IMG/VR virus record: IMGVR_UViG_3300017963_000203
Location: 1-64,000 of that record
Reading direction: 5' to 3' (one strand)
Origin: a virus
DNA: 64,000 bases
Notes under the pieces: generated by a model
Told to the model about the DNA's origin: nothing
Databases searched by the model: none
Seen by the model: only the letters and a program-made list of their open reading frames with translations
In this document: positions 1-64,000 of the stretch, piece by piece
How positions within the stretch are numbered: position 1 is the stretch's first letter
How the letters are laid out: every line of letters starts with the position of its first letter
Program-made: the position numbers and the translations under genes

Positions 1-2
1 CG

Positions 3-962
3 AAGAAGCAATACTTCAAGGTAGACGTGCGAATTGCCAACCTTCCTGAGACGGTGCTCACGAAGGCGCAGAAGATGTACCTCAGCAAACTGGACTTCCG
101 GTGCAACCACAAACGAATCTGCTGGTGGCCCAACAAGAAACTCGCAGAGGACGAGGGCCGGTGTGTCCGTACAATCCAGTATTGGAACCAGAAACTCGCC
201 GGCCTGGGTCTCATCGAGATCCAGCGCTCGGAGGGTGGCGGCGTGAATGTGATTCACGTCCCCGAGTTCGACGACGACGTTCTTTGGAACCTCGGATCTC
301 GGTGGAACCAGAACGCCGGAATCGACGAAACGGATTGCATGGGGGGGTGCAACGGATTGCATGGGGGGGATGCAACGGATTGCACCCCCATCTTAAAAGG
401 AAAAGGTAAAACCAAAATGAAAACCGACGGGAAGAAAACCTTTGACGAAGTCAATGAGGATGAGCAGGTCAAAGATTCGGCGAAGCGCGCCGAAGGCTAC
501 GTCAAGAAGCGGAAGCCTCACACCGTCGTGTCTCCTGAAGCAGAGACTCCTCTCATGGAGAGGATGTGGTCTCCTGAGCCGACAGGAGGGATGCCCGACG
601 AGGCCCAACTGAGCAAGTGGTCTGCTCGGGCATGGACGGACGAGTTCATCTCCAGAATGCGGAAGAGGGGCTACCAGGTTGCCTACCCTCCTCCGAAATA
701 CAAGGCATCAGTCAACCACATCGCAGCAGTCAAAGATCACCTCAGAAATACCGGACTTTCGTATAGAAAGATTTATAGATTTCTGTTAATGTGGTTTCCC
801 GACTCCTACGAGAAGATCTGCGAGACGGAGTTCAAGCAGGACCCGGACGATTTCATGTTTTCCGTGGCCTGGATGGAGCCCCGTCTGAGTAGACTTGTGA
901 AGTTGTTCAAGGAAGGAGACGGCGCGCCGAAGCGCACGTCGAAGAAAAGGAAAGCCCTTTAG
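3..962 (+). CDS. Winged-helix replication-initiation-like protein (5' end outside window)
   Basis: The frame is open to the left edge and reads smoothly through the first candidate start (GTG at 27), so the true start probably lies outside; 319 residues are visible. The N-terminal 85 residues form a helix-turn-helix/winged-helix pattern (KAQKMYLSKL, then KLAEDEGRCVRTIQYWNQKL and a GLI..Q wing), as in phage replication initiators. A Cys/Gly linker follows, encoded by three near-identical repeats containing 7-G runs (about 329-390), then a charged linker and a helical C-terminal domain. Its position ahead of helicase, primase and polymerase genes fits origin recognition, but that role is inferred. 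Confidence 0.7.
   Translation, partial: KKQYFKVDVRIANLPETVLTKAQKMYLSKLDFRCNHKRICWWPNKKLAEDEGRCVRTIQYWNQKLAGLGLIEIQRSEGGGVNVIHVPEFDDDVLWNLGSRWNQNAGIDETDCMGGCNGLHGGDATDCTPILKGKGKTKMKTDGKKTFDEVNEDEQVKDSAKRAEGYVKKRKPHTVVSPEAETPLMERMWSPEPTGGMPDEAQLSKWSARAWTDEFISRMRKRGYQVAYPPPKYKASVNHIAAVKDHLRNTGLSYRKIYRFLLMWFPDSYEKICETEFKQDPDDFMFSVAWMEPRLSRLVKLFKEGDGAPKRTSKKRKAL
328..391 (+). repeat. Three tandem 22-23 bp repeats with G7 tracts
   Basis: The unit AACGGATTGCATGGGGGG occurs twice, followed by G and spacer of slightly different length (22 then 23 bp), and a third partial copy ends in C5. The array lies inside the winged-helix gene. The unequal unit length changes the reading frame of the repeat, so successive copies encode different peptides. 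The two 7-G homopolymers are candidate slippage sites. Confidence 0.7.
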
Positions 963-972
963 AGGAGGACTG

Positions 973-2025
973 ATGCTGCTCTCAATCTTGGATGAGAAGA
1001 CGTTCATGATCGGAACCACGACCTTCAAGGTGGGCGAGAAGGTCAATCTCGGTGAGATGGCACCCATCGTTTTCCCGTGGGGAACGACGACGGTGTCCGC
1101 GCTCAACGAGCACCTCTCCCAGATCGCCAAGCGGCTACGGGAGACGAGGAACGCCCTGTCGAACAGGCTCCACGTTTCGGAGGAGGCCTTCGACGAAGAG
1201 GCGGCCAACCTGGCCCTCGACTACGAGTCCCTGGAGCGGGACTGGCTCTACTACAGCGACCTGTTCTACAAGGCGATTCAAGCCAACGTCGGGGGCAACC
1301 TGCCCCTCATCCGCAATCCCGACAACGGAGAGATCACCATCCGGGCCAAGCAGCCCAACGAGACCCTCAACTATCTCCGTGACGTGTGCTCCCAGCGCGT
1401 CCGCTTCTACAACTACGAGGCGCCAAGGCACTTGGCCATGCACTTGGCCGGGAACAAGAGGGACAACGTCTCCATCGAATCCGAGCTCCACATCGACACC
1501 CAGGTCCCCATCGTGAGCGCGACCTTCGAGAACCTGGACGCGGAAAGAACCAGGTCCTGGATGGAGAAAGCCGTTCGCGCCACCTACGATCAGGTGATTC
1601 GGTACGGCGCGGTGGCCGGCATCCTGTGGGTCACCGAAGACCGTGCCTACTTCCTGAACGCAGGAGCGCTTTTGCGCGCGGGACAGGGGGATCCGAAGCT
1701 GGCCCTCACCACGGCGATCCAGCGATGCCAGGGGAAGCTTCCCGTTCCAGAGGCCCTGGGCTTCTTCATCTACGGGAACATGCCCATCGTGGACGAGAAG
1801 GCCCGTGGCGTTCTCCTCTCGTGCCTCTTCGATAAGGGCGAAGGCGCTTTCTACAAGATTCTCACGGTCGACCAGACCCAGAGCCTGCGCCTCAAGGAGG
1901 AGGGGGACGACCCCACGAATCTCGAAGTCTCCCAGGAAGGGGACGAGGCCAAGCTGGACGATGCGATCATCGAAGTCGCCAAGGCCGCCATGAACCCGCC
2001 CAAGGAGGAACCCAAGGAGGAATAG
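973..2025 (+). CDS. Conserved-looking phage protein of unknown function
   Basis: 350 residues, ATG preceded by a strong AGAGGAGG ribosome site. I do not recognise a family. The middle is a regular mixed alpha/beta sequence with many acidic residues (for example around residues 65-100). The last 60 residues are strongly acidic and end in a PKEEPKEE-type tail, as often seen in DNA-replication accessory proteins that present an acidic tail. It lies between the initiator-like gene and RNase H, and its stop immediately precedes the next ATG, so it is surely translated with them. Confidence 0.8.
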   Translation: MLLSILDEKTFMIGTTTFKVGEKVNLGEMAPIVFPWGTTTVSALNEHLSQIAKRLRETRNALSNRLHVSEEAFDEEAANLALDYESLERDWLYYSDLFYKAIQANVGGNLPLIRNPDNGEITIRAKQPNETLNYLRDVCSQRVRFYNYEAPRHLAMHLAGNKRDNVSIESELHIDTQVPIVSATFENLDAERTRSWMEKAVRATYDQVIRYGAVAGILWVTEDRAYFLNAGALLRAGQGDPKLALTTAIQRCQGKLPVPEALGFFIYGNMPIVDEKARGVLLSCLFDKGEGAFYKILTVDQTQSLRLKEEGDDPTNLEVSQEGDEAKLDDAIIEVAKAAMNPPKEEPKEE

Positions 2026-2661
2026 ATGCTCGCGTTCGTAGACGGCGCCGTGGACATCAACCGGCGCCTGGACCAGGGCGGCGCGACCTTCGGAGGTGCT
2101 GGCGTCGTCCTGGTCCAACAGGACGCAGACAGCCTAACCTCCTACAGGGTCATCGGAGTTCCGTTCTGGCCCAACTCACTTCTCATCACCAACAACACCA
2201 TGGAGGTCATGGCCGCGAAGATCGCCTGCGACCTCTGGAAGCCGGAGAAGTCCGGCGAGATCCTTCACGTCTGGACCGATTCGGCGTACGTGAAGAACAT
2301 GCTCTCTTTCGGAACGGGGTATTCAGCCCAGAAAAACAAGGAGCTGATCGAGTACGCTCGACGCTTCTCATCTCGCGAAGACGTGATGTTTCATCACGTT
2401 CGCGGTCACAACGGATTCCCGTGGAACGAAATGGCAGATTTGTCGGCGAGGAAAGCCGTGACTCTCAAGAAGGGGTTCGACAAGACCTACGCCTGCAACA
2501 TCAGCCTCCTGTGTTTCCGATGTCGACGGTTCCCTTGCACAGGGGACAAGACCTTCGGCACAAAGAACGTGGCACTCGCCACTCCGAACGGTTACGCGGG
2601 AATCAGTGAGTGCGATCGCTATCAGATGGCGGACGTGGAAGGGTTCGGATCATGGGTGTAG
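2026..2661 (+). CDS. rnhA: Ribonuclease HI
   Basis: 211 residues. The RNase H fold is clear: first Asp in FVDGA (D6), Glu in NNTMEVMAA (E60), Asp in WTDSAYV (D85), and the HVRGH...WNEMAD segment giving His128 and Asp138. It hydrolyses the RNA strand of RNA-DNA hybrids, here probably Okazaki primers and R-loops. The family length is about 155 residues; the extra C-terminal 65 residues carry a Cys cluster (CFRCRRFPC) that may bind zinc. The start codon directly follows the TAG of the upstream gene, with GGAGG just before it. Confidence 0.9.
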   Translation: MLAFVDGAVDINRRLDQGGATFGGAGVVLVQQDADSLTSYRVIGVPFWPNSLLITNNTMEVMAAKIACDLWKPEKSGEILHVWTDSAYVKNMLSFGTGYSAQKNKELIEYARRFSSREDVMFHHVRGHNGFPWNEMADLSARKAVTLKKGFDKTYACNISLLCFRCRRFPCTGDKTFGTKNVALATPNGYAGISECDRYQMADVEGFGSWV

Positions 2662-3032
2662 AGGAAAGGATTACCCTGCAAGAGTGGGTTGAGGCCATAC
2701 AGGATGTGGCCAGCATCGAGAGGGCGTTGCGGGAGACGTCGAACCCTCAGAAGCAACACCTTCTGTTTCGGGCAAGGCAGGAAGCGGTGGAACGTGTCCT
2801 GGCCATGCGCTACCTGACCGGGGCCACCACGGATCGGATCGAGGCGATCCTCGAAACCGAGCAGTGGGCGGCCGCCTTCTATCAAGAACTCTCGGAGGAG
2901 CCGTCGGATGATATGGGTGAAGCCTATTCACGACTTGAGAAACACGGAGAGTCGCCTCCTGACGCCGGGGAAGTTTCCTCCTGGTATAGCAGCGCATCTC
3001 CCTTGCGTAGAGAACCTGAAAAGCAGGGATAG
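2652..3032 (+). CDS. Hypothetical protein
   Basis: 126 residues from ATG 2652, which overlaps the end of the RNase H gene. It is mostly helical in the first 85 residues (EWVEAIQDVASIERAL, then a second helix pair) and polar at the C-terminus. No family recognised. Its last 125 bases overlap the next gene in another frame, so the C-terminal third may be under dual coding constraint or the end may be mis-called. Confidence 0.55.
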   Translation: MGVEERITLQEWVEAIQDVASIERALRETSNPQKQHLLFRARQEAVERVLAMRYLTGATTDRIEAILETEQWAAAFYQELSEEPSDDMGEAYSRLEKHGESPPDAGEVSSWYSSASPLRREPEKQG

Positions 3033-3378
3033 AACCAGGAATACACTCTACGAAACGCCAACCACCGAATCACAAGCACGCTGCGTACGCGGCTGGGCGC
3101 CGCACATCGATACAGCGTTCTGCATCTCGGCATTTCACATTTCCTCGTTCTCGGTTCTTGACGACTGGGTTGAGTTCTTCGAGAAGTCTGTTCGGAAGAT
3201 CATTCGGAGCACCGATCTGCTGCTCGTCGTTGCCGTTCAGCGCGCCAGAACGGAAGACCTTCTCTTCCTGACTGACCTGCTGGACGCGAGAGCCAGGAAC
3301 GGTTTACCGACGATGGTGGACGACGGACGAGGAGACCGGTGGGTGGATGTCTACGAACAGGTCATCGAGGTGGGATGA
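2908..3378 (+). CDS. Possible helicase-loader-like protein
   Basis: 156 residues, ATG 2908, overlapping the preceding gene by 125 bases and the helicase start by ATGA. The C-terminal 75 residues (FSVLDDW, DLLLVVAVQRARTE, LTDLLDARARNGLPTMV) resemble the Walker-B/sensor half of DnaC/IstB-type loaders. There is no P-loop upstream, so this would be a truncated or diverged member. The position just before a DnaB-like helicase supports the idea; the sequence match is weak and the function is inference. Confidence 0.45.
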   Translation: MIWVKPIHDLRNTESRLLTPGKFPPGIAAHLPCVENLKSRDRTRNTLYETPTTESQARCVRGWAPHIDTAFCISAFHISSFSVLDDWVEFFEKSVRKIIRSTDLLLVVAVQRARTEDLLFLTDLLDARARNGLPTMVDDGRGDRWVDVYEQVIEVG

Positions 3379-4664
3379 TGGCGAAGAGGAAGCCGACGAT
3401 CGAGTCAAATCTTCTGACGCGCGTCGCCTGGAACCCGGAAGAAATGAAGGATCTCGAGCTTCGTGGCTTCGATCCGAATGCCTTGAGCGCACCCTATGCC
3501 GCCGCGTTCAAGGAGGCGACACGTTTCATGGTCATGTACGGAGAGTTCCCATCGGCCCAGACTCTGATGAGCCGGGTCAAGGGAATCGAAATTCAGCGGT
3601 CCTGTCCGAAGAGGAAAGCGATCGTCTACTGGGAGACCATTCGGTGGTGGCAATGGCGCAACGACCTGGTCGGCGTCATCCAGGAGGTCTCCGAGATGTT
3701 CCCGGACGAGCTGAAGGACAGTGACCAGTCGCTCGACCTTCCTATGATCACCCAGGCCGGCCTCACGAAGTTCTCGGAGGTGTCGGCCAAGTACGCCAGC
3801 GAAACGGAACGGCCGATCCTTCTCGCGGATGCAGTGGACGATCTGGTCCGGGAACAAGAAGATGCTGGGAGCATGCTCGCAATCCCCATCCCGTTCGAAT
3901 TCATTCAAGAGGAAATTCGCGGATTCAAGGCGGGCCAACTCTACATCGTTGCCGGCCGTCCCAAGACCGGCAAGACCTGGTTCGCTCTCATCTGCGCAGC
4001 CCACGCCCTGTCCCAGGGCTACAAGGTCCTGCTCACCTCCCTTGAGATGCGGTACATCGAAATCGCCAGACGCATGGCGTGCATCATCGGAAAGGTGTCC
4101 TACAACCGATGCGTCAAGCGATCATGGCGTCCGCGGGAGAAGAAGCGGTATTACGAAGTGCTGCGAAGCATCAAGAAAGGGAAGATCGGCCAGAGACTAC
4201 AGATCGTAGGGCCTGGGGTGGCGAAGGGTCCAGAAACCGTGGGCACGTTACACAAGGCGTTCGGTGCTCACTTCGTGGTCGTGGACGCCTTCTACAACAT
4301 GCAGTCCTCCGGGGAGAAGGAGTGGGAGCGCGTTCTTGCACTCATGCGCAAGTACCGACGCGTATCCCTACCGTCCGAGGCCGCGTGGATGCTCGTCACG
4401 CAATTCAACCGGGGCGGCCGCAGCCGGCGAGGGGCCAACCTGGACAACCTGGGCTTCTCCGATGCCATCGGGCAGGACGCCAACGCCCTCATGTACGTCG
4501 TGCGCCCAAATCACTTGAAGAAGGCCCGGCAGGTCGACCTGATCCTGGGCGAGGCACGGGAGGCCGACGACGCCGTCGCCTTCCGCCACTACTGGGACTT
4601 TGTGGAGATGAACTGGGAACCTGTAGGGGCCGTAGCCTACGGCTCTGACGACGAGGAGGTCTAA
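3375..4664 (+). CDS. DnaB-like replicative helicase
   Basis: 429 residues from ATG 3375 (ATGA overlap with the upstream gene). The N-terminal 165 residues are helical. The RecA-type core follows: Walker A GRPKTGKT at about 194-201, SLEM motif, Walker B (VVVDAFYN), and a late VTQFNRGG...IGQDANALMYVV block matching DnaB motifs H3/H4. It should form the hexameric 5'-3' fork helicase working with the primase encoded immediately downstream. It is somewhat shorter than bacterial DnaB (about 470) with a reduced N-terminal domain. Confidence 0.9.
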   Translation: MMAKRKPTIESNLLTRVAWNPEEMKDLELRGFDPNALSAPYAAAFKEATRFMVMYGEFPSAQTLMSRVKGIEIQRSCPKRKAIVYWETIRWWQWRNDLVGVIQEVSEMFPDELKDSDQSLDLPMITQAGLTKFSEVSAKYASETERPILLADAVDDLVREQEDAGSMLAIPIPFEFIQEEIRGFKAGQLYIVAGRPKTGKTWFALICAAHALSQGYKVLLTSLEMRYIEIARRMACIIGKVSYNRCVKRSWRPREKKRYYEVLRSIKKGKIGQRLQIVGPGVAKGPETVGTLHKAFGAHFVVVDAFYNMQSSGEKEWERVLALMRKYRRVSLPSEAAWMLVTQFNRGGRSRRGANLDNLGFSDAIGQDANALMYVVRPNHLKKARQVDLILGEAREADDAVAFRHYWDFVEMNWEPVGAVAYGSDDEEV

Positions 4665-5767
4665 TGGACGCCGCTAATCTGCGGAGCGTACTGGAGATGA
4701 TGGGGGCACGGCAGATCCGTCCGTCTGGCGCTGCCAGTTACTCCATCCACTGTTTCTTCCCAGGCCGACACAAGGGTGGCCGGGACCGCAAGCCGTCGAT
4801 GATCGCGTCCATCGACCCCACCGGAGCTTCCTGGTTGAAATGCTTCACATGCGGATACAACAAGACGCTCGCTCGAACCGTGAGAGAGATGTCGAGCCAA
4901 ACCCCCGGGGGCCGTCTCGCCGATCTCGCCGACTGGGTAGAGCGGAACGACGGAAAGATCCGTGGTGGCCCCATGGAGTTCCAAGAGAACAAGAGGAACT
5001 ATACGGAGCAGGCAAGAAGGCTCCTCGGCGTAAGAATGCCCCAGAGGGCCGTCGATTTTCTCAAGGAGAAAGGCATCTATGTCCGGGCCATCGTGGATCG
5101 ATACCTTCTGTGGGAGCCGGAAAAACGGGTCATCATCTTCCCCCACATCGTACGCCGTAAGGGACAGACCATCGTCATCGGTGCGCAGTGCAGAAAGCCC
5201 AGAAAGCCCAAGGGGGGCACGTCCAAGTACTGGCACCACTGGGAATACGACGCAAGATACCACCTCTACGGAGAGCATCTCCTGTCCGGCTGGCGCGGAG
5301 GCGTGATCCTCCTTGTTGAGGGTCAGCTCGATACCCTGCACTGCTGGCAGGAGAACGTGCCGGCCGTGGGGAACCTCGGGAAGGGATGGAACAGGTCCAA
5401 GGGCAAACTTCTCAGGAAATCCGGCATAAGAAGAGTGGTCCTGTTTTTTGACCCAGACGTCTACGAAGAGGAAGAATTTCCCATGGTCGTGTCCGATACG
5501 TTGAAACAGCTTCGCGAGGAGGGCATCGAGGCCGTGGAATACCGCGGAACCAAGGATCCCAAGTACTGTTCGCAGGACGAACTCCTGCATGCGCTGGAAA
5601 CCCCGTTGTTCAAAGGAGGAGTACATGGCCAAGAGGAAGGCAAGCGGTCTGGCCGGCATCAAGAACAAGATGAAGGAACGGCTCGACCCGAAGAACATGC
5701 CCGAAGAGCTGGGCATGATGGCCGGCGGCGCCCAAGACGCCGAAAACCAAGGCAGCTTCGGCCCTGA
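4664..5767 (+). CDS. DnaG-type primase (TOPRIM)
   Basis: 367 residues; its ATG overlaps the last base of the helicase stop. The N-terminus has a zinc-binding-like segment (HC at 29-30 and CFTCGY at 60-65). The TOPRIM core is seen as LVEGQLDTL (E219, D222) and FFDPD (D263, D265). It synthesises RNA primers and is expected to act with the DnaB-like helicase. It lacks an obvious long C-terminal helicase-binding domain. The last 48 residues overlap the next gene and are low-complexity Arg/Glu/Gln-rich, looking like read-out of the other frame. Confidence 0.88.
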   Translation: MDAANLRSVLEMMGARQIRPSGAASYSIHCFFPGRHKGGRDRKPSMIASIDPTGASWLKCFTCGYNKTLARTVREMSSQTPGGRLADLADWVERNDGKIRGGPMEFQENKRNYTEQARRLLGVRMPQRAVDFLKEKGIYVRAIVDRYLLWEPEKRVIIFPHIVRRKGQTIVIGAQCRKPRKPKGGTSKYWHHWEYDARYHLYGEHLLSGWRGGVILLVEGQLDTLHCWQENVPAVGNLGKGWNRSKGKLLRKSGIRRVVLFFDPDVYEEEEFPMVVSDTLKQLREEGIEAVEYRGTKDPKYCSQDELLHALETPLFKGGVHGQEEGKRSGRHQEQDEGTARPEEHARRAGHDGRRRPRRRKPRQLRP

Positions 5768-7247
5768 CATCTGGAGCCGTATCTGGCCCCACAGGTCGCC
5801 GTCCATCCCCAACAGCAAGGGGGAGCGAGCCAAGTCCTGGGAATGGTCCCTGAGCGAAGGCGAGGATGGCGACTGCGTGCTCGCAGAGATGCCGCGGCCC
5901 ATCCCGGTCCACCAGGTGTTCATCGGGTGGAAGGAGACGAAGAAGGGCAACTGGTTCGTGAAGGAATACGTGCGTTGCCTCGCCCGCAAGTACGTCTACG
6001 ACAAGACGGCCAAGGTCAGCGTCCAGACGCCGACGAAGGTCGCCTGTCCCTTCTGCCAGGTCCTGGGCGAGGACCGCTGGAGGGCGATCCAGGTCGGCGG
6101 CGTGGTGGACATGCGCGACCAGGACGAACCCTTCGTGGACGCCAACGGAACCCAGATCGAGACTCCGCCTCGGATGCTCCTCCTCATCAACGACGCCGCG
6201 CAGAAGGCGGTCCTCATGGGCCTCCGGGAGCGGGCGGCTCGGAAGAAGAACCTGATCGGAACCATCTTCCACGTGACTCGGGCAACCGGCAAGAACACGT
6301 CGAGGGTGGGGACGAACTGGATCCCCGACCTGGACGAGGAAGTCCCCATCAAGGACATCAAGCAGGTCTACTTCCCGATCGACCTGGACATGGCGTATCC
6401 GATCTTCCACGAGAAAGCGCGCCACCCGTTCAACAAGGGCGAGATCAAGGAGCTGCTCGACCACATGCTCGAGCGCCACGTCATGCTCTCCCTGAAGCAC
6501 GGACACAAGGTTCGGAAGGGCTTCGTGGGGTTCGACGCCCACGGCGCGGCGTCCTACGGCATCGACCTGGACGCCCTGAGGGAGGCGGACGACGGAGAGG
6601 AAGCGCCCTCCAGCGAGGACACGGAGCACGACGTTCCGGCCAAGCGCGGCCTCCGCATCATGGGGAGCGCGAGCGACGGACCGAGCCTCAACGATCTCAC
6701 CGACAAGGGAGACGACGAGGAGAGCTCCGATGAGGAGAGATCCGAGGAACCCGAGGGAAGCAGCGACGAGGGCATGCTCGATCCCGAGGACGTGGCCAAG
6801 TACAACAACGACGAGATCAAGGCTCTCGCCAAGGAGTGGGGCATCAGCCTCAAGGGCGCCGGCCGCTCGGTGGACGCCAAAAGGCTCGTCGTCCTGACAA
6901 GCTCCGAGGGCTTCGACATGGAGGAGGGCGAGGCGAAAGCGTTGCTCGGACTGGTGGAGGAGGAAGCCGAGGAGGCCGAGGGAGAGAGCGAAGGCGAAGG
7001 CGAGGAGGAAGGCGAAGGCGAGGAGGAAGGCGTCGACGTGGACGCGCTCGCCGTGAAGCTCCTGAACAAGGACGAGACCTCCATCACGGAGGTACGGGAG
7101 GCCGCCGAGAAGTACGGCGCGGAGGTCGCTCGTGACGGCAAGGGCCGAGTCCTGCGGAAAAAGACCGTGGAGAACCTGGTCGCGCACCTGGGCGGCAACG
7201 GAGAGGGCTCCGAAGCGCCGAGCGACCACAACCCCTGGGACGACTGA
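5625..7247 (+). CDS. Possible single-stranded-DNA-binding protein
   Basis: 540 residues from ATG 5625, chosen for the strong AAAGGAGG site; it begins 143 bases inside the primase ORF. It has a basic N-terminus (AKRKASGLAGIKNKMKERL), a central globular region of about residues 40-310 with a CPFC pair, and then about 200 residues rich in Glu/Asp. The protein ends in an acidic tip with an aromatic residue (NPWDD), the arrangement of SSB-type tails that recruit partners. The location between primase and polymerase supports an SSB role. No OB-fold signature can be proven by eye. Confidence 0.6.
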   Translation: MAKRKASGLAGIKNKMKERLDPKNMPEELGMMAGGAQDAENQGSFGPDIWSRIWPHRSPSIPNSKGERAKSWEWSLSEGEDGDCVLAEMPRPIPVHQVFIGWKETKKGNWFVKEYVRCLARKYVYDKTAKVSVQTPTKVACPFCQVLGEDRWRAIQVGGVVDMRDQDEPFVDANGTQIETPPRMLLLINDAAQKAVLMGLRERAARKKNLIGTIFHVTRATGKNTSRVGTNWIPDLDEEVPIKDIKQVYFPIDLDMAYPIFHEKARHPFNKGEIKELLDHMLERHVMLSLKHGHKVRKGFVGFDAHGAASYGIDLDALREADDGEEAPSSEDTEHDVPAKRGLRIMGSASDGPSLNDLTDKGDDEESSDEERSEEPEGSSDEGMLDPEDVAKYNNDEIKALAKEWGISLKGAGRSVDAKRLVVLTSSEGFDMEEGEAKALLGLVEEEAEEAEGESEGEGEEEGEGEEEGVDVDALAVKLLNKDETSITEVREAAEKYGAEVARDGKGRVLRKKTVENLVAHLGGNGEGSEAPSDHNPWDD

Positions 7248-8554
7248 TGAACGAATTGCGAATCCTCTACAACCTGATCGAGAGAGCAGGCGGGTTCGCT
7301 TTCGACTTCGAGGCAGTGGACGAGGAGGGTAAGCCGACCACGAATCCGCTTCGTGCGAAGCCTACCCTCCTGTCCATTGCCACCGGGGACAGGAAAGTCG
7401 TGGCCCTCTGCCTGGAGTGGAGCGACGAGGCGAAGAGATACCTCCGGTATCTTCTTAGCCAGCCCCACCTCGTGGCGGTGGCCCACTACGGTAACTATGA
7501 CTTTCCCGTAGCCCACTGGAACGGCATCGACCTCGAGGAGTCGGAGGCGACGTGGTCTGATACACGGCTTCTATGCTGGCTCCAGTTCGAGGACGACGAT
7601 CTCGGGCTGAAGCACCAGGTAATGAAACATCTCGACTACAAAATGCAGAGCTTCAAAAGCGCTGCCGAGTCGGACTTCGCCCAGCGTGCGAAGGACTTGA
7701 AGAAAGAGCTCAAGAGGCTCCCCATCGAGATGAGGAAACAACTTCAAGCAGCAAAACGGGATCTCAAGGCGCAACTGAAGGAGGAGAAACACGCCATCGA
7801 TACGGCGTGGCGAGGAAAGATCAAGGTCAAGGAGATCAACGCCAAGAAGAAGGAGGCGGCCGCCCATACAGATCTCATGATCTCCGACACAGAACTTCGT
7901 CTCCAAGAGGCAGCGGATGCCCGGGCCAAAGAGATCAAACACCTCATCAAGGAGAACGAAGCACTCTCCTGGAAGGTATTCCGGAAGTACGCTGTCGATG
8001 ACGCCAAGCAAACCTGGCGGCTATTCCGGAAGATGATGTCCTGGGTGAAGAAGGAGAAGATGCACCGTTGGCTCGACGTGGAGTTGGTGAACTATCGTGA
8101 ATCGATCATGATGGGAATTCGAGGGTCTTACGTGGACCAGACCCTCGCCGAGGAGATGATCGACGTGTCCGAGCCACTCCTCGATGAATTCCAGGCCAAC
8201 GTCTTCAACATGGCCAAAAGGGAGTTCAATCTCAACTCGGCCGTTGACATGGCCGAAGTGCTCTACCGTGATCTCGGGATTCGACCCCTCCCAGGAACTG
8301 GGCGTTCTCGACTGCCTGGGCTTCTCGACAAGCCATGGGGGTTCAACGCAGACAAGGAGGTCCTCGAGAGGCTCGACCATCCGATTGGGCAGGCCATTCT
8401 CGACTTTCGCTCCGTCCACACCATCTTCTCGAACTTCATGAAGGGGTTCCTGAAGCAAGCCCAAGAGGACCCGCTGGGCAAGAGCCGGGTCCACGTAAAT
8501 TTCAATTCCACCGGAACTGTGACCGGACGCTGGTCGTCCAGTACGCAGTCGTAG
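7247..8554 (+). CDS. polA-N: DNA polymerase I (family A), N-terminal part: 3'-5' exonuclease and thumb
   Basis: 435 residues. The proofreading exonuclease motifs are present: Exo I FDFE (D20, E22), Exo II GNYDF (about 83-86), Exo III YAVDD (Y248, D252). Unusually, about 95 lysine/glutamate-rich residues (about 140-235) predicted to form a long coiled coil sit between Exo II and Exo III. The protein continues into the polymerase domain and stops at TVTGRWSSSTQS, exactly where PolA enzymes continue with P-N-LQN-P. The rest of the polymerase is encoded at 9790-10887. It must associate with that half to be active (inference). Confidence 0.9.
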   Translation: MNELRILYNLIERAGGFAFDFEAVDEEGKPTTNPLRAKPTLLSIATGDRKVVALCLEWSDEAKRYLRYLLSQPHLVAVAHYGNYDFPVAHWNGIDLEESEATWSDTRLLCWLQFEDDDLGLKHQVMKHLDYKMQSFKSAAESDFAQRAKDLKKELKRLPIEMRKQLQAAKRDLKAQLKEEKHAIDTAWRGKIKVKEINAKKKEAAAHTDLMISDTELRLQEAADARAKEIKHLIKENEALSWKVFRKYAVDDAKQTWRLFRKMMSWVKKEKMHRWLDVELVNYRESIMMGIRGSYVDQTLAEEMIDVSEPLLDEFQANVFNMAKREFNLNSAVDMAEVLYRDLGIRPLPGTGRSRLPGLLDKPWGFNADKEVLERLDHPIGQAILDFRSVHTIFSNFMKGFLKQAQEDPLGKSRVHVNFNSTGTVTGRWSSSTQS

Positions 8555-8562
8555 GAGGGCCC

Positions 8563-9435
8563 ATGAGGATCATGAACGACCCGTTCATCACGGGACCTGA
8601 CAACATCATCCAGAACGACGGCGAACTGGACATCATCTTCCTTGGCGTGGGCTCGGCCTTCGCCAAGGAACACTTTCAGACGAGCATCCTCATCGTGAAG
8701 GGAAAGACCCACGTGCTCGTCGACTTCGGCATGGACGGCCCGCGCGCTCTCGCGAAGGTGGGCCTCGGCATGCAGGACATCGTGAACTTCCTCCCGACGC
8801 ACTCCCACTCCGACCACGTGGGCGGCGTCGAATCCCTGGCCCTGTTCAACCGCTACGTGGCGCAGCGGTTCATGAATAAGCCCAAGCTCAACTGCATCAT
8901 CACACCCGAGTACCAGAGGATTCTCTGGGACTACACGCTTCGTGGCGGCTTGGAGTGGAACGAGGAGCAGGCCGACGGACGCCGGCGACTGAGCTTCGGG
9001 GATTTCTTCAAGATCACAACACCCCGTTGGAAGACATCCATGCCCAGGGAGATCCACGAAGTGGGCGTCGGGGACCTGAAGCTGGAACTGTTTCGAACCA
9101 ACCACATCCCCGAGCAGGCGCCGAACTGGGAGGCGTCGTTCGTCTCCTACGGCCTGTTCATCGACGACCGTGTCTTTTTCTCCAGCGACTCCCAGTTCGA
9201 CCCGGAGCTCGTGCGCTACTACGACCAACAGTGCGGCCACAGGCACGTCGAGCACTTCTTCCACGATGTTCAGTTCTTCCCCGGCGCCGTGCACGCGCCA
9301 CTCGCTGATCTCAAGACCCTTCCTGCTGACATCAAGAAAAACATGACCCTCATGCACTATTCCGACGATTGGGGAAAGCAGGACATCTCTGACTTCGCCG
9401 GATGGGCCCAGGAAGGCGCCGCGTACCGTTTCTGA
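8563..9435 (+). CDS. Metallo-beta-lactamase-fold hydrolase (RNase Z / cyclic-nucleotide phosphodiesterase type)
   Basis: 290 residues, ATG 8563 preceded by GGAGGG. The MBL signature THSHSDHVGG (H80, H82, D84, H85), a further His in RTNHIP (H181), SSDSQFD (D209) and LMHYSDDW (H265) give a full two-metal site in RNase Z-like order. Such enzymes cleave phosphodiesters: tRNA tails, or cyclic nucleotides as in the Apyc1 anti-Pycsar proteins of phages. The gene sits between the two halves of the split DNA polymerase. Substrate cannot be told from sequence; an anti-defence role is a hypothesis. Confidence 0.85.
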   Translation: MRIMNDPFITGPDNIIQNDGELDIIFLGVGSAFAKEHFQTSILIVKGKTHVLVDFGMDGPRALAKVGLGMQDIVNFLPTHSHSDHVGGVESLALFNRYVAQRFMNKPKLNCIITPEYQRILWDYTLRGGLEWNEEQADGRRRLSFGDFFKITTPRWKTSMPREIHEVGVGDLKLELFRTNHIPEQAPNWEASFVSYGLFIDDRVFFSSDSQFDPELVRYYDQQCGHRHVEHFFHDVQFFPGAVHAPLADLKTLPADIKKNMTLMHYSDDWGKQDISDFAGWAQEGAAYRF

Positions 9436-9445
9436 GGATGGATCA

Positions 9446-9790
9446 ATGCCCCAATCGCCAGATCCGTACCCGATGTTCCTCGAGGCCATGAAGAAGGCAA
9501 CGTCGGGGATCGGAGAGAATATGCAGGGATTCTCCGTGTGCTTCGCCGCCAAGAAGATCGACCACCCAGACGGCGACAACTTCCCCGGAGTCCCTGACGA
9601 CCAGCTCGTCTACACATGGGCCCAAGGCGGGCCGCCGGTAGTCGTGAATATGATCTACCTCGAACTCGCTGTCAACCTGCTCGAGCAGTTCATACAGAGC
9701 AACCGTGGGAACCTCTACATCGCCATGGAAATGATGAAGGCGAAGGTTCTCGAGAAAATGATGGGCAGGGAACGACAAAGGAGACCCTGA
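9446..9790 (+). CDS. Hypothetical protein inside the split polymerase locus
   Basis: 114 residues. No family recognised. It has a central beta-rich region and a C-terminal amphipathic helix (LELAVNLLEQF..., EMMKAKVLEKMM). Its TGA overlaps the ATG of the polymerase C-terminal gene (TGATG), so the two are translationally coupled. Together with the MBL gene it makes up the 1.24 kb that separates the two polymerase halves. Confidence 0.75.
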   Translation: MPQSPDPYPMFLEAMKKATSGIGENMQGFSVCFAAKKIDHPDGDNFPGVPDDQLVYTWAQGGPPVVVNMIYLELAVNLLEQFIQSNRGNLYIAMEMMKAKVLEKMMGRERQRRP

Positions 9791-10887
9791 TGGCGCAGTT
9801 GCAGAACGTACCATCGAGGTCCAAGCCGCAGGAGTATGACGAGAGGATACAAAAATTGGGGCCGCGCATCCGCATGATGTTCGTGGCCCCGCCTCCGGAC
9901 GAATTCTCGCCGGAGGGATACGATCTCATCGTCATTGACGAATCGCAGCTTGAACTCAGGCTCGGAGCCCAGTTCACCAAGGACCCGACTCTTCTTTCCG
10001 TCTACAAGCGGTTCGTGGACGTGGGCGGAATGGTCTTTTACGTCGGCGACATCCACGCCGAAACAGCGCATCGAATGGAGGTGCCAAGGAAGCTGGCGAA
10101 GAACCTCAACTTCGGGCTCATGTACGGAATGAGTCCGGCCAGCTTCGCGAGGTATGCCAAGCTCTACGTTCCTGGGACGAAAACCTACGACGTGCGATCC
10201 GCTGAGGTGTACGTCCAGGGCTTCCGTCGAACCTATTCGGGGGTCTTCAACTACCACGAGAAACTGCGAAGGCGCTGGAACGAAGGGAAGCGATCATTCC
10301 TCATGCTCAGTGGACGGTACCGCCACTTCCCCAAGTGGGCCCGCGTCTCCCCCGGTACCGTGTATAACTCGAAGATTCAGGGCTCGGCTGCCGACGTCAT
10401 GAAAGTCCAACTCTGGGCCATCAAGAAGTGGATCCTGTCCAATCCAGAATTCGAGGGACTAAAACCCTTGATTCAGGTTCACGACGAGTTTATCTTCGAG
10501 GTTCCAAAGCGGATCTCACAGAAGGCGGCTGTGGCGTTGAAATACGTCATGGAGTACCCGTTCTTCGATATGGACGTTCCGCTGCTGGCGTCAGCCAAGG
10601 TGTGTCAGAACTGGGCAGCCAAGGATGACGACAGCATCCCGGAGATAGGCACGTTCTACGCGCAAATCGACGGGAAGGACCGGCTATTCAGGCCGGACCA
10701 ATGGAAGAAGTATCTCGCTGTGGAAGAGAAGACCACGCAGAAGTCTTGCGTGGCCATGCTCTCCCCGAGACAGAAGGCGTGGGCCAGAACGCTCCTGCCC
10801 AAGAGCATTCCTACGTTCGGGGGGCGGAGCAAGGGGCTCAGTATCATGTCCCTCGATGAGTACAGGAAGAGAAAGGAGAGCCAATGA
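9790..10887 (+). CDS. polA-C: DNA polymerase I (family A), C-terminal part: polymerase palm/fingers
   Basis: 365 residues from ATG 9790 (AAAGGAG upstream). It opens with MAQLQNVPSR, continuing the PolA sequence interrupted in the N-terminal gene. Motif A is IDESQLELRLGA (catalytic D50; the usual Tyr after it is Glu), motif B is RKLAKNLNFGLMYG (R100, K104, F108, Y112), motif C is QVHDEF (D232, E233). All catalytic carboxylates are present, so the half is not degenerate. About 80 extra residues follow motif C. It needs the primer-binding/exonuclease half made from 7247-8554. Confidence 0.93.
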   Translation: MAQLQNVPSRSKPQEYDERIQKLGPRIRMMFVAPPPDEFSPEGYDLIVIDESQLELRLGAQFTKDPTLLSVYKRFVDVGGMVFYVGDIHAETAHRMEVPRKLAKNLNFGLMYGMSPASFARYAKLYVPGTKTYDVRSAEVYVQGFRRTYSGVFNYHEKLRRRWNEGKRSFLMLSGRYRHFPKWARVSPGTVYNSKIQGSAADVMKVQLWAIKKWILSNPEFEGLKPLIQVHDEFIFEVPKRISQKAAVALKYVMEYPFFDMDVPLLASAKVCQNWAAKDDDSIPEIGTFYAQIDGKDRLFRPDQWKKYLAVEEKTTQKSCVAMLSPRQKAWARTLLPKSIPTFGGRSKGLSIMSLDEYRKRKESQ

Positions 10888-11396
10888 TCACGGAACTCGA
10901 CGAGGCAAAAGGGCGTGTAGATGAGGTGATCCGGGACACGGAGCGATCAATCCGTGACGCCAAGGCACGCGGCGCTACCACGAAGCTCCTCTCCTACGAA
11001 GACATGTTCCGCCGCATCCTCGAGAACGCCAGGAAGGATCCGAGGATCGGCCCCAAATACCGGAAGGCGCTCAACGAGTACGCTGAGAGCGAGTACAAGA
11101 AACTCGCCCGGGCGGAGGGATTCAGCGAGCACGTGGTCACGGACGCAAGCGTGTTACGCGGGTACGTCGTCCACCTCCTGATTCGCGTGACGAGCGGAGA
11201 GATCGAAGAGATCACGCCATACGCCGACGAGCGAATCGCAATCGCCAAGTTCAACGAGTGGGCAAAGGAATACGGCCTTCCCACCGCCCAGGAGATCCGC
11301 ATCTTCGAGGCCAAGAAGGACGCCGAAGAGAAGGATCACCCGTTGTACGTCTCTGACCACATGGGAAGCGGGGTGTTCACATGCCCGATCCAGTAG
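10884..11396 (+). CDS. Hypothetical protein
   Basis: 170 residues, starting with an ATGA overlap at the polymerase stop. Highly charged and helical (first 110 residues rich in Glu/Lys/Arg), with a small C-terminal region. No family recognised. Coupling to the polymerase gene suggests a replication accessory role but there is no direct sign of one. Confidence 0.75.
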   Translation: MITELDEAKGRVDEVIRDTERSIRDAKARGATTKLLSYEDMFRRILENARKDPRIGPKYRKALNEYAESEYKKLARAEGFSEHVVTDASVLRGYVVHLLIRVTSGEIEEITPYADERIAIAKFNEWAKEYGLPTAQEIRIFEAKKDAEEKDHPLYVSDHMGSGVFTCPIQ

Positions 11397-11785
11397 ACGT
11401 CGAGAAGGATCTGTTCGGCCACCTCGCGGCGGCACATCTCAGAACAGGGAACATGATCCGACTTCGCAGCAGGACCGATCACCGGGATCTGGTCCTGCTC
11501 TCGACCGAGGACAACGTGGAGTACCGCGTCAAGGAGATCGACACCAAGAACGAGTGCGATCTCGTAAACACTCCGTTCGGGTCCGCCAGAGACGCCGTGA
11601 GCCGGCTCTTCGACGTCAACCGTCAGTGGCGAGTCCCGCTGGGAGACGTGGAGTTCACGGACCGCGAGGGCGGCATAGCCGTCACCTGGCGGCACCTGAA
11701 AGCCAACATGCGTACACTCAAATGGATCCTGGAGGATGACGGCTCCGTCTTCTCCGAAATCTTGGGGGGCGCCAAGAAGGCATGA
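11381..11785 (+). CDS. Hypothetical protein
   Basis: 134 residues; overlaps its neighbours by 16 and 4 bases. Mixed alpha/beta sequence without a recognisable motif. Codon pattern and tight packing support a real gene. Confidence 0.7.
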   Translation: MPDPVDVEKDLFGHLAAAHLRTGNMIRLRSRTDHRDLVLLSTEDNVEYRVKEIDTKNECDLVNTPFGSARDAVSRLFDVNRQWRVPLGDVEFTDREGGIAVTWRHLKANMRTLKWILEDDGSVFSEILGGAKKA

Positions 11786-12027
11786 GGGTTCGTCCAGAAG
11801 TCCGGGACCATTTGGTGAGGAACCGAGAGTCCCTGGTTCGCGAGGTGCTCAAAGCGGCGGGGCACCTGAGAACAGGACCTCTCCAGAGAACGGTCGTCGG
11901 GTGCGCCAAAGTGCTCGGCGATCGTTTCGGACGGGTCACGCGGGATGAGTTGTACGTCGCGGTCATGGTGGTCCAATTCCAATGCGCACTTTCAATGAAG
12001 AAATACAAAACCTCGGACAGCGCCTGA
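11782..12027 (+). CDS. Small basic hypothetical protein
   Basis: 81 residues, ATGA overlap with the upstream gene and 46 bases of overlap with the downstream one. Basic and helical in the first 60 residues (RDHLVRNRESLVREVLKAAG). No family recognised. Confidence 0.6.
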   Translation: MRVRPEVRDHLVRNRESLVREVLKAAGHLRTGPLQRTVVGCAKVLGDRFGRVTRDELYVAVMVVQFQCALSMKKYKTSDSA

Positions 12028-12713
12028 ACGAGAGTCCTGTCAGCGGCGGCTTCCAGATCCAGCACGTGACGGGCTTCTTCGATCCCCGCAAGTGGGGGTC
12101 GGCCCTGAACGAGTTCAATCGGCTCATGAAGAGCGGCAAGTATCGAGCAGCCTATCGACGGCTCAACCGGATCGCTGACTTTCACGCCAAACGGCTCAGA
12201 AACGTCATCGAGAAGACCCAGAAGTTCCCGGTCGCCTGTGGCGATACGGGGTGTAACCATTGCTGTCGCGTGCTCATGACAACGGCCTCCAGGCTCGAGG
12301 CGAGTGTTATCCGGGGGTCGTACCGCCGCTTACCTCAGGACGTCCAGGCTTACGTGGACGACCGTGCCCGTGATGAGGAGAAGATCCTCAACCGAGCAGC
12401 GGCCATTCTTGGATGGCCCAACGGAGTGACGCGTCAGAACAGAGATGCCGTGGCCGATCTCTATACATCCATCGGTGGCCGATGCATCTTTCTCGGCCGA
12501 GACGGAGGATGCCTGATCTACCAGGACCGCCCGTGGGTGTGCCGGATCATCCAGATCATCGGGCCCAGGTGTTTGATGGGTCAGATGCGCCAAGCGCCAA
12601 TCCACTACGGACTCGTTCAGTTCCTGAACTCCGTAGCTGAGAACAGCGGCGAAGAACCCAACCACTTCGTGGAGATCGTCCGCGCCATGAGCCGGATCGT
12701 TCTCCCGTCGTGA
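11982..12713 (+). CDS. YkgJ-family metal-binding protein
   Basis: 243 residues. The cysteine pattern CGDTGCNHCC, then C-I-F and the CLIYQDRPWVCR segment match the YkgJ/CxxCxxCC putative zinc- or iron-chelating domain. The first 85 residues are helical. The biochemical role of the family is unknown. In this phage it sits between the polymerase and an SF2 helicase, so it may be a metal-cluster factor for replication or RNA processing; that is inference. Confidence 0.8.
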   Translation: MRTFNEEIQNLGQRLNESPVSGGFQIQHVTGFFDPRKWGSALNEFNRLMKSGKYRAAYRRLNRIADFHAKRLRNVIEKTQKFPVACGDTGCNHCCRVLMTTASRLEASVIRGSYRRLPQDVQAYVDDRARDEEKILNRAAAILGWPNGVTRQNRDAVADLYTSIGGRCIFLGRDGGCLIYQDRPWVCRIIQIIGPRCLMGQMRQAPIHYGLVQFLNSVAENSGEEPNHFVEIVRAMSRIVLPS

Positions 12714-12745
12714 CCAAGACGAGGCCAATCAGGGTAGGAGGCAGC

Positions 12746-14296
12746 ATGGCCTTCAAGAGACAGGGTGCGCTCATCGTACCCGAATCTGAGTTCACTCGGC
12801 GCCTGGAGAAGCGCCTGAGCGTGTCTGGAACCGATTACATGGGCAAAGAGTACTCGTTCCAAGTGTTTCGATATCGAAATGGCGGTGTGCTCGTACCCAG
12901 GTACACCCTCGGTCCGGGACATGCCATCCTGGCGTCTGGCGGTACACTGCGCCCCACACCAGAGTTCCCACGATTCAAGGGGCATCTGTGGCCAGAGCAG
13001 ATGGAGGGGGCCGAGAGGGCGTTCAGCTACCTCAAAACGGAGCATGGCGTCTTCCTCAACGCCGAGCCGGGGAGCGGAAAGACGGTAGCAGCCATTTGGC
13101 TGGCTGCGGTGCTGAAGCCAAATCGTGTTCTGGTCTTGGTCGATCAGGACAACCTGGCTGACCAGTGGACGAAACGAATCCTCGAGTACGCTCCTGATGC
13201 AACTGTCACCTACATCATGCCCCTCGCCTCTCAGCGCATGCTTCACAAGAAGTACGATCAGCGGAGGATGCTGGCCGGCATCCAACGTCACGATCTGCGC
13301 GGAGACTATATCATCTGCATGACGCAGAGCCTCATTGCTCATCCACGCAGCATCCAGGCCGATCTGCTCATCGTGGACGAGTGTCACGTCTTCTCTGCGC
13401 CCACCTTCAGCAACGCCATCTTCAACATTGACTTCTATTACTCCCTCGCCCTCAGCGCCAACAACACGCGTCCAGACGGGCTCGAGTGGATTTTTCGAGA
13501 GATGCTTGGGCACACCAAGGTCGAGATGAAAGGAAAGCGTCTGCCAGCCCGCGCGGAGTTTTACCCCGTCTCGACCCAGTTCCTTAGCTGGGACGACCCC
13601 GTCGTCAGCGACATGGGAAACTGGTTTCGGAAGCTGTGGTGCACTCGGTACAAGAAGCAGACCACGCGATACGATTGCAGCCTCTGCCACATGACGAAGG
13701 AGTTTGGAAGCACGGAGCTCTCGGTCATCACCCGCAGATGTGGGAGCTTCTGGAAACACGACGAATGGGACGAGAATTCTCTCGAGCGTCACCTCGGTCG
13801 TGATCCGAAATACACCGGGTGGCTTCTCGACACGCTCTCCACATTTCTCAAGGCCAAGCGAGACATCTTCGTTTTCACCAGGCTGCGCGAACCCCTGGAG
13901 CGCCTGCATGGCCTCATAGGGATGGACCTCGGCCCTGTGTCTGGACTCTACATGGGCCACGCAACATCTGCCAAAGACCGCGACCGCAACGCCAGAGCGC
14001 TCAGGAAGCCCATCACCCTGTGCACGTATCAAAAAGCGGGCAAGGGCCTCGACGTGGCTCACAAGGATGGGATCCTCTTCGCCAGTCCCGTGTCCAAAAG
14101 TCGGCTCAATCAGGTCATAGGAAGAGTGGAGAGGGCTCTCCGCGGGAAGAGCCGGCCAGTCGTAATACACCCGATCGTGCCTTTCGTGACGAGCAAAGCC
14201 CGTCTGCGAGGGTGCGTGAAGTGGTATCAGGAGAACCAGTATGACCACAAGATCCACCCAGTTCTCGCCGGTTGTTTTAGAAATGACCGCTACTAA
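12746..14296 (+). CDS. SF2 DNA/RNA helicase (UvsW/RecG-like DEAD/DECH type)
   Basis: 516 residues from ATG 12746, preferred because TAGGAGG precedes it; an upstream GTG at 12710 is possible. Walker A NAEPGSGKT (about 105-113), DECH box (211-214), motif III-like ALSAN, and motif VI QVIGRVERALRG near the end. A Cys-rich insertion (CSLC...) sits between the two RecA lobes. Like T4 UvsW it may remodel branched intermediates and help origin use or recombination. Confidence 0.88.
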   Translation: MAFKRQGALIVPESEFTRRLEKRLSVSGTDYMGKEYSFQVFRYRNGGVLVPRYTLGPGHAILASGGTLRPTPEFPRFKGHLWPEQMEGAERAFSYLKTEHGVFLNAEPGSGKTVAAIWLAAVLKPNRVLVLVDQDNLADQWTKRILEYAPDATVTYIMPLASQRMLHKKYDQRRMLAGIQRHDLRGDYIICMTQSLIAHPRSIQADLLIVDECHVFSAPTFSNAIFNIDFYYSLALSANNTRPDGLEWIFREMLGHTKVEMKGKRLPARAEFYPVSTQFLSWDDPVVSDMGNWFRKLWCTRYKKQTTRYDCSLCHMTKEFGSTELSVITRRCGSFWKHDEWDENSLERHLGRDPKYTGWLLDTLSTFLKAKRDIFVFTRLREPLERLHGLIGMDLGPVSGLYMGHATSAKDRDRNARALRKPITLCTYQKAGKGLDVAHKDGILFASPVSKSRLNQVIGRVERALRGKSRPVVIHPIVPFVTSKARLRGCVKWYQENQYDHKIHPVLAGCFRNDRY

Positions 14297-14360
14297 GGTC
14301 GAGACCTTCGGAAAGACCGAAAGGCGGACGGAACTTCTTCACGAAAGGGAGGAAATAGGT

Positions 14361-14696
14361 ATGTGCCAGGATGCCAATGGCCACTGCACCGTGTTCAACG
14401 AGATCAAGATCGCAAACGTGTTCGGACAGTACACGTCCCTGCTGACCGGGATCTCCGTCACGTTCCCATGCGATCCCGACAACTTCGAAGAGGAGGCGAA
14501 GGGATACCATTCACGGATTACCAGGACCATCCAGTCGTTCCAGAACCGCACCCTCGAGGCCGTGGGCAAAGAGAAGGTCTGGCACGGAAAAGGCGGAGCA
14601 GTTCCGGCCGGCGAGACGAAGTCCGTCAAGAAGGCCGTGAAGAAGAAGTCCGGGAGTAAGGCCGTCGCCAGGAAGCGCGTTCCGAGGAAATCCTGA
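14361..14696 (+). CDS. Small protein with lysine-rich tail
   Basis: 111 residues from ATG 14361, chosen for the GGGAGGAAATAGGT site; in-frame ATGs at 14241 and 14283 would lengthen it. A short globular part (two Cys, MCQDANGHC) is followed by a C-terminal histone-H1-like tail of KK/KS repeats. It is coupled to the recombinase gene. Possibly a DNA-binding accessory protein; function unknown. Confidence 0.65.
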   Translation: MCQDANGHCTVFNEIKIANVFGQYTSLLTGISVTFPCDPDNFEEEAKGYHSRITRTIQSFQNRTLEAVGKEKVWHGKGGAVPAGETKSVKKAVKKKSGSKAVARKRVPRKS

Positions 14697-16228
14697 TGGC
14701 AAAGAAGAAGGCCAAGAAAGCGGTCAAGAAGTCTGCCGCGAAAAAACGAGCGAAGTCCAGGACTCCGCTCAAGGACCGAGACGACATCGAGACGCCGGCG
14801 CCTGCGGCGCGAACCACCTGGGCGGAGGTCGCGGCTGCGGAAGCCGACCAGAGCTGGCTGTCAGAGATGACGGCCATGGAAACGGCCCGCTATCCCAGGA
14901 TCTTCACCGGCCTCATCGACGTGGACACCCTGTTCGCCCCCACCGTGGGCGAACGCATCGAGATCGCCGGAGGAGCCCACAACGGAAAGTCCACGATGTC
15001 CTACATCATGATCGGCACACTCCTGCGTACCTGTCGTCGGTGCTTCACGTTTTCCGTGGAGTGGCTGGACGAAGAGACAGGGGAGATCAAGGAGACCTGC
15101 CGGTGCGGCGCCAACGACCACATGGAGGGGGTGCTGGTCGACATAGAGCGTGCAGCCGATCCCGTGTGGCTTGATACGTGGGGCTGTCGTACTGGGGAGT
15201 CATTCCGGAAGCGACTCCACGGAAGCGGCGCGTTCGAGGTACTCGAGTCCGAGAAACAACGCCGGCTGCACATCATCTACCCCATCAGCGGCGGCCCCAT
15301 GTACACGTTCCTCCAGAAGGCCGTGGCTCAGGGCGCTGTGGACTTCGTGGTCATCGATTCGATCAATTCCCTGATGTCCGACGAGGCGCTCGCCAAAGAC
15401 GCCGGCAGGCGCAACATCGGAGACCGGGCCCGGATGAACTGGGACGGTCTCCGACGCATCACAAGCGCCCAAAACCAGCACACCAACAAGTTCGGTGGAA
15501 AGGCCACTGTGGTGTGGACCAATCACCTCATCGTAGATGTGGGCTCTCAGTGGGGTGGCGACACTGAGGCGGGTGGTCGTGGGGCGAAAATCATGCCGGA
15601 TCAGAAAATCCGGTTCCTGTTCTCGAAGGTGAACGACGGAAAAAAGGCAGAACTCGCCTACCACTCCTATCGGGACACCTTCTTCAACGTCACCAAAAAC
15701 CGGAGTGGCTTCATCGGTGGCGGCAGCGGTTCTTTCCGACTCTTCCTCAACGAGGTCCAGCACAACCGGGTCACCTACTGGCCCGGTGACACGGACGATC
15801 CGGAGAGAATGCTCGGTCTTCTCCGAGACCTCGGCCTGTTCGAGAGTCTGAAGAGCAAGTACCGCGTCCTTGGCAGGGAGTTCAAACGGGTCCAAGAGAT
15901 CAAGGACTTCCTGAATCGCGAAGACATCAAGATGGAATGCCGCTTCTGGCTTGGAGCCATGCGGATGCCCACCATCGCTCGAGCCCACCTGCGGTTCGAA
16001 GACTACTGCTACAGCCCGTTCGAGAGCACCAGGAGAGCGTATGAGCGCACGGCGGAAGAAATCGAAAAGAAAATCCCGGGACTCAACATCGGGGCTGCTC
16101 TCTCAACTGGTGAAGGACCAGGGGAGCCTGGCGGGAAGCCATCTGGGAGCGGAGGCTCTCGAGGCGGCGGACGCAAGGGGAAAGAAAAAGCCACCGACTC
16201 CAGCCTCGAAGATGTCTTCGACTCGTAA
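14696..16228 (+). CDS. RecA/UvsX-like recombinase with zinc-ribbon insertion
   Basis: 510 residues. A 20-residue lysine/alanine tail opens the protein. The RecA core has Walker A GGAHNGKST (92-100), Walker B DFVVIDSINS (D221) and a VVWTNHL strand like the RecA/UvsX motif before loop L2. Two Cys pairs (C113/C116, C135/C137) inside the first lobe look like a zinc ribbon, which ordinary RecA lacks. The C-terminus is Gly/Ser-rich and ends acidic (LEDVFDS). It should catalyse strand exchange in recombination-dependent replication. Confidence 0.85.
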   Translation: MAKKKAKKAVKKSAAKKRAKSRTPLKDRDDIETPAPAARTTWAEVAAAEADQSWLSEMTAMETARYPRIFTGLIDVDTLFAPTVGERIEIAGGAHNGKSTMSYIMIGTLLRTCRRCFTFSVEWLDEETGEIKETCRCGANDHMEGVLVDIERAADPVWLDTWGCRTGESFRKRLHGSGAFEVLESEKQRRLHIIYPISGGPMYTFLQKAVAQGAVDFVVIDSINSLMSDEALAKDAGRRNIGDRARMNWDGLRRITSAQNQHTNKFGGKATVVWTNHLIVDVGSQWGGDTEAGGRGAKIMPDQKIRFLFSKVNDGKKAELAYHSYRDTFFNVTKNRSGFIGGGSGSFRLFLNEVQHNRVTYWPGDTDDPERMLGLLRDLGLFESLKSKYRVLGREFKRVQEIKDFLNREDIKMECRFWLGAMRMPTIARAHLRFEDYCYSPFESTRRAYERTAEEIEKKIPGLNIGAALSTGEGPGEPGGKPSGSGGSRGGGRKGKEKATDSSLEDVFDS

Positions 16229-16259
16229 CCGCCTCCAGGGTCAAGAGCACGAGGAGAGC

Positions 16260-16586
16260 ATGCAGGAGCGCCACCGCATGGAGCCTACCATCGCCAGCGG
16301 GTGCGGGAAAAAGGAGAAGGGCGACGCCAAGGACGGCGAGTGGTGCGGAGAGGGCAAGAGCAGCCGCGGAAACAAGGGCATCACCATCACGGAGGACATG
16401 CTCGACAAGCTCTGGAAAGACGCGAAGCACATGGACGCGATCCCGTTCCTCGACCTGGACTTCACCAACGAGGCGAAGACGAGGAGGCCCCGGCATTGGG
16501 TGGTGGTGCCGGGGCCAGTGTTCCAGCAACTCAAGCACATGCTGAAGTTCCTGACCCCTGGTCAGCGAGAGGATCTGAAGCCATGA
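16260..16586 (+). CDS. Hypothetical protein
   Basis: 108 residues from ATG 16260 (GAGGAG five bases upstream; ATG 16212 is an alternative). It has a polar Cys-containing N-terminus and a C-terminal part reading HWVVVPGPVFQQLKHML. No family recognised. Confidence 0.65.
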   Translation: MQERHRMEPTIASGCGKKEKGDAKDGEWCGEGKSSRGNKGITITEDMLDKLWKDAKHMDAIPFLDLDFTNEAKTRRPRHWVVVPGPVFQQLKHMLKFLTPGQREDLKP

Positions 16587-16843
16587 GACAGAAGTACGTT
16601 CGTCACTCTACCGAAGGATTCATCGTCTGGCATAAGCGACCAGGCGATAGCGGGATCTGGCACAAGGAAATGACCCGCATGTTCCCGACTACTGGTGAGA
16701 TTCTCTCTGCTGGATTCGTGACCTTCGACGAGAATCATCTCCCGGTATGCCGTGGGTACTCTGAAAGCCTGGACCTGGGAAGTCGCCCCGAAGACACCAA
16801 CGCTCTCCGCGAGCAGTGGGGGTTACCCCCGAGTGAGGACTAA
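16583..16843 (+). CDS. Hypothetical protein
   Basis: 86 residues, ATGA overlap with the upstream stop. Beta-rich, aromatic sequence (RHSTEGFIVWHKRP). No family recognised. Confidence 0.65.
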   Translation: MRQKYVRHSTEGFIVWHKRPGDSGIWHKEMTRMFPTTGEILSAGFVTFDENHLPVCRGYSESLDLGSRPEDTNALREQWGLPPSED

Positions 16844-16847
16844 GAAC

Positions 16848-17405
16848 ATGGGTAGTAAACGCCGTTTCTGGTACGACACGGAGTTCATCGAGTACCCCAA
16901 CACCATCGACCTGATCAGCATCGGAATCGTGAGCGAGAGCGGCGAGGAGTTCTACGGCATCAACTACGAGTGCAATTACGACGCAGCCAACGAGTGGGTC
17001 AGGGAAAATGTGATCGCCGAGCTGCCCCCGCTCCTCCACCCCTCCTACGTGAACACGCCCGACAGCCCTTGGATGACGAAGATCGTCATCGCCCAGAAAG
17101 TTCTGGGGATGCTCAAGCCCTCCAAGGAAGATCCGGTCGAGCTCTGGGGATACTACTCGGCATACGACCACGTCGCGCTGTGCTGGCTCTTTGGGCCGAT
17201 GATCAACCTCCCGCCGGGGATGCCCATGCTCACGCTGGACATCAAGCAGCTCTGCCTCGACCTGGGCGATCCTCGCCTCCCGGAACAAGGGAAGGGCGAG
17301 CACGACGCCCTGGCCGACGCTCGTTGGAACAAGAAGGCTTGGGAGTTCCTCGAGCATCTCAATCGACCCAAGGTGCGGCCACCGCCGCTGGAAATAGAGG
17401 ACTGA
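16848..17405 (+). CDS. DEDD 3'-5' exonuclease, Rv2179c-like
   Basis: 185 residues. FWYDTEFIEYPNTIDLISIG is characteristic of the Rv2179c-type exoribonuclease branch of the DEDDh superfamily (Asp and Glu of Exo I). A second Asp lies in YSAYDHVAL and the final H...D in EHDALADARWNKKAW. It should trim RNA or DNA 3' ends. It lies among recombination genes; substrate unknown. Confidence 0.85.
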   Translation: MGSKRRFWYDTEFIEYPNTIDLISIGIVSESGEEFYGINYECNYDAANEWVRENVIAELPPLLHPSYVNTPDSPWMTKIVIAQKVLGMLKPSKEDPVELWGYYSAYDHVALCWLFGPMINLPPGMPMLTLDIKQLCLDLGDPRLPEQGKGEHDALADARWNKKAWEFLEHLNRPKVRPPPLEIED

Positions 17406-17408
17406 CCC

Positions 17409-17909
17409 ATGGGACTCCTCGACTACGAAGGTCTGGTCTGCGGATGGTGCGGCAGCACCGACATCGGGATGATTCCCCTCGCCACTGTAAGCGTGAAAGG
17501 ACCCGCGCTCGTGTTCCCCATCGCGTACTGTCGCGATTGTGGGGCCCCCTTCGTACCGCCGGAGGGGGTAATCGAGGAGAAACGAGAGGAGTGGGGTGAC
17601 GCAATCCGGAAAGAGTCAAGATCGACCCGCATCAAAAAGAAAGCCCCCACCACGAAAGAACCACCCACACCGGACAAAAAGGAAAAGAAAGACGACAAGC
17701 CTACGTGTGAGAAGTGCGGAAAGAAGATGAGCGTCGATCACACGTCCAAGGCTCGGTACACGACCTTCGTACTTTGGAAGTGCCGGTGCGGCCACACGTG
17801 GCTGGAGAAGCGCCACTATGGTCCCCCGCTCAGTGAGAGCGAATCCGAGAGAGATCCGGAGCCACTCGACCCTGAATCGTTCCCAGAGGTAGACGAGGAT
17901 TTGTCATAA
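17409..17909 (+). CDS. Double zinc-ribbon protein
   Basis: 166 residues. The N-terminal ribbon has CGWC...CRDC, the C-terminal ribbon CEKCGKKM...CRCGHTW, linked by a Lys/Pro/Thr-rich spacer. The second ribbon resembles TFIIS/RPB9-type ribbons in spacing but lacks the acidic DE hairpin. Acidic C-terminal tail. Possibly nucleic-acid binding; no function assigned. Confidence 0.75.
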   Translation: MGLLDYEGLVCGWCGSTDIGMIPLATVSVKGPALVFPIAYCRDCGAPFVPPEGVIEEKREEWGDAIRKESRSTRIKKKAPTTKEPPTPDKKEKKDDKPTCEKCGKKMSVDHTSKARYTTFVLWKCRCGHTWLEKRHYGPPLSESESERDPEPLDPESFPEVDEDLS

Positions 17910-17946
17910 GAGAGGTGGAGGAAGTCTATTTTTAATGGAGGGACCT

Positions 17947-18411
17947 ATGCCTCTCGGCTGGATCGACCCGGAAGTGGCCCTGGTTCATCGGGGCGTGCCC
18001 ATCTACCACACGTACAAGGACGACGACATCGAAAACAGGATGGAGTACTGGTACTCGTTTTACGTGGCGAGCGAGACGGAGGCCTTCGACGTTCGGAACC
18101 TCGTGGCCGACGGGCGGGACGGGGACGTCACGAAGGAAGACGAACGCCAGAAGATCATTCGACTGGCGATCGAACAGGGTGCCTTGGCGGTTCCCGACGA
18201 CTGCAAACCCGACTGCCCGCACGAGAACCTCTGCGTAGACGAGTACGCGGTGTCGGGCGCAGCCGCCTGCGCTACCCTCGACCGGGATGCGCACACCGGA
18301 CAGGTCATCGGGTTCCAGGTGAACCGGCTCGATGGCGAGATGAAGGAGGTCCACTTCTACTGCGAGGACTGTGGGGAGAGTTTCAAATGGGGCGAAGTCC
18401 AAAACTTCTGA
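17947..18411 (+). CDS. Hypothetical protein with C-terminal Cys pair
   Basis: 154 residues from ATG 17947 (GGAGGG just upstream); ATG 17935 is a possible longer start. It contains CKPDCPHENLC in the middle and CEDCGES at the end, so it may bind a metal. No family recognised. Confidence 0.7.
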   Translation: MPLGWIDPEVALVHRGVPIYHTYKDDDIENRMEYWYSFYVASETEAFDVRNLVADGRDGDVTKEDERQKIIRLAIEQGALAVPDDCKPDCPHENLCVDEYAVSGAAACATLDRDAHTGQVIGFQVNRLDGEMKEVHFYCEDCGESFKWGEVQNF

Positions 18412-18998
18412 AGATGGAACGCCTGTGGAATCGTGTCAAGACGTGCGTTCGATGCGATCGCGAGTACGTGAACAAGTACGTGTTCGGCGACGGCAGCGTG
18501 AACGCCCGTGTCATGATCGTGGGCGAAGGTCCTGGAGAAGAGGAGGACGCGACGGGCCATCCCTTCGTGGGGGAAGCCGGAGAGCTCCTCACAGACATCC
18601 TGAACATGGCTGGCTTTCCTCGCAGAGAGGAACTGTTCATCGCCAATGCCGTCAAGTGCAGACGTACGAGCCGACGAGGCGACAGGCTCAAGAACAAGAA
18701 GCCGAGCGACGGGGAGGTCGCCAGATGCAGTGTGTTCCTCCAGAATCAGCTCGAAATCGTGAAGCCCAGGGTGGTGGTCGGGCTCGGTGGAACGGCCATC
18801 GCCTCCTTGAAGGGGCTGAAGACCAAGGACGTCAAGTCCACGCAGATGGCAGGCCTGACCGAGAAGGGCCCGAACTGCTGGTACCTATGGACGTACCATC
18901 CTGCTTTCCCGATCTACCGCGGGAGAGACGTGGCTATCATTGAACAGATGGTGAGCCACTTCAAGAAGGCGAAGGAGCTGAGCCGTGGAAGAATCTGA
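18387..18998 (+). CDS. udg: Uracil-DNA glycosylase, family 4 (Fe-S)
   Basis: 203 residues. The active-site motif GEGPGEEEDATGHPF (46-60) and the later TYHPAF motif are typical. Four cysteines (C20, C23, C91, C114) match the [4Fe-4S] ligands of family 4. It excises uracil from DNA. It probably repairs deaminated cytosine in phage DNA, or excludes uracil around replication. The start overlaps the upstream gene by 25 bases; GGGGAG lies nine bases before it. Confidence 0.9.
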   Translation: MGRSPKLLKMERLWNRVKTCVRCDREYVNKYVFGDGSVNARVMIVGEGPGEEEDATGHPFVGEAGELLTDILNMAGFPRREELFIANAVKCRRTSRRGDRLKNKKPSDGEVARCSVFLQNQLEIVKPRVVVGLGGTAIASLKGLKTKDVKSTQMAGLTEKGPNCWYLWTYHPAFPIYRGRDVAIIEQMVSHFKKAKELSRGRI

Positions 18999-19230
18999 AA
19001 ACGCCGGGCCCGAACTTTTGCTGACCGACAGAGAGTCAGCGATGTTCCAGCGAATCCTTCGAGCGTCCCGTCGGGACGTGGAGAAGATCGACATCGAAGA
19101 GGAGAAGAACCTGGTGACAATCCGGTGCAAGCTCATGATCGATGTGCTCACTGTGGATCTGGACAAGGCCCTGGTAATGACTGATGACGCGTGGGCCGCT
19201 TTCTTCGCCAAACACAAACCGTTGATCTGA
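18985..19230 (+). CDS. Hypothetical small acidic protein
   Basis: 81 residues from GTG 18985, overlapping the glycosylase end. Charged helical N-half and a beta-rich C-half. No family recognised. Confidence 0.65.
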   Translation: MEESENAGPELLLTDRESAMFQRILRASRRDVEKIDIEEEKNLVTIRCKLMIDVLTVDLDKALVMTDDAWAAFFAKHKPLI

Positions 19231-19237
19231 GGTGACC

Positions 19238-20203
19238 ATGAAGGATCTTGCGGACACCCTTGGTGAATTCATCGGGGGCCTGCTACCGGAACCACCGCTT
19301 GCAGCGGACATCAACCTGGACGAGATCGCAGAGGCGGGGCGGCTCGATCTGTGGCGCAAAGAGCAGAGAAAGCTCGACGCCAACTTCCATCCGTCATCCC
19401 TGTCCGATCCGTGCATGCGGTTCGACGTGGTCCGTCTCATGGTCGTCGGCAAGACCTGGGACAACGAGAAGCACCCGATCGCTATGACGATCAATCCCGA
19501 CCCCGACCCGAATCTGTTCGACTACATTCTGCATCGCCGGTTCGACACGGGCACGGCACTCCACGAGATGGAGCAGGATCGATACTTCGGGCGCACCCCG
19601 AAACTCCTCGGCTGGTGGCGCTGTACGAGCTGCAACCGTATCGTCCGTACGGCGCAGACACGCCCCAAGGACCGCTGCGACAACATCGTGACGGTGCGCT
19701 ACCCCAACGGGAAGCTCGCCGAGGAACGGTACTGCCAGAAGCATGGAGACTGGGAGTACCAGGAAATCCACATGCAGCACAAGGACCTCGCTATTCGGTC
19801 CCGCATCGACTTGCCCATCATCCACCAGGGTCGCGTCTACATCGGTGACCTGAAGACCCTCGGGACCGGGCGGTGGGACCAGCTCCAGAGATTCGGGCGT
19901 CCGTTCCAGAAGGACGAGACCCAGGTCAAGATCTACATCTTCCTGGCCGTCGAAGGAGGGTACTTCAATTTCCCGGTGGGGGGAGGTATACTGCGCTACG
20001 TTCACCAGGGGGACCCCGAGGCGAAGCCGATTCACTTCGGCGTTGCTCGTGACCCGGCCGTAGAGAACTGGCTTCACGAGTACATAGGCACCGTGCGTAA
20101 ACTCGCCGTCGAGGGCCGCTGGGAAGTTGCGACCTGTTTCTGTCAGAAGAAGACCCAAGCCAGAGCGAAGAGATGTGCGCTCCGGCCACTATGTTTTCAG
20201 TAG
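19238..20203 (+). CDS. PD-(D/E)XK nuclease, Cas4/RecB-like with Fe-S cysteines
   Basis: 321 residues from ATG 19238. The nuclease core is visible as a His in TALHEMEQD, Asp in RSRIDLPI and the IGDLKT strand (D and K). One Cys near the N-terminus (SDPCMRF, C59) and a cluster at the C-terminus (CFCQ...RCALRPLCF) match the one-plus-three Fe-S staple of Cas4, AddB and Dna2. A zinc-like CTSC...C pair lies between. Probably resects DNA ends with the RecA-like protein. No Cas genes or CRISPR are nearby, so it is not adaptation Cas4. Confidence 0.82.
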   Translation: MKDLADTLGEFIGGLLPEPPLAADINLDEIAEAGRLDLWRKEQRKLDANFHPSSLSDPCMRFDVVRLMVVGKTWDNEKHPIAMTINPDPDPNLFDYILHRRFDTGTALHEMEQDRYFGRTPKLLGWWRCTSCNRIVRTAQTRPKDRCDNIVTVRYPNGKLAEERYCQKHGDWEYQEIHMQHKDLAIRSRIDLPIIHQGRVYIGDLKTLGTGRWDQLQRFGRPFQKDETQVKIYIFLAVEGGYFNFPVGGGILRYVHQGDPEAKPIHFGVARDPAVENWLHEYIGTVRKLAVEGRWEVATCFCQKKTQARAKRCALRPLCFQ

Positions 20204-20212
20204 GAGGAGTCC

Positions 20213-21922
20213 ATGGCCAAGAAATCGGTGAAGAAGGCGTCCAAGAAGAAGGCCGCGAAGTCCAAGACCAAGTCGGCCCCCAGAAAGCCTGCGAAGGGGA
20301 AGAAGGCCCCCAAGCAGGCCGCACCCGCGACAACGGTGGAGCAACGGGCCGGAGAGATCGACATCAACTCCATGGACTACCTGCGCTCCTTCGGGTTCCC
20401 CATTCCCGGCACCTTCGAGGCCCAGAAAAAGCGGATCCTCGAGCTGCGCGAACGGGGTGAGGAGTCCCAGAAACACCTGGGCATTCTGCTGACCGTGATG
20501 CATCACAACCAGGTGCACCTCAACGAGGGTTTCGACAAGTTTCTCGAGTTCGTGGCCGACCGACTGGGCCTCGCATCCGGGTCCGCGAAAAACGCCATGG
20601 CCACCCTGGACATGCACGCCAAGATGGGGATCGCCCCCGACGTGTTCAGGAAGATCGGTCAGGGACACATCCACCAGCTCTTCCGTGCGTTCTCGAAGGG
20701 CGTCATCAACAAGGCCGGTGTCCGGAAGCTGCTCCCTCTCGCTACCATGGGCCACAAGAAGTACATTTCTCGGGATCGGTTCAAAACCCGTATCGACGAG
20801 ATGCTCGGTGAGATGGCCGGGAAGACCGGAGCGGTCCTGAAGTCCTTCGCGCTCAAACCCGAGAGCGGAGAGGCCCAGGAGATGATCGAATCGTGTCTCG
20901 GGACGCTGAAGAAGCATCCCGTGTACCGCGACTTCAGCCAGAGCCAGATCCTCGAGAAGGCTCTGGTGGAGTTCTCCGCAAACCACAGCGGAGACGAGGG
21001 GGCAGCCAAGTTCGCCACCCTCGCGAGCTCCTACGAACTGACAGCATCGCTCACACCCCCGGGCGCTGCCCCCGTCATGATCGTCATGGACCCCGAGAGA
21101 GCCGTCAAGGCCGGCCTCGGCAAGGTGAAGGCCAAGATGGTCGAGCGCGCCTACATGGGGTTCGGCAAGGGGGACTACGCCCAGAAGCTCGTTCTCACCA
21201 CCACGAAGGAGCGCGCGGCCAAGATCATGGGGATTCCCGAGAAACAGGTCCGCGAACTCCCCTTCCAGGTGGACCCGGCCGTTCTGCCGAAGATGCTGAG
21301 CCAGCACTTCGAGACGGTCTCGGTCATGCCCCAACCTGACGAAGCGGCCGCACCCGACCTCATCGAGGCCGCACGCCTGGTGAAGATGTCCGTCGAGGAC
21401 ATCCGCAAGTACGCCGATCAGCTCGGCTACGACGTGCAGAAGAGCGCAAAGAAAGAGCCCCTGCTGAGGATTCTCCTCGCCGACCAGGAGCTCTATGGAT
21501 TCACCGACCAGGCCATCGAGGAACTCCTGGCCCAGAACCCTGACCGCAAGAAGAAGGCCTCCAAGAAGCCCGGCAAGAAGAAGGCCTCCAAGAAGAAGAA
21601 GCCCAAGCCGGAGGAAGAGCCCGATCCTGAGCCCGAAGAGGAGGGCGAAGAGGAGGGCGAAGAGGAAGGAGAGCCCGAGGGCGAAGAGGAAGAGAGCGCC
21701 GAGGAGGACGTCACCAACGAGAAGAAGGTGCGCCACAATCTCGACGTCCTCAAGGCCAACGGGGTCATCACCAGGGCCGATTTCGCGGAGAAGTACAACT
21801 CCCTTCCGCAGAGCATGACCGACGACGAGAAGTACGCCAAGATCTACGAGTGGACCAAGGAGGTCTCGCAGACTCCGCGTGCGAAGAAGATCATCAAGGA
21901 GAAAGGGCTCGAGATCCTGTAG
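20213..21922 (+). CDS. Large protein with histone-like basic tail and acidic stretch
   Basis: 569 residues, ATG after TAGGAGGAG. The first 40 residues are nearly all Lys/Ala/Ser/Pro, like histone H1 tails. A globular region (about 45-420) with no recognised family follows, then a Lys/Pro linker and a long Glu run (about 460-500), then a helical end. The arrangement suggests a DNA-binding or chromatin-like protein, but the catalytic or structural role is unknown. Confidence 0.8.
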   Translation: MAKKSVKKASKKKAAKSKTKSAPRKPAKGKKAPKQAAPATTVEQRAGEIDINSMDYLRSFGFPIPGTFEAQKKRILELRERGEESQKHLGILLTVMHHNQVHLNEGFDKFLEFVADRLGLASGSAKNAMATLDMHAKMGIAPDVFRKIGQGHIHQLFRAFSKGVINKAGVRKLLPLATMGHKKYISRDRFKTRIDEMLGEMAGKTGAVLKSFALKPESGEAQEMIESCLGTLKKHPVYRDFSQSQILEKALVEFSANHSGDEGAAKFATLASSYELTASLTPPGAAPVMIVMDPERAVKAGLGKVKAKMVERAYMGFGKGDYAQKLVLTTTKERAAKIMGIPEKQVRELPFQVDPAVLPKMLSQHFETVSVMPQPDEAAAPDLIEAARLVKMSVEDIRKYADQLGYDVQKSAKKEPLLRILLADQELYGFTDQAIEELLAQNPDRKKKASKKPGKKKASKKKKPKPEEEPDPEPEEEGEEEGEEEGEPEGEEEESAEEDVTNEKKVRHNLDVLKANGVITRADFAEKYNSLPQSMTDDEKYAKIYEWTKEVSQTPRAKKIIKEKGLEIL

Positions 21923-21935
21923 GGGAGGGAGACGC

Positions 21936-22436
21936 GTGATCCCAGTACGACTGTTCACCGACGCCGTCGTGGCCAAATCAGGTCCCGGCGGCGTCGGCTT
22001 CGTACTCCTCAGCGAAGAGGAGGAGAAGCCTTTCTATTACGAACACAAACACCCGATCCCGGATGGAATGATGCAGATCGATGCCGAGCTGTATGGGATC
22101 CTGTCTGGCCTCGAATCCATCGAGCACGTCCTCTTCTCCCACAACCTTCGTCCGAAGGATGTCTTCGTGAGCATCTATACGGATTGCCGACCAGCAATCC
22201 ACGCCCTCAACACCGCTCACGGCCAGGAGGACGACCTGACCAGGATCCTCTGCAAGAGGATCATCCGACTCACCTCCGGCCAGTACGTCGATCCGCACGG
22301 TGGCGGATCAGGCTGGTACTTCCTGTCTGCCAAGAAACCAAAGGTACCGCCGAAACTGCGAAGATTCTACGCGCACATGGTACGGGCCCACGAGCTATCA
22401 AGGGCTGCAAAGGCCGCATTCAAGGGACTATTGTGA
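21936..22436 (+). CDS. Second RNase H-fold protein, probably diverged
   Basis: 166 residues from GTG 21936 (GGGGAGGGA upstream). The fold is shown by RLFTDAVVAKSGPGGVGF (first Asp), QIDAELYGILSGLE (Glu) and IYTDCRPAIHAL (second Asp). The usual final H-x-G...N..AD region is replaced by AHMVRAHELSRAAKAA, where the fourth carboxylate is at best a Glu. It may be weakly active or a binding protein. It is only distantly like the RNase HI at 2026. Confidence 0.75.
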   Translation: MIPVRLFTDAVVAKSGPGGVGFVLLSEEEEKPFYYEHKHPIPDGMMQIDAELYGILSGLESIEHVLFSHNLRPKDVFVSIYTDCRPAIHALNTAHGQEDDLTRILCKRIIRLTSGQYVDPHGGGSGWYFLSAKKPKVPPKLRRFYAHMVRAHELSRAAKAAFKGLL

Positions 22437-22446
22437 GGGACTGACG

Positions 22447-22860
22447 ATGGGCAAGAAACCATCGAATGAACACGCCGAGTCTTTCTGGACGATCCTCCTC
22501 TCGGAGGTATCTCTCCAGAAAGGCCAATACAGGGTGAAGGGACACTTCGCCTACGTCACCCTCCGTATCCAGGGAGGCACCAAGAAAATGTCTCTTTCTT
22601 GGCTCACACCAGAAGATCGACCGTTCGAGTTCGATCTACCTCCGCACCTCTTCCCAGGAAAGCGGTTCGACAAGATCTCGCCGCTGGATGTCGAGCTTCG
22701 TTTCGTCGAGCTCTTCGACCAGGTTCCGGTGTCGACCATCATGGAAGCACCCATCAACCTCCCCATCGAGAAGCTGCCGCCCAGGAAGAGGCGGCGCGCA
22801 CTCATGGCGGCGAAGAAGAAGAGAGAAAAGCAGATTTGGAACCCGCCTCATGTCGAATAA
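22447..22860 (+). CDS. Hypothetical protein
   Basis: 137 residues. Beta-rich N-half, very basic C-terminus (PPRKRRRALMAAKKKREKQ). Overlaps the RuvC start by 11 bases. No family recognised. Confidence 0.7.
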   Translation: MGKKPSNEHAESFWTILLSEVSLQKGQYRVKGHFAYVTLRIQGGTKKMSLSWLTPEDRPFEFDLPPHLFPGKRFDKISPLDVELRFVELFDQVPVSTIMEAPINLPIEKLPPRKRRRALMAAKKKREKQIWNPPHVE

Positions 22861-23377
22861 ACTACGCATCCTGGGACTGGATACATCATCTCAAAAGGTT
22901 GGTTGGGCAGTGGTCGGCCAGGGCAAGGAACGCCCCGTCCTGGTCGACCACGGTCTACTCGTTCTGCAAAAGAAGTTGCGGCACCCGGCGAGGATGTGCC
23001 GCTTTGAGAATTTCGTCAAGGAACTCATCAAGACCCATGATGTCCACGATGTCGCCATCGAGGACCTGAAGTCGATCCAGAACGCGAAGACCGTTCGGAT
23101 CCTTCAGAACTACATTGCCGCGGCCACACTGGCGACCTGGAAGATGCTCCGCCGCGACGCCATACTCATCCCGCAATCCACAGCCCACAAGAGAATCGGA
23201 GTGAAAACCTTGACGCCAAAGGAGAAAAAGAAACTCACGAAGAAAGAGATTACCGAATACAACAAGAAAGCTGTACTGACCAAAGTGAACAGGGCGTTTA
23301 ACCTGGAATTAGGCGAACAGCACTACGACGTGAGCGATGCGATCACGATCGGCTTGGCCGGATTAGCGGGCCCATAG
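22850..23377 (+). CDS. ruvC: RuvC-like Holliday-junction resolvase
   Basis: 175 residues, the usual RuvC length. Catalytic acids: D11 in ILGLDTSSQKVGWAVV, E71 in VAIEDL, and D160/D163 in YDVSDAITIG. It cleaves four-way junctions, needed to resolve replicated concatemers before packaging by the terminase encoded on the other strand. It is the last gene of the long replication operon and ends within a GC-rich hairpin. Confidence 0.9.
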   Translation: MSNKLRILGLDTSSQKVGWAVVGQGKERPVLVDHGLLVLQKKLRHPARMCRFENFVKELIKTHDVHDVAIEDLKSIQNAKTVRILQNYIAAATLATWKMLRRDAILIPQSTAHKRIGVKTLTPKEKKKLTKKEITEYNKKAVLTKVNRAFNLELGEQHYDVSDAITIGLAGLAGP

Positions 23378-23389
23378 GGGCCCGCAGCC
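23366..23389 (+). terminator. GC hairpin at end of replication operon
   Basis: A perfect 8-bp inverted repeat GCGGGCCC-ATAG-GGGCCCGC spans the RuvC stop codon, followed after nine bases by a short T4 run. It is a likely but weak intrinsic terminator because the U-tract is delayed. Confidence 0.45.
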
Positions 23390-23524
23390 AAGTTTTACCC
23401 AGAGGAAATACCTTCAAAATCTCTACCGCATACGTCATAAGAATAGTGCAGCAGGAGTCCATTCTTCGCGCCAGCTCTCAGGGAAGATGGGCGCCACCAC
23501 CGGACATCCCCCAGTAGGGGAGAC

Positions 23525-23790
23525 TCTCACGTCGATCCAAAAAAAGCCCTCCTTCGGGCAAGTCCCAGTAGCCGCGAGTTGGCATCGTGGTGAAAGCCGG
23601 CCTGAAGGAGACGCCGATCGACCGGGTTGGACGCCCGCACGAGAGGTCGGACGGGGCCTGTGCCCCCCGGGGACTTGCCGCAGACGAGGTTGCACAGAGC
23701 CTCGTCACACTACGAAACGAACTCCCCGGCTCGCGCCTCCGTGCGACAGGCCTTCCATTCAAACCCTCATTTGCTCGAGCCGGGGTTTTT
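23525..23790 (+). ncRNA. Putative pseudoknotted structured RNA, family unknown
   Basis: The stretch between RuvC and the next gene has no convincing ORF but has coherent complementary segments. Helix 23531-37/23616-22 (GTCGATC/GATCGAC) encloses 23549-55/23604-10 (CTCCTTC/GAAGGAG) and hairpin 23572-77/23585-90. A perfect 10-bp helix 23557-66/23670-79 (GGCAAGTCCC/GGGACTTGCC) crosses the first as a pseudoknot. Hairpins at 23653-66 and 23683-706 (7 bp) follow. A 10-bp stem 23724-33/23776-85 followed by T5 forms the 3' end. The G.U pair in 23572-90 favours the plus strand. I cannot match it to RNase P, 6S or a known intron. The 5' end is undefined; 23390-23525 shows nothing else. Confidence 0.6.
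23724..23790 (+). terminator. Intrinsic terminator of the upstream putative ncRNA
   Basis: Ten-base perfect stem CCCCGGCTCG/CGAGCCGGGG with a 42-base structured loop, immediately followed by TTTTT. The long loop makes it unusual; an alternative AAACCC/GGGTTT pairing exists. Confidence 0.55.
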
Positions 23791-23877
23791 GAATCTGATG
23801 CTGGACGCAGATCCTCTTCACGATACACTGGTGTGTACGAGCCTTTTTTCCGTTTTCTCTGACGAAAGGAGAATGAC

Positions 23878-24315
23878 ATGAGGACCACTCTGGGGCTCCT
23901 GACGGCCCTGCTGGTGGTGTTCGTGGCTTGCTTCGCGACACAGATGGTGTCCGAGCAGCCTCGGGCTCCCGGTGCAGGGGAGGACGACTTCTGTATGAGA
24001 GAGGACATCCGCACGGGCATCGCCCACACCGACGGGGAGCCGGCCATCCCCTGGTCAAGGACGTACGTCATCGCCTACTTGAGCGACGGCGGCGCCCCGA
24101 CCATGGCCGAACAGGACATCATCGACTTCGAGATGTACGACGGGAAACCTCGCTCCAACGAGGCTTGGTGCCAGGAGGTCACCTTCCCGCGGCGGACCTG
24201 CTCAGAACAGATTCGCGAAAGAAAGATGAATCTGGATGCGCAGCACGCCACGGGCATCAACACCCTCATGGCCATCTTCGCCACCGGCAGGAAGAGCAGG
24301 AGGGCCGGGGTCTGA
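23878..24315 (+). CDS. Exported or membrane-anchored small protein
   Basis: 145 residues, ATG eight bases after GAAAGGAG. The N-terminus is a signal sequence or anchor (MRTTLGLLTALLVVFVACFA); Cys18 could be an imperfect lipobox. The mature part has three cysteines (CMRED, WCQEV, RTCSE), consistent with periplasmic disulphides. It is a stand-alone gene with its own terminator, placed next to the tmRNA. Possible roles include superinfection exclusion or lysis accessory; neither is shown. Confidence 0.75.
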   Translation: MRTTLGLLTALLVVFVACFATQMVSEQPRAPGAGEDDFCMREDIRTGIAHTDGEPAIPWSRTYVIAYLSDGGAPTMAEQDIIDFEMYDGKPRSNEAWCQEVTFPRRTCSEQIRERKMNLDAQHATGINTLMAIFATGRKSRRAGV

Positions 24316-24347
24316 ACTGGCGCCGATGGCGCCGGGTCTGTACACTG

Positions 24348-24388
24348 AGCCCCGGGCGGACTTCGGTCTGCTCGGGGCTTTCTTTTTT
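24348..24388 (+). terminator. Strong intrinsic terminator
   Basis: Stem AGCCCCGGGCGGAC / GTCTGCTCGGGGCT with a TTCG tetraloop, followed by TTCTTTTTT. It ends the exported-protein transcript nine bases before the tmRNA. Confidence 0.9.
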
Positions 24389-24397
24389 CAAGAATAC

Positions 24398-24759
24398 GGG
24401 GGCGTAAAGGGTTCGACTGGGTAGTGAAAGGATACCTTGCGTGCCGTGGTTGGTCGGTCACCACGTTAAAAGCCGCCCACACTTTTAAGTGCCAATCCAA
24501 ACACTGGGAGCTTCACCGCTCCCCTCGCAGCGGTCGCTTAGACCCCTGCCCTCAAACCGGCGAGGTTCCGTAGCTGGGGCGAGGCCGTTCACGGGACTGG
24601 ATCGGCAGAGCTGGTCGTCTGCTGGTTGAGAAAAGACCTGGCTTCGTCGGGTGGAAAGAACCCGAATAGGTTGCCGGCTCTCGAAAGAACCGGATACGCG
24701 CGTAGACAGGTACTGGAAACTGCTTCAGGACGTGGGTTCGATTCCCACCGCCTCCACCA
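24398..24759 (+). ncRNA. ssrA: Transfer-messenger RNA (tmRNA)
   Basis: A complete 362-base tmRNA. The acceptor arm is GGGGGCG / CGCCTCC with the G3.U pair that marks alanine charging, followed by discriminator A and an encoded CCA. The 5' part GGGGGCGTAAAGGGTTCGACTGGG and T-arm GTGGGTTCGATTCCCAC are canonical. The tag reading frame starts at 24491 (GCC after TTAAGT) and ends at TAG 24539-24541, giving ANPNTGSFTAPLAAVA, a hydrophobic end typical of ClpXP-type degrons. It rescues stalled ribosomes and tags the nascent chains. It sits between two intrinsic terminators. Confidence 0.95.
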
Positions 24760-24763
24760 GCAC

Positions 24764-24788
24764 AGCCGAGCGCAACGCTCGGCTTTTT
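24764..24788 (+). terminator. Intrinsic terminator after tmRNA
   Basis: AGCCGAGCG-CAA-CGCTCGGCT stem followed by TTTT, five bases beyond the tmRNA CCA end. Confidence 0.92.
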
Positions 24789-24820
24789 CACTAACACCTT
24801 CCTGTTTGAAAGGGAGTCCT

Positions 24821-25831
24821 TTGCTAAAAGCAAGCAATCTCAAAGTATGTCCCGTATGCGGGAAGAGGAAATACTCGAAGAAGAAAGACCCTGTTGGAAA
24901 TAAGTGGCACCAGCATGTGACGGCCTGCATTCGATTCAATGAGAAATACGCAGGCGGCTGTGCCTGCGGAAAGATGCCATCGGACTTTCGCAGTAACGCT
25001 GGTTTTGCAAGCCACTTTTCTCGATGTAAATCAGCAGCAGTCGTGAAGAACCTCCCCACATGTAACTGCGGGAAAACTCGGGAGGATTTTTCCTCTCCTC
25101 AAGCATTCGGCGGTCACGTAAGCTCGTGCGGAATTCGCAAGGACAGTCCTGCCGCAGTCAAGGTCAGGTCCGTTAAAGTAGCAAAACCCTTCCGATGCCC
25201 AGAGTGTTCTAAGTCTTTTGCCACGAAACGGCAGCTAACCGCACATTCGTGGATACACAATAGCGAGGGGTGGGGGGATAAGGATTCGGTTCGACAGGCC
25301 CTACAAACAATCGCCGCATCCAGGATCAAACGGCTCCCCGTCAAAAAAAGAGTAGCCATCTGTCTTCCCGGAAACCGACCCGACAACGAAACGAAACTAC
25401 TCGCAGATCCCGGCTTCCACAGGATTCACATGGTCGAGTGCGACAGGGACAAGTTCCTGGTCGGAAGAGACATGGGATTCGACGTTGAACACGGCGATTT
25501 TCTGGAAGTCATGACTCGCTTAGTGAACGAAGGGACTAATTTCTCTCTTATTGACTACGATCTGTGCGGTACTCTGACGTATGCAGACGGCTCGACGATT
25601 CTCGATGCAATTAGGTTAGGAGGTCTGGCCGATATTGCGGCCGTTAGAATTACGTGTTGCCGACGTAATCACAAAAGGGACGGTCAACTCGACATTGCTG
25701 CATTTGATCGGGATGTCAACCATGCCCTCCCGCCTGGCTATTCTGTGACCGGACGGGCATGGCTTAATTATGTGGGCAAGGATAGATCATCGATGGCTAC
25801 ACAGCAGTGGTTGATCGAGAAAGGGGTGTGA
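24821..25831 (+). CDS. Multi-zinc-finger protein with Rossmann-like C-terminal domain
   Basis: 336 residues from TTG 24821 (AAAGGGAG upstream; anything earlier would lie inside the tmRNA). Four finger-like units: C10/C13 with H30/H32 and C36, C47/C49..H65..C69, C81/C83..H99..C103, and a classical C2H2 finger C126-x2-C129...H142-x3-H146. The C-terminal 170 residues (ICLPGNR, MVECDRDKF, GDFLEV, FSLIDYDLCGTL) look like a class I methyltransferase-type Rossmann fold, without a sure catalytic motif. Base composition is less GC-rich than neighbours, suggesting recent acquisition. Classical C2H2 fingers are rare in phages. Confidence 0.8.
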   Translation: MLKASNLKVCPVCGKRKYSKKKDPVGNKWHQHVTACIRFNEKYAGGCACGKMPSDFRSNAGFASHFSRCKSAAVVKNLPTCNCGKTREDFSSPQAFGGHVSSCGIRKDSPAAVKVRSVKVAKPFRCPECSKSFATKRQLTAHSWIHNSEGWGDKDSVRQALQTIAASRIKRLPVKKRVAICLPGNRPDNETKLLADPGFHRIHMVECDRDKFLVGRDMGFDVEHGDFLEVMTRLVNEGTNFSLIDYDLCGTLTYADGSTILDAIRLGGLADIAAVRITCCRRNHKRDGQLDIAAFDRDVNHALPPGYSVTGRAWLNYVGKDRSSMATQQWLIEKGV

Positions 25832-26091
25832 TGTTCAAGTGCAACCTATGTCATAAGGAATTCGAGACGGAGAGATCCCTGAACAGCCATCGAGCTTGGC
25901 ACTCAGGAAAATTGAAGGCTTGGAAAGATGCTTCACTTCTTGAGTACCCAGTGAGCAAAACAAAATGGCGAAGAAAAGGGACCAGGCTCATCCGGGAATT
26001 TCTACGTAAACTGCTGAATCCTGATATGCCTGTCGAAGATCGTGAAGACCTCATCAAGATGATCCACATGGAGATCGAAAAGCATCTCTGA
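25831..26091 (+). CDS. Single C2H2 zinc-finger protein
   Basis: 86 residues; its ATG shares a base with the upstream TGA (TGATG), so it is coupled to the multi-finger gene. The N-terminus FKCNLCHKEFETERSLNSHRAWH is a textbook C2H2 finger. The rest is a basic helix and an acidic end. Probably DNA or RNA binding. It belongs to the same AT-richer cassette as its neighbour. Confidence 0.85.
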   Translation: MFKCNLCHKEFETERSLNSHRAWHSGKLKAWKDASLLEYPVSKTKWRRKGTRLIREFLRKLLNPDMPVEDREDLIKMIHMEIEKHL

Positions 26092-26100
26092 ATAGTAACT

Positions 26101-26242
26101 CACCACCACGGTCGGGCTTGGCTGAGGAGGTTCAGCCTGACATACTTGTGTGGTGTCCTTCATCGGCACCACTCCTTTCCCTGGCGGGGGTCTTCGGGCC
26201 CCCGCGAATCAGTCAAGAGCGAGGCTTCGGCCTCGCTTTTTT
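26101..26242 (+). ncRNA. Small structured RNA candidate or structured 3' UTR with terminator
   Basis: No ORF is apparent between the zinc-finger gene and the next start. CACCAC (26101-06) pairs with GTGGTG (26150-55), enclosing GTC/GAC and GGCTGA/TCAGCC (26120-25/26132-37) with GGAGGT in the loop. A GC hairpin GCGGGGGTC-TTCG-GGCCCCCGC-like stem (26184-26205) and a true terminator (26218-26242) follow. It may be the processed 3' end of the zinc-finger mRNA or a separate RNA. No family recognised. Confidence 0.4.
26218..26242 (+). terminator. Intrinsic terminator
   Basis: AGCGAGGC-TTCG-GCCTCGCT stem followed by TTTTT; separates the zinc-finger cassette from the ligase operon. Confidence 0.92.
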
Positions 26243-26295
26243 ATTGAGGGTGTCGTGCCTGCTGTCAAAGTCGCCATCGAGAAGAAGGAAGAAGA

Positions 26296-26463
26296 GTGAA
26301 GGAGATCGCCACAGAGTTCTTTTGGGGATTCGTGCTGCTCGTCCCCACGCTCGTCATCACCATGCTCGTCCTGGGCTCCATAGGGTATGTCCTGGAGAGC
26401 ATCGCCAAACTGTGGAAGAGGAGGTCAAGTGAACACCAAGACCCTGGAGAAAAAGATTCGTAA
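26296..26463 (+). CDS. Tiny single-span membrane protein
   Basis: 55 residues from GTG 26296 (GAAGGAAGAAGA upstream). The sequence has one hydrophobic segment of about 23 residues (residues 9-31, FWGFVLLVPTLVITMLVLGS), then a basic stretch KLWKRR and a polar tail. The 3' end overlaps the ligase start by 35 bases in another frame and carries the ligase ribosome site. Topology fits a holin-like or membrane-anchor protein, but there is no lysis cassette around it. Codon pattern is good; existence is inferred from sequence only. Confidence 0.6.
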   Translation: MKEIATEFFWGFVLLVPTLVITMLVLGSIGYVLESIAKLWKRRSSEHQDPGEKDS

Positions 26464-28258
26464 GGCCCGCGTAGCCTACTACAACGGAGAGCCCATCATG
26501 TCGGACAAGGAGTTCGACGAGCTCATGGATCATCTCCGGAACGCAGCCCCGACCAGCCGCGTCCTGAAGGAGGTGGGCGCAAAGCCGATGGGCACCACCG
26601 GAAAGCACTCCATCCCCATGGGAAGCCTGAAGGAAGCCAAGACCCCGGAGGAGATGGAGTCGTGGATGAAGGGGATCAAGCGTGGATTCCTGGTCATGGC
26701 CAAGGTCGACGGGCTCAGCCTGTCCTTGGACTATCGCGCCGGCATGCTCGTACAGGCGCTCACCCGCGGCAACGGCCGAGAAGGGGAGGAGGTGACCGCT
26801 AACGTGCTGGAAATGCAGAACGTCCTCGAAGAGATCCCGGGCTTCGACGGCACTCTGCGCGGCGAAGCGTACCTTCCCGTGGCCACCTTCAAGGAGAAGT
26901 ACGAGGGCGACTACGCCAACCCCAGGAACACCTGCGCCGGCATCGTGCGCCGGCACAGCGGTGAAGGATCTTCAGACGTGCACCTGGCTTACTTCTTCCT
27001 CGAGGAAACGGATCGGTTCTTCGCCACCAAGAGCGAGATGCTGGCACGCATCAAGGAGCTGGGACTCAAGACCGTCGACTCGTTCAAGACGAAGGGAATC
27101 ACGAGCCTCTGGCACGCATGGAACGGTGTGGTGAAGACTCGCTACGAACGAGCCTACGAGATGGACGGCATCGTAGTGTACGTCGACCGTGTAGGCGAGA
27201 GGGATCCAGGAGATCCCTTCCTGCCCGACGACGCCTTCGTCTACAAGTTCAATCCGGACGTGGCCGAGACCCAAGTCACCGAGATCGAGCACGTCGCCGG
27301 CCGGTCCGGGAGGGTCAACCCGAGAGTCCACGTCGAGCCGGTGAAGGTGGGGGGCGTCACAGTCACCCACGCGACGGGGAACAACTATCCCTGGCTGAAG
27401 AACCTGGGCGTGGGCGTTGGGGCCCTGGTCGAGATCTCGCGCCGCGGCGACACCATTCCAGCAGTGGAGAAGGTCCTCAAGGCCGGCGCACCCCTGGTTA
27501 TCCCCGGGTCGTGTCCAGCCTGCAAGAGCGTCCTCGAGAGGGACGGGGCCTACCTCAAGTGCAAGAACCTGGCCTGCGAAGCCAAGGACTCCGGAAGCGT
27601 TGCCCACTGGCTGCGCCTCATCGAGCTGAAGGGCGTCGGAAAGAGGACCTTGGAGAAGCTCGTGGAGATGGGTGTCCGACGTCCCTACCAGCTCTACAAC
27701 CAGCGGTTCGAGTTCTGGCAGGAGTTCGGAGCCAACGGGAGGAAGGTCTTCCAGCAGCTCATGCTGAAGAAGACCGTGAAGCCCGAGTACATCTTGGCCG
27801 CCCACGTCCCCAACGTGGGGCGCCGGCGCTTCCGAGCGCTCATCGACGCCGGCTTCTCCATCGACCACATCCTGCTGAACCGCTCGCCGTTGGCCTACAC
27901 CAACGTGGACGGCATCGGTGAGGAGATGGTCAAGACCATCGACGAAGGAATGAAACAGGAGGCCGCCAACATCCAACGCCTCCTCAACCATGTGAATCCG
28001 GAGGTACCCATGCCGAAGGGAGGAAACCTGGACGGATGGGCCGTCAAGTTCACAGGAAAGATGACGCGGAAGCGGAACGACCTCGAAGACCTCGCCATGG
28101 AGAAGGGAGCGCGCATCGGTTGGCAAAAGGGCAAGAAGAACGTCCTGATCATCGCCGACCCCAACTCCACGAGCACCAAGGCTCAGGCCGCGCGCAAGGC
28201 CGGGCACGAGATCATGTCCGAGGAGCAGTTCCTGGCGGCCGCGGGGGAGGCGGTATGA
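26429..28258 (+). CDS. ligA: NAD-dependent DNA ligase
   Basis: 609 residues from GTG 26429 (AGAGGAGG seven bases upstream). The adenylation site KVDGLSLSL has the nucleophile K92, followed by a TRGNGREGE motif. An OB fold, a four-Cys zinc finger (CPAC...CKNLAC), helix-hairpin-helix repeats and a C-terminal BRCT-like domain (AVKFTGKM...) appear in LigA order. It is slightly shorter than cellular LigA (about 670). The Ia domain that binds NAD is short but present (YYNGEPIMSDKEFDELMDHL). It seals nicks during replication. Confidence 0.95.
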   Translation: MNTKTLEKKIRKARVAYYNGEPIMSDKEFDELMDHLRNAAPTSRVLKEVGAKPMGTTGKHSIPMGSLKEAKTPEEMESWMKGIKRGFLVMAKVDGLSLSLDYRAGMLVQALTRGNGREGEEVTANVLEMQNVLEEIPGFDGTLRGEAYLPVATFKEKYEGDYANPRNTCAGIVRRHSGEGSSDVHLAYFFLEETDRFFATKSEMLARIKELGLKTVDSFKTKGITSLWHAWNGVVKTRYERAYEMDGIVVYVDRVGERDPGDPFLPDDAFVYKFNPDVAETQVTEIEHVAGRSGRVNPRVHVEPVKVGGVTVTHATGNNYPWLKNLGVGVGALVEISRRGDTIPAVEKVLKAGAPLVIPGSCPACKSVLERDGAYLKCKNLACEAKDSGSVAHWLRLIELKGVGKRTLEKLVEMGVRRPYQLYNQRFEFWQEFGANGRKVFQQLMLKKTVKPEYILAAHVPNVGRRRFRALIDAGFSIDHILLNRSPLAYTNVDGIGEEMVKTIDEGMKQEAANIQRLLNHVNPEVPMPKGGNLDGWAVKFTGKMTRKRNDLEDLAMEKGARIGWQKGKKNVLIIADPNSTSTKAQAARKAGHEIMSEEQFLAAAGEAV

Positions 28259-28515
28259 CCGACCCGAACGCCGTCTTCGCACTTCTCGGAAATCTCGATG
28301 ATCGCCGCCGGAGTACGATGAACATGCTGAACCGAATCGTCGACGGAGAGCCGAGCGATCGTTCAGTTCTCGCCGAAGTGCTTCTGAATCACACTGCGAT
28401 CATGCGCGGTCAGCAGATCATCATCAGCCTTTTAACCGACCAAGGCTTGGCCACACGGAGTATGGCCAGGGACGCCCTGCCCGACTACCAAAAAGGGCAT
28501 GCTGATCAGTCATAA
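28255..28515 (+). CDS. Small helical hypothetical protein
   Basis: 86 residues, ATGA overlap with the ligase stop. All-helical, polar (LDDRRRSTMNMLNRIV...). No family recognised. Confidence 0.65.
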   Translation: MTDPNAVFALLGNLDDRRRSTMNMLNRIVDGEPSDRSVLAEVLLNHTAIMRGQQIIISLLTDQGLATRSMARDALPDYQKGHADQS

Positions 28516-28520
28516 GAAAC

Positions 28521-28812
28521 TCGGTAGGAACCTTTCATTCATTCACAACTCTGTCGTGGCCCATAAGGGCTTAAAGGAAGCACCGTAGGGAGCACCAGGT
28601 TGACCGTCGATCAAGCAGCCGCTTGAGAGATGGGGTACGGGCCAAGGAGACGGGATACCTGATCGGCACGCGCAGCCGTGACGGGGAACCGACCTGCTTG
28701 GTCAAGGAGGGGTCAGCCGCCGAAACGTAAGACGTGTAGGCGGGATCGAGGTGTGCACGCCACGATCGGTTCCGGAAGAGACTCGATACCCGCGCGGATC
28801 GAGTTTCTTTTT
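28521..28812 (+). ncRNA. Putative structured RNA with own terminator, family unknown
   Basis: The 400-base gap after the ligase operon has no believable ORF but many nested helices. A long-range closing stem GGAACC/GGTTCC (28527-32/28768-73) encloses TGGCCC/GGGCCA (28557-62/28639-44) and hairpins TCAAGC/GCTTGA (28611-26), CCGCC...GGCGG (28717-43, with inner ACGT/ACGT), and GATCG-A-GGTG-TGCA-CGCC-A-CGATC (28744-67). It ends in an intrinsic terminator at 28781-28812. It resembles neither tmRNA, RNase P RNA, 6S RNA nor a group I intron core by eye. Confidence 0.6.
28781..28812 (+). terminator. Intrinsic terminator
   Basis: ACTCGAT...ATCGAGT stem with a CCCGCGCGG-containing loop, followed by TTCTTTTT. 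It ends the putative RNA just upstream. Confidence 0.85.
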
Positions 28813-28842
28813 ACTCAGCGAAAATCAAGTTCGTATTTTATA

Positions 28843-28866
28843 TTTTCGTGGAAATTTTCACGAAAA
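28843..28866. promoter_or_regulatory. Inverted repeat in an AT-rich leader, possible operator/promoter
   Basis: TTTTCGTG and CACGAAAA arms flank GAAATTTT, a 24-bp palindrome with one symmetrical mismatch pair. It lies in the most AT-rich stretch of the region (about 28815-28900), just upstream of the gene cluster that ends with the sigma factor. A -10-like TATTTTATATT run overlaps its left side. The tandem ribbon-helix-helix protein encoded 200 bases downstream is a plausible binder. Promoter activity is inferred. Confidence 0.4.
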
Positions 28867-28914
28867 GTCGATATGCTCAAAAACGACCCTTGATTTTTCA
28901 CTCGGAGTGGTCAC

Positions 28915-29127
28915 GTGGAAAAGTACGGCGCAATTCAATGTCCGAAGTGCAAGAGCATGAATGTGATCGAGGAGGGTGCTGAGAAGATCGCGGTCGAGCA
29001 CAACGATCTGATCAAGACGGCCTCCGAGAACATGGGGGGCTCGTTCCTTTGCCAGGACTGCAAGCACAGATTCAGCAAGGTGACCGGGTCCGCCGCCTGC
29101 TTGCCGGACGAAAAGTCGGGCACCTGA
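28915..29127 (+). CDS. Zinc-ribbon protein
   Basis: 70 residues from GTG 28915 (GGAGTGGTCAC upstream). Two CxxC knuckles (CPKCKS at 9-14, CQDCKH at 46-51) make a small zinc ribbon. It may bind nucleic acid or RNA polymerase; context next to a sigma factor makes a transcription role plausible but unproven. Confidence 0.75.
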   Translation: MEKYGAIQCPKCKSMNVIEEGAEKIAVEHNDLIKTASENMGGSFLCQDCKHRFSKVTGSAACLPDEKSGT

Positions 29128-29582
29128 TTCGTGTCCGCCTGTCCGACAGCACAAAGGATCTACTGGATCGAGTAAGCAGAGACTCGAGCCGGCCCCTCGT
29201 CGACATCGTTTCTGCCGCCGCCAAGAACTACCTCGAGAACCCCTCCTACTACAAGCCCCGCATCCTCGAATCTCAAGAAGAGCAACCCCACATCATCAGC
29301 GTCCGGGTGAGCAAGGGAGTCTCGGATTTCTTTCTCGATGAAGCTTTTGTCGCGCCCATCCGGGCGCGTCTTCATTTCATGGGCCTGGTCGTCGGCTTCT
29401 TTTTACGAAGATACCCGTACAGGGATCTCGTGACCGCACTCCATTCGTACGCCGACGTTATCGGGCCAATGCTGAGGGAGAGGCAGAATGGGAAATCTAA
29501 GCTCAAAACCACGCAAGACCCCGAAGATCATCCAACCCGGCGATCCCGACTACGCTCGTCTCGTAGGAACAGTCACCGATGA
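29049..29582 (+). CDS. Tandem ribbon-helix-helix DNA-binding protein
   Basis: Up to 177 residues. The only ordinary start in this frame is TTG 29049, inside the upstream gene; a non-standard start near 29124 is possible because the domain begins there. IRVRLSDSTKDLLDRVSRDS...VDIVSAAAKNYLEN is a CopG/Arc-type RHH unit, and IISVRVSKGVSDFFLDEAF...GLVVGFFLRR looks like a second unit. A single-chain RHH dimer would bind a short palindrome. The last 95 bases overlap the next gene. Likely autoregulator of the sigma operon (inference). Confidence 0.65.
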   Translation: MPGLQAQIQQGDRVRRLLAGRKVGHLIRVRLSDSTKDLLDRVSRDSSRPLVDIVSAAAKNYLENPSYYKPRILESQEEQPHIISVRVSKGVSDFFLDEAFVAPIRARLHFMGLVVGFFLRRYPYRDLVTALHSYADVIGPMLRERQNGKSKLKTTQDPEDHPTRRSRLRSSRRNSHR

Positions 29583-29964
29583 GGATGTGGCGACGCTTCA
29601 AGAGAGCGTCGACCAGACCATCCACGGCGACGACATCTTCATCCCCTTCAAGAAGATGTCCCTGCGCCAGGGCGTCCTGGAGTACGGTGTGATCGAGATC
29701 GCACCGGACGTCTGCAAGCTCATCTTTCACTTCGAGAACGTCTCCAAGAACTTCGCCAATCAGCTTGGCCGGTTCTTCTGGGAGAAGGTACGCAGGAAGA
29801 TCATCACGGACGCGGACCTCATGGCCGGGGCATCCGTAGAGGCGGGTGAGAACCCCATCTTCAGAAGCAACTGGGACGTGACCATTCTCAACATCAGCGC
29901 TCTCGTCGCCCAGGCGAAGCTCAATCTCATCGTCGATAGTCTGAAAAAGGAGTTCCCTGTATGA
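29488..29964 (+). CDS. Hypothetical protein upstream of sigma factor
   Basis: 158 residues, ATG 29488 with GAGGCAGA upstream. Mixed alpha/beta; FKKMSLRQGVLEYGVIEI and CKLIFHFENV are strand-rich. No family recognised. Its TGA overlaps the sigma ATG (ATGA), so both are co-translated; an anti-sigma or co-factor role is possible but unsupported by motif. Confidence 0.7.
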   Translation: MGNLSSKPRKTPKIIQPGDPDYARLVGTVTDEDVATLQESVDQTIHGDDIFIPFKKMSLRQGVLEYGVIEIAPDVCKLIFHFENVSKNFANQLGRFFWEKVRRKIITDADLMAGASVEAGENPIFRSNWDVTILNISALVAQAKLNLIVDSLKKEFPV

Positions 29965-30923
29965 AAAAGACAAGCGCTGATTTCAGAGAGTACTACACGC
30001 AGTTTCGTGCCTATCCTCCTCTTCGCCCCACCGAGGAACGCCGCCTGCTGCACGTGATCAAAGGCCTGCAACCGCCAGTGGACTACGACGGCATGGAGCG
30101 AATGTGGGGAAAGCACAAGGAGAACGGGACCAAGGGCGCCATCGATGATCTGTGGCTCTCGCTCGACGAGAAGATGTGGGGCGTCAAACAGGAGAACCCA
30201 TTCCCAGTCAACGGAACCTGCCGGCGGCCAACGCGACAGGAAATGAAAGAGGCCCTCGAGCGTTTCGTCATGCACAACATGCGCCTGGTCCTGTCGAGAG
30301 TGCTGAAGTTCAGGCACCAGGAGGACCCAGACGTCATGGAGATCGTCTCCTACGGGACCGACGGTCTTTACCGAGCCATCGAGCTCTTCGACCTATCCCG
30401 CGGGACGAGGTTCTCCACCTACGCCGTCCACTGGATTGAGTCTCAGATCAGGAAAGGCCTCAAGTTCGTCGAAGGGCAGAAACCCCCTCTCCTGAAGAAA
30501 CTGACGAGCACGTTCAAGAGGGCCGAGAAAGACCTCACCACGGACGACGGCATTCGCCCGACGAACGAGGACGTGGCCGAGCACCTGAACTGGGGGCGAA
30601 AGACCCTGCACATCTACCAGACGTCAGGAATCTCCAATACGCCGATAGAGACCTTCGACCGCGAGGACGAATCGTGCGAACCCATACCCGATGACATCGT
30701 GCAGAGGGAGATTGTGAACGCTCTACACGACAACATGGGTGTTCTGGAGCCGTTCGAGGAGGACATCATCAGGAGGCACTACGGACTCGGCTACCCGGAG
30801 GAGACCCTACAGAAGCTGGCAGCCAGGTACGGCGTGACCAAGGAGCGCATCCGGCAGATTGAGAACGGCGGCCTCGAGAAGCTCTACATGGCCCTCCGCG
30901 CCTTCCGCGATCCGGACGATTAA
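29961..30923 (+). CDS. Sigma-70 family RNA polymerase sigma factor
   Basis: 320 residues. Region 2 is clear: MRLVLSRVLKFRH, DGLYRAIELFDLSRGTRFST and YAVHWIESQIRK (promoter melting and -10 reading). Region 3 and a linker follow, then region 4 as a helix-turn-helix, EEDIIRRHYGLG...LAARYGVTKERIRQIE. An extra 70-residue insertion sits between regions 1.2 and 2. It should steer a core polymerase to phage promoters. The same phage encodes a beta-beta' polymerase at 58-64 kb, the obvious partner. It is the last rightward gene before convergent transcription. Confidence 0.92.
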   Translation: MKKTSADFREYYTQFRAYPPLRPTEERRLLHVIKGLQPPVDYDGMERMWGKHKENGTKGAIDDLWLSLDEKMWGVKQENPFPVNGTCRRPTRQEMKEALERFVMHNMRLVLSRVLKFRHQEDPDVMEIVSYGTDGLYRAIELFDLSRGTRFSTYAVHWIESQIRKGLKFVEGQKPPLLKKLTSTFKRAEKDLTTDDGIRPTNEDVAEHLNWGRKTLHIYQTSGISNTPIETFDREDESCEPIPDDIVQREIVNALHDNMGVLEPFEEDIIRRHYGLGYPEETLQKLAARYGVTKERIRQIENGGLEKLYMALRAFRDPDD

Positions 30924-30955
30924 AAAGAAAGACGGGCCCCGAAGGACCCGTCTTC
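30922..30955 (-). terminator. Intrinsic terminator of the leftward structural operon
   Basis: On the minus strand AGACGGGTCC-TTCG-GGGCCCGTCT is followed by TTCTTTTT, reading into the 3' end of the sigma gene. On the plus strand the same stem lacks a T run, so it mainly stops leftward transcripts from the late genes, and perhaps weakly the sigma transcript. Confidence 0.9.
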
Positions 30956-30995
30956 CCACCGATGGAATCCAGCGTTCGGAGTCTGGATTTCTTAC

Positions 30996-31760
30996 CTACG
31001 CCGCCAGGCTGAGTTGCGTCCCCACGCTCACGAGCTGCACCGGGGCCACCTGGTCGAACTGCCCGTTCACGCCTTCCGCGATCACCACGTTGTTCGCGTC
31101 GACGCCCATCGAGTGCGCTTCGATGTAGCAGTCCTGGAGGTAGCATGCCCCGTACGGCCTGTTCTTCGCATCCTTGAAGATGACGGAGATCCCGAAGGGA
31201 ATCTGGAACAGGTCCGAGGCCAGGTTGATGAAGAAGTCCCGGTTGTCCTCGCCGGTCGCCCCGCCATAGCCCGGCGGGAGCAGGTACTTGCTCGGGAACA
31301 GATCCGCGTACAGGGGGGGCGTGACCAGGCCCGCGCTCTGGAGAGACGAACCGGTCGTGCCCTCGCGGATGAACTTGAACTCGTTCCCGCCGAAGCCCGG
31401 CCGGTTGGGCGCCAGGGAGTAGAGCAGCCTCATGAGGGACGGCCCGAAGAACATCACGCGGTTGATCTGGAAATTCGCCGCCAGACGCCCCGTGACGAAG
31501 TAGGCTCGCTTCGACCCGATCTCGAAGAGACGGGTAAGGAACCTGTTCTGGGCCATCATGAAGTTCTGCACGAGGCCGATCGGGTAGAGGTTGCTCTTCA
31601 CCGACTCGGGCGTGCTGTTTGCTCCGACCAGGTACTCGAGCCGCGCAGGACCTGCCAGGAGGAGGGTGGACTCGGCCGAGATGTACTCGCCATTGACCAG
31701 CTCCGCCTGAACGTGCTCTGCCGCCCAGTTCCAGTTCAGGAAATTCGTGCCTTCGGCCAT
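30996..31760 (-). CDS. Virion protein, possibly tail tube
   Basis: 254 residues, last gene of the leftward operon, ATG 31760 with GGAGGAG upstream. Beta-rich with an N-terminal FLNWNWAAEHVQAEL helix; aromatic and glycine rich, no zinc or catalytic motif. Lies four genes after the tail-sheath-like gene, the usual neighbourhood of the tail tube. No direct homology recognised; the tube assignment is context only. Confidence 0.45.
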   Translation of the reverse strand: MAEGTNFLNWNWAAEHVQAELVNGEYISAESTLLLAGPARLEYLVGANSTPESVKSNLYPIGLVQNFMMAQNRFLTRLFEIGSKRAYFVTGRLAANFQINRVMFFGPSLMRLLYSLAPNRPGFGGNEFKFIREGTTGSSLQSAGLVTPPLYADLFPSKYLLPPGYGGATGEDNRDFFINLASDLFQIPFGISVIFKDAKNRPYGACYLQDCYIEAHSMGVDANNVVIAEGVNGQFDQVAPVQLVSVGTQLSLAA

Positions 31761-31781
31761 TTCCAGTCTCCTCCTCGGATG

Positions 31782-32006
31782 TTACTTGTTCATCTTCTTG
31801 AGAGTCTCGGCGAGACGCGCCCTCTTTCCGAGCTTCCCCGGGGCCTCAGCCGCCCGAGCCAAGGTCTTGGCCGGAATCTTCTTCCCCTGGGGAATGCCGA
31901 GCTGCTTGTGGAGTGCTCCGGGCTTCTTGATCGCCCGCTGGATCCACTTGCCCGCTCCTTGCTTCTCCAATTCGTCGAAGAAGCCGTAGATGAAAGGTGC
32001 GCTCAT
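31782..32006 (-). CDS. Small basic protein with FxxGFxDELEK module
   Basis: 74 residues. It opens MSAPFIYGFFDELEKQGAG, one copy of the module that recurs in many late proteins here. The rest is Lys/Arg/Ala-rich and helical. ATGA overlap with the upstream gene. Unknown function; probably a virion or assembly protein. Confidence 0.75.
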   Translation of the reverse strand: MSAPFIYGFFDELEKQGAGKWIQRAIKKPGALHKQLGIPQGKKIPAKTLARAAEAPGKLGKRARLAETLKKMNK

Positions 32007-32338
32007 CGGTTCCTCCCGAACCAGGTCTTGACTCGCTGAACGAGTCCGGGTTTCCGTTGCCGGAACGACGCGTATCTGCGCCGCATAGGCTTCAGCGACT
32101 TGATCCGTTTTCCAACGTCGCTTGCCATGCTCTTGGCCGACTCCATCACGGACCCGGACTCGATTGGTTTTTCCTCAGAACCACCCCCGGGGGTGGGAAC
32201 TACTTCGACCTGCGGAGCCTTCGTGTAGCCCCTGTATACCTCTTTCAGTTTACTCTGAAGGTCTCGAAGTTCCTTCTTTCCGAAGAACGCATTCTTCTCG
32301 AGCTCATCCAGAAATCCTGTTATGAAAGCTTCGTTCAT
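32003..32338 (-). CDS. Basic protein with FxxGFxDELEK module
   Basis: 111 residues from ATG 32338, chosen because the module (AFITGFLDELEKNA) then sits directly at the N-terminus as in its neighbours. A Pro/Glu linker and an Arg/Lys-rich C-terminus follow. Overlaps both neighbours by ATGA. No family recognised. Confidence 0.75.
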   Translation of the reverse strand: MNEAFITGFLDELEKNAFFGKKELRDLQSKLKEVYRGYTKAPQVEVVPTPGGGSEEKPIESGSVMESAKSMASDVGKRIKSLKPMRRRYASFRQRKPGLVQRVKTWFGRNR

Positions 32339-33483
32339 CAGGCTGCCACGCCGCGACCCTGAATCTTCGCCGCGGTCCTCTTGGCCCACGGAATGGCTGC
32401 ACCCCACCCGCCACCGGGCGGCTTCGCTGCGGGAGGTGCGCCCACTCCTGCGCCGGCCGCAGCCCTGCCCAAGATGCCTGTGGGCTTCGACGGAGGAGTC
32501 CCGGTCGACGGTGTCGAGCCGATTCCCTTCGCCGCGCCCGCCATGACACCTGTGGGTTTCGCTGGCGCGCCGGCCGGACCGCCGCCGGGGCCAAACCTTC
32601 CGGCCGCGATGTTCCGTTCACGGATTTTTGCGCCTGCGGAAGCGACCGATGGAGCAGCGGGCTTCGCCAACGGTTTCGCCGGCGTGGCCGCATCGATCTT
32701 CCGGAACCTGGCCACGTCCTCACGGCCGCTGGCCCTCGCCGCGGCCCTGAGCTCGTTGCGACGCCGGATTTTCTTTCCGAGCGCAGCGAACGGATCGGCT
32801 TTCGGCTGGGCAGCCGCCGGAGGTGCCGTCTTCTTGGCCGCTTGAAGATCCTTCCAGCTCTTTGCTCCCCATCCGGACATGGGCCGGCTGCTGACCTTCT
32901 TTCCGGTATCGGCCACAGCCGGAGCCTTCTTGGGCTGCGCCACGGGAGGTGTGGCCTTCTTCGCTCCGATCTGGCGCGTGCCCACCCCCGGAATGGAGTA
33001 GGTGCCCTTTCCGGGCTTGCCCTTCCCCAGTCCGTGGCGCCCCATGATGCGCTTGGCACGCCCTGTCCGTACACGACCCACCGTGGCCTGGTCGGTTCCT
33101 TTGATGCGTCCGAAACGCAAGGAGCCGCCTTCAGCCGTGGATTTGAAGCCGCCGGTGCCTGTGGTCTTGCCGCCGGTGGCCAAGAGTTTCTTCGCGGCCG
33201 CCTGGCGAGCGCCGCCGATGCTGGCCTTGGCCCGGGACATGAACCGCTGCTTGGCCGCTCCGGAGAGATCCCGCCAGCCGGCGCTCTTCTCGAGCTCGTC
33301 GTAAAGGCCGGCGAAGAAGGCCTCCTCGAGGGAAGACATGGGGCCCTCTTCGTCCTCCGAAGCGAACTTGCTGAAGAACCCCGCCATGAAGATGTCCTCG
33401 GCGGTCGGTGCCGGGTCGGCGGGCGCGTCTGCCGCCTTCTCGAGCTCGTCCACGAGCCCACCCAGGAACACGTCGTAGTTCAT
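32338..33483 (-). CDS. Long basic Ala/Pro/Lys-rich protein with several module copies
   Basis: 381 residues. The N-terminal 75 residues contain VFLGGLVDELEKAA, IFMAGFFSKFAS and AFFAGLYDELEKSA. The remaining 300 residues are low-complexity Ala/Gly/Pro/Lys with many KK and RR pairs and look intrinsically disordered. This could be a DNA-condensing internal virion protein or a tail-associated protein. Function unknown. Confidence 0.75.
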   Translation of the reverse strand: MNYDVFLGGLVDELEKAADAPADPAPTAEDIFMAGFFSKFASEDEEGPMSSLEEAFFAGLYDELEKSAGWRDLSGAAKQRFMSRAKASIGGARQAAAKKLLATGGKTTGTGGFKSTAEGGSLRFGRIKGTDQATVGRVRTGRAKRIMGRHGLGKGKPGKGTYSIPGVGTRQIGAKKATPPVAQPKKAPAVADTGKKVSSRPMSGWGAKSWKDLQAAKKTAPPAAAQPKADPFAALGKKIRRRNELRAAARASGREDVARFRKIDAATPAKPLAKPAAPSVASAGAKIRERNIAAGRFGPGGGPAGAPAKPTGVMAGAAKGIGSTPSTGTPPSKPTGILGRAAAGAGVGAPPAAKPPGGGWGAAIPWAKRTAAKIQGRGVAA

Positions 33484-33492
33484 GTCGGCCTC

Positions 33493-36400
33493 TTAGATGT
33501 AGATGTAGACCTCGCCCTCGGCCGCGGAGACGTACGGGGTCACGCGGCACTTGATGATGAAGGTGTCCGGACGGTCCGGATCCTCCTCGATGCTCAGGAG
33601 CACGACGTCGCGCAGCTCCTTGTTCTGCTCGACCACGTCCTTCCGGACGGCCTCGAAGTTGTTGCTCACCAGGTCGAAGAAGGGCTCGTCAATCACGAAG
33701 GGCCCGAGCAGCGGCTTGAGCTGGCTTCGCAGCTTCCTGGCGAACGAGTCCACCTGGACCGCCACGTTGTCCTCGGCCTTGTAGATGTCGGTGACGTCCG
33801 TGGAGAGCGCCCGGATGGCGTAGGGTTCCAGGTCGTCGCCGTCGTGGATGATGTAGTAGTTCCCGCCGTCGATGATGATGTCCTGGTAGGCCTCGATGTC
33901 CCCCATGGGATCCAGGATGCGGTAGATGGAGCCCCTCTTGAATCCGGTCAGGGGCTGTTTGGGGTTCTCGTTGGACCGCTTCCCGGCCTCGATGACGGTG
34001 AGGTACTCGGCCCCCAGAGTGGCGATCTGGTCGCCGCCCCCGAAAGGCCCCGTAGTGGCGTCCTCGCCCGCGATCTCGTCCGTGAACCGCATCATGACCG
34101 TATCGGGCCAGATGTTCCGGAAGCGACGGTTGGGGATGCTCTGGGCGTAGGCCGCCTGCTGGTTGGCTCGCTCGAGCAGCGAGAGATTCTTGCTCTTGAT
34201 GTCCCACGAACTCGCGGTTCCGCTCGACGGAGAGGGCACCGTGGGGTCGGCCACGATCCGCATGGTGCTTTGCCCCGACGCCGGTGTGGATCCCTGGATC
34301 GAGATGATCCTGGCGTTGGTGATCGGGTAGTCCGTCGTTCCGTCGTTGAGCGTGCCATTGAAGACGTCGCCCACGACCACTCCGTAGCTCGTCAGATCAC
34401 GAGTGGTGGAGACGACGGTGGTGATCCCGGTGGCCGTCTTGCCGTAGGTGACCGCGTCGCCCAGACTCTCACTCGTACGCGTGGTCTGCACGACCTCCTT
34501 GTGGGAGAAGTAGGTGATCCGCTCCCGCTTCTCCTCGGGCTCGCTCATGAGCGACACGTGGGTCCGCAGGAGGGCCAGGACATCCTCCCTCTGGGTGAGG
34601 ACGATGGGGATGTAGACCTCGTCGCTCTCGGCGACCGTCAAGCCGTCCGTCCAGTCGGCCACGGTATCGTCCGTGACCTGGATGGCGAAGGCGCTCGCGC
34701 CCAGAACCGTGAAGAGAGTCTGGGCAGCCAGGGCCAGATCGTTGCCGGGGACCGGCGCCCCCAGAATGGCCTCGAAGTTGTTCTCGTCGATGGGCACCCG
34801 CTGGTTGAGGAGGTCGTTCCTCTTGGCCGCGTAGGTGCACAGGACGTCTCCCTGGAGAGGCGACCCGGTGACCGTCTTCTTGATCCGGTAGTTGATGTCC
34901 TGCCCCGTGTCGGGGAAGGTGACGGCGTTGATGAAGAGGCCCGCGTAGGCTCCCGCACCCGGAGACCCCACCAGCTCGTTCTTGACCGTGAGCTGTGTGT
35001 CCGAGTCCACCGAGATCACCTCGAGGATCGCGGCGTTCTGGTCCAGCACGTTGAACGCGAAGCGCGTGTCGCTCGCGGAGGCCGGGGGGTTGCCCGGGAT
35101 GATGTTCACCACGTCCAGCGTGCCTACGCCCGCCGGGTGCACCGTCACAACGGTGAAGAGCGTAGTCCCGGTGACTACGTCCTGGATCCAATCCCCCGGG
35201 ACCACCCCGGCCGTCGCGAAGTCCACGCCAGCGGCGGTGATCCGACGTTCGGTCGGACCGCCAGCACCGGTGCCCTCGGCGAGGTAGGAGCCGGCCGTGT
35301 TCCCCGTGATGCTGGTCGGCGTCCTGATCTCGTAGGAGACGAAGGACGGGTTGATGGCGGTGGCGGTGGGATTCGGATCGGTGCTGTCGTGCTGCGACAC
35401 GACCAGTTCCGTGGCTGAAGGCACCCCCTGAACGATGAAGATCGGCGGGTTCCCCACTCCCAGGTACGGGGCCGGTCCCGCCAGGTTGTCGATGATGATT
35501 TCGTCACCGATGGCGATCGGCGTAGCGAGAAAATTGGCCGTAGCATCGTGAAAAATCCTCTGACCGGCAGGAGGCGCGGGCTGTCCCCACGCAGCGACAC
35601 CGTCAGCGTCGTACTCACCAACCAGGGAAAAGATCCCTGGACCGAGATTCTTGGGCGCGCCGTAGCGCACAATGTCGTAGGGGACGCCAACGGCCGCGGC
35701 CGTCAGAGCCGGATTTGGCACCGGCAGCGTGACGATGTTCTCGCAGTCGTCGATGAGGATTTCGCTCGCCACGCTGTTGACCAGGAAGAAGGGAACCCAG
35801 TCTCCCAGAGCGTCCGCAGAGAAGATGATGTCGTTGGCGAGCACAGGACCCGCGGTGATGAAAAGAGCGGCCGCATCGGAGAAGGACCGACTCGTGGCCG
35901 GCGCTCCCGTCCCCGTCCCCACCGCTCCGTAATCGCCGCCCAGGACGCTGATGATGGCGTCCCAGCCGTCGATGGTGCACAGGTCGCCCACGTCCACACC
36001 GTTCTGCTCGAACTGCTGGTTCGAGCTGCTGAGGATGCGGAAACCGTAGGCGTCCTCCGCGCCGAGAACGGCGTCGGGCACCAGAGGGGTCACGGCCTTG
36101 TTCCGGCGCACCACGTCGAGCTGGCTGTCCGAAATGATGTTCACCACGTCGAAGGACGGGTAGTAACTCCCGTCCGAATGAAGCGTCTCGATGACGTCGT
36201 TCGTGGCGACCTCGGCGTCGATGAAGTCCTCCTCGGCGTCGGTGAAGTATCCCGACACGGCCGAATAGGCTCCGTCTTCCCCTTCCACGATGGTGAAGAC
36301 CACCGAAGCTCCGGCCGCAATGTCGAAATGCGGCGGGTCGGCCACGAAGTCGTAGGACAGGTCCGGTGAGAGGACCTCGCCCAGGCCGTAGTTGTTCGAG

Positions 36401-36669
36401 ATGAAGACGTGCGGCTCGAGGACGTCCGGGAACTCGAGAACATCCAGGACGGCTCCGGGCTGCTCCACCGTCGAGCCCGCGATGAGGTCGGGGAAGTAGT
36501 AGCGCTGGCCCGGCTGACCTCCGACGAAGGAACCGGCGTTTCCGCGCCAGACGAACTGGCGGTTCAAGCCGATGAGCGCCACAGGGAGATTCGTCGCGGG
36601 CACGATGGGTGCCTGCGTCTCGAAGATCTGGAAGACCGTGATGTCCGGTCGAAGGCCGCTCAGTGCCAT
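33493..36669 (-). CDS. Very large tail-sheath-like protein
   Basis: 1058 residues. The N-terminus (LRPDITVFQIFETQAPIVPATNLPVALIGLN) has the membrane-free beta start of contractile sheath proteins. The C-terminal 150 residues hold the helical/strand block FFDLVSNNFEAVRKDVVEQNK...RPDTFIIKCRVTPYVSAAEG, like the conserved sheath end. Typical sheaths are 400-700 residues; here the middle is expanded by repeated beta-rich domains that could decorate the tail surface. Supports a contractile-tailed phage. Homology inferred by pattern only. Confidence 0.6.
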   Translation of the reverse strand: MALSGLRPDITVFQIFETQAPIVPATNLPVALIGLNRQFVWRGNAGSFVGGQPGQRYYFPDLIAGSTVEQPGAVLDVLEFPDVLEPHVFISNNYGLGEVLSPDLSYDFVADPPHFDIAAGASVVFTIVEGEDGAYSAVSGYFTDAEEDFIDAEVATNDVIETLHSDGSYYPSFDVVNIISDSQLDVVRRNKAVTPLVPDAVLGAEDAYGFRILSSSNQQFEQNGVDVGDLCTIDGWDAIISVLGGDYGAVGTGTGAPATSRSFSDAAALFITAGPVLANDIIFSADALGDWVPFFLVNSVASEILIDDCENIVTLPVPNPALTAAAVGVPYDIVRYGAPKNLGPGIFSLVGEYDADGVAAWGQPAPPAGQRIFHDATANFLATPIAIGDEIIIDNLAGPAPYLGVGNPPIFIVQGVPSATELVVSQHDSTDPNPTATAINPSFVSYEIRTPTSITGNTAGSYLAEGTGAGGPTERRITAAGVDFATAGVVPGDWIQDVVTGTTLFTVVTVHPAGVGTLDVVNIIPGNPPASASDTRFAFNVLDQNAAILEVISVDSDTQLTVKNELVGSPGAGAYAGLFINAVTFPDTGQDINYRIKKTVTGSPLQGDVLCTYAAKRNDLLNQRVPIDENNFEAILGAPVPGNDLALAAQTLFTVLGASAFAIQVTDDTVADWTDGLTVAESDEVYIPIVLTQREDVLALLRTHVSLMSEPEEKRERITYFSHKEVVQTTRTSESLGDAVTYGKTATGITTVVSTTRDLTSYGVVVGDVFNGTLNDGTTDYPITNARIISIQGSTPASGQSTMRIVADPTVPSPSSGTASSWDIKSKNLSLLERANQQAAYAQSIPNRRFRNIWPDTVMMRFTDEIAGEDATTGPFGGGDQIATLGAEYLTVIEAGKRSNENPKQPLTGFKRGSIYRILDPMGDIEAYQDIIIDGGNYYIIHDGDDLEPYAIRALSTDVTDIYKAEDNVAVQVDSFARKLRSQLKPLLGPFVIDEPFFDLVSNNFEAVRKDVVEQNKELRDVVLLSIEEDPDRPDTFIIKCRVTPYVSAAEGEVYIYI

Positions 36670-36670
36670 G

Positions 36671-37342
36671 TCACTTCACCTCATGGATTGGTTCATCCTC
36701 CCCGGGAAGGAAGAACTGGTACTCGAATCTGCCGAACCTCAAGGACTTCTTCACCACCCACCTGCTCGCCTGGTCCACGACCATCGAAACCGGGGTCAGG
36801 AACAAGTCGGCCTGTGAATCCGCCTTCACAACGATCGGCGCGCCCACTCTCGGGTCGCTCAGTTTCTGGACGTTGATCCGTTTCCGGATCTCCTCCTTGA
36901 AGTAGCGAATCAGACCTGTGACCGCCCAGGCCAGGTCCTCGGACTCTGTGTCCCGTCTCGAGATGCAGTTGAGGATCACGGGCATTTCGGTCATGTCCGC
37001 GTAGGTCTTCTTCTGCCCCAGGTACGAGACCGTGTTCTGCTTGCCACCGATTCCCAAGTTGAGGAAACCGAAGTCGCCTCGGCTCACGATGATCATGGGC
37101 CTCGGCTCCGTTTGCTCGAGCTCATCCGAGTAGGTGTCCGCCAAGACGAGCTTCGAGGCCGAAGAGATCTCCCCTTTCTCGAAGTCGAACACGAAGAGGA
37201 ACGGGTTCTTCCCGTCCAACAGCTCCGGCTCCGAGAAGGCACTCGCGAGGATCTGGAGGAGCACGCGCCGCGGGTACCGCAGAGGGTTGCCCACGGGCGT
37301 GGTCAGATCCTTTACCTCCGGAGTGCCAAACTTGGTCGTCAT
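36671..37342 (-). CDS. Probable tail or neck protein
   Basis: 223 residues, ATG 37342. Alpha/beta sequence (PFLFVFDFEKGEI, MIIVSRGDFGFLNLG) without cysteine clusters or enzymatic motif. Encoded directly before the tail-sheath-like gene, separated by one base, in the place of tail terminator or completion proteins. No family recognised. Confidence 0.65.
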   Translation of the reverse strand: MTTKFGTPEVKDLTTPVGNPLRYPRRVLLQILASAFSEPELLDGKNPFLFVFDFEKGEISSASKLVLADTYSDELEQTEPRPMIIVSRGDFGFLNLGIGGKQNTVSYLGQKKTYADMTEMPVILNCISRRDTESEDLAWAVTGLIRYFKEEIRKRINVQKLSDPRVGAPIVVKADSQADLFLTPVSMVVDQASRWVVKKSLRFGRFEYQFFLPGEDEPIHEVK

Positions 37343-37346
37343 GGGC

Positions 37347-37640
37347 CTACTCCAAGCCGAGGAGTTTCCTCGCGATGGGCACCCACTCGTCCGCCGTTTT
37401 CTCGAGCTCGAAGTTGACCCCGGCCTTGAAATTGGGGTCTTCCATGATCTGCTCGACCGGCATGGAGGTGAGCGACGCCACCTTCTGGAGGCCCGGGAAG
37501 ACGTCCTGCACGTCGGCGTCGAGCCGGCCCTGGGCCTCGAGCTCCGCGCCTCGTGCGGAAGCGAGCTTCTCGGGGTCCGCCCCCGTGATGGCGATGAGCT
37601 CCATCTGGAGCCTTTCTTCCGCCGTCATTTCTCCGTTCAT
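37347..37640 (-). CDS. Small helical late protein
   Basis: 97 residues. All-helical and acidic. It contains LQKVASLTS and FELEKTADEW, relatives of the K-x-A motif seen through the late operon. No family recognised. Confidence 0.7.
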   Translation of the reverse strand: MNGEMTAEERLQMELIAITGADPEKLASARGAELEAQGRLDADVQDVFPGLQKVASLTSMPVEQIMEDPNFKAGVNFELEKTADEWVPIARKLLGLE

Positions 37641-37649
37641 GGCTTGCTC

Positions 37650-38102
37650 CTATCCAACGTCGATGACCGTGAGGGGAGGCTTCACAACTCTGAAGGAGAT
37701 GGGCTCGTCCATCTTCTTCCGGGCCAGATGCGCTCCCTTCTCCACGAAAGCCTTCCCGGGAGTCCCGGGGAACTGCCATTTCCCTTCAAGGATCGACTTC
37801 AGGGTCACCTTTCGGAAGACCGTCGTTCCTGAGAGTTTTATCGGCACCACCCGGTTTATCAAGTTCCACATGATGCGCGGCCGGCTTCCTTTATCCACCT
37901 CTTCGGCGTACGGAGCCGAAGAAACCACCCGGATTGTTCGGGGACCGATATCCTGTATGGAGATGCTGTCCGCGAGATTCCCTGTGGGGCTCTTGCATAC
38001 ATTCCGAATGGCATCCGAAATCCCCGGCTTGAGCCGCTCCTTGAACTGAGCAATGGCCTCCTCAGAAGCGTCCTCGTCGATAATGATGATGGCCAGTGAC
38101 AT
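37650..38102 (-). CDS. HK97 gp10-like tail-completion/neck candidate
   Basis: 150 residues from ATG 38102. The core SISIQDIGPRTIRVVSSAPYAEEVDKG and the later GTPGKAFVEKGAH resemble the gp10/minor-tail fold of neck proteins (Y-A-x-x-V-x-x-G...P). ATGA overlap upstream. The position between capsid and sheath genes agrees. Confidence 0.6.
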   Translation of the reverse strand: MSLAIIIIDEDASEEAIAQFKERLKPGISDAIRNVCKSPTGNLADSISIQDIGPRTIRVVSSAPYAEEVDKGSRPRIMWNLINRVVPIKLSGTTVFRKVTLKSILEGKWQFPGTPGKAFVEKGAHLARKKMDEPISFRVVKPPLTVIDVG

Positions 38103-38344
38103 CAGTATTTGAGTTTCTTTCTGATGAACGTGGTGATCGCCTTGGGGGGTCGAATCCGCATGGCTTCGGCCCAATCCTTGACAGAACCGGGCCCGGATTC
38201 GTCGTCTGTCTGCGGCTTCACAGCCTCCACTCTGGCCTTGTCCGTTGTGCCTATACCCCGTATAGCCATCTTCTGCGCCTTACGGAGTTTGTCGAGGCTC
38301 ATCTTGACGGAGGCTCTCTGGATTGAATCTCTGAACAGGTTCAT
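38102..38344 (-). CDS. Small basic hypothetical protein
   Basis: 80 residues, helical N-half (RDSIQRASVKMSLDKLRKAQKM), basic C-terminus. ATGA overlaps on both sides. No family recognised. Confidence 0.65.
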   Translation of the reverse strand: MNLFRDSIQRASVKMSLDKLRKAQKMAIRGIGTTDKARVEAVKPQTDDESGPGSVKDWAEAMRIRPPKAITTFIRKKLKY

Positions 38345-39333
38345 GCGACCACCACGATGAAATCCACGTCTTCCGGATCCTTTCCCTCCTGATCTTCTTC
38401 AGGCGTCGTTTCGTAGTCCTGGACGACGGGTCGCTGCGCGTACCGCCTGTTGTCTCGCCACTCCCTGATTACGGGGGTCAGGTTAGACGGGATGGGGAGT
38501 TTGTGCTCGATGTCCCCTGTGTTCAGCTCGATCATCTGGAGATCTTGGTGAATCGTGACTCGATGATGCTCCGTCGGAGACACGCTGACCAGGCGCCACC
38601 GCTTCCCCGTGTTCACCTCGTAGATGAGATCCCTGGGGCTTACGATGGGGAGGAAGCTGCACATACCGGTAGTCTGAGAAACCTGACGCAAGGTGTCCCC
38701 TGGCTCATTGACCTTGGCCACAGGATTGATCTTCACCTGGGTCAGGATGGGAGAATAAAAGCCCCCGAGGCGGCCTGTGTTAAAACAGCGCGGGCACGTG
38801 GACGACATGACCTTCTGTAGTACCGGGTCCCAGCAGTCTGGGCACCTTTCGCCCTCTCCACGTCGAACGTAGATCAGGCAGGGTACACCCTCGAAGCGGA
38901 GGGCGATGTCTGTCCTTCTTCGCGTTGCAACCGTTTCAAGAGTAGGTTGCGACGCTACTCCAAATGCCTCGCTCTCGTCAACGCTGCCGTCCGGACTTGT
39001 TACTCGCAGCTTGTAGTAAACCTCCCGCCACTTGTCCCGAATTAGCGCGCCCGAATCCCGGAAATACTGCTGTGTTCCCGGCACGTCTGCGATGGATTCG
39101 AACGGACCTTCGGAAGAGTATCCGCGGAAGACTGTAACGGCCGTCTGATCGAGATCCTCGTTGGTGGGTTGAATCCACCACGACACGATCACCGCCTCTC
39201 GGCTGGCGATTTCCACGAACACTGCGTGCTCGAGTGTCTCGAGTTTATCGATCCTGACCATGTCACAAGCCACAGGGCGCGCCTCAGCCCAGATACGGAA
39301 GGCCACCTCGGGGAACAGCGGGGTGACGCACAA
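38341..39333 (-). CDS. Fibronectin-like plus zinc-knuckle virion protein
   Basis: Up to 330 residues; TTG 39333 abuts GGAGG and ATG 39261 is a shorter alternative. The first half looks like a fibronectin/Ig-type beta sandwich (EIASREAVIVSWWIQPTNED...YYKLRVTSPDG). The middle has CPDC...CPRC, a zinc-ribbon pattern, and the rest is beta-rich with an acidic tail. Similar Cys-containing proteins occur in phage necks and baseplates; role uncertain. Confidence 0.65.
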   Translation of the reverse strand: MCVTPLFPEVAFRIWAEARPVACDMVRIDKLETLEHAVFVEIASREAVIVSWWIQPTNEDLDQTAVTVFRGYSSEGPFESIADVPGTQQYFRDSGALIRDKWREVYYKLRVTSPDGSVDESEAFGVASQPTLETVATRRRTDIALRFEGVPCLIYVRRGEGERCPDCWDPVLQKVMSSTCPRCFNTGRLGGFYSPILTQVKINPVAKVNEPGDTLRQVSQTTGMCSFLPIVSPRDLIYEVNTGKRWRLVSVSPTEHHRVTIHQDLQMIELNTGDIEHKLPIPSNLTPVIREWRDNRRYAQRPVVQDYETTPEEDQEGKDPEDVDFIVVVA

Positions 39334-39348
39334 CCTCCGCTGTCAAAC

Positions 39349-39978
39349 TCAATCTCTGGTAAAACTGATCGTAATCTCTATTCCTTCGTCGTCGGCCAAG
39401 GCCTCCCTTGGATCTTCTGTGGCCTTTTTCCACTCCCCAGGGGGTGGGCCAACGGCGTCGTAGATCACAAAATCGCCCTTCACGAAAGCGATCGGACCCG
39501 CGCCGAAGTTGACGGCACCGGCATCCTTGGCGTAGAAGTACTGCTTGTCGGAGCCGACCCCATTCACAAGCGTTGGCGTATTGGTCGAGGCTGCCCAATC
39601 CCCCAAATACCTTCCGGCGCTTCCTTTGTCCGTTCCGAGCCTGATGGGGGTCACTCCCTTCCAGCTCGACAAGTATCTGGGATTGTAGGGCTTCCTGAAA
39701 TAAATGTTGGTCGCTGCCGGATCGGGTGGCACGGGAACCGCGATGCGGACCTGGCCGAGAGGTAGTCTCGATGGAGGCTGGATTACATGCCACGTCCCCA
39801 CTGTCCCGTACCAGCTCCACCACATCCGCTGAAAGGGGGCGCTTCCGCGATGGATCTCTGCGTGCGTACTGCCGGCAATGATCGCCACCAGTGTGTCGTA
39901 CCGAGCGTCGAAAGCCGCCTGCATGTCCGCGTTGGGGTTGCCGAGAACCGTGATGGTGCCTTGCTGCTCCGTAGGCAT
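39349..39978 (-). CDS. Virion protein, longer paralogue of its neighbour
   Basis: 209 residues. Shares with 39989-40378 the pattern VxGNPNxxMQAA, HxEIHRGSAPxQRMWW, PSRLPxGxxRxA, YxRKPYNPRxL and an E-I-x-x-x-F-T-x-D ending. It carries an extra segment of about 60 residues before the end. Beta-rich, no enzyme motif. Probably a decoration, neck or fibre-attachment protein. Confidence 0.75.
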   Translation of the reverse strand: MPTEQQGTITVLGNPNADMQAAFDARYDTLVAIIAGSTHAEIHRGSAPFQRMWWSWYGTVGTWHVIQPPSRLPLGQVRIAVPVPPDPAATNIYFRKPYNPRYLSSWKGVTPIRLGTDKGSAGRYLGDWAASTNTPTLVNGVGSDKQYFYAKDAGAVNFGAGPIAFVKGDFVIYDAVGPPPGEWKKATEDPREALADDEGIEITISFTRD

Positions 39979-39988
39979 TCCGCTCTCC

Positions 39989-40378
39989 TTAGTCCTGTGT
40001 GAAGGTCACGACGATCTCGACGATCCTATCGTCCGCCTTCCCACGAAGATCGGAGTAGACAGGAATGAGATCCTTCCGCTCTTCCAGGTGCCGCGGATTG
40101 TACGGCTTTCGAAGATAGAACTTCGTAGCACCGGCGAGAGCGACTCTGAGCGGCCCCATGGGCAGCCGAGAAGGTTCCTGAATCGGGAACCATTCGTTCG
40201 CGAGCCCAGTGAAGCTCCACCACATCCTCTGCCACGGAGCGCTTCCACGATGAACTTCCACGTGTGTGGCACCAGCAGGGATCGTAACCTCGGTGTCGTA
40301 GGTGAGATTCACAGCCGCCTGCATGTTCACGTCCGGATTTCCGTGGACCGAAACGGTCCCTTCGACTTCGACCGGCAT
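39989..40378 (-). CDS. Virion protein, shorter paralogue
   Basis: 129 residues, ATG 40378. Clearly homologous along its length to the adjacent gene (HVEVHRGSAPWQRMWWSFTG; FYLRKPYNPRHLEERKD). A tandem duplication followed by insertion or loss explains the pair. Function unknown. Confidence 0.75.
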   Translation of the reverse strand: MPVEVEGTVSVHGNPDVNMQAAVNLTYDTEVTIPAGATHVEVHRGSAPWQRMWWSFTGLANEWFPIQEPSRLPMGPLRVALAGATKFYLRKPYNPRHLEERKDLIPVYSDLRGKADDRIVEIVVTFTQD

Positions 40379-40388
40379 GGGCCTTCTC

Positions 40389-40898
40389 CTATACGATCAC
40401 CGAGATGAACCCCGTTCCTCCGACCCTGTAGCCGTCCCAGAGTTCCGAGGGGACGACTCCCCAGGCGAGATCGCAGTTCTGGTTAATTTTAAGTTCCTTG
40501 ACGAGCTTGTCGAACCCGTTGCCTGCGTCCCCTCCGCGCAATCTGGCGATCGTGGTGTTGTAGAACTGCCACTTGTCGTTGATCATCTTCCGCACGTTTC
40601 CATCCGTCACATCCAGCATGTTCCGCTGCATTCGGATGGACACGGAGGTGAGGGTCCTGGCCGCCGCTTCATCGACGACCAGAAGGGCTTGGGGACCGGT
40701 GAGACTTTCGATGGAGATGTCCAGGCCCGGGCCGCTGGGCTCGATGAGGTTGTACCGATGAACGGCGTCCACGAGCATCTCAGCCAGAAAGGTGTCCGGA
40801 GACTCCTCCGTCTCGATGAGCTCGTTGGCCTCCTTGTAGTCCTGGAGAAAGCGTCGAAGCTTTCCCACGAGGCTCACGGGGACCTTGTATTCCGGCAT
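40389..40898 (-). CDS. Neck/head-tail connector candidate
   Basis: 169 residues. Mostly helical (VGKLRRFLQDYKEANELI..., SVSIRMQRNMLD) with a Gly-rich end. Position after the capsid genes and before tail genes suggests a connector. No homology recognised. Confidence 0.6.
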   Translation of the reverse strand: MPEYKVPVSLVGKLRRFLQDYKEANELIETEESPDTFLAEMLVDAVHRYNLIEPSGPGLDISIESLTGPQALLVVDEAAARTLTSVSIRMQRNMLDVTDGNVRKMINDKWQFYNTTIARLRGGDAGNGFDKLVKELKINQNCDLAWGVVPSELWDGYRVGGTGFISVIV

Positions 40899-41494
40899 CA
40901 GAACATCTCCATCAGATCGTCAGCCGCGCTCTTCTTGGCCGGAGCTTTCTTCTTGGCTGGAGCTTTCTTCCCCACCTTCTTCGGAGGCCTGTTGGCGATT
41001 CTCTTCCGCTTCTTCTCTTTCTTGGAAGCGGCCTTCGGCTTCTCCTCGGACTTCTTGGGGATCTCCACCGTCACGACAGCCTCTTCCGCAGGAACCTCGG
41101 GCTTGTCCGTGACCTTGACTGTGGTGGGCTCCCGGTCCAGAGGCTTCTCCTTGGCCTCCATCTTGGCCGCCATGACCCCGGCCTGGACGATCCTGGGCTC
41201 GGCGCCGGTGTCGTCCAGAGCGTAGCCTGGCGGGACCCTCACGTCGAATCCGGGCACGCGCAAGATCTGCGGATTCACGCCGATGACCTCCTTGGCCACC
41301 GAATCGGGAACCATGGCTCCGATGTTGATGATCAAGCCGTCGGGGCCGACAACCAGGAACCTGTCCCCGTATCGCCGGCGCTCGTCCGGAAGGATGTCGT
41401 CCAGGCGCGTCTTCACGGACGTGCCCGGCTTGAACCTCCGGATTTGGAGGTTCAGCGGCCCTTCCCCGTAATAGGTGATCTGTGCGGTTTTCAC
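40898..41494 (-). CDS. Late protein with histone-H1-like tail
   Basis: 198 residues from GTG 41494 (overlaps the upstream stop). The N-terminal 100 residues are beta-rich (FLVVGPDGLIINIG). From about residue 140 the chain is Lys/Ala/Pro-rich (KKVGKKAPAKKKAPAKKS), ending DDLMEMF. The tail would bind DNA or anionic surfaces. Function unknown. Confidence 0.7.
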   Translation of the reverse strand: MKTAQITYYGEGPLNLQIRRFKPGTSVKTRLDDILPDERRRYGDRFLVVGPDGLIINIGAMVPDSVAKEVIGVNPQILRVPGFDVRVPPGYALDDTGAEPRIVQAGVMAAKMEAKEKPLDREPTTVKVTDKPEVPAEEAVVTVEIPKKSEEKPKAASKKEKKRKRIANRPPKKVGKKAPAKKKAPAKKSAADDLMEMF

Positions 41495-42045
41495 GACGCC
41501 TCCTTTGATCTCCTCGTGAGATGAGCGAATTGAATCGAGCCACTCAGGAGTCCCTTCGCCTTTGGGACATCCGTCGTGCGTTTCTTGCCCGATACAAGTT
41601 TACGCCCGGTCTCGAGACGAAGGAACGGATTCTTTCTGAGGACCGGGCTTTTCTTCACGTTGGGATCCAGAAGCATCTTCGCGCCGGCGGCAAACTTGTC
41701 GAGGTACGATGCCTTCTTCTCCTGGCCCGTTCTTCGACGACCCTGGAGCCACTGCTGGATCTTACGACCGAGCAGCGCGCCCCCAATCGTGCCGCCCAGG
41801 GCGCCAATCCCAGGAGCGATTCCTGACGCTCCGGACATGCCTCGACGTGCGAGCGCGTCACCGACAGCACTCCCGGCAAGGCCGCCACCGATCATCCCTG
41901 CTGGAGCGAGGGCTGCACCCGGAAGACCTCCGACAGCGCCACCGCCACCAGCACCCAGGCCGAGGAGCATCATCAGTTCGATGAGCGTGAAGCCCTTCTT
42001 CTCGAGCTCGTCCTCGAAACCTTGCAGGAAGGCGGTCTTCTTCAT
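41491..42045 (-). CDS. Probable internal-start product: module plus Gly/Ala hydrophobic protein
   Basis: 184 residues if translation starts at ATG 42045. The module AFLQGFEDELEKKG then sits at the N-terminus, as in the proteins at 31.8-33.5 kb. It is followed by FTLIELMMLLGL, which resembles a type IV prepilin processing site, and about 80 residues of Gly/Ala/Leu that could span or associate with a membrane. The C-terminus is basic. The same frame is shared with the upstream nucleotidyltransferase-like part, so this is an alternative rather than an additional reading frame. Confidence 0.4.
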   Translation of the reverse strand: MKKTAFLQGFEDELEKKGFTLIELMMLLGLGAGGGGAVGGLPGAALAPAGMIGGGLAGSAVGDALARRGMSGASGIAPGIGALGGTIGGALLGRKIQQWLQGRRRTGQEKKASYLDKFAAGAKMLLDPNVKKSPVLRKNPFLRLETGRKLVSGKKRTTDVPKAKGLLSGSIQFAHLTRRSKEAS

Positions 42046-42750
42046 CCTTCCGAATCTCCTCACGCGCGTCGTCTTCTCGATCATCACACCGCTGGGCGTG
42101 GGCTTGAATTCGGACTTGAGGGTCTCCCATCCCTCATTTCGAGGGCCCAAAGCGATGTCCTTGTCGCTGAATTTCTGTCCCCTGAAAACCCTGGCCACCT
42201 CCTCCTCAGACCCCTGTTTCTTCATGCGCTCGATGTCCTTCGTGTCCTTCTCGCGCCCCATTCTACGCTTGAAGTCCAGGGTCGTGGGAACGTCCCAGTG
42301 CTTGAGGCCGCGAAGCGTGGTCGTGGGCACGTTGCTGAAGTCACGACCACCGACGTACCACCGACCGGTGAAGACGGTGATCGGGCCGTAGTTGGTCCTG
42401 ATGGTGAGCATGGGGGAGCCGATTGGACTCCGCCCCGGGACTGCGCCGGGAAAGGAGGACATCTTCTTGAACGCTTCCTCCGGTACCTGAACGTCGAGAT
42501 CGTTGATCTCTCGCAGGCCCAAAGCGCCGAGGAGTGCGCTCCCCCCCAGGACCACATCGCTCTTCGGGACGCCGGCATGAGCCAGGATGCGCTCGAGCAT
42601 GGCCGTAAGCTGGATGTACTTCGTCGCCTGGCCCTTCTTCTCCATGCGCCTTCTCCGTCGTCGCTTGGGGATGATCTTCCGGACAGCCTGCATCATGTCC
42701 TGGGCCGTGTCCGGGTCGAACCGTCGCCGATGCTTCGGGTATCGTGGCAT
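41491..42750 (-). CDS. Nucleotidyltransferase-like domain joined to a module-bearing hydrophobic protein
   Basis: 419 residues from ATG 42750 (an earlier ATG lies inside the terminator). Residues about 60-180 look like a nucleotidyltransferase fold: VVLGGSALLGALGLREINDLDVQV (GS and D-L-D) and a late KDTKDIERM. At ATG 42045 an in-frame segment begins MKKTAFLQGFEDELEKKGF, the recurrent late module, followed by TLIELMMLLGL and a Gly/Ala-rich membrane-like region. AGGAG lies nine bases before that ATG, so a separate 184-residue product is likely. Confidence 0.65.
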   Translation of the reverse strand: MPRYPKHRRRFDPDTAQDMMQAVRKIIPKRRRRRRMEKKGQATKYIQLTAMLERILAHAGVPKSDVVLGGSALLGALGLREINDLDVQVPEEAFKKMSSFPGAVPGRSPIGSPMLTIRTNYGPITVFTGRWYVGGRDFSNVPTTTLRGLKHWDVPTTLDFKRRMGREKDTKDIERMKKQGSEEEVARVFRGQKFSDKDIALGPRNEGWETLKSEFKPTPSGVMIEKTTRVRRFGRMKKTAFLQGFEDELEKKGFTLIELMMLLGLGAGGGGAVGGLPGAALAPAGMIGGGLAGSAVGDALARRGMSGASGIAPGIGALGGTIGGALLGRKIQQWLQGRRRTGQEKKASYLDKFAAGAKMLLDPNVKKSPVLRKNPFLRLETGRKLVSGKKRTTDVPKAKGLLSGSIQFAHLTRRSKEAS

Positions 42751-42765
42751 GGCCGATCTCCGACG

Positions 42766-42804
42766 AAAAAGCCCCACCCGCCTCAGAGCCGGGCGGATGG
42801 GGCT
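42766..42804 (-). terminator. Intrinsic terminator after the capsid gene
   Basis: Minus strand AGCCCCATCCGCC / GGCGGGTGGGGCT, a 13-bp stem with one U.G pair and a nine-base loop, followed by TTTT. It probably raises capsid mRNA relative to downstream genes, as in many phages. Confidence 0.92.
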
Positions 42805-42837
42805 CTCTCAGTTATCGTGGGCAGCTCGCCTCGTGGC

Positions 42838-44028
42838 TTACACCACGGCCGGCAGCGCCGCCTGGAGGTTGTCGTTGATGATGGTGAAGTTCCCGGCCGA
42901 GGCCGTGACGCCCGCGGGCGTCTGGAACGTCACCGGCAACGTCATCCTGGCTCCCTTGAGCAGGATGGCGCCGAGGGCGCGGATGTTGCCGAAGCCGGCC
43001 CCGACGTCCTCCCAGGCCTCCATCTCGATCCAGCGGCTCCGCTTGTCGATGAAGAACTTGGTGTTCTCCAGGACCATGAAGCGGCCGATGAACTCGGGGG
43101 CCGGGAACACGTAGATGACGCCCGGCTCGACGAGGTCGTCGTTGTCCCGGATCGTGGTCACGAAGGTGTAGCCGCCCACGGTCGTGTACTTGTACCCGTC
43201 GCGGACGATCTCGCTCGTGATCTCGAGGCCGGCCTCCGTCAGCGACCACGCGACGGTGTCGGTCCAGGTGACCTCGTGGAGGAGGAAGGTACGCGCCTTC
43301 TGCTGGCGCGCGGCGGGGATCTTCACGAGGTCCTTCAGGACCACGCGGTTCCAGTCGTCCTCGTCGGAGAGGATGATGTTGGAGTAGATCGCGTCCGCCC
43401 GGTTGAGGTTGGCCGTGGGAATCGGGGCCCACGCGCCGGCGCCCTTGGCCCTCTGGAAGAGGAAGCGCATGAACTCGGCCTGATCGCCGAAGTTCCTCGT
43501 GCCGCCGGCGACGACGCCGCGCTGCACGAGCTTGTTGTAGTTGTACCGGGTGCCCAGGAAAAGCCCCGACTTCACGTGCTGCATGAACGTGAAGTCCTCC
43601 TGCTCCTGGATGTCCTTGGCGATGTTCTGCTCCAGGATCTTGGTGAGGGGCATGCGGTAGGAGCGGAGCTCCTGCTCGGACTTGATGATCTTGTCCGAGG
43701 AGATCGTGTGAAACACGATCTTGTACCGCGGAGCCTGGATGTAGGTCTTCTCCGGCTCGCCGCGCCAGTTGATGTGCATGGCGATGGAATCCGGCTCGAG
43801 GTCGTCGATGTACTCGAGACCTTCGTCCTCGATCCTCCGCTGGCACTCCTTCTCCGTCACGACCTTCGGAGGCAGGATCTTGCGGCAGAAAGCGTTCTCA
43901 CGGAGCTTCTGCTGGATGTACAGGCCGCTGGCCTGTCCGAGCTTCGTGAGCGCCTCGCCGCCGACCTCGAGGGTCTGCCCGAACAGCGTGTTGAACTGCT
44001 CGGCGTTGAACGCGCCCGTATCCGACAT
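42838..44028 (-). CDS. Probable major capsid protein
   Basis: 396 residues, ATG 44028 after AGGAGGAACTGAC. HK97-fold major-capsid features by pattern: helical N-terminal arm, a long charged spine helix (MPLTKILEQNIAKDIQEQEDFTFMQHV), E-loop/A-domain strands and a closing GAGFGNIRALGAILLKGA segment. It is followed by a dedicated terminator and preceded by scaffold-like and decoration-like genes, the normal capsid order. Length fits a 400-residue capsid protein. Confidence 0.75.
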   Translation of the reverse strand: MSDTGAFNAEQFNTLFGQTLEVGGEALTKLGQASGLYIQQKLRENAFCRKILPPKVVTEKECQRRIEDEGLEYIDDLEPDSIAMHINWRGEPEKTYIQAPRYKIVFHTISSDKIIKSEQELRSYRMPLTKILEQNIAKDIQEQEDFTFMQHVKSGLFLGTRYNYNKLVQRGVVAGGTRNFGDQAEFMRFLFQRAKGAGAWAPIPTANLNRADAIYSNIILSDEDDWNRVVLKDLVKIPAARQQKARTFLLHEVTWTDTVAWSLTEAGLEITSEIVRDGYKYTTVGGYTFVTTIRDNDDLVEPGVIYVFPAPEFIGRFMVLENTKFFIDKRSRWIEMEAWEDVGAGFGNIRALGAILLKGARMTLPVTFQTPAGVTASAGNFTIINDNLQAALPAVV

Positions 44029-44092
44029 GTCAGTTCCTCCTATTGAGAACCTTTCTCCCGGAACCCTACTTCACCGTCGAGACAATCGCGGC

Positions 44093-44623
44093 TTAGTACT
44101 GGGTGCCGATGGAGTTGTACATGAAGAAGATGGTGTCTCCCCTGAGCTTGGTGATCACGCCGAAGCTGACCTTGCCGCCGATGGCGCCCGCCGCCACGGC
44201 CTGGGGCTTCCCGTGGTCCGCGGCCGGAGCCGCGTTCGGGGTGATCGTGACGTGCTTGCCCACGGCCGGATCGTTGGCCGGGGACGCCGCCACGTACCAG
44301 CGATCGAGCGGGATGGCCAGCTCGATGCCGCCGCCCTGGATGCCCGAGAGACCGCCGGCCAGGAGAGCCTGGTTGGGCGCGCTCGGGTCGAACGGATCCG
44401 TCTGCGAGTCCTGGGCGGACGGCGCGCTCGACACCAGGAAGTTGACGTAGGCGACGAGGTCGTTCTCGTCGGCGAGGCGCGCGTAGCCCGTGGTGTCGTG
44501 GGTCACGAAACGCCCTTCCTCGACCGTCGAGGTCAGATCACGCCAGTTCAGCTTCTCGAAGTTGAAGGAGCTGAACTTCGCGTTGATCGTGACGATCGAC
44601 TCGCTCTTTCTCTCCTGAGTCAT
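44093..44623 (-). CDS. Capsid decoration/stabilising protein candidate
   Basis: 176 residues, ATG 44623 with AGGAGTG upstream. Beta-rich, Ala/Gly/Pro-containing; no enzyme motif. Encoded immediately before the major capsid gene, where decoration proteins usually lie. Assignment rests on context. Confidence 0.55.
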   Translation of the reverse strand: MTQERKSESIVTINAKFSSFNFEKLNWRDLTSTVEEGRFVTHDTTGYARLADENDLVAYVNFLVSSAPSAQDSQTDPFDPSAPNQALLAGGLSGIQGGGIELAIPLDRWYVAASPANDPAVGKHVTITPNAAPAADHGKPQAVAAGAIGGKVSFGVITKLRGDTIFFMYNSIGTQY

Positions 44624-44645
44624 GGCTTTTCACTCCTTCTGATTT

Positions 44646-45035
44646 CTACCCGATGACACCCCGATCGAGGAGATCGCTGAAGCAATCCGCAATCGGGTTT
44701 TTGCCACCGCTCTTGGGCTGTGACTCGGACACCGGTTCTCCCAGACGGGTCTCGAAACGATCGATCCCCAGTTCGTGTGCCGATTTGGTGACTTGAAACC
44801 TCATGGGATCGGCCATGAACTCCGCGACCTTGTCAGTCGCATCGTTCGGGTCGATCTGGCCTTCGGCGATGAGTTGCAGCACGCCCTTTGTGATCTCCAG
44901 TTCCTGTTGAATGGCTGCCACCTTTTCCATCGCCTCCTGGGCCTTCTCTTCGGCGGTCTTGACCAGGACTTCCTGATTCCTCAGTTTGTCCCGAATCCTC
45001 GCCGCCACCTCCGTATCCAGAACGACTTTGCCCAT
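44646..45035 (-). CDS. Coiled-coil late protein (scaffold-like)
   Basis: 129 residues from ATG 45035. A long heptad helix (about 10-70, EVLVKTAEEKAQEAMEKVAAIQQELEI) is followed by a polar tail. The size and helix content fit a scaffolding or assembly protein. Adjacent to other acidic helical genes. Confidence 0.65.
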   Translation of the reverse strand: MGKVVLDTEVAARIRDKLRNQEVLVKTAEEKAQEAMEKVAAIQQELEITKGVLQLIAEGQIDPNDATDKVAEFMADPMRFQVTKSAHELGIDRFETRLGEPVSESQPKSGGKNPIADCFSDLLDRGVIG

Positions 45036-45036
45036 C

Positions 45037-45279
45037 TCACGGTTCCAGTGAGACCAGGGCGTCGAGAGCCGCAAGCCATCCGGCCATTGTCAGGTCCTCA
45101 CGACGCTCCAGGTACGCCTTCTTTTCCAGCCCCCGCTGAACCTCGGAGTTCCCCATGGCGTCCGTCAGCGACCCGATGACCTCGTCGAGATCGGGGTCCG
45201 CCTGTGCTTCCTTCCGGAAGCGCTCCCTGGACCGGGCTTTGATCTGGTCCAGGGCTGACTGAACAGCCGCAACGTCCAA
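45037..45279 (-). CDS. Small helical late protein
   Basis: 80 residues from TTG 45279, with GAGGAG six bases upstream. Helical; contains LEKKAYLERRED, a K-x-A motif variant. No family recognised. Confidence 0.65.
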   Translation of the reverse strand: MDVAAVQSALDQIKARSRERFRKEAQADPDLDEVIGSLTDAMGNSEVQRGLEKKAYLERREDLTMAGWLAALDALVSLEP

Positions 45280-45282
45280 GGG

Positions 45283-45756
45283 TTACTCCTCCTCGGCGGA
45301 TTCCTCGCCGAGCTCGAGCAGGATGTTGGCCGCCAAGCGGCCGAGCTGCTCGGATTCCTCGTCCGAGGCGACCTTCTCCAGGTCCTCCTCGGAGATGCCC
45401 GCCATCTGGAGGGCCTCGCCCGCGAGGGCGCCGAGCTCCGCGAGCTCTTCGGCGGCTTCCTTGGAGAGCTCTTCTTCGCCCTCCTCGACGCCCGCCGTCT
45501 TCTCCTCGCCCCCTTCGGGCTCGGAGTGCGCCGCGATGTGCTCTTCGACCAGTTGGGCCGCGGCCGACAGCATGCCCGAGTCGGACATGGGGGCCACCTC
45601 GCCGTTGGCCTCGGCCACCTTCAGCAGGTCGACAGCCTCGTCGAGGAGCTGCTGGCGGAGCTCGTCGCCTTCGTACGCGGCTTCGATGGCCGCGAGCTTG
45701 ACGTTGAACTCCTGCTGGTCCAGGGCCTGGACGATGTCGCTGAGTCTCGTCTCCAT
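45283..45756 (-). CDS. Acidic scaffold-like protein
   Basis: 157 residues, extremely Glu/Ala/Leu-rich and predicted all helical. Contains EEKTAGVEE, LSKEAAEEL and LEKVASDEE. Composition and place upstream of the capsid gene suggest a scaffolding core component, perhaps cleaved during maturation. No homologue recognised. Confidence 0.65.
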   Translation of the reverse strand: METRLSDIVQALDQQEFNVKLAAIEAAYEGDELRQQLLDEAVDLLKVAEANGEVAPMSDSGMLSAAAQLVEEHIAAHSEPEGGEEKTAGVEEGEEELSKEAAEELAELGALAGEALQMAGISEEDLEKVASDEESEQLGRLAANILLELGEESAEEE

Positions 45757-45787
45757 CTCGTTCTTCCTCCTGGATGTCTTTCGGTCA

Positions 45788-45807
45788 CTCCTCGACTGTT
45801 CGAGGAG
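45788..45807. promoter_or_regulatory. Perfect inverted repeat between late genes
   Basis: CTCCTCGA-CTGT-TCGAGGAG, an 8-bp stem with tetraloop in the 94-base gap between two scaffold-like genes. It has no T run, so it is not a standard terminator; it could be an RNA-processing or mRNA-stability hairpin. Confidence 0.35.
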
Positions 45808-45850
45808 AGTCTCACACCGGGCGAACGGAGATCAATCCCGGGAAGGCGAC

Positions 45851-46270
45851 TTAGCCTCCGCGGGTCTCCGCCGGGTTCGGGTTCTTGGACTGCGGGGGAG
45901 CCACCGCGCCGTAGGTCACGTTGGGGTTGGCCCCCTCGATCTTCTTCTCGGTGACCCCGCCGCCCCCGGTCTCGCCGATCGTGGCGCCGGCCGGCCCCGC
46001 GCCGTGGCGCTCCTGGACCTTCTTGGCCACGTTCTTGAAGACCGACTGGTCGTTTTCGGGGTTGGCCTGGGAAGACTCGACGGTGCCGCCTTCGGCCGCC
46101 GTCTTCTTGAGTTCCGCGACGAAGCCCTTGGCGAACATGCGCCCGCCGGCGAAGAGGTCTTCCGCGACCTTCATCATGGGATCGTCGGCCTTGCCGGCGG
46201 AAGCGTTCTTCTCCAGGCTCCCGTCGGTCTCGAGTTCCTCGAGCAGACTGTCGATGTTGATGCCGTTCAT
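45851..46270 (-). CDS. Late protein with module-like segment
   Basis: 139 residues. Acidic helical start (NIDSLLEELETDGSLEKNAS), then MFAKGFVAELKKTAAEGG, a variant of the recurrent module, then a Gly/Pro/Asn-rich disordered end. Unknown function; gene order suggests capsid assembly. Confidence 0.7.
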   Translation of the reverse strand: MNGINIDSLLEELETDGSLEKNASAGKADDPMMKVAEDLFAGGRMFAKGFVAELKKTAAEGGTVESSQANPENDQSVFKNVAKKVQERHGAGPAGATIGETGGGGVTEKKIEGANPNVTYGAVAPPQSKNPNPAETRGG

Positions 46271-46283
46271 GTCGAACGCTCCT

Positions 46284-47819
46284 TCAAACCTTTTTCATCT
46301 TCAACCCGACCAGGAAAGGCGTCACCGGCCGGAACCTGTCACTCGCAGTTTTAATCCCCGCCAAAGCATTTTCAACCGCGTCGGGGTCACGAATCAGCAA
46401 AGTTTTCTCTGCTGCTTTCACCAGGTCTTCGACATCCAGTCGCCCGAGTGCTTCCAGGTACTTGTCGTAGACTTCGCTTGCCCCCTTGTCAAGAGCCGCC
46501 CCCGGCTTTGGTCCTGAGATTCTTATAATCCTGACCACGCGTTTGGCAAATGGCGGATCAAACAAACTCCTGCTCGGGATCAACTCTTTGAACTTCGATA
46601 GGAGTCTGGGGAGTACTGAATCCAAGTCAAGTCGTTCCGGAACTTTCTCCGAGTCTCCCTCTGTGATGATCTCCACTTCGGGTTTCTTGAGAAGGATACC
46701 CGATGCTGTTGCGCCGTTAAAGATTTCCTCCGGAGACATCGTTTGGCGCATCGATTTGAGGGACACGGCCGGAATGCACCTCGACGCGTTGTCATCCTCT
46801 TTCACGAGGTTCGAGAGGATTTTCTGTGCCTTCGGCTTGAGCAGAGTCTTGCCGAGATTGTCCTGGCCAGGTTCGGCTGGGACTTCTTTGCTGATCTCGC
46901 CAAGCTTGAAGATCGTTCTTTTCTTTCGCATGGATTCCTGCGCCGAGGCAACCTTCACGAAGTCGACACTACGAATGGTGTAATCTTCGTGACGTTGGAC
47001 AACCGTGGGGTCGGCTGTTGGAAGATGAACGCCGGCGACTTTTCGAAGGGAATACGCTGGAGCGAATGCTGGCGTGATTACTCTCGAAATATCGAAGAAC
47101 CTCGGGAACCAGTTTTCTGCCGCGACCTTTCTTCCGTCTGGAAGCGTGACGTTCAACAGCGTCCGAAGATGCTCACAGTACTGGTTCCGATTCTTCGCCA
47201 CATTCTTGCAGATGGAGCAAACGTCGAACGCGACCTTGCAACCCATGGACCACGGAATGGGCTCACCACGGTCGATCATGCCCACGAGATCCGGGGCGGA
47301 AAGACCAACGCCGTCCCTTGGTGGATCCTTTCGAATGAAAACGATGAGCTCTCCGCGGCGCATCTTCTCGTTGTATGCCGCGCAAATCACCTTCTCCCCG
47401 ATGGAGAACTTCGGGTCTTTGTTGTTGTGAAGGACGAACGGGTAGGCATAAGTCTCGAAGGTGCTGATACCGTACTCCGGAGGAATCGGACGGCCGGTCT
47501 TTCTGAGGAACGCCTGGATGTCCGGAGGGGGCGGCTCATGAAGGAGAGACCACTCCCAGAAGCTGTCGCCGTTCTTGTTGCTCCCCCATGCCTCGGTAGC
47601 ACCCACGGCGTTGATGTGCACGTATCTACCGTCTTCCCTCGGAGAGAGGGAGGCCGCAGCTTTGATGAGACGCTCCGGAATGTAGACCTCGGACGCTGTC
47701 TTCTCGAAGACGCGCGAATGGATCGGGAGATAGGACGGGCCCCACCTGGCATCGTATGCGGGGGCCACGTGCTTCTCCATCTCCGGAGAGAGGATCAGAT
47801 TTGCTCTCTTGTCGATCAT
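46284..47819 (-). CDS. Possible prohead protease or related core protein
   Basis: 511 residues, ATG overlapping the upstream stop. The central part has SMGCKVAFDVCSICKNVAK...YCEHL, a Cys/His cluster that I associate with phage head-maturation core proteins, followed by ENWFPRFFDISRVITPAF. About 200 helical residues with several K-x-A motifs (FEKTASEV, LIKAAASL, IKTASD) complete it. Placement just upstream of scaffold and capsid genes fits a prohead protease. A catalytic triad cannot be assigned by eye. Confidence 0.5.
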   Translation of the reverse strand: MIDKRANLILSPEMEKHVAPAYDARWGPSYLPIHSRVFEKTASEVYIPERLIKAAASLSPREDGRYVHINAVGATEAWGSNKNGDSFWEWSLLHEPPPPDIQAFLRKTGRPIPPEYGISTFETYAYPFVLHNNKDPKFSIGEKVICAAYNEKMRRGELIVFIRKDPPRDGVGLSAPDLVGMIDRGEPIPWSMGCKVAFDVCSICKNVAKNRNQYCEHLRTLLNVTLPDGRKVAAENWFPRFFDISRVITPAFAPAYSLRKVAGVHLPTADPTVVQRHEDYTIRSVDFVKVASAQESMRKKRTIFKLGEISKEVPAEPGQDNLGKTLLKPKAQKILSNLVKEDDNASRCIPAVSLKSMRQTMSPEEIFNGATASGILLKKPEVEIITEGDSEKVPERLDLDSVLPRLLSKFKELIPSRSLFDPPFAKRVVRIIRISGPKPGAALDKGASEVYDKYLEALGRLDVEDLVKAAEKTLLIRDPDAVENALAGIKTASDRFRPVTPFLVGLKMKKV

Positions 47820-48787
47820 CCGAACACCGTGGTCACTCGAGGTATAGCCACACTCGCCGTATTGGTCATTCCAGTGAGGGGCGCAGGTTGTGGCGCCGCC
47901 GCCGGGGGTGCAGCGGTCGGCATCTTCAGTCTACCGCGTTCCGCTCGCCGCATGAGAACATTTTGCAGGCGGGGGATGCCAGCCGACTCCTGAAGGATCC
48001 CAGGGAGCCCCTGCATCGCGATGAGCGGGAGCACACCGCCCAAGATCGGGCTGCGAACCCCCAGCCCATACATGATGGGTTCGATAGCGCTCATGGCAGC
48101 CATCTGGAGGAGCATGCTCCCCCAGGGGTTGTTCACGATCTTCGCCCACGGCCCCACCTTCATCCCCTGCTGCTGGGCGACGCCGAGAGGGTCGGCCTCC
48201 ACCGCCTTCTGCTGTCTGAGAATACTCTGGAACTTTTTCTGAGTAATTGGGGCCTGACTCGGTCTTGCTGCCTTGGGCACAGCAGGAGTGCCGGGCTTGG
48301 GAACCTTGAGCCCCGCCTGAAACTTCTTCCACATCGCCTCGCCACCCGGGACAGCCGATCCCGCTGGCTTGGACACGACAGGAGCCTTGGGCGGAGTGGC
48401 GGTCAGCCCCTTCAACCAATCGAGAGCCCCGCCCTCCTTGGATAGAGCATCCGTTCCATCCCCGACGAGGCTCACGTTCGTGTCGCCCCACTGTGGGATC
48501 GCTCTTGTGGAAAGAATTTTGTACTTGGATGCTTTCCGGCGCGTTGGTTTGACGCCGCCACCACGGACCACCTTGTCTCGGAGAGATCGGTCGTTAGCCT
48601 GGGCCTTGAGACCGATGCCGCGTAGGATCTCTTGGCGCTCCTGACGTGCAGGCGAAGGAACCTTGCGACCAGCTCCGGACTCGTACTCCTCTTGCGCGGA
48701 GATCTCGCTGGAGCCCTGAGCCTCGGGCTTGCTGAGCGTTGCGGGCCCGATTCGCCCGCGCCACGTGACCTGCATTCCGTCGCGCAT
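47816..48787 (-). CDS. Virion candidate with hydrophobic C-terminal region
   Basis: 323 residues from ATG 48787. Basic, Pro/Ala/Lys-rich for 200 residues. Then comes a hydrophobic helical stretch of about 50 residues (MLLQMAAMSAIEPIMYGLG, ILGGVLPLIAMQGLPGIL) and a Pro/Ala tail. Could be an internal or membrane-interacting virion protein. No family recognised. Confidence 0.65.
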   Translation of the reverse strand: MRDGMQVTWRGRIGPATLSKPEAQGSSEISAQEEYESGAGRKVPSPARQERQEILRGIGLKAQANDRSLRDKVVRGGGVKPTRRKASKYKILSTRAIPQWGDTNVSLVGDGTDALSKEGGALDWLKGLTATPPKAPVVSKPAGSAVPGGEAMWKKFQAGLKVPKPGTPAVPKAARPSQAPITQKKFQSILRQQKAVEADPLGVAQQQGMKVGPWAKIVNNPWGSMLLQMAAMSAIEPIMYGLGVRSPILGGVLPLIAMQGLPGILQESAGIPRLQNVLMRRAERGRLKMPTAAPPAAAPQPAPLTGMTNTASVAIPRVTTVFG

Positions 48788-48799
48788 GCGTCTTCCGAT

Positions 48800-49729
48800 C
48801 TACTTGCTGCGGCCCGGGGTTCTTGCTCGCGCACTCCCACCACGCATCTCGATGATGGTCGGCGCGTGAATGGTCGTGCCTTTCTGCCTCGGCCCGAAGT
48901 TCTTCGCCACGTCGAGCATGGTGGTGGCCATTTGGTTGACCTGGCCCTGGGTGGTGCGCTCGATGTTTCCGCTCTGATTCTCGATGTCGAGCAGCTCCTT
49001 GATCATGCCCGGCTGGATGAGATCCGGGCCTGTCTCGTGCCACCGCTTCATGAGATTCCCCGCGAGAATCGGATTCTGGGCCACGTGCGGGGCGAAGGTC
49101 GTGAGAATCTGAAAGTAATGGCCCACGTTGGGGTCGTTCCTCAGCTCGGGATGCTGTCGGAGGATCCTGGTGAGCGAGTTCTTCAGATTGCCTGACTGCG
49201 TGATGGCTTTCACACCGGAGGCGATGACCGGAGCGGCGACGCCGCTGAGGGCCATGGCCGCCATGATCGGCTGCCAGTTCTTTCCCCACCACTGACCGCC
49301 TCGGACGATGCCTCCTGGCTTGCCAGGAGTGCCCTTGCCATGCCACGTGTACTTGGTGCCCCTACCAACTCCTCGACCCACATCCTTCAACGCCTGGAGC
49401 ATCTTGTCTGCGATGCCGGCAGTCTTCTCGATGTGAGGGGACAATTTCTCGAGAGCCGAGAACGCCTCCTTCGTGATGTGCCGGTCGACGGCCGCGCGCT
49501 CGTGGTCTTCTCCACGGAAAGCGATATAGGTGGTGACGCGGCCGATCTTCTCGATGAGATCGTCGGACGCGTAGGCCAGGTGCTGCTCGACGAGGCGCGA
49601 CATGCCCTCACGATCCCCAGCCTGGGCGCATTTCAGCATCCCGGCCACGAACTTGCCGATCTCCGCGCGCTCGTCCTCGTTGAAGTTCCGCTCGTTGTAA
49701 AGCGCAGCGAATTTTTCGAAGATGGACAT
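48800..49729 (-). CDS. Helical late protein with membrane-like segment
   Basis: 309 residues. N-terminal helical region (FEKFAALYNERNFNEDE, EIGKFVAGMLKCAQ), IEKTAGIADKM motif, a Gly-rich linker, a short hydrophobic segment (IMAAMALSGVAAPVIASGV) and a basic end. No family recognised; virion protein likely from context. Confidence 0.7.
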   Translation of the reverse strand: MSIFEKFAALYNERNFNEDERAEIGKFVAGMLKCAQAGDREGMSRLVEQHLAYASDDLIEKIGRVTTYIAFRGEDHERAAVDRHITKEAFSALEKLSPHIEKTAGIADKMLQALKDVGRGVGRGTKYTWHGKGTPGKPGGIVRGGQWWGKNWQPIMAAMALSGVAAPVIASGVKAITQSGNLKNSLTRILRQHPELRNDPNVGHYFQILTTFAPHVAQNPILAGNLMKRWHETGPDLIQPGMIKELLDIENQSGNIERTTQGQVNQMATTMLDVAKNFGPRQKGTTIHAPTIIEMRGGSARARTPGRSK

Positions 49730-49738
49730 GGTAAACCT

Positions 49739-50992
49739 CTACATCTGGAAGGGCGGCGCGTAGGCCTGGTTCCCGTAGAACGAGCCAACCGGGGCCTGCG
49801 GCCCTTGGACCTGAGCCTCAGGACTCCACCCTGCCCGGCCCTCACGCCCGAACGCGCGCCCGAAGCCTCGACCCACCGCCTTGAGAATCGAAGGACCGAA
49901 GAGGAGGGCAGCCAGAAGTGGAACCCCACCGCCGACCATGGCCGTACCCTTTCCCATCCTCCAGGCCTTGCCCAGGACACCGGACTGCTTCACGGGCGCC
50001 TTGGTCGCCGCCGCGATCTTTCGGATCTCGACAACCTTGTGGAAGAGGTCCTCGTCCGCCATGCTCGACGCCTTCTTCGCCAGGTTCTCCACCTCCGACA
50101 TCAGGTACTCCTGCGTGTCCAGGTTGTCGGTGAAGGAGTTCGTACCGACTTCGACCGGGTCCGGAGCGTCGTTCAGCATCTGGATCGCTCCTCGAACGGA
50201 GTCGGTCTCGCTGATTTTCTTCCGGAAGGTATCGAGGTCCACCTGGAATGCGTGGCGCCCGTTGATGACCTGCCACTCGCCGTTGGGGATCTCCACGTTC
50301 TGCGCGAGGATCTTCTTGTCCACGGGATGGCCGAGCTTGGTCAGATCGTCCTTGACCGCCTCGAAGACCTTGAGCCAGAGCCGATCGTTCCCTGGGAACG
50401 CGGCGCAGGCGTACTTCATGAGATCCTGAATCTCGCCGCCGTCGAGAAGGACGTGGTTTCGCGCTTCCTCCCGAATCTTGGCGTAGGCCTTGTGCGTGGC
50501 GTCCTCTGATGCCTGCTTCTGGAGGGCCAGCTCACCAACCCTCTTTCGAAGCTCAGAGAGGACGACACCGGCGCTGTGCTCGGCGCGCTTCTCCATGAGC
50601 TCCTCGGCTTCCTTCACGAACGGACGCGCGCTGGCGACCTTCTCGATCCCCTCGAGAACGGTCTGCTTGAAAGCGGACTCGTCCCGCATGGGCTCGAACA
50701 CGGACATGACAGAGGCCGTTTTCACGGTACTGGCCTTGTCGGGATGCAGGATTGCCTGCACGCCGGCCAAGGATGCCAACGGGAAAGTGAACGTCTTGTC
50801 GCCAGCGGTCTTGAACAGACGCTCGTTGGCATCCAGATTCGTGAGCTCCACGACTCTCTGGATCTGGACCGGCGAGAGATTGTTCTTCTCGGCGAGCTTC
50901 GCGATGGTGTCGTTGAGTGGCACGTTCTTCTCTACGAACTGCTCCGAGGCCATCTTGGCGAAGTCGGCGAAACGGATCGGATTGATATCCAT
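49739..50992 (-). CDS. Large helical late protein rich in K-x-A motifs
   Basis: 417 residues. Helical throughout (FADFAKMASEQFVEKN, EKVASARPFVKEAEELMEKRA, LAKKASSMAD). Near residue 340 is a hydrophobic Gly-rich stretch (MVGGGVPLLAALLFGPSIL), and it ends Pro/Gln/Tyr-rich. Not recognisable as portal. Probable virion component. Confidence 0.7.
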   Translation of the reverse strand: MDINPIRFADFAKMASEQFVEKNVPLNDTIAKLAEKNNLSPVQIQRVVELTNLDANERLFKTAGDKTFTFPLASLAGVQAILHPDKASTVKTASVMSVFEPMRDESAFKQTVLEGIEKVASARPFVKEAEELMEKRAEHSAGVVLSELRKRVGELALQKQASEDATHKAYAKIREEARNHVLLDGGEIQDLMKYACAAFPGNDRLWLKVFEAVKDDLTKLGHPVDKKILAQNVEIPNGEWQVINGRHAFQVDLDTFRKKISETDSVRGAIQMLNDAPDPVEVGTNSFTDNLDTQEYLMSEVENLAKKASSMADEDLFHKVVEIRKIAAATKAPVKQSGVLGKAWRMGKGTAMVGGGVPLLAALLFGPSILKAVGRGFGRAFGREGRAGWSPEAQVQGPQAPVGSFYGNQAYAPPFQM

Positions 50993-51001
50993 GATCCTCT
51001 C

Positions 51002-51889
51002 CTATCTGATGGATCCCGAAAGCGACGTCTTCCCGATCTGTTTCGAGATCGCGGCCGGCCCCTCTCCCTTCGGGATCGGGCCGATGATCTGCTTTCGGAT
51101 GGCTTTGCTTCTCTTCAGCCGCGTCTGTAGATTGCCGTTTGGAGGGCCCGCCACCCTCTGGTTTGGGGCCATCTGAGGGGTTGGCATCTTGGGTCTCATG
51201 CTCTTCGGGAGAGACGCGCCAACCTTGTCAAGCTCGTCCAGGAAGCCGTCCAAGAAGGCTTCAGCGGCGCTCTTGCGGAAGAACTGGCTCACCCCGGGGA
51301 CTTTGACGCCCTTCGAGATTGCCGACCGACTCCGCGAAAGGGCCCTCTCGGAGAACCCGCCCTTCGGCGCCAGACTACTGGGCAACTTGGTCTTGGCCAT
51401 GACCACCCGTGGAATTCTCTCTCCCTTGGGTCCGGTGGTCTCCGGGTACACCTCTTTCACAGAGACCTTGCCCCCAAGACGATGCGCTCGCTGAGCAGAT
51501 TCACGCTCGACTGGATGCCAACCACCGCTCCTCAACTTCTTCCCCTGCTGCATGAAGCTGGAGAGTCCGCTCTCGGCTTCCTTCTCGATACCGGCGAGAA
51601 ATCCAGCGGTAAACGCCTCCTCCGCCTGCTTGATGGTGGAGTTCTTAGCCCTCGTCATGAAGACGTTCTTGTTGATCTTGGGCTCCTCAGGGCCTTTCAC
51701 GCACTTTCCACTGTCGAAGGTCAGCTTGTTGGGCTCCTTGCTTGGAAGGTCCGGCTTCTCCTTCGAGTCGTGACTCGGCGCTCCCTGAGAGGCGTTGACG
51801 TCGGCTTGAGACGGAAGAACGCCGCCGGCCCCCAGCCGATCCTCTGCCATCTTGGCGAATCTCGCCAGAAGATCCTCGTAGGTGATCAT
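51002..51889 (-). CDS. Late protein carrying two copies of the module
   Basis: 295 residues from ATG 51889 (GGAG seven bases upstream; a TTG at 51904 is less likely). AFTAGFLAGIEKEAESG in the middle and AFLDGFLDELDKVGAS further on are module copies. Basic Pro/Lys/Arg-rich regions surround them. No family recognised; located between terminase and head genes. Confidence 0.7.
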   Translation of the reverse strand: MITYEDLLARFAKMAEDRLGAGGVLPSQADVNASQGAPSHDSKEKPDLPSKEPNKLTFDSGKCVKGPEEPKINKNVFMTRAKNSTIKQAEEAFTAGFLAGIEKEAESGLSSFMQQGKKLRSGGWHPVERESAQRAHRLGGKVSVKEVYPETTGPKGERIPRVVMAKTKLPSSLAPKGGFSERALSRSRSAISKGVKVPGVSQFFRKSAAEAFLDGFLDELDKVGASLPKSMRPKMPTPQMAPNQRVAGPPNGNLQTRLKRSKAIRKQIIGPIPKGEGPAAISKQIGKTSLSGSIR

Positions 51890-51942
51890 GCTCTTCTCCG
51901 TCAAATGTAGTCCTCTAAGGTTTACTCAGGGGACCCATGATT

Positions 51943-53820
51943 TCAAGACCGAACAGCCGGAACGATCGTCCTGGCGTAGTCCCCGTAATACTGCTTGGCT
52001 GCCAGCCAGCAGTACATCGTCGCCTGAAAAGCATCGTCGGGGAGCGTGTGGTCGTAGCGCATGGTCTGATGATAGTCGTCGTACTCGATGAAGATCGAGG
52101 TGAAGTCGTCGATCATGGGCATCTTGGGGCTGGGGTCGTTCTTCATGAGTTCGAAGCAAGGGAACCGGATGCGGGCCTTCTTGATCGTGTCGATCACATC
52201 CCGCATGTTCTGGAACCGGTCGATCAGGTATCGGCCGTACTTGCCCGCCTTGGGATCGAACTTCACAAGGGCGCGCTGCTGCGTGGACTGGAACTCGAGC
52301 AAGACAGGATCCGGTGTGCCCACATCCACCGGTTTCCACCCGTAGTTGTCCACGAGGTGCTCGTTGTTGATGTGGCCGAAACCATAGTCCGATCCGCAGA
52401 AGGCCACCTGGAACTGCCTGGCGAGCTTGTCGAAATGGAAGGGCTGCTGAACCAGGTCCGATTTCTCGCCCAGGTACTTCTCCATGTAATGAATCCGGAA
52501 CTTCTCGTCGGCGCCGAACGTACCGACGACCACCACGGTGAACGCACGTTTCTTCCTCTTCTTCCCCTGCGTGTCCGTAGATCGAAGACCGGTACCGTGG
52601 TCGATGCCCATGAACATCGGCCGCCCTACCCGGCGAAGACCATCTGGACGGTCCCACGACTTCCGCTCCTCCTCGCAGGCATTTCGGATGTCCTGTTCGG
52701 TGAGGACAAGCTCGCCCTCCTCGCTGGGGAGGCCGAGCGCTTCATTCTGGAAAATGGAGAAAGGGACCTCTGGATCGTGGAGTTTGGAGTGAACTCGCTT
52801 GAATGACTGGAAGGGGACCTGGATCTGGCTGATCCTGAAGCCGAAGCTCTCGTCCAGCTTGCTCGGCCGCATGGCCACCCACTCACCGCCGAAATCATTC
52901 GGGTCCCGCGGATTCTTGTGCTTCTTCGGAAAGATTTCCTTCCCGCATCGCGTGCAGATGAAGAAGAAGTCGCCGATGACGTTTTCGTCCAGGTAGTTCC
53001 AGTGAGAGCAGTGGCTGCACTTGACCATCCACTCGAACTGGCTCGTCTGATCGTAGCGCCTGGGCAGCACGTTCATCTTCGACTTTGGCGTCCCCGTATA
53101 GATCCGGAAGAACCGATCTGGTAGGGCGTGTGACTGGGTCTCCTCGATAACGGGAATTTCGTCGGAGATGATGTCCTGAATCTCGTCGATGTTGACCAGA
53201 TCGGCCGAAACACCGCGAGTGGCGTCGGCTGTCAAATAGCAGGATCGAAAGTTCGCATAGGCTCCGTTGTTGAACTCCTTCATCCCCACCTGCCAGATGT
53301 TCATGGTGGAGAGCATCTCAGCAGCAATACGCGGAGAGTCCTCAGCGATCTTCTTGAAACGCTGCTGGCTGAAGACGGAGACCTGGCTGAACCTGGGCTG
53401 GATGAACAGGGCCTTCATGTTGGGCATGGAGGCCATGAGGGCGATGGACTTACAGGCCGCGGTCGTGCTCTTCTCGCACTGCCGAGCCCACATGAGCACC
53501 ATGTTCCGCGAGCCCTCTGGATGCTTGACGCTCAGGTCGTAGATGGGTTTGAGGTAGGAACGATCGTGACGAATGACCGAGCCGTCCATCTGCTTGATGT
53601 GATCGACGTATCGGAACGGCCAGCCCTTCTCGACGTGGATGATTTCCGGAATGAGATCAGAGAGTGTGGTTACATCCCGTGTAGCCTCTTCATCGTAGAG
53701 AGACTCCTGCTCTGCCTCCCCCATGCCGATGATCAGATTTCCATCTTCGTCGACGAAGTTAATCTCTCGAGGATTGACCGTGCCGTCCTCGATAAACCAG
53801 CCGTCGTTATGACCTGCCAT
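51943..53820 (-). CDS. terL: Terminase large subunit
   Basis: 625 residues from ATG 53820, preferred to an earlier start that would overlap the upstream gene by 100 bases. ATPase: Walker A-like MWARQCEKST (about 110-119, with Glu where Gly is usual), Walker B LVNIDEIQD (D212, E213), coupling YTGTPKS. A zinc ribbon (CSHC...CTRC) follows, then an RNase H-type nuclease with FMGIDHGTG, FCGSDYGFGH and a late DDAFQATMYC. It pumps DNA into proheads and cuts concatemers. Confidence 0.93.
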   Translation of the reverse strand: MAGHNDGWFIEDGTVNPREINFVDEDGNLIIGMGEAEQESLYDEEATRDVTTLSDLIPEIIHVEKGWPFRYVDHIKQMDGSVIRHDRSYLKPIYDLSVKHPEGSRNMVLMWARQCEKSTTAACKSIALMASMPNMKALFIQPRFSQVSVFSQQRFKKIAEDSPRIAAEMLSTMNIWQVGMKEFNNGAYANFRSCYLTADATRGVSADLVNIDEIQDIISDEIPVIEETQSHALPDRFFRIYTGTPKSKMNVLPRRYDQTSQFEWMVKCSHCSHWNYLDENVIGDFFFICTRCGKEIFPKKHKNPRDPNDFGGEWVAMRPSKLDESFGFRISQIQVPFQSFKRVHSKLHDPEVPFSIFQNEALGLPSEEGELVLTEQDIRNACEEERKSWDRPDGLRRVGRPMFMGIDHGTGLRSTDTQGKKRKKRAFTVVVVGTFGADEKFRIHYMEKYLGEKSDLVQQPFHFDKLARQFQVAFCGSDYGFGHINNEHLVDNYGWKPVDVGTPDPVLLEFQSTQQRALVKFDPKAGKYGRYLIDRFQNMRDVIDTIKKARIRFPCFELMKNDPSPKMPMIDDFTSIFIEYDDYHQTMRYDHTLPDDAFQATMYCWLAAKQYYGDYARTIVPAVRS

Positions 53821-54835
53821 CAGCCAACTGCCCCTGAATCTCCGCGTTGATGGATTTGAACTCCCTGTCGGAAGCGACGATGGAAATGTTCTGGAAGAAC
53901 GAGCCACCTTGGACAGGCTTGTCCACGTCTCCGCGCGTCACACCCACCTTGGTGTAAGAGTTGAGGTGCTGGTGAACGTGCTTGAATCCTTCCCCCTTCA
54001 TAGCCAACGTCGCGAGAATCTTCTTCTCGAGATCGACAGCCACGATGCGCAGCGTCTCCTGGAAGTGAGGCTCCTTCCCTTCGCGAATACGCAGTTCGCC
54101 TGTGGTCATCCCCCTGGCTTTGCTCTTCGCCTTCCTCTCGGTGGGTAGGATGATGCCCAGGTAGTACCGCCAGTCACGCTCGGTCATGGGCGCGATGTCG
54201 TAAAAAACAGACATGTAGAGGTCGAGCGCCACATTCTTCCACTGCTGTCCGGAGAGCTCCTCCATAGCGGCCTGATGGTCGGCCCGGGTCCCTCGCGTGG
54301 TCACAACGCTCTCTATGATGTTCTTGGTTTTGGCGTCACCCAGGAACGAAAAGAAATTATCCATCCACAAGGGGTTCGAATACGGGACGATGACGCCGAT
54401 GACCCGAAGGAGCATCTCATAGGCGCCTTTCTGCTTCGCCGACGGAGCCTTGCGTTTCTTCACCGTGTCCTTGAGTTCCTTCGGGATCCTGGACAGGAAC
54501 CGCTTCTCGAGCTTCTTGTAGTAACCGAGCCCGAACTTGGGGGACGCGAGGTTGCGCTGATGGATCTCGGCCACGGCCTCCTTCTGTGGTGTGGTGAGGA
54601 ACTTGAGGCAGAGGAAACGGTGGAACGGAAGAATGTGGCCGTTCTCGCGCCCGCTCCCCCCGAAACTGTAGATGTGATTCTTGGCGCATCTGAGGATGAA
54701 GTCGTCGCGTGGATCGATCTTGTAGAGGATGCGGCCGTGTTTCGCCTGCGGCTTCGCCTTCAAGAGATCCTGGACCTCATTGAAAGTGGCCGGCGAAATG
54801 CCGTACTTCTCGCAGATTTGGACTCGTGTAATCAT
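53807..54835 (-). CDS. Possible terminase small subunit
   Basis: 342 residues. N-terminus MITRVQICEKYGISPATFNEVQDLL looks like a helix-turn-helix, common in small terminases; the rest is helical and basic with an alpha/beta middle. It is encoded directly before the large subunit and overlaps it by 14 bases. It is longer than typical TerS, so the call is tentative. Confidence 0.5.
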   Translation of the reverse strand: MITRVQICEKYGISPATFNEVQDLLKAKPQAKHGRILYKIDPRDDFILRCAKNHIYSFGGSGRENGHILPFHRFLCLKFLTTPQKEAVAEIHQRNLASPKFGLGYYKKLEKRFLSRIPKELKDTVKKRKAPSAKQKGAYEMLLRVIGVIVPYSNPLWMDNFFSFLGDAKTKNIIESVVTTRGTRADHQAAMEELSGQQWKNVALDLYMSVFYDIAPMTERDWRYYLGIILPTERKAKSKARGMTTGELRIREGKEPHFQETLRIVAVDLEKKILATLAMKGEGFKHVHQHLNSYTKVGVTRGDVDKPVQGGSFFQNISIVASDREFKSINAEIQGQLADGRS

Positions 54836-55335
54836 CGCATGTGAATGACGTACTCTGTCTTATCATAACCAAACAGAGAATTTTCCAAAGCCTTTCGGTT
54901 TGAAGATGGCGTAGATCTGATGTGCTCCAGGTTCGCAAAAAGGTGAGATTCGACCCCATCGTCGAGAATCGAGGCCATGAACAGGCCGCCACCTTTTTTC
55001 TTCACGACGATGATTTCCACCTCCCCGTACATCTCGGCCAGGTCACGCCACAAGTATGCCCAGTCGTCTGAACGACCGCACCCGGAAGCCGCTGTGATCC
55101 ACGGCCGCTGAGAGAACCCGAACCACCGCAACGAGACTTCGTCGCAAGAAAACCCGCGCTGATCCATATCGGAAGACACGAGGCCCCAACGTGGAGCGCG
55201 GGTCCGCAGATACCGGAGGACCCCGAGACCACGGTGCTCAATATCGCTTGAGAGCCACGCCTGAAACGCCGATGGAATCACGCCCCAGGCTGGTCTCACG
55301 TAGCGAAACCAGGCGCTGGTGATCAGACGTATCAA
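54832..55335 (-). CDS. Hypothetical late protein
   Basis: 167 residues from TTG 55335, overlapping the upstream stop (TTGA) and the downstream ATG. Trp/Arg-rich N-half, alpha/beta C-half (YGEVEIIVVKKKGGGLFMASIL). No family recognised. Confidence 0.65.
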   Translation of the reverse strand: MIRLITSAWFRYVRPAWGVIPSAFQAWLSSDIEHRGLGVLRYLRTRAPRWGLVSSDMDQRGFSCDEVSLRWFGFSQRPWITAASGCGRSDDWAYLWRDLAEMYGEVEIIVVKKKGGGLFMASILDDGVESHLFANLEHIRSTPSSNRKALENSLFGYDKTEYVIHMR

Positions 55336-56879
55336 CCCTCGCTTTCCATGATGGTGTGGCTGTACTGCCGCAGGTCACGTTCCGCGTTGTCCAAGGCGTA
55401 CATGGCCGTCTTCAGGGGCTCCTGGGAGACGGGCAGGCCCAGCCTCGACGCCAGGAGGAGTTTCGCGCACGCCTCCTTCGCCTGACCGAGCTTCTCGATC
55501 TGGTCCACGAACTTGTAGGCATTCTCCTCGGTGATGAAGTTCAACCCGAGCATGGCGTCGACGGTGTTCTTCGCCTCGTCGTCGTCCACGTCCAGGGCGA
55601 TCTTCACGAATTTCTGGCCGTCCACCGTGGAGAGGGGCAGCCACTTGCCGCTCACCGGCTGAACGAAGGCTGCCTCTTTCATGAGGTTGGGGTAGGAGCC
55701 TCGGAACGCCGGTCGCGGCTGTTCCTTCGCGCTGGCGTCTTTCTCCATGGTCACGGGCTCGTAAGAACCGAGCTTCGCCATCTTCGAGCAGGGAACGAAA
55801 GACCAGTCCTGGCTGATGAAGAGACCACCCTGGTCGTCCATGTGGATGTTCTTGATGTTGGGCGAGACGTGAATCTCCCGCGTGCCGTAAATGGAGTCCA
55901 CCGCGATCTTGTCGATGCCGCCCGGCATCGTTGCGCGACCCACCACTTTCACGGGCTCGGTGGCGATGATGCTTCCGTTCTTCTGGAGAACGAAGGCGCC
56001 CCACCCGTTGGGGTCCTTCCCGAAAGAGGCGGTCTTGTCGAGGGCCACCTCTTCACCGAAGATCGGGTCGCTGGCGTAGTAGTACCGATCTCCGCCGAGT
56101 TCGAAGACGCCCATGACGCCGTCTCGCACCTTCCCGTCCAGACCGAAGATGTGATCGGCCACGATGCACGTGGTGTCTTCGTTGCCCATGGCGACCTTGA
56201 AGACGCCGGCCTTCGTGATCTGAGGCTTCCGGATCTTCACCGGGAGCGCCTTGCGCTTGAGCATGTCCGTGGCCTTGGGGCCGGCCACTGCCGACGTCTT
56301 CTCGGCCTCTTTCGACGCACGAGCATTGTCGGCGAAGACCTGGCGGAACGAGGCGTTCTTTCGCATGGCCCACTCGAGCGCTTCCTGAGATCCGAAGGCG
56401 AGCTGGGCTTCCCTCTCGAAAGACTCGAAGGGAAGGTCGATCTTGGCCGCATAGACGTAACGGCCATCGTAGGGCGGCTGCGTCCGGGAGAAGAGGGCCA
56501 TGTCGCTCGCGGCACCCTCCCCGGGCTCCACGGGCTTGCCCAGGGTCGTTCCCTGAACGATCTCCTGGAGCGACGACTTGGTGAGCGGATGGAGCCTTCC
56601 GTTCACCCAGAAAACGTCGAGTGGGGAGAGGCGGAAGTTGTCCACCACGAGAGGGATCGATACCTTGTCATCGAGCTGGATCTGCCCGACGCCGGCACCG
56701 TTCTCCGCGTCCACCCGGTTGAAGTTCACCTGGACCTTGGCGTTGGCGAGCCACGGATAGGACTGGTGGAGGAACTTCACCACCTCCTGCATCCACTCGT
56801 CCGGGTTCTTGCTCAGCTTGACGTTGGCTTCCTTCTCGAAGGTGCCGAGCACTTTCTCCGTGATGAAGAGATTTTCCAT
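55332..56879 (-). CDS. Large late protein, probable virion component
   Basis: 515 residues, ATG 56879. Beta-rich middle (VRDGVMGVFELGGDRYYYASDP, GTREIHVSPNIKNIHMDDQGG) and helical ends. It has several K-x-A motifs (FEKEANV, LDKTASFG, MEKDASA, MKEAAF). No recognised family. Between baseplate-spike-like and terminase-cluster genes. Confidence 0.7.
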   Translation of the reverse strand: MENLFITEKVLGTFEKEANVKLSKNPDEWMQEVVKFLHQSYPWLANAKVQVNFNRVDAENGAGVGQIQLDDKVSIPLVVDNFRLSPLDVFWVNGRLHPLTKSSLQEIVQGTTLGKPVEPGEGAASDMALFSRTQPPYDGRYVYAAKIDLPFESFEREAQLAFGSQEALEWAMRKNASFRQVFADNARASKEAEKTSAVAGPKATDMLKRKALPVKIRKPQITKAGVFKVAMGNEDTTCIVADHIFGLDGKVRDGVMGVFELGGDRYYYASDPIFGEEVALDKTASFGKDPNGWGAFVLQKNGSIIATEPVKVVGRATMPGGIDKIAVDSIYGTREIHVSPNIKNIHMDDQGGLFISQDWSFVPCSKMAKLGSYEPVTMEKDASAKEQPRPAFRGSYPNLMKEAAFVQPVSGKWLPLSTVDGQKFVKIALDVDDDEAKNTVDAMLGLNFITEENAYKFVDQIEKLGQAKEACAKLLLASRLGLPVSQEPLKTAMYALDNAERDLRQYSHTIMESEG

Positions 56880-56888
56880 GACTCGCTC

Positions 56889-58316
56889 CTACGACAGCGT
56901 TTTCGAAGTCAGTACCTTGCTCGACGACGATGCCTGCGGCTGATCCAACGTCTGCTGGATGTCCGTTGACTGAAGGGCCGTCGGCGGCGTACCGGGCGTG
57001 ATGAGAACGGGATGAGTGTGCAGTTTAATGGCGCTCATGTCCGCATCGTACTTGGTCAGGAACCTCTCGTCCACGAGACCCATACCCCTGACCGAAAGAT
57101 CCGTGTTCAGATTGATCGCCATCAGCTCCCCGCTTCCGCTGATGTCCAGCTTGTCACCAGACACCTGGTACGTCAGGTTGGGCACCCCGTCGGTGCCCTC
57201 CGGAACCTGAATGCTTTCGCCGTCCACCACGAGCGACGACGCCATGGGCGACTGGCTGTTGAATTTTAGCTGGCCGCCCACGATCTCGAGCATCCCAGCG
57301 ATCTGAACACCCTTGTCCGTCAGAGCGATGAACTTATCGCTGGCCCACGTGAGTGAGATGCGCTTGTCGTCCATGAGAATCGAGCGACCTTTCCGCTTGA
57401 GCACAAGCATGCTGTCGCTCAGAACGACCTTGTTGTCCCCCCAAACGAGACCGATTTGGTTTTCGTTCATCCGGAACTGGGCATCCTTGCCGAACGTGTC
57501 CTGTCCGGCCTGAATCGCCACCTTAGAGAGTCTGACCTCTTTGGCCTGATTATCCACCTCGAGCAGCGCGTGCGTCCCCAAGAGCGCCCACACACCTTCG
57601 GAGATGGTCTGCCCCTTTGTCTCCACAGAGACGTTCTTGGTGGGGCGGTTCCCGTTCGAAACTGCGCCAGCGACGATATCCACGTCACGGTCAGCTTCGT
57701 CGGATGGATCACTGTTGATGCTGATGGTGGTCGTGGCCTGCTTGGTCTTGTCGTCGGTCTGGACCTTAAAGCTGTATCCGGCGAAGATCTGCCAGCAATC
57801 CTTGGCCCAAGTGACCGCAAGACTCTTCACCCGACTCAGAAGACGGAAACAGAAGTTCGAGGCCAGGGAGAGGATGTCACCGTTCTCGTAGATCTGGTGA
57901 TAACTACGAGGATCATCCCGGTTCTGCATGACCACATCGCCCTCCAACGGTGGGTCAATAACATATTCCCCGAAGTCAGCCATGTCGATGCTGTATCGGT
58001 CGTGGAGGGCCCTACGAAGCTCGAGGTCCTTCTGGTACACGGCACCCGCAGGAGATTCTCTTTCCTTCGTGGGCGCCCTTGACGAAGCAACTTCGCCGAG
58101 AATGAGCCAGCTTGACGTGGCAAACTTGATACAGGCCACCCGAGTGCCGACAGGGTACGGCTTGTAGGCACCGCTCATGATTGGGCGAGCGATCCCCTCA
58201 CTTTTCCCATCGAGAGCGATTCGGTACGTGTTCACGCCGGGATCGTACGTGCGCACGAAACCCATGTTGAACGCCGCTTCTTGCGCTGAATCGCCGAACA
58301 GTCCCGATCGCAGCAT
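56889..58316 (-). CDS. Baseplate spike / gpV-like protein
   Basis: 475 residues from ATG 58316 (GAGGAG four bases upstream, overlapping the polymerase stop). An N-terminal OB-like region (MSGAYKPYPVGTRVACIKF...SWLILGEV) is followed by about 250 residues of short repeated beta strands, as in triangular beta-helix spikes. Near the C-terminus IKLHTHPVLITPGTPPTAL is the H-T-H-P motif seen in baseplate assembly/spike proteins. It fits the puncturing device of a contractile tail. Confidence 0.7.
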   Translation of the reverse strand: MLRSGLFGDSAQEAAFNMGFVRTYDPGVNTYRIALDGKSEGIARPIMSGAYKPYPVGTRVACIKFATSSWLILGEVASSRAPTKERESPAGAVYQKDLELRRALHDRYSIDMADFGEYVIDPPLEGDVVMQNRDDPRSYHQIYENGDILSLASNFCFRLLSRVKSLAVTWAKDCWQIFAGYSFKVQTDDKTKQATTTISINSDPSDEADRDVDIVAGAVSNGNRPTKNVSVETKGQTISEGVWALLGTHALLEVDNQAKEVRLSKVAIQAGQDTFGKDAQFRMNENQIGLVWGDNKVVLSDSMLVLKRKGRSILMDDKRISLTWASDKFIALTDKGVQIAGMLEIVGGQLKFNSQSPMASSLVVDGESIQVPEGTDGVPNLTYQVSGDKLDISGSGELMAINLNTDLSVRGMGLVDERFLTKYDADMSAIKLHTHPVLITPGTPPTALQSTDIQQTLDQPQASSSSKVLTSKTLS

Positions 58317-58317
58317 C

Positions 58318-61300
58318 TCACTCCTCGAGCTTGTCCACAAGTTCCTGTAGAGCCGCACTCACGTCCCCGTCGAGATCGGAATGAACAACCTCTTCGGGCT
58401 CGACCATCAGGGACATTATAGAGTCGATCTCACGGGTGAGAGCCACCTTGGACATGTTCTGGTCCACTTTCGTGTTGAAGTACTTTCCGAAAGCGTACGT
58501 AGCAATGGGATGGCCACCAGGACCGATGTTGGAAACGGCTCCGAGCCCCGGGGCGGCCTTGAGTGTCTGGTGGGGCCGCTCGGCTACGAGCTGACCGATG
58601 AAGTCGTTCGCGTATTGAGGAGCCTTCCTGATGGACAAGAGCGTAGGCGTGAACACAATGGGCTGCTTTCCCTTCTTCCGCAGCTTCTTGTTCATGGCCT
58701 CCAGATTGTTCACGGAGATCACGTCGCCTCGGTGCACCCCGAACTCCACGTCTGCATCGCCCGGCTCGTCCACTTGGGCCCGTGTCGTGAGTGGATGGAT
58801 GGCAGTCTCGAAGATCTTCCGCTTCACCCGGACGCCGGCGTCGGTGAAGACCCGGCTCATGTCACCGATCATTCTCTCCTGAACGACGTGGATGTCGTTG
58901 GTGGCCGCGAGGACATCCTGAGGCTTGACAGCCCCGCCAGCCGAGAGCATCTGACCGGCTCGAACGGATTGACCCTTCTTCACGCCCAGACCGACCTCCT
59001 TGGGCACGAAGTGTCGCATTCCCGCGACACTCACGTTCCAGCCGCCAGCGGCGGAAGTCTCTATGCTGTCGATCTTTCCGCCCTGGAGTGCCAAAATGGC
59101 ACGGCCCTTCACATTGGTGGGCATCTCAAGGATCTGTTTCAGCCTGGGGTAGCCCAAACTTGCACCGCCCAGGGCGCCGCCCGTGTGAAACGTCTTCATC
59201 GTGAGCTGCGTTGCCGGCTCCGAAATCGTTTGACCGGCGAGTGTTCCGACATGGTAACCCACGTTGGGGAGGTTTCCGTTCTCCAACGGACCAAAGCACA
59301 TGGCGCAGACGCCCCGAGTGGCCTGGCACCGTAGGGGAGACCGAACCTTGATCTTCTTCACGCCGCGCGCCTTGAGGTTCCTGATGAGCTGCGGGTCGGT
59401 GATCTTCCCGCGGTATGGCCCACTGGCCACGACCCGGTCAAGCGCTTCTGGATCCGTGATGCCCATTTCGATACCCATGGTCGTCCCGCAATCCCGCGCT
59501 GAGATGGTCGTGTCCACTGTAGCGGCGATGAGCGCCTTTCCGAATGCGCCGGTGTCAGCCGTCGAAAGCGTACGGTCCATGAGGCCCTTCCGGGAGCCGG
59601 GGATCATGGCCCAGAAGCTGCCCATGTCCATGCCCTCGGAGAAGGACTTCTCGATGGGCACCTCGATGATCTTCCCCTCGTGATCTGTCACGGCCACGGG
59701 CGAGGCGACCATCTGGGTGATCATATTGGACTTCCCGAAAGCCCCGGAGAGTGGACCTCCGATGACCATCCGGTTGTCCACCTTGGCCTTGACCGCACGC
59801 TCCATCTCCTTCTGGGCCCGCCCGTAGGCCTTGGCGAAGCCCATGGTCTTGGCGTTCTTCTTCGCCTTGGCCAAAATGGAGTCGCGCTCGTTCTTCGGGA
59901 AGGAGAGATCGCCCAGGTCGAAAGACCATCCAATCTCGGTCACGTACTTGTTCCCGAGATCCTTGATCTTCGAAATCACCTGGCCGGCCACGGCCGGCTT
60001 CTTCCTGGCAACGTCATGGATGATCTTCATGAGCTTCCCCTTGTCGACCGAGATGTTTCCCGGTTTGAATCCGACAGGGAACGCCTGGTTGAAGATGATC
60101 TGCCCTGCGCAAATCCGATTCCCGTGAATTGACACCGCTTGATTGGCTTTGATGCGGCCGCTCCGGTACATCTGGAGAACCTCGTTCTCTGAGCTCGCCT
60201 TAGTGACCGCTGCGCCTTTCGGGGTGGTCATGAGGTAGACCCCGAGAACCATTTCCATCGATGGAGAGTGGATCAGGCTGTTATCCCGGGGACTGAAGAG
60301 GTTGTTGCTCGGGAGCAGATTTGTCGTAGCCTCGCGGCGAGCATCCTCCGACACCGGTACGTGGACCTGCATGGCGTCGCCATCGAAATCGGCGTTGAAC
60401 CCCTTCACCACGAGAGGGTTGATCTCGATGGCCTTACCCTTCGTGAGCATGGGCTTGAAGGAGAGAAGGCTGAATTTGTGGAGGGACGGGGCTCGGTTCA
60501 GCACGACCGGCCGCTCCCGGACTACGGCCTCGAGTGCGGAGAGGGCTGAAGGATCTCGCTTCTCGATCAGTTCCCTGGCCTTCAGTGGCGGATACCCGAG
60601 CATCCCCATCCTCTGGACGATGAAAGGCTTGTAGATGGTGAAGGCCATTTCCTCGGGAATCTTCGCCTCATCGATGCCGAGTTTGGGGTCCGGGATGATC
60701 GTGGACCGGCCGGTGAGGTCCTGCCTGCGCTTCAGCACACGACCTTGAAAGAGGCCGTACTTGTTCTGCTGTCCCTTGATGGTGGCCAGGAATCCCTTGA
60801 AATTCTGGCTTCTGGTCAGAGGCTCCTGCAACCCCACCAGCCCACGGACCGCACCGTAGAGCTGCGCCCGGAGTGGAGCAAGGTTCTTGTCGTCCACACC
60901 CAAGCTCTTGAGGTCCTTGATCTGGTTGTTCACCATGAGGACCTCTCGGTAGCCGTGTACGGGATCCGCCACGTTCAGCGTTCCGTCCGGATTGGGGTAG
61001 ATGGGGCGCATCTTGGCCGGAACGACGGGCACCTTCGAGTTGAGGTACGCCTTCGCCGGCGTCAGGTTCACAGCCTTGAGCGCACGGAGATATCGGAGCT
61101 TCTTGATGGCTACGTCACGCCGATCCCCCTTCAACCCGCTGACCTGGCGCCGCAAACTCCTCAGCTCTCCGTCCACGTCGATCTTCGATAGAAGAATCTT
61201 GAGACCTTCGCCGCCCGTCTTGTTCTGAGGTGCGTGATCGTGGGTGATCTCTCCCTCCGGCGTGACCCACAACGTGCCGTTGATGAGTCCGTTAAACTGC

Positions 61301-64000
61301 GTTCGCTTGAACGGACGCCCGGGCTGGCTGAGAACGCCCATGATAGCCTGATCCATGAGTGGATTGGCGATGGGTCCCTCGAGGTCGATGTGATTCCAGT
61401 AGTTCCCGTCGAAACCGCCTGTCAACCCTCGATCAAAGAGGCCCCGCGGCTCGGGGGCCAAGTCGTTGGCCCGCACTACGCCAGGACTCGTGATGGCCCC
61501 GTTGCTCTGGTCGAGGATATCCTCGTCAGTGAGCGGGAGTGCCTTGAGCTTCTTGCCCTCCTGCTTCACGTTGATCCCGGCGCCCTTCATGTAAGCCATG
61601 AACTTGTTCACCACGAAGGGCGACTTCGGTGGCGGCGTCGGGAGGCCGAGCTGGATGGCACGCCAGAACTCGTCGTTCTTCTGGGACTTGATCGTGGCCG
61701 CATCCCGCAGAAACGCCGTGCCTCCGGAAGAAAGGAGCGAGTAGAGCTCCATCATCCCGATGGCCATGGGGCTGGCGTGAGGTTCACGTGCCGGAGATTC
61801 GTCGTGGGTATACGTCGTGTGGCCACGGGCGCTCAGCTTCTTCGAGACCTGGTGGCGCAACTTCACGAAGTGCAGATTTCCCGTCTGCACATTGTCGTGG
61901 TACTTGTTCGTGGTCGGATCGTGGAGACGTTCGGCACTGTTACGGTTGAGACCGTTGGCCTCGAGCTGCTGACGAATGTGCTCCGTGGCGTCTGCCACAC
62001 CACCGAAGTTCTGGACGAGGTACGGCTTCCCCGTCTTCTCGGCGATCTTCCCCGCGGACGCTTCGAGATACGCCCCGGGATTGGCCCGGCCAAGGACTCC
62101 GGACGGATTGAAGAGGACGTCGAGGGGCTTGCCATCCTCGCCGTGATACATCTCCTTGTCCGGAAGGATCATCGTGACGATGCCCTTTCCGCCGTGCCTC
62201 TGAGAGAGCTTGTCTCCGACCTCCAACGTCTCCTCGGTCTTCACATAGACGGTGATGAACTTTCGCGTCTTGACCACGTTCATCACCTCGGCCGGGTATT
62301 CGCTGTCCCACCGAACCGACACATCCTGCCACTGGTGCTTCAGAGACCGGTGCAAACTGGCGTAGCTGAATTCCTCGTGGACCTTTATCTTTCTCACGGC
62401 TGGAATCGCCACATCACCCATCTGGAGGACGGCGCCAGTCTTCACAATCCCGTTGGGGCCGTACTTCGACCGGTCCAACCCCTCGGCCTCAGCGGGGAAG
62501 TGAGCCAGGAATACCGGAAGCCCCACGCTGATCGTAGAGTCCAGGTTCAGGGTCATCTCGTGTTTATGCACCGAGGTGAGTTTCTTGGCCGCAGTCTCCG
62601 AGACGACGATACCGTCCTCGAAGTTGTACCCCTTGTAAGGCATGAATCCCGTTCGAAGGCTCTTCCCGAGAGCCAAGGCGCCGTTACGCGTGAAGTCGGA
62701 ATCGGCCACCGGCTGACCCTTCCGCACACGGTCTCCCGTCTTCACAATCGCCTTCTCGTTCAGGAAAGCGTTCGAATTGAGCGGGTAGTGATCGTGGAGC
62801 GGGACGGTGTACGTCTGCCCATCGTTCCCTTGAATCGTGATCTTCTTCGAAGTGACACGCTTCACCACACCGTCCACTGGAGCCTGGGGCACGATACGCT
62901 CGCCAACAGCCGTCTCGTAGCCCCGCGCTCCGAACTTGGACTGAACGAGGGGCACGTCCGGGTCCTTCAACGGCACGGCCTGGGTGATGTGATGACTCGC
63001 CATGAGGATCCGGTTGGGGCTGTTCGTGTGAACGAAGGGGACGGCATTGGCCGCGAAACTGAGGATCTTGGAGGCGCTGTCCACGATGTAATCCACCTGA
63101 CGTGCGGGGATCATCTTGAACTCGCCTTTGTACCGGGCCTTGACCGGATCTCTCCGCGCTTTCGGCGGCGTCCTGGTGGTGTCGAACTCATCGTTGAACG
63201 CGAGCACCTTGTCCTCGAGGTCGAAGGCTTTCTTCGTCTCTCTCGCGCCCGTCTTGGCGTTGATCACCGTCAGCCCAATGTCGTTCCCGATCTTCTTGGA
63301 ACCGAGAGCGAGATGGGCATTGATGCCGATCTTGCTCGACTCTGGCGTCTGAACAGGGTCGAAGATCCCCAGGTGGCTCGGGTGCAGGGCACGGAGTCGG
63401 TCACTTACCGCGTGTACGGAGGAGATGCCTCCCTCGCCCATGGACGTGACCAGGGACTGCACGCCCACCATGTCGAGGGGATTATTCTGGTCGCTGTATC
63501 GAGAGAACTCGCTTGTGGTGAAGAACCGCTGCACGGGCTTGGTAAAAAGAGAAGGTGGAAGCACGTCGACCACTGACGGCCGGCGATCGATCTGGAATCG
63601 AATCGACCTCTCGGCTGTCGGTACGTTCTGCTCGAGCTTCTCGACGATGAAATCGTCCACCGAATGCAGGGACTTGTAGGCCAGGTTCTCAGTGTCGTCG
63701 GCCTTCACCTCTCCGCGAGCCAGAGCCAGGGCCTTCTCGCTCGAAGCCACAAGGACCTTGGGCTCGATGCGGCTGTATCGGGTCCCAAGCGTCAGCTTCG
63801 TGATGTTCGGATCCAGCGGTTTGCTGGCAAAGAACTTTCCGATGGCCTCGGCCAAGGCTTCCTGACCCTCCGGCTGGTCGGCGTAGGGTCGCATCTTTTT
63901 GTAGAGCTTCGCCAACTCAGCAGGGCGGTCGTACTTCCGATTCTCTTGGAGGATCTCGTCGCCCCAGATCTTCCGAAGGTCCACATCGGTGACGCCCAGA
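58318..64000 (-). CDS. rpoBC-like: Fused RNA polymerase beta-beta' chain (5' end outside window)
   Basis: At least 1893 residues; open to the right edge, missing roughly the first few hundred beta residues. Beta part: DQNNPLDMVG and RALHPSHLGIFDPVQTPES (fork region), GYNFEDGIVVSE, and GDKLSQRHGGKGIV at about 62.19 kb (catalytic Lys region). Beta' part: PVVPAKMRPI, TGRSTIIPDPKL, NRAPSLHKF and the catalytic triplet NADFDGD (60376-60396), a bridge/trigger region GSRKGLMDRTL, CQATRGVCAMC zinc site, TKTFHTGGALG-like clamp end and a C-terminal LLSIRKAPQYANDFI. Both double-psi barrels are therefore in one chain, close to cellular RNAP. The beta' N-terminal zinc finger/clamp is reduced. Partner: the sigma factor at 29961. 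Confidence 0.95.
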   Translation of the reverse strand, partial: LGVTDVDLRKIWGDEILQENRKYDRPAELAKLYKKMRPYADQPEGQEALAEAIGKFFASKPLDPNITKLTLGTRYSRIEPKVLVASSEKALALARGEVKADDTENLAYKSLHSVDDFIVEKLEQNVPTAERSIRFQIDRRPSVVDVLPPSLFTKPVQRFFTTSEFSRYSDQNNPLDMVGVQSLVTSMGEGGISSVHAVSDRLRALHPSHLGIFDPVQTPESSKIGINAHLALGSKKIGNDIGLTVINAKTGARETKKAFDLEDKVLAFNDEFDTTRTPPKARRDPVKARYKGEFKMIPARQVDYIVDSASKILSFAANAVPFVHTNSPNRILMASHHITQAVPLKDPDVPLVQSKFGARGYETAVGERIVPQAPVDGVVKRVTSKKITIQGNDGQTYTVPLHDHYPLNSNAFLNEKAIVKTGDRVRKGQPVADSDFTRNGALALGKSLRTGFMPYKGYNFEDGIVVSETAAKKLTSVHKHEMTLNLDSTISVGLPVFLAHFPAEAEGLDRSKYGPNGIVKTGAVLQMGDVAIPAVRKIKVHEEFSYASLHRSLKHQWQDVSVRWDSEYPAEVMNVVKTRKFITVYVKTEETLEVGDKLSQRHGGKGIVTMILPDKEMYHGEDGKPLDVLFNPSGVLGRANPGAYLEASAGKIAEKTGKPYLVQNFGGVADATEHIRQQLEANGLNRNSAERLHDPTTNKYHDNVQTGNLHFVKLRHQVSKKLSARGHTTYTHDESPAREPHASPMAIGMMELYSLLSSGGTAFLRDAATIKSQKNDEFWRAIQLGLPTPPPKSPFVVNKFMAYMKGAGINVKQEGKKLKALPLTDEDILDQSNGAITSPGVVRANDLAPEPRGLFDRGLTGGFDGNYWNHIDLEGPIANPLMDQAIMGVLSQPGRPFKRTQFNGLINGTLWVTPEGEITHDHAPQNKTGGEGLKILLSKIDVDGELRSLRRQVSGLKGDRRDVAIKKLRYLRALKAVNLTPAKAYLNSKVPVVPAKMRPIYPNPDGTLNVADPVHGYREVLMVNNQIKDLKSLGVDDKNLAPLRAQLYGAVRGLVGLQEPLTRSQNFKGFLATIKGQQNKYGLFQGRVLKRRQDLTGRSTIIPDPKLGIDEAKIPEEMAFTIYKPFIVQRMGMLGYPPLKARELIEKRDPSALSALEAVVRERPVVLNRAPSLHKFSLLSFKPMLTKGKAIEINPLVVKGFNADFDGDAMQVHVPVSEDARREATTNLLPSNNLFSPRDNSLIHSPSMEMVLGVYLMTTPKGAAVTKASSENEVLQMYRSGRIKANQAVSIHGNRICAGQIIFNQAFPVGFKPGNISVDKGKLMKIIHDVARKKPAVAGQVISKIKDLGNKYVTEIGWSFDLGDLSFPKNERDSILAKAKKNAKTMGFAKAYGRAQKEMERAVKAKVDNRMVIGGPLSGAFGKSNMITQMVASPVAVTDHEGKIIEVPIEKSFSEGMDMGSFWAMIPGSRKGLMDRTLSTADTGAFGKALIAATVDTTISARDCGTTMGIEMGITDPEALDRVVASGPYRGKITDPQLIRNLKARGVKKIKVRSPLRCQATRGVCAMCFGPLENGNLPNVGYHVGTLAGQTISEPATQLTMKTFHTGGALGGASLGYPRLKQILEMPTNVKGRAILALQGGKIDSIETSAAGGWNVSVAGMRHFVPKEVGLGVKKGQSVRAGQMLSAGGAVKPQDVLAATNDIHVVQERMIGDMSRVFTDAGVRVKRKIFETAIHPLTTRAQVDEPGDADVEFGVHRGDVISVNNLEAMNKKLRKKGKQPIVFTPTLLSIRKAPQYANDFIGQLVAERPHQTLKAAPGLGAVSNIGPGGHPIATYAFGKYFNTKVDQNMSKVALTREIDSIMSLMVEPEEVVHSDLDGDVSAALQELVDKLEE

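Follow-up and report, generated by a model that had tools for sequence, protein, structure and literature searches.

The family A DNA polymerase (PolA) of this phage of bacteria is encoded as two separate chains by two genes. Both genes are located in the window, the whole stretch of 64,000 nucleotides that was analysed, which is part of a 130,894-base IMG/VR virus record (131 kb). They are separated by a gap of 1,235 bases that contains two further genes and are preceded by other replication genes (Table 1). The gene directly upstream of the N-chain occupies the position of a phage single-strand-binding-like gene and may have this putative function. A complete tmRNA gene is also present in the window at 24398-24759 on the plus strand (Rfam RF00023, 136.7 bits), for which ARAGORN reports the tag peptide ANPNTGSFTAPLAAVA.

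Table 1. Genes at the split polymerase locus, with positions in the window.
Feature	Position	Strand	Description
DnaB-like replicative helicase	3339..4664	+	PF03796, E 3e-20
DNA primase	4664..5767	+	phrog_47, E 5e-15
Acidic-tailed gene upstream of PolA N-chain	5622..7247	+	Order as in related records L003 and L012
PolA N-chain, 435 aa	7247..8554	+	3'-5' exonuclease, K/E-rich insertion, thumb, first palm part to TGRWSSSTQS
Putative cyclic-nucleotide phosphodiesterase of the Apyc1 family, 290 aa	8563..9435	+	Metallo-beta-lactamase fold; PF23023
114-aa protein	9446..9790	+	Orthologue of a 118-aa ORF at the same site in L003
PolA C-chain, 365 aa	9790..10887	+	LQN-P, motif A, motif B, motif C; begins MAQLQNVPSR

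The N-chain matches positions 13-124 of the Pfam DNA_pol_A profile PF00476 (E 3e-16), and the C-chain matches positions 128-380 of its 381 (E 2e-39). Together, the two chains span the profile end to end with an overlap near nil. The open reading frames and the divided profile confirm the original prediction, made from the sequence, that PolA is split between two genes just before LQN-P. The exonuclease domain of the N-chain matches PF01612 with an E of 5.6e-5 and a score of 23.5 bits, where the cut-off is 23.6. The catalytic motifs of the C-chain are present as DESQLELR (motif A), RKLAKNLNFGLMYG (motif B), and QVHDE (motif C). All the exonuclease and polymerase motifs were expected across the halves, and those that were searched are kept, with PF01612 at its cut-off.

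Each chain was also expected to have its own ribosome site, with two genes in a 1.24-kb gap, and this is what is found. Shine-Dalgarno-like sites can be read from the sequence ahead of the Apyc1-like gene (TAGGAGG-gccc-ATG, where TAG is the stop codon of the N-chain), ahead of the start of the 114-aa gene at 9446 (AGGA), and ahead of the C-chain start at 9790 (AGGAG-accctg-ATG). The stop of the 114-aa gene and the start of the C-chain overlap in TGATG.

The break lies inside a conserved motif that reads SSSxPN-LQN in whole relatives. In Pol I, this motif presumably contacts the minor groove of the primer-template. In the window, the N-chain ends with SSSTQS and the C-chain starts with MAQ-LQN. 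The conserved PN is thus replaced on both sides, and joining the halves does not restore the sequence exactly, contrary to the earlier claim that they rebuild a continuous PolA. Near-identical 8-mers of the form CGCAGTYG are found at the two break points, CGCAGTCG at about 8543-8551 and CGCAGTTG at about 9794-9802, and excising the insert together with one copy would leave an open frame. This near-repeat is short and absent from L003 and is probably due to chance.

Two insertions are observed within the chains. A long K/E-rich, coiled-coil-like insertion at about residues 150-235 of the N-chain separates the exonuclease from the polymerase parts. It is also found in L003 and has other lengths in whole relatives. 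An insertion of seven residues, with the pattern PPPDE(F/W/L)(A/S), lies ahead of motif A at residues 34-40 of the C-chain (about 9886-9912). This insertion is common to the whole PolA of L012 and L112, is altered in L116, and is absent from L003; judging from this distribution, it is probably ancestral and was lost in L003.

A search of related phages for the same split and for an unsplit form had been proposed, and both are found. In L003, a 136-kb record, PolA is 52% identical to that of the window and is broken at the same point, with an N-chain that ends GRWSSSTG and a C-chain that begins MAQLQNIPSR. L003 has a gap of about 340 bases that is taken up almost entirely by the 118-aa ORF and does not contain Apyc1. 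PolA is whole in L012, L013, L112, and L116. It is also whole in L006 and L007, where LAGLIDADG inteins are present at motif B. The intein-bearing genes extend over 5493-8876 in L006 and 5463-8735 in L007, and the insertion sites of the inteins differ slightly, following RKLAK in one case and KNLNFGL in the other.

The best 80 loci of the polymerase scan are whole at the break point in 78 cases; the remaining two are L003 and a locus truncated by the end of its contig. In the trees, the window and L003 form one clade with a support of 100/100 among whole relatives. They are the only two split members found in this clade, and both are metagenomic. The break is real, derived, and old, and the simplest reading of the sequences is a single fission in the common ancestor of the window and L003. 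Apyc1 was either gained by the window lineage after the split or lost from the L003 lineage.

Both split records retain all the polymerase motifs and every exonuclease motif that was searched for. Identity between the window and L003 is 45% for the N-chain, 60% for the C-chain, and 47.5% for the primase. Between the window and L012, where PolA is whole, it is 33% for the N part, 45% for the C part, and 33% for the primase. Because these identities are about equal to those of the primase, the halves show no faster decay than a gene close to them. Primase-level identity and the kept motifs point to purifying selection on both pieces. The C-chain alone is predicted to fold as a PolA palm and fingers, and Foldseek matches its model to KlenTaq (4bwm, E 2e-12) and also to Klenow. 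Confidence in this model is moderate (mean pLDDT 66), and its first 23 residues, which directly follow the N-part in whole PolA, are unreliable.

A full-length polymerase elsewhere in the genome would make the pair dispensable. None was found in the 130,894-base record, which is possibly a fragment: PF00476 has no match beyond the two halves, and the profiles of family B (PF00136) and family C (PF07733) polymerases have no match. The locus is best read as encoding a two-chain polymerase, and this reading is well supported, since L003 is split alike, unsplit relatives exist, the split records form one clade, the motifs are kept, and no other polymerase was found. From the architecture, conservation, and phylogeny of the split, we infer that the chains co-assemble and are active, and the two-gene PolA is probably functional. 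In Aeromonas phage 25, the chains of the split gene 43 co-purify and show polymerase activity (PMC2988022).

The first gene in the gap belongs to the Apyc1 family. Its product scores 108.5 bits against PF23023, where the curated cut-off is 50, and its best phmmer match among solved Apyc1 structures is 7u2r (E 9e-34), followed by 7u2s and 7t28. In Apyc1, the HxHxDH motif coordinates two zinc ions, and the catalytic residues E74 and Y112 are contributed by the opposing protomer (PMC9117128). The window protein has HSHSDH at residues 80-85, and the further metal-site segments NHIP, SSDSQFD, and LMHY align with solved Apyc1. The position of E74 is kept (HVGGVES); that of Y112 is a W when the protein is aligned to 7t28, if the numbering is offset by one residue. 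Family membership and conservation of the metal site are the basis for the putative phosphodiesterase activity, which in an Apyc1 enzyme would be expected to act on cCMP and cUMP. The product is a putative anti-Pycsar protein that would likely shut off a bacterial cyclic-nucleotide alarm signal.

This protein shares with the published Apyc1 (PMC9117128; PF23023) its sequence family, its metallo-beta-lactamase fold, and its HxHxDH metal motif. Phage Apyc1 is known mainly from Bacillus phages. Two phage Apyc1 genes that were inspected are free-standing, near ribonucleotide reductase and outside polA, whereas the gene described here sits inside a split polA. No Apyc1 homologue was found in eight related virus records (L003, L012, L013, L006, L007, L112, L116, and L115), and a pattern search of IMG/VR returned no close viral relatives.

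The second gene in the gap encodes the 114-aa protein, which matches the 118-aa ORF of L003 (7676-8029) with a BLASTP E of 2e-5. It matches no family of Pfam, PHROGs, or NCBIfam, and its predicted fold, from a poor model, has no match either. No homologue was found elsewhere in six records, including L012, L013, L006, and L007, and a search for more viral relatives returned none. The gp14 protein of phage MEP401 was considered as a member of the same family and rejected; BLASTP between gp14 and the L003 ORF gives only an E of 0.014, and profile comparison with hhalign gives a probability of 0.1%. The codon usage of both gap ORFs matches that of neighbour genes, and shifted or reverse frames match much less well. 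This suggests that both ORFs are coding and gives no sign that either is very recent.

Split replication genes are known from other phages. The PolA of MEP401 and MEP402, Methylophilales phages of the Zobellviridae, has been published as split with a small ORF (PMC10580990). As in the window, the exonuclease and the first part of PF00476 are on one chain, the rest of PF00476 is on the other, and the small ORF lies between. The break, however, is about 15-20 residues further downstream, after LQNFDGE... and before motif A. The MEP401/MEP402 PolA belongs to a distant clade, its small ORF is not recognisably homologous to that of the window, and no anti-defence gene is present. The tree and the different break position indicate that the two fissions are independent.

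All 52 loci examined among the MEP401-like relatives in IMG/VR are split (52/52); these were retrieved by querying with the C-half, a search that does not favour split genes. Their gaps range from an overlap of 17 bases up to 635 bases. Several unrelated ORFs occupy them, one of which encodes a winged-helix protein (PF14090). One of these loci, L109, has an HNH endonuclease between the halves at about 2366-3001 (phrog_3322, E 8e-29). These loci suggest that, once polA is broken, the break persists while different genes come to occupy the gap. The same pattern appears to apply in the window, with a putative anti-defence occupant.

The replicative polymerase of Aeromonas phages 25 and 44RR, the product of gene 43, is likewise made in two chains with an insert between their genes (PMC2988022). 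This polymerase is of family B (PolB), and the insert is a seg endonuclease or untranslated intercistronic sequence. As reviewed in PMC2988022, insertion of mobE has broken nrdA, an essential gene of phage Aeh1 whose product is still functional. That enzyme is a different one, and its insert is described there as a homing endonuclease, which is not seen in the window. What is new in the window is genes in pieces with an unusual break inside SSSxPN-LQN and an Apyc1-family gene in the gap; the phenomenon itself is known. No report of an anti-defence gene in a split-polymerase gap was found in the open-licence literature searched.

An inserted gene is the best cause for the break. A more specific version of this cause, compatible with the best explanation, is that a free-standing homing endonuclease broke the gene, that the 114/118-aa ORF either descends from it in decayed form or took its place later, and that Apyc1 came afterwards. 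HNH endonucleases split phage genes elsewhere, namely Aeh1 nrdA and T4 gene 60 (PMC2988022). In the independent MEP401-like clade, L109 has an HNH gene between the halves, and the LAGLIDADG inteins of L006 and L007 lie in the same gene at another site. However, no homing endonuclease is present in the junction of the window or of L003, and the 114-aa protein has no endonuclease match among the families or folds searched, the model being poor. A past homing endonuclease is a possible cause, although the odds are somewhat against it.

Loss of the polymerase, with the halves as remnants and the phage using a host polymerase, would fit the lost PN of SSSxPN-LQN. It is improbable given that both halves are open, the catalytic motifs are complete, the split pair retains 45-60% identity with primase-like conservation, the operon is intact, and the record contains no other polymerase that could be found.

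A self-splicing intron of an unrecognised class could excise the insert from the mRNA and give a single PolA. The halves could be joined in frame, and PMC10580990 cites work in which group I introns occur in PolA genes of phages. Yet neither the window nor L003 has an Rfam intron match even at a permissive threshold, the gap of L003 is almost wholly coding, and both halves come with a start, a stop, and a ribosome site of their own, with PN changed on both sides. This is very improbable.

A split intein that trans-splices the halves has a negligible chance of being correct: an endonuclease between split-intein halves is known, for example in PolB of phage MIJ3 (PMC6892783), but here the N-chain stops two residues past SSST and only MAQ precedes LQN, which leaves no room for intein fragments. 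An assembly artefact is just as remote, as the window does come from a metagenomic contig but L003 shares the split, the gene order, and a homologue of the small gene. The earlier suggestion of a past mobile intron, intein, or gene insertion that became fixed and gave a two-subunit polymerase is well supported for the fixed fission and the two chains, based on L003, the tree, and the motifs. It is not supported for an intron or intein as the cause, given the lack of an Rfam match, the small gap of L003, and the absence of split-intein sequence at either end.

The best explanation, and one that merits good confidence, is that the PolA gene has undergone a permanent split in two, that the chains assemble as one enzyme, and that the junction has become a gene slot. 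DNA would have been inserted between the SSS and LQN codons in the ancestor of the window and L003, and each side of the break would then have acquired its own stop, or its own start and ribosome site. The two chains, expressed from one operon, would fold together into one exonuclease/polymerase. The junction would have become a tolerated slot for further genes, with the 114/118-aa gene in both split records. In the window lineage, the slot would also hold the Apyc1-family phosphodiesterase, probably made together with the replication proteins, and this enzyme would destroy cyclic nucleotide alarm signals. That the gap serves as a gene slot is suggested by two clades.

A broader and rather speculative idea is that the sites at which phage polA breaks act repeatedly as docking sites, with the gap as a protected slot through which small genes, homing endonuclease genes, and anti-defence genes pass. 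A counter-defence gene such as the phosphodiesterase would be acquired via the slot, and would be locked into and co-expressed with an essential replication operon.

A natural two-chain PolA shows where a single-chain polymerase can be cut within the palm and probably still work. The putative anti-defence gene between the halves suggests a route by which counter-defence genes may enter replication operons and be retained there. It also offers a search rule, which is to inspect the gaps of split essential phage genes.

What the first reader, a model, noticed from the sequence alone, without database searches (positions are those of the whole stretch)
28521..28812. Second large structured RNA after the ligase operon
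About 290 bases with a long-range GGAACC/GGTTCC closing stem, at least four internal hairpins and a clean intrinsic terminator, but no ORF. It sits in the same RNA-rich accessory zone as the tmRNA and matches no family I know.
Basis: seen in the sequence. Interest (0 to 1): 0.72.

Follow-up and report, generated by a model that had tools for sequence, protein, structure and literature searches.

The report
Orphan structured RNA of a phage
Between two operons of an uncultured 131-kb tailed phage lies a roughly 290-base noncoding stretch that folds into a five-hairpin RNA ending in a strong transcription terminator; it matches no known RNA family and has no detectable relative, so it is probably a real phage RNA, but one of unknown role and without evolutionary proof of its fold.

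Summary
Window 28521-28812 (+) can form the GGAACC/GGUUCC closing stem, five internal hairpins and a 14-bp terminator with a U tail. It has no ORF with coding signal. It folds better than dinucleotide shuffles (z -3.7 to -3.9), the lowest of 59 intergenic tiles of its genome. That is only moderately unusual: 3.6% of random windows reach z <= -3.5, and its composition-adjusted energy ranks 119th of 1792. Rfam gives nothing even at permissive thresholds. No sequence or covariance-model relative was found in three sister phage genomes, IMG/VR pattern hits, GenBank phages or plasmids. The only other copy is 100% identical, so compensatory changes cannot be tested. Two sister phages lack the segment; a third has an unrelated 270-nt noncoding segment at the same site. 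Most likely it is an accessory phage noncoding RNA, made at the 3' end of the ligase operon or as its own transcript, not the leader of the following sigma-factor operon. Function is unproven; a structured 3' UTR is the main rival.

The parts
28258..28515 (+). Last ORF of the ligase operon (about 86 aa; its start overlaps the ligase stop codon); its TAA stop lies at the 5' edge of the RNA
   Evidence: ORF list; weak coding signal, 0.018 per codon; no Pfam or PHROG hit
28514..28525 (+). 5' strand of an alternative 12-bp closing helix that would pair with the terminator's 3' arm
   Evidence: forced-pair fold -118.8 against -122.0 kcal/mol; inverted repeat I1; chance 1-2%
28527..28532 (+). closing stem, 5' strand GGAACC
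   Evidence: pair probability 0.93
28546..28602 (+). hairpin 1 (interrupted, least certain)
   Evidence: pair probability 0.72-0.91
28604..28633 (+). hairpin 2
   Evidence: pair probability 0.99-1.0
28640..28703 (+). hairpin 3 (longest, three internal loops)
   Evidence: outer stem 0.98, inner stems 0.89-0.98
28704..28710 (+). AAGGAGG in the largely single-stranded junction between hairpins 3 and 4 (Shine-Dalgarno-like, no credible ORF behind it)
   Evidence: sequence; structure
28717..28743 (+). hairpin 4, with a GAA/GUA internal loop
   Evidence: pair probability 0.95-0.99
28744..28767 (+). hairpin 5
   Evidence: pair probability 0.99
28768..28773 (+). closing stem, 3' strand GGUUCC
28774..28812 (+). 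intrinsic terminator: 14-bp hairpin plus U tail
   Evidence: hairpin -18.7 kcal/mol
28804..28900 (.). AT-rich control region with palindrome TTTTCGTGGAAATTTTCACGAAAA (28843-28866) and outer repeat AAAATCAAG/CTTGATTTT; probable promoter/operator of the next operon (not part of the RNA beyond 28812)
   Evidence: AT-richest 80 nt of the genome; sister phages have promoter-like sequence directly before the same gene
28915..29127 (+). zinc-ribbon ORF, first gene of the downstream operon that leads to the sigma factor
   Evidence: homologues in all three sister genomes

Best explanation
The segment specifies an accessory noncoding RNA of the phage, about 290-300 nt, transcribed on the + strand and ended by its own intrinsic terminator. 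It is made either as the 3' part of the ligase / 86-aa operon transcript and then set free by processing, or from a phage-type promoter not recognised here. Its compact five-hairpin body probably acts in trans by binding a protein, the ribosome or itself, rather than by base-pairing with the phage's own mRNAs. Shown: the folding potential, terminator, lack of coding signal, absence from Rfam, lack of relatives, absence at this locus in two sister phages. Inferred: that it is transcribed, stable and functional. The trans-acting step is a guess.
For: z -3.7 to -3.9, best of 59 intergenic tiles; five hairpins and a closing stem with high pair probability, and a 14-bp terminator facing the right way; + strand folds better than - strand; negative codon log-odds of all ORFs crossing it; a following AT-rich palindromic region, and promoter-like sequence directly before the downstream gene in sister phages, separate it from the sigma-factor operon; other noncoding RNAs (tmRNA, a 159-nt terminator-ended segment) lie in the same accessory stretch; no complementarity to phage gene leaders above chance. 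Abundant unassigned noncoding transcripts are documented in phages such as ICP1 (PMC7567579).
Against: No expression data. No covariation test is possible. No recognised promoter. 3.6% of random windows of the genome fold as well relative to shuffles and the composition-adjusted rank is 119 of 1792. Not conserved in the sister phages.
Confidence: 0.5

Rival explanations
1. It is just the structured 3' untranslated end of the ligase / 86-aa operon: the folds and the terminator stop transcription before the next operon and protect the mRNA end, with no separate RNA product.
For: It begins at the stop codon of the last ORF of that operon, has no sigma-70-type promoter, ends in a strong terminator and is followed by the control region of the next operon.
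Against: A terminator needs about 40 nt; 250 nt of further multi-helix structure is more than a trailer needs, and the fold without the terminator is still below shuffles (z -2.9).
Confidence: 0.23
2. It is a leader-type attenuator (riboswitch-like) that controls read-through into the zinc-ribbon / sigma-factor operon: the multi-branched body senses something and the 12-bp alternative helix competes with the terminator.
For: Body followed by terminator and then a gene about 100 nt on; the terminator's 3' arm can also pair with 28514-28525 at nearly the same total energy.
Against: The competing strand pairs with the 3' arm of the terminator, which emerges last, the opposite of the usual antiterminator; a probable promoter/operator lies between terminator and gene; two sister phages have the operon without any such element; the alternative helix is only a 1-2% chance event.
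Confidence: 0.09
3. It is, or derives from, a small inverted-repeat-flanked element (MITE-like, or like the inter-inverted-repeat transcript of PLE satellites) that inserted between the operons.
For: Imperfect terminal repeat 28508-28523/28800-28815, 88%; the locus is a site of variable content in the four genomes.
Against: Single copy in the genome, no target-site duplication seen, no copies elsewhere, and the right repeat is simply the terminator arm.
Confidence: 0.06
4. It is unconstrained spacer or a decayed gene that folds by chance.
For: 3.6% of random windows have z <= -3.5; no conservation; sister G001 has an unrelated 270-nt noncoding stretch at the same spot.
Against: Lowest z of all intergenic tiles; strong correctly placed terminator; no remnant of protein similarity to sister phages in six frames below E 0.1; phage genomes rarely keep 290 bp of spacer (general knowledge).
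Confidence: 0.12

Closest known systems
GOLLD and ROOL RNAs of phages and prophages
   Same: Structured noncoding RNAs of unknown function carried by phages, often near tRNA islands (PMC12286853); here the genome carries a tmRNA 3.8 kb upstream.
   Different: GOLLD members often exceed 800 nt and ROOL numbering passes position 464 (PMC12286853); this is about 290 nt and neither family's Rfam model matches.
Unassigned noncoding transcripts of phage ICP1 and the inter-inverted-repeat (IIR) transcript of PLE satellites (PMC7567579)
   Same: Intergenic noncoding segments between phage gene clusters; ICP1 has an approximately 300-bp one; the IIR lies between inverted repeats, as here.
   Different: Those were seen by RNA-seq, and the IIR has antisense homology to gene leaders; here there is no expression data and no leader complementarity above chance.
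tmRNA (RF00023)
   Same: A large phage-borne structured RNA in the same accessory zone; a true tmRNA is at 24398-24759.
   Different: The 28.5-kb segment has no tRNA-like ends, no tag reading frame and no Rfam or ARAGORN hit.
Terminator-type riboswitch / attenuator leaders
   Same: Multi-branched body, then a terminator, then a gene.
   Different: Probable promoter between terminator and gene; no Rfam aptamer match; competing helix uses the wrong arm.

Membership tests
GOLLD / ROOL / other large Rfam RNA families (RNase P, 6S, SRP, introns, phage pRNA) | match to the family covariance model | tested here: not met
   cmscan at gathering score and at E<=10 over 28240-28920: only four chance-level hits to unrelated short families
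tmRNA | tRNA-like domain plus tag ORF | tested here: not met
   ARAGORN and Rfam find it only at 24398-24759
Intrinsically terminated noncoding RNA gene | G+C-rich hairpin followed by a U run at the 3' end | tested here: met
   14-bp hairpin 28774-28811, -18.7 kcal/mol, U tail
Intrinsically terminated noncoding RNA gene | own promoter or discrete transcript | tested here: inconclusive
   no sigma-70-type promoter found; the phage has its own sigma factor, whose promoters are unknown; expression not testable here
Conserved structured RNA family | compensatory base changes between diverged members | tested here: inconclusive
   the only other copy is identical; no diverged member found with model R1
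Attenuator / riboswitch leader | located in the 5' UTR of the gene it controls, with no promoter between | tested here: inconclusive
   AT-rich palindromic control region 28804-28900 lies between; promoter not proven
MITE-like inverted-repeat element | terminal inverted repeats, several copies, target-site duplication | tested here: not met
   repeat present but weak; single copy; no duplication seen in the sequence

The most novel reading that the evidence does not exclude
A new family of compact (about 290-nt) phage noncoding RNAs, produced from accessory sites next to tmRNA and sigma-factor genes, with two nearly isoenergetic states in which either the terminator hairpin or a 12-bp end-to-end helix forms, acting in trans on the host translation or transcription machinery.
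Probability: 0.15. Interest if true: 0.6.

Novelty: new member of a known kind. Interest (0 to 1): 0.3.

Why it matters
Large phage noncoding RNAs such as GOLLD and ROOL are widespread, yet their function is unknown. A compact orphan RNA in a tmRNA-bearing phage would be a small test case for what such RNAs do. The work also shows the limits of the evidence: folding scores alone cannot separate such segments from ordinary phage sequence, since the genuine tmRNA of the same genome scores only z -1.0.

Tried and rejected
Known family: Rfam at gathering and permissive thresholds, no match. Close DNA relatives: GenBank phages, plasmids, own genome: none but itself. Relatives through neighbouring or marker genes (sigma factor, ligase, TerL, major capsid-like protein, tube-like protein) in IMG/VR: gave three sister genomes G001, G011, G020 and short contigs, none with the RNA; genome contigs with the tube alignment: none. 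Motif scans with pieces of the RNA in IMG/VR and GTDB contigs: 13 and 8 stretches, none similar beyond the motif except the identical contig. Homology to the G001 noncoding stretch or to the G011 segment after its tmRNA: no sequence match, covariance-model scores at noise (-0.3 and 4.9 bits); an apparent shared GGTAGGA at the 5' end was dropped as too short. I suspected that the G001 stretch shares the 5'-end / terminator complementarity: not so (237 of 500 shuffles as good). Antisense pairing to phage leaders or genome: not above chance. Replication origin: no cumulative GC-skew extreme of the genome at the site. Decayed gene: no protein similarity to sister genomes below E 0.1.

Full report
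What is there. The window is part of a 130,894-bp virus record that encodes a DnaB-like helicase, DNA polymerase, UvsX-like recombinase, RuvC-like resolvase, terminase large subunit and a sigma-70-type factor, so it is a tailed phage. The + strand run reads RuvC (ends 23377), a small ORF, tmRNA (24398-24759), C2H2 zinc-finger ORFs, NAD-dependent DNA ligase (26387-28258), an overlapping ~86-aa ORF (to 28515), the segment in question, then a zinc-ribbon ORF (28915), two further ORFs and the sigma factor.

The fold. Segment 28521-28812 has MFE -121.6 kcal/mol, z -3.71; reverse strand z -2.43; without the terminator z -2.9. Pair probabilities support the closing stem and five hairpins, the first being the least certain, and a 14-bp terminator with U tail. 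The + strand is therefore the likely transcript. Against the genome's own background the score is good but not extreme: 110 random windows have mean z -0.67 (sd 1.23), 3.6% at or below -3.5; among 59 intergenic tiles the segment is the lowest; after adjusting for composition its energy ranks 119 of 1792. The verified tmRNA scores only z -1.0, which shows how weak this yardstick is in both directions.

Two alternative ends. The 5' edge (28514-28525, AAGAAACUCGGU) can pair over 12 bp with the 3' arm of the terminator (28798-28809). The structure with this helix forced is 3.2 kcal/mol above the MFE. Such a match arises in about 1-2% of shuffles when G-U is allowed, so I treat it as a lead. It places the 5' boundary of the folded unit at about 28508-28514, just at the stop codon of the preceding ORF.

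Not coding. ORFs that cross the region have codon log-odds of -0.25 to -0.40 per codon against +0.21 for small called genes, and the two + strand ones have no PHROG match; six-frame peptides find nothing below E 0.1 in the sister genomes.

Surroundings. Immediately downstream is the most AT-rich 80 nt of the genome (71%), holding the palindrome TTTTCGTGGAAATTTTCACGAAAA inside a second inverted repeat. In the sister phages G011 and G020 the same zinc-ribbon / sigma operon starts with only a short promoter-like spacer and no RNA; in G001 a 270-nt noncoding stretch with a strong hairpin occupies the same position but has no sequence or covariance-model similarity. The downstream operon thus does not need the RNA as leader, and the site is variable in content.

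Relatives. Marker-gene searches of IMG/VR gave three sister genomes of 121-136 kb (G001, G011, G020) plus short contigs. The only other copy of the RNA, in contig IMGVR_UViG_3300028840_007688, is 100% identical over 13.9 kb. A structure model of the 169-nt core finds only itself in 709 kb of held DNA, the next best match being noise. Rfam has no match.

Function. The best-supported reading is an accessory phage noncoding RNA ended by its own terminator (0.5). A structured 3' UTR of the ligase operon is the chief rival (0.23); chance-folding spacer (0.12), a leader attenuator (0.09) and an inverted-repeat element (0.06) follow. No base-pairing target in the phage's own leaders exceeds chance, so if it acts in trans it more likely binds protein or ribosome; the single-stranded AAGGAGG at 28704-28710 would permit contact with the 3' end of 16S rRNA, but that is speculation. 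Unassigned noncoding transcripts of this kind are documented in other phages (ICP1, PMC7567579; GOLLD and ROOL, PMC12286853).

Verdict. Real feature, described correctly; orphan; ordinary as a kind; interesting mainly if relatives or expression are found.

Noticed in passing
window 26088-26246 (+): 159-nt noncoding segment between the zinc-finger ORFs and the ligase region, with a GC-rich UUCG hairpin and a textbook UUCG terminator; z -4.0, better than the segment studied here.
   Followed up: partly
window 24398-24759 (+): Complete tmRNA gene with tag ANPNTGSFTAPLAAVA, flanked by terminators; sister G011 also has a tmRNA, next to a tRNA, while none was found in G001.
   Followed up: partly
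window 28804-28900: AT-richest stretch of the genome with a near-perfect 24-nt palindrome inside a second inverted repeat; a likely operator/promoter of the sigma-factor operon.
   Followed up: partly
L042:10250-10640 (minus strand), sister genome G011: About 350 nt of strongly folding noncoding sequence (z -3.3) directly after the tRNA-tmRNA pair; no Rfam match and unrelated to the window RNA.
   Followed up: partly
G000:C1:77481-77760 (L049:13481-13760), outside the window: Noncoding segment with z -4.35 (+) and -3.7 (-), beginning with a strong terminator-like hairpin.
   Followed up: no
G000:C1:99873-100355 (L050, minus strand): Cluster of six tRNA genes in the same phage, far from the tmRNA.
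   Followed up: no
G000:C1:79834-83320 versus G001:C1:7455-10271: Accessory genes 42-79% identical between G000 and G001 and not detected in the otherwise closer G011: probable recent exchange.
   Followed up: no

Follow-up and report, generated by a model that had tools for sequence, protein, structure and literature searches.

We analyzed a 64,000-nucleotide stretch of viral DNA (hereafter the window; positions 1 to 64,000 of IMG/VR record IMGVR_UViG_3300017963_000203) that carries a gene for a sigma-70 factor and, on the opposite strand, one for a fused beta-beta' RNA polymerase, and asked which polymerase core the sigma factor serves and at which promoters. The first-pass annotation had taken the sigma for the probable partner of the phage core, the former expressed with the early block, the latter with the late block, in a switch to late promoters. 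Below, G000 denotes the full record (130,894 bp) and G018 its nearest relative (IMGVR_UViG_3300018080_000118), which shows reverse synteny and a polymerase 64% identical. The main features are as follows.

3339–28258, plus strand: replication block with a DnaB-like helicase, DNA polymerase A halves, a helicase, a RecA-like protein and an NAD-dependent ligase; the sigma's strand
29488–29964, plus strand: 158-aa gene overlapping the start of sigma A; next to sigma A in G018 too (39% identity)
29961–30923, plus strand: sigma A, sigma-70 family, 320 aa, with regions 2 and 4 and a weak region 3
42838–53907, minus strand: structural block with the major head protein, head protease and large terminase; the polymerase's strand
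58318–64512 (window part 58318–63984), minus strand: fused beta-beta' RNA polymerase, 2064 aa, with NADFDGD
60834–60966, minus strand: beta' clamp-helix coiled coil (residues about 1183–1226), the docking site for sigma region 2

The sigma gene, the fused core and their setting

By homology, the gene at 29961–30923 encodes a genuine sigma-70 factor, as annotated. Pfam matched Sigma70_r4 (8.6e-11, 42 bits, residues 259–308) and Sigma70_r2 (4.9e-9, 36 bits, residues 103–166), both above the cut-off, with a weak match for region 3, and PHROG_351, 'RNA polymerase sigma factor', matched at 2.1e-31. The top sequence match in the PDB was SigA1 (1.1e-20), the nearest solved chains being cyanobacterial and other SigA proteins, and the AlphaFold model (pLDDT 83) resembled sigma-A chains from initiation complexes (E 4e-10), with poor global superposition due to the free placement of the domains. 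The reading frame is kept in the syntenic G018 (54% identity) and in one near-identical contig, which excludes chance. The helix of region 4.2 that reads the –35 element, KERIRQ, is nearly identical to RERIRQ of E. coli RpoD, and one or the other form is found throughout the window sigma's clade. The –10 reading residues of region 2.4, H433, W434, S437 and R440 in E. coli numbering, are partly changed from the aromatic pair and Q437/T440. In E. coli sigma, residues 437 and 440 set the preference at position –12.

The core is equally real, although the window shows it in part: the window edge removes the first 176 amino acids, and the gene is complete only in the full record. Pfam identified both beta and beta' domains (Rpb2_6, 3e-53; Rpb1_2, 3e-27), while the N-terminal zinc domain of beta' was absent from the fused chain and from every lineage member aligned. 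The annotated lack of alpha and omega was borne out by a Pfam search of nine genomes in which the controls worked. The clamp coiled coil is conserved and predicted with high confidence, giving sigma region 2 a docking place; the flap-tip segment (residues 716–727), the usual dock of sigma region 4, has low model confidence. We dropped the idea that the flap-tip helix had been lost from the core, a short helix-like segment, LHRSL, standing at E. coli L901, L902, I905 and F906.

Searching with a three-sequence alignment of the polymerase, we confirmed 166 IMG/VR stretches and retained the best 80 loci of these. A single reading frame of at least 2,000 aa was present in 61 of the 71 loci inspected. 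The isolates with a polymerase of this lineage are the Vibrio phages D69, D148 and D181 and the Salmonella phage Arash, in which the C-terminal part of beta' is a separate gene. Two loci labelled as Staphylococcus and Enterococcus phage (L009 and L010) appear to be wastewater contigs carrying ordinary bacterial rpoB/rpoC and served solely as bacterial references.

The plus strand of the first 31 kb holds the replication genes, with the sigma last, and from 31 kb the minus strand takes over, with the genes for head protein, protease, terminase and polymerase; the portal gene follows on the same strand at 71–73 kb of G000. The annotated placement of sigma and core on opposite strands, in a replication and a structural block, thus agrees with the gene content.

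Several further features of the region were recorded. A gene of similar size occupies the place of the 158-aa gene beside the sigma in G004, and a 1,058-aa protein (33493–36669, minus strand; 63% identity in G018) that matched no Pfam or PHROG family lies near the sigma in several relatives. The replication block contains a complete phage-encoded tmRNA gene (24398–24759, plus strand; Rfam RF00023, 136.7 bits; tag ANPNTGSFTAPLAAVA). DNA polymerase A is split, in G018 as well, into two reading frames (7247–8554 and 9616–10887, plus strand) that match adjoining parts of the Pfam profile (13–124 and 127–380), and between them a 366-aa frame (8335–9435, plus strand) matches the anti-Pycsar protein Apyc1, a known counter-defence family (PF23023, 107.5 bits, cut-off 50). 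Past the end of the window, at 76.9–100 kb of G000, some 23 kb of small plus-strand frames lack G018 counterparts in that position and are probably an early accessory region.

Two sigma families and the virion

Searches with Sigma70_r2 revealed two different sigma genes in several fused-polymerase genomes. Of the 21 fused-polymerase records that reach 120 kb, 19 carry sigma B, the family of Arash Gp10; with two shorter records, this makes 21 in all. Among the long ones, G014 and G000 itself lack it, and in G000 searches by BLAST, phmmer and profile found no sigma B gene. The sigma B gene of G018 lies at 123.3–124.0 kb and G000 covers only 18.3–106.5 kb of that genome, so G000 is probably incomplete at the corresponding place; by synteny, about 45 kb would be absent from the record. 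Family A, taken broadly enough to include the window sigma, is present in 9 of 49 records, and the label spans two clades of a tree of 43 sigma factors. The window sigma groups with those of G018, G046, G047, G004 and one 22-kb fragment (support 100/100). D69 and Arash Gp196, a distant analogue of the window sigma, fall in the other clade, which has 12 members (support 98/89). The Arash-type proteins have lost the –35 helix; sigma B lacks the W433/W434 pair.

Every member of both family A clades that is long enough to judge carries the fused polymerase, the 22-kb fragment being too short, and mapping the fused-polymerase label on the tree required 4 changes against about 14 in shuffles. This restriction supports the view that the sigma goes with the phage-encoded core in this lineage. 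To that extent the proposed partnership stands; the near-universal companion of the core, and the one packaged in virions, is sigma B.

The strongest outside evidence is the mass spectrometry of Arash particles (PMC10585845), and it bears on family B, not on the family of the window sigma. The fused beta-beta'N protein, Gp206, gave 3,516 spectra, the most of any protein, the C part of beta' (Gp216) gave 1,210, and sigma B (Gp10) gave 467 with 100% coverage, while the family A protein Gp196 is not among the virion proteins listed (PMC10585845). The authors considered that the packaged polymerase could act in early transcription or be a carry-over from high expression (PMC10585845). With the most spectra of any protein in the Arash virion, the core is probably injected and the first to act, which does not support reading it as a late product only. 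By homology and gene place, the polymerase of the window phage would likewise be carried in the particle.

These data weigh on the model of the first-pass annotation, which makes the window sigma the chief or sole partner of the fused core and credits it with the late switch. Within one genome, the placement of sigma and core in opposite blocks fits it, as does the presence of a shared operon motif (below). The relatives, however, almost all have a second sigma, which Arash packages, and the shared motif precedes early and replication operons rather than structural operons and is found even where family A is missing. We consider the model very improbable. A packaged sigma B is the likelier starter of the polymerase, and the window sigma is probably a later switch and not the sole partner.

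As a separate observation, the family A sigma genes of Arash and G020 have a host-type promoter upstream, TTGACT-N17-TACTAT in Arash and a similar one in G020, which suggests that the host polymerase makes this sigma in those phages.

Candidate promoters

We searched for promoter motifs by counting 8-mers in upstream regions. In most of the genomes tested a single signal dominated: GGTATAAG in Arash, G020 and G005, GTTATAAG in D69 and GGCATAAG in G004. In G000, GTCATAAG was among the top few. The consensus, G[GT][TC]ATAAG(A/T)A-N2-TG, resembles an extended –10 element and has a weak A-rich element some 20 nt before it; we call this motif class E. Its upstream enrichment was strong in Arash (P 2e-14), G020 (4e-22), D69 (7e-17) and G005 (2e-15); these P-values come from a search open to every 8-mer, and the best of them survive correction. 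The motif was seen again in G046 and G047, members of the window sigma's clade added to the comparison afterwards. Altogether it stands before operons in nine genomes, most often on the strand that does not carry the polymerase gene (intergenic sites opposite the core: 29 of 30 in Arash, 30 of 31 in G020, 19 of 19 in D69, 8 of 8 in G000 and 22 of 26 in G005), and it precedes early and replication operons and not structural ones. Across the whole G000 record there were 8 copies of TCATAAGA, where shuffles gave 1.4; when the search was limited to the window and allowed one mismatch, the count (9 against 7.6) did not exceed chance. Three sites in the window match GTCATAAGA.

17903–17911, plus strand: class E motif, 31 nt before the gene at 17935
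23434–23442, plus strand: class E motif
28509–28517, plus strand: class E motif upstream of the 28915–30923 operon, which ends with sigma A

A shared operon promoter, which the first-pass annotation had proposed to look for, exists, but by itself it does not single out the window sigma: class E sites are numerous in G005, which has sigma B and no family A sigma (another, unrelated sigma-like gene is also present). This favours sigma B as the reader of class E. One could instead suppose that sigma A reads the motif, with sigma B entering the particle for some other purpose, structural or anti-host for instance. The third base of the motif is C in the window's clade, where the sigmas carry S or A at 437 and R at 440, and T elsewhere, including the Arash-type phages with Q437; this agreement, together with the missing W433/W434 pair of sigma B, speaks for sigma A. 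The change between C and T nevertheless parallels changes in sigma A and sigma B alike, so class E could by this mark belong to either, and its reader is something that we infer. Given the abundance of class E sites in G005 and the lack of sigma A in most fused-polymerase records, reading by sigma A seems unlikely to us.

The KERIRQ helix of the window sigma predicts bipartite late promoters in its clade. In G018, sigma-70-like –35/–10 sites were found in 8 of 15 late upstream regions against 1.2 expected and at most 5 in shuffles; the late genes of G000, G004, G046 and G047 showed no enrichment. The prediction does not hold across the clade, and we rejected the sigma-70-like late promoter as a mark of the window sigma. 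Another upstream motif, CTAAAATA, was enriched in Arash, D69 and G020 (L197–L225), mostly on the structural strand, with a strand bias significant in D69 only. It was missing upstream of genes in G005 and G004 and may serve the Arash-type clade as a late promoter.

The same helix raises the possibility that the window sigma steers the host core to phage promoters and that the fused core pairs with sigma B only. A region 4.2 so close to that of E. coli RpoD (KERIRQ and RERIRQ) would suit the host core equally well and counts against placing sigma A on the phage core; the late sites of G018 point the same way, and recruitment of the host enzyme is what phage sigma factors generally do (PMC7598289). 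The limitation of both family A clades to fused-polymerase phages and the lack of late-site enrichment in the four other genomes argue against it, and we regard this alternative as possible but doubtful.

We think it fairly probable that the phage uses two sigmas, sigma B with the injected core reading class E and the window sigma redirecting transcription later. The virion would inject a one-chain, or nearly one-chain, beta-beta' polymerase together with sigma B, and this holoenzyme would read the lineage-wide class E promoters to make the early and replication mRNAs. Sigma A, a gene of the replication block, would be produced during the early or replication phase, dock on the clamp helices of the phage core and redirect it to other promoters, most likely those of the late genes. 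From the sequences we infer the pairing of sigmas with promoters, the injection and activity of the core and the action of sigma A on the phage core, not the host's.

Comparison with known systems

The lineage shares its general make-up with the mReC phages of Weinheimer and Aylward (2020, PMC7481178), tailed phages in IMG/VR whose beta and beta' can be aligned to the cellular subunits: the window phage has tailed-phage genes (terminase, head protein and portal) and alignable beta and beta'. The main text of that study mentions no sigma and reports fusion only for crAssphage (PMC7481178), whereas here the chains are mostly fused and accompanied by two sigma families and a promoter. The polymerases of phiKZ and AR9 are likewise of the multisubunit type, have a virion form and lack alpha and omega, but they consist of four or five chains and have no sigma-70 homologue recognizable by sequence, with gp68 or gp226 instead (PMC7598289). 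The window phage has one 2,064-aa chain and a sigma-70 gene. In switching promoter class through a phage-encoded sigma, the window sigma would resemble T4 gp55 and similar phage sigmas. Those work with the host RNA polymerase, in phages without a polymerase of their own. Unfused beta and beta' are found in the Cobetia phage Carin-5, where a gene annotated as sigma lies immediately upstream of beta'; we saw no Sigma70_r2 match in this phage.

Another close system is Arash, with a homologous fused beta-beta'N (Gp206), a sigma B in the virion (Gp10) and a second sigma (Gp196) not listed there (PMC10585845). It differs from the window phage in the separate C part of beta' (Gp216) and in a sigma A without the –35 helix. 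The Arash paper names the proteins and does not discuss two sigmas or promoters (PMC10585845), and we found no account of the two sigmas or of the class E promoter in the openly available papers searched.

Two reviews hold that a phage encoding its own multisubunit polymerase has no sigma, and that jumbo phages with a sigma have no polymerase (PMC7598289, PMC7824862). The fused-polymerase lineage, with its polymerase and two sigma families, contradicts this rule. We give about an even chance to the full picture of a lineage that injects an alpha- and omega-free one-chain holoenzyme with its own sigma and its own extended –10 promoter and keeps a second sigma for later genes. The available isolates, Vibrio phages D69, D148 and D181 and Salmonella phage Arash, make the two-sigma idea testable at once. 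If true, a one-chain, alpha-free core using true sigma factors would provide a compact model of bacterial initiation and bear on the origin of sigma-dependent transcription.

Follow-up and report, generated by a model that had tools for sequence, protein, structure and literature searches.

A recurrent tag with a lysine-type site on unrelated late proteins of an uncultivated phage: a candidate head-targeting propeptide

At least a dozen unrelated late proteins of an uncultivated phage, and of its relatives, carry a common short peptide, N-terminal or sometimes internal, which ends in a site (PHI-x-K-x-A, where PHI is L/M/F/I) that also occurs in the capsid protein, the predicted head protease and the presumed core proteins. 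Judging from sequence, this module is probably a propeptide that would recruit proteins into the prohead and be removed by a phage protease at PHI-x-K-x-A. The tag consists of two parts, a helix-like head and the C-terminal site, and the tests suggest that the module joins a recruiting function in the former to a site in the latter that the capsid protein, the protease and the core proteins also bear.

Results

The source phage has a 131-kb genome with 65 late-strand and 95 early-strand proteins; the window, that is, the whole stretch of DNA analysed in detail, is 64,000 nucleotides long. Copies of the tag were counted with the strict pattern F..G[FLYVI]..E[LI], with shuffled proteins as the expectation. 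The late-strand proteins (n=65) gave 16 strict-pattern matches to F-x-x-G-F-x-D-E-L-E-K-x-A versus a shuffle mean of 0.15, and the early-strand proteins (n=95) gave none versus 0.19 expected from shuffles. Strong enrichment in late-strand proteins only supports the propeptide reading, and it bears out, genome-wide, the enrichment over shuffled late proteins on which the first-pass annotation had let its proposal depend. The copies listed in that annotation all lie on the minus strand in the ORFs it named (Table 1), but the list was incomplete, missing FKAGVNFELEKTA in the window and every copy outside it. Beyond the window there are six N-terminal copies (g84, g85, g86, g140, g144 and g146), and g153 holds four copies. 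The FKAGVNFELEKTA copy in g43 may be a chance match, since the G008 ortholog lacks K-x-A. Others are retained in relatives: the g38 ortholog G008_76 keeps its tag as MFYEAFADEMQKLG, the g51 copy persists in G005_4 as FFRGFTHEIEKKG, and the g57 module is conserved in position among homologs, with a looser sequence in distant ones. The g38 body matches the 59-position phrog_20603 from residue 20, directly after the tag, and the tagged cargo includes a SET-domain protein, an HNH protein and a DUF6321 protein.

As the first-pass annotation had expected, the tag is present in related phages, with 71 tagged proteins in nine genomes. Their alignment holds in the tag alone (consensus M...F...F-x-D-E-L-x-K-x-A), and the proteins match almost entirely different families, about one family per member. 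With the tags masked, the bodies match one another only as orthologs, except for one paralog pair in G002, so that the carriers were rightly described as otherwise unrelated; a shared N-terminal peptide on such proteins is one mark of a T4-type capsid-targeting sequence. The proposed F-x-x-G-F module exists but is not strict, the conserved core across relatives being [AG]-F-x-D-E-[LM]-x-K-x-[AG]. In the g85 family the bodies join directly after K-x-A, even across a 40-residue insert, and this junction, together with the restriction of similarity to the tag, supports the propeptide reading. Codon identity at residues common to tag copies was close to expectation (645 identical, 602 expected), so these copies did not arise by recent duplication at the DNA level. 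Tags are more similar within genomes than between genomes, which fits a phage-encoded reader and would be expected for one. Out-of-sample relatives gave concordant results. The earlier proposal, which took the peptide for a shared address comparable to the T4 capsid-targeting sequences or for a site of binding or cleavage common to its carriers, agrees with all of these findings and held in the out-of-sample relatives; head packaging and proteolysis are the parts that we infer.

In the presumed head-core families near the capsid gene, the site [LMFI].K.[AG] was observed 209 times versus 30.6 expected, and its Arg version 20 times versus 20.5 expected. The site logo, [GDE]-[LMFI]-[EV]-K-[TVI]-A-[SCGEA], is the same as the tag end, and this identity, with the Arg version at background, is further support for the propeptide reading. 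Flanking preferences extend over about 8 positions, and at aligned positions of the core families the whole motif is conserved in 44% versus 9% for K..A. Several of the five K-x-A sites of g56 are conserved in homologs. T4-type L/I-x-E sites in the core proteins were only in marginal excess (z 2.7), and a search for sites of the SPN3US/phiKZ type (A-x-E, S-x-E) found no enrichment; the known Glu-type protease rules were consequently rejected for this site, enrichment being absent or marginal. Among folded late proteins examined for site avoidance, none was found. The g61 structure prediction is a helical model (pLDDT 58) too poor for a fold search, and a Pfam search of g57, g58, g60, g61, g66 and g88 gave no matches.

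All 27 distinct capsid N-termini contain K-x-[AGS], and the corresponding site near the protease N-terminus is invariant, both of which favour the propeptide reading. The capsid protein has GLVKEAGAAM in Arash and GLTKEAGAAM in D69. Within the head cluster, the gene for g58 stands upstream of g52, which encodes the capsid protein, and the Arash neighbourhood is alike. The head protease profile phrog_18299 was matched by 9/9 aligned members of the g58 family (best 3.8e-7), g58 itself matching weakly (2.2e-4), with the putative catalytic residues H131 and S191 invariant. The g58 model (pLDDT 41) was too poor for a fold search, and a family profile had no match among PDB sequences. FEKTA near the g58 N-terminus is a possible self-cleavage site. 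Comparison of the capsid protein with bacterial and archaeal genomes found no relative and hence no clue to the host.

Table 1. Tag copies, sites and site-bearing late proteins in the window.
Feature	Position	Strand	Remarks
N-terminal tag FIYGFFDELEKQG of g38 (ORF 31782-32006)	31956..31994	-	
N-terminal tag FITGFLDELEKNA of g39 (ORF 32003-32338)	32288..32326	-	
Internal copy FFAGLYDELEKSA of g40	33280..33318	-	
Loose internal copy FMAGFFSKFAS of g40	33358..33390	-	PHI-x-K-x-A ending retained
N-terminal tag FLGGLVDELEKAA of g40 (ORF 32338-33483)	33430..33468	-	
Doubtful internal copy FKAGVNFELEKTA of g43	37392..37430	-	Absent from first-pass list
Internal copy FLQGFEDELEKKG of g51	41992..42030	-	KKTA precedes
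g52, major capsid protein	42838..44028	-	phrog_2522 major head protein 6.4e-6; matches "major capsid protein" of Arash record
Site LTKLG, end of predicted g52 N-terminal propeptide	43936..43950	-	
g54, presumed core protein	44646..45035	-	K-x-A in family: 20 observed, 3.6 expected
g56, acidic presumed core or scaffold protein	45283..45756	-	K-x-A: 5 observed, 0.7 expected
Module FAKGFVAELKKTA in g57, small protein adjoining protease gene	46097..46135	-	
Site MMKVA in g57	46163..46177	-	Conserved in most homologs
Site LEKNA in g57	46202..46216	-	K-x-A conserved in 6/6 aligned homologs
g58, predicted head maturation protease	46284..47819	-	phrog_18299 match; H131/S191 invariant
Site FEKTA near g58 N-terminus	47694..47708	-	K40, A42 invariant in 9 family members
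g60, site-rich late protein	48800..49729	-	In family: 24 observed, 10.8 expected
g61, site-rich helical late protein	49739..50992	-	11 observed, 3.7 expected
Internal copy FLDGFLDELDKVG of g62	51218..51256	-	RKSA precedes
Internal copy FTAGFLAGIEKEA of g62	51575..51613	-	IKQA precedes
g66, site-rich late protein	55332..56879	-	12 observed, 4.3 expected

Discussion

We propose that the tag head, F-x-x-[GA]-F-x-D-E-L, would form an amphipathic helix bound by a phage-encoded prohead partner, for which core proteins such as g54, g56 and g57, or the interior of the capsid shell, are candidates, and that recognition by this partner would load unrelated late proteins into the prohead. The tag end, PHI-x-K-x-[AG], would be a processing site for g58, whose other substrates at maturation would be the propeptide of the capsid protein, g58 itself and the core proteins. 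The cut at the tag end, which may fall after K, by analogy with the L/I-x-E of T4 gp21, or after A, would free the cargo from the tag.

Several observations count against cleavage. Some g61 sites lie within confidently predicted helices, which the protease would need unfolded; g61, g66 and g88, with 8-12 sites each, would be shredded by complete cutting; and folded late proteins show no avoidance of the site. The occurrence of the site without the long tag in phages Arash and D69 likewise counts against the propeptide reading. The helical setting of the g61 sites and the lack of avoidance, along with the many sites per protein, which suggest multivalent docking, would suit a purely binding motif, in which the tag and PHI-x-K-x-A are short helices docking uncut on one shared partner in the head, which could be the protease, the scaffold or the interior of the capsid. 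We nevertheless consider this unlikely: bodies start directly after K-x-A, the extended flanking preferences resemble a protease subsite pattern, and the N-terminal sites of the capsid protein and protease stand where related systems remove propeptides (PMC9026906).

A destination other than the head, such as the tail tip, host membrane, nucleoid or phage RNA polymerase, appears improbable. The tags are borne by proteins of unassigned function whose localisation we infer, but the tag ending is common to the capsid protein, head protease and core proteins, and the tags vary by phage, arguing against a host reader. It is very improbable that the copies are duplication remnants of one small gene family, as the adjoining position of several tagged genes and the G002 paralog pair might suggest; the masked bodies are otherwise unrelated, codons are as different as usage predicts, long proteins contain internal copies and each member has its own family, and the masked-body comparison and codon identity largely rule this origin out. 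Chance or composition can be practically dismissed: the late proteins are K- and A-rich, but shuffles, the reversed pattern, the Arg version and the other strand all remained at background, and these controls rule it out.

Extending the propeptide reading, we tentatively suggest, at somewhat short of an even chance, that a large uncultivated phage group (records of about 95-200 kb) may have its own genome-wide protein-loading code, in which a phage-flavoured tag of 10-13 residues and a Lys-type site, unlike the Glu rules of T4, phiKZ and SPN3US, would mark at least a dozen unrelated cargo proteins per phage, including SET-domain and HNH proteins, for delivery to the host. Phage proteins that are packaged in the head and enter the host are normally known from virion proteomics alone; should the tag prove to be an address, one could read from sequence what many uncultivated phages carry as cargo, and then test it. 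The tag would then also serve, as it stands, as a peptide for loading cargo, and the head proteases of this clade would choose their sites by another rule than those of the three phages just named.

Comparison with known systems

A literature search, which covered few subscription papers, returned no description of the tag or site. The cargo-loading peptide of encapsulins is C-terminal on the cargo; the tags here are N-terminal or internal and so are not of the encapsulin kind. The nearest likeness is to T4, in which IPI-IPIII and Alt carry capsid-targeting sequences and the protease is gp21 (PMC9026906). In both cases a short N-terminal peptide on unrelated cargo ends at a protease site, predicted here, that is also found in capsid and core proteins, with several sites per core protein. 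The tag sequence is, however, dissimilar to that of T4, and the site is PHI-x-K-x-A rather than L/I-x-E and hence not of the T4 type; some copies here are internal, there are more tagged proteins per phage, and packaging is here a prediction from sequence.

The head proteases of large phages, SPN3US gp245 and phiKZ gp175, remove N-terminal propeptides (PMC5694885, PMC10052503) at a short motif of the P3-P1 type, a likeness to the site proposed here, but they cut after Glu, at motifs that are not enriched in our proteins. Most SPN3US propeptides are long, and PMC5694885 and PMC10052503 describe no common tag. In phage P1, an N-terminal capsid-localisation signal directs DarB, and a reporter, to the capsid (PMC9024508); there one protein has the signal, as against many unrelated proteins here. 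A homologous protease with N-terminal PHI-x-K-x-A occurs in Salmonella phage Arash, Vibrio phage D69 and Bacillus phage G, the comparison with the last covering 24 kb around the protease gene. In Arash and D69, which differ in having no long tag, PHI-x-K-x-A is also present in the capsid N-terminus.

Attachment of a late-protein tag

Gene calling with our own codon-usage script, which also set the gene starts, covered the window (bases 1-64000 of the 130,894-bp record) and four further stretches, and gave 95 genes on the plus strand, which are of the replication and early type, and 65 late genes on the minus strand (for terminase, RNA polymerase, and capsid, sheath-like, and tail-type proteins). 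Every copy of the module F-x-x-G-F-x-D-E-L-E-K-x-A listed in the first-pass annotation was present in the sequence, and its enrichment over shuffled late proteins was borne out, with 16 minus-strand matches to the strict pattern F..G[FLYVI]..E[LI] versus 0.15 expected. The pattern had no match in plus-strand proteins (0.19 expected) or in reversed late proteins used as a control. Searching this genome and its relatives yielded further copies in this phage, including N-terminal ones in g84, g85, g86, g140, g144, and g146, and tagged proteins in nine genomes; the copy in g43 may be due to chance.

The module is an attached unit. Codons differ between copies of the same peptide about as codon usage predicts (645 identical versus 602 expected), and tag-masked bodies matched one another only between orthologs of different genomes, plus one paralog pair in the related genome G002. 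Alignment of 71 tagged proteins from the nine genomes gave the consensus M...F...F-x-D-E-L-x-K-x-A and hardly anything beyond, and nearly all families matched (SET, HNH_3, DUF6321, 3D/peptidase, and many unknown PHROGs) were matched by one member each. The match of the g38 body to a 59-position PHROG begins at residue 20, immediately beyond the tag. In the g85 family, three genomes have the same body (PGAPKGHPDWK...) attached behind K-x-A; one of them carries an insert of about 40 residues, which likewise ends with KKIA. Among ten scored internal copies in this phage, six have another K-x-[AG] at most 12 residues upstream, and IKQA precedes a g62 copy outside these ten.

Several tagged proteins carry recognizable domains. 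The SET domain of g146 (4.9e-7) makes a packaged protein-modifying enzyme possible, judging from sequence; g153 (946 aa) contains four internal modules along with a rubrerythrin-like domain and DUF5661, giving it the look of a polyprotein built from tagged units. The body of G002_51 is DUF6321, which also occurs as a C-terminal domain in eight PHROG families that differ greatly in length and so is a mobile end domain.

The K-x-A ending and head maturation

The ending PHI-x-K-x-A (PHI: L, M, F, or I) is a signal separate from the tag head. Presumed head-core families (g54, g56, g57, g58, g60, g61, g66, g88, and homologs) were so labelled from gene position and site density rather than from an annotated homolog. 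Here K-x-A was the top enriched spaced pair (273 versus 88 expected; reverse pair A-x-K, 76), and [LMFI]-x-K-x-[AG] occurred 209 times versus 30.6 expected (z 33), an excess whose size is inflated because the families were picked for K-x-A richness. That choice does not account for the Lys/Arg contrast (Arg version in these families, 20 versus 20.5 expected), the flanking logo [GDE]-[LMFI]-[EV]-K-[TVI]-A-[SCGEA], identical to the end of the long tag, or the conservation test, in which the whole motif was kept at aligned positions in 44% of sequence pairs versus 9% for K..A. Glu pairs in these families scored z 2.7 (L/I-x-E), 1.5 (A-x-E), and 0.5 (S-x-E). There was no excess in a control set made up of the capsid body, terminase, portal, sheath, and RNA polymerase (38 versus 37.3), site avoidance in folded late proteins was sought and not found, and some g61 sites lie within confident helices of a predicted model that is poor overall.

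All nine aligned members of the g58 family matched phrog_18299, head maturation protease (best 3.8e-7), with H131 and S191 invariant; the g58 structure model was poor. K40 and A42, forming a PHI-x-K-x-A site, are also invariant within an otherwise poorly conserved N-terminus, and in phage G the protein gp19 carries GLVKTAA at about the corresponding place. The protease gene of one relative, G006, holds an intein with a LAGLIDADG domain. K-x-[AGS] was found in all 27 capsid protein N-termini, counting only distinct ones since several scanned loci were near duplicates, 4-8 residues ahead of the aromatic residue leading into [KR][LI]RE of the N-arm; 18 of them came from a scan run once the motif was already defined and thus constitute an out-of-sample test. 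In newly fetched loci with at least 10 capsid-strand genes, the site occurred about 2 to 5 times as often as in shuffles on the capsid strand and mostly near background on the other, where few genes were called.

Distribution among relatives

The presence of the motif in relatives was confirmed. A DNA pattern for F-x-D-E-L-x-K-x-[AG] was most frequent in G002 (14 matches), followed by G001 (8), this phage (G000) and G014 (7 each), G013 (4), and G003 and G008 (2 each); three more genomes had a single match. The matches were confined to one strand in every genome; the reversed pattern matched in no genome scanned. G014, fetched afterwards, has a tag on 16 of the 56 proteins encoded by its plus strand, which is the capsid strand, and on none of the 74 encoded by its minus strand. 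Tags were more alike within genomes than between them (2.15 versus 1.36 of 7 positions, permutation p ~0.001, one paralog pair adding to the former), as expected if every phage has its own reader. The branch of Salmonella phage Arash ('structural protein' labels as in its database record) and Vibrio phage D69 has the site and lacks the long tag; the site is therefore more widespread than the tag, and perhaps older.

Other features

C2H2-like zinc-finger ORFs, unusual in a phage, lie immediately 3' of the tmRNA gene. The RNA polymerase beta-like protein has homologs in every fully read relative.

Coordinates of features in the window and in further loci (L numbers)
Feature	Position	Strand	Basis
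tmRNA gene, tag peptide ANPNTGSFTAPLAAVA	24398-24759	+	ARAGORN
ORFs with C2H2-like zinc-finger stretches, e.g. FKCNLCHKEFETERSLNSHRAWH	24626-26091	+	By eye only
g62 module copy	51575-51613		
1888-aa protein, matched over its length by several PHROGs of the RNA polymerase beta subunit	58318-63984	-	PHROG matches
g146	L004:13473-14294		
g153	L005:2588-5428		
G002_51	L016:14222-14524		
G006 protease gene with intein	L031:4278-6887		

Proposed mechanism and comparison with known systems

The best reading, by analogy, is that the tag head would bring proteins into the prohead, where the protease would cut the tag off at PHI-x-K-x-A while processing itself as well as the capsid and core proteins. 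By P3-P1 analogy the scissile bond would follow Lys; cleavage after Ala is the alternative.

In T4, the capsid-targeting sequence (CTS) of IPIII requires the protein's first 10 residues, gp21 cleaves after L/I-x-E, and core proteins are reduced to fragments (PMC9026906). The likeness to T4 CTS peptides lies in the recruitment by a tag and the removal of that tag by the protease, both of them proposed here from sequence. The T4, phiKZ, and SPN3US proteases all cleave after Glu (PMC5694885, PMC10052503), whereas the conserved residue in the site of our phage is Lys.
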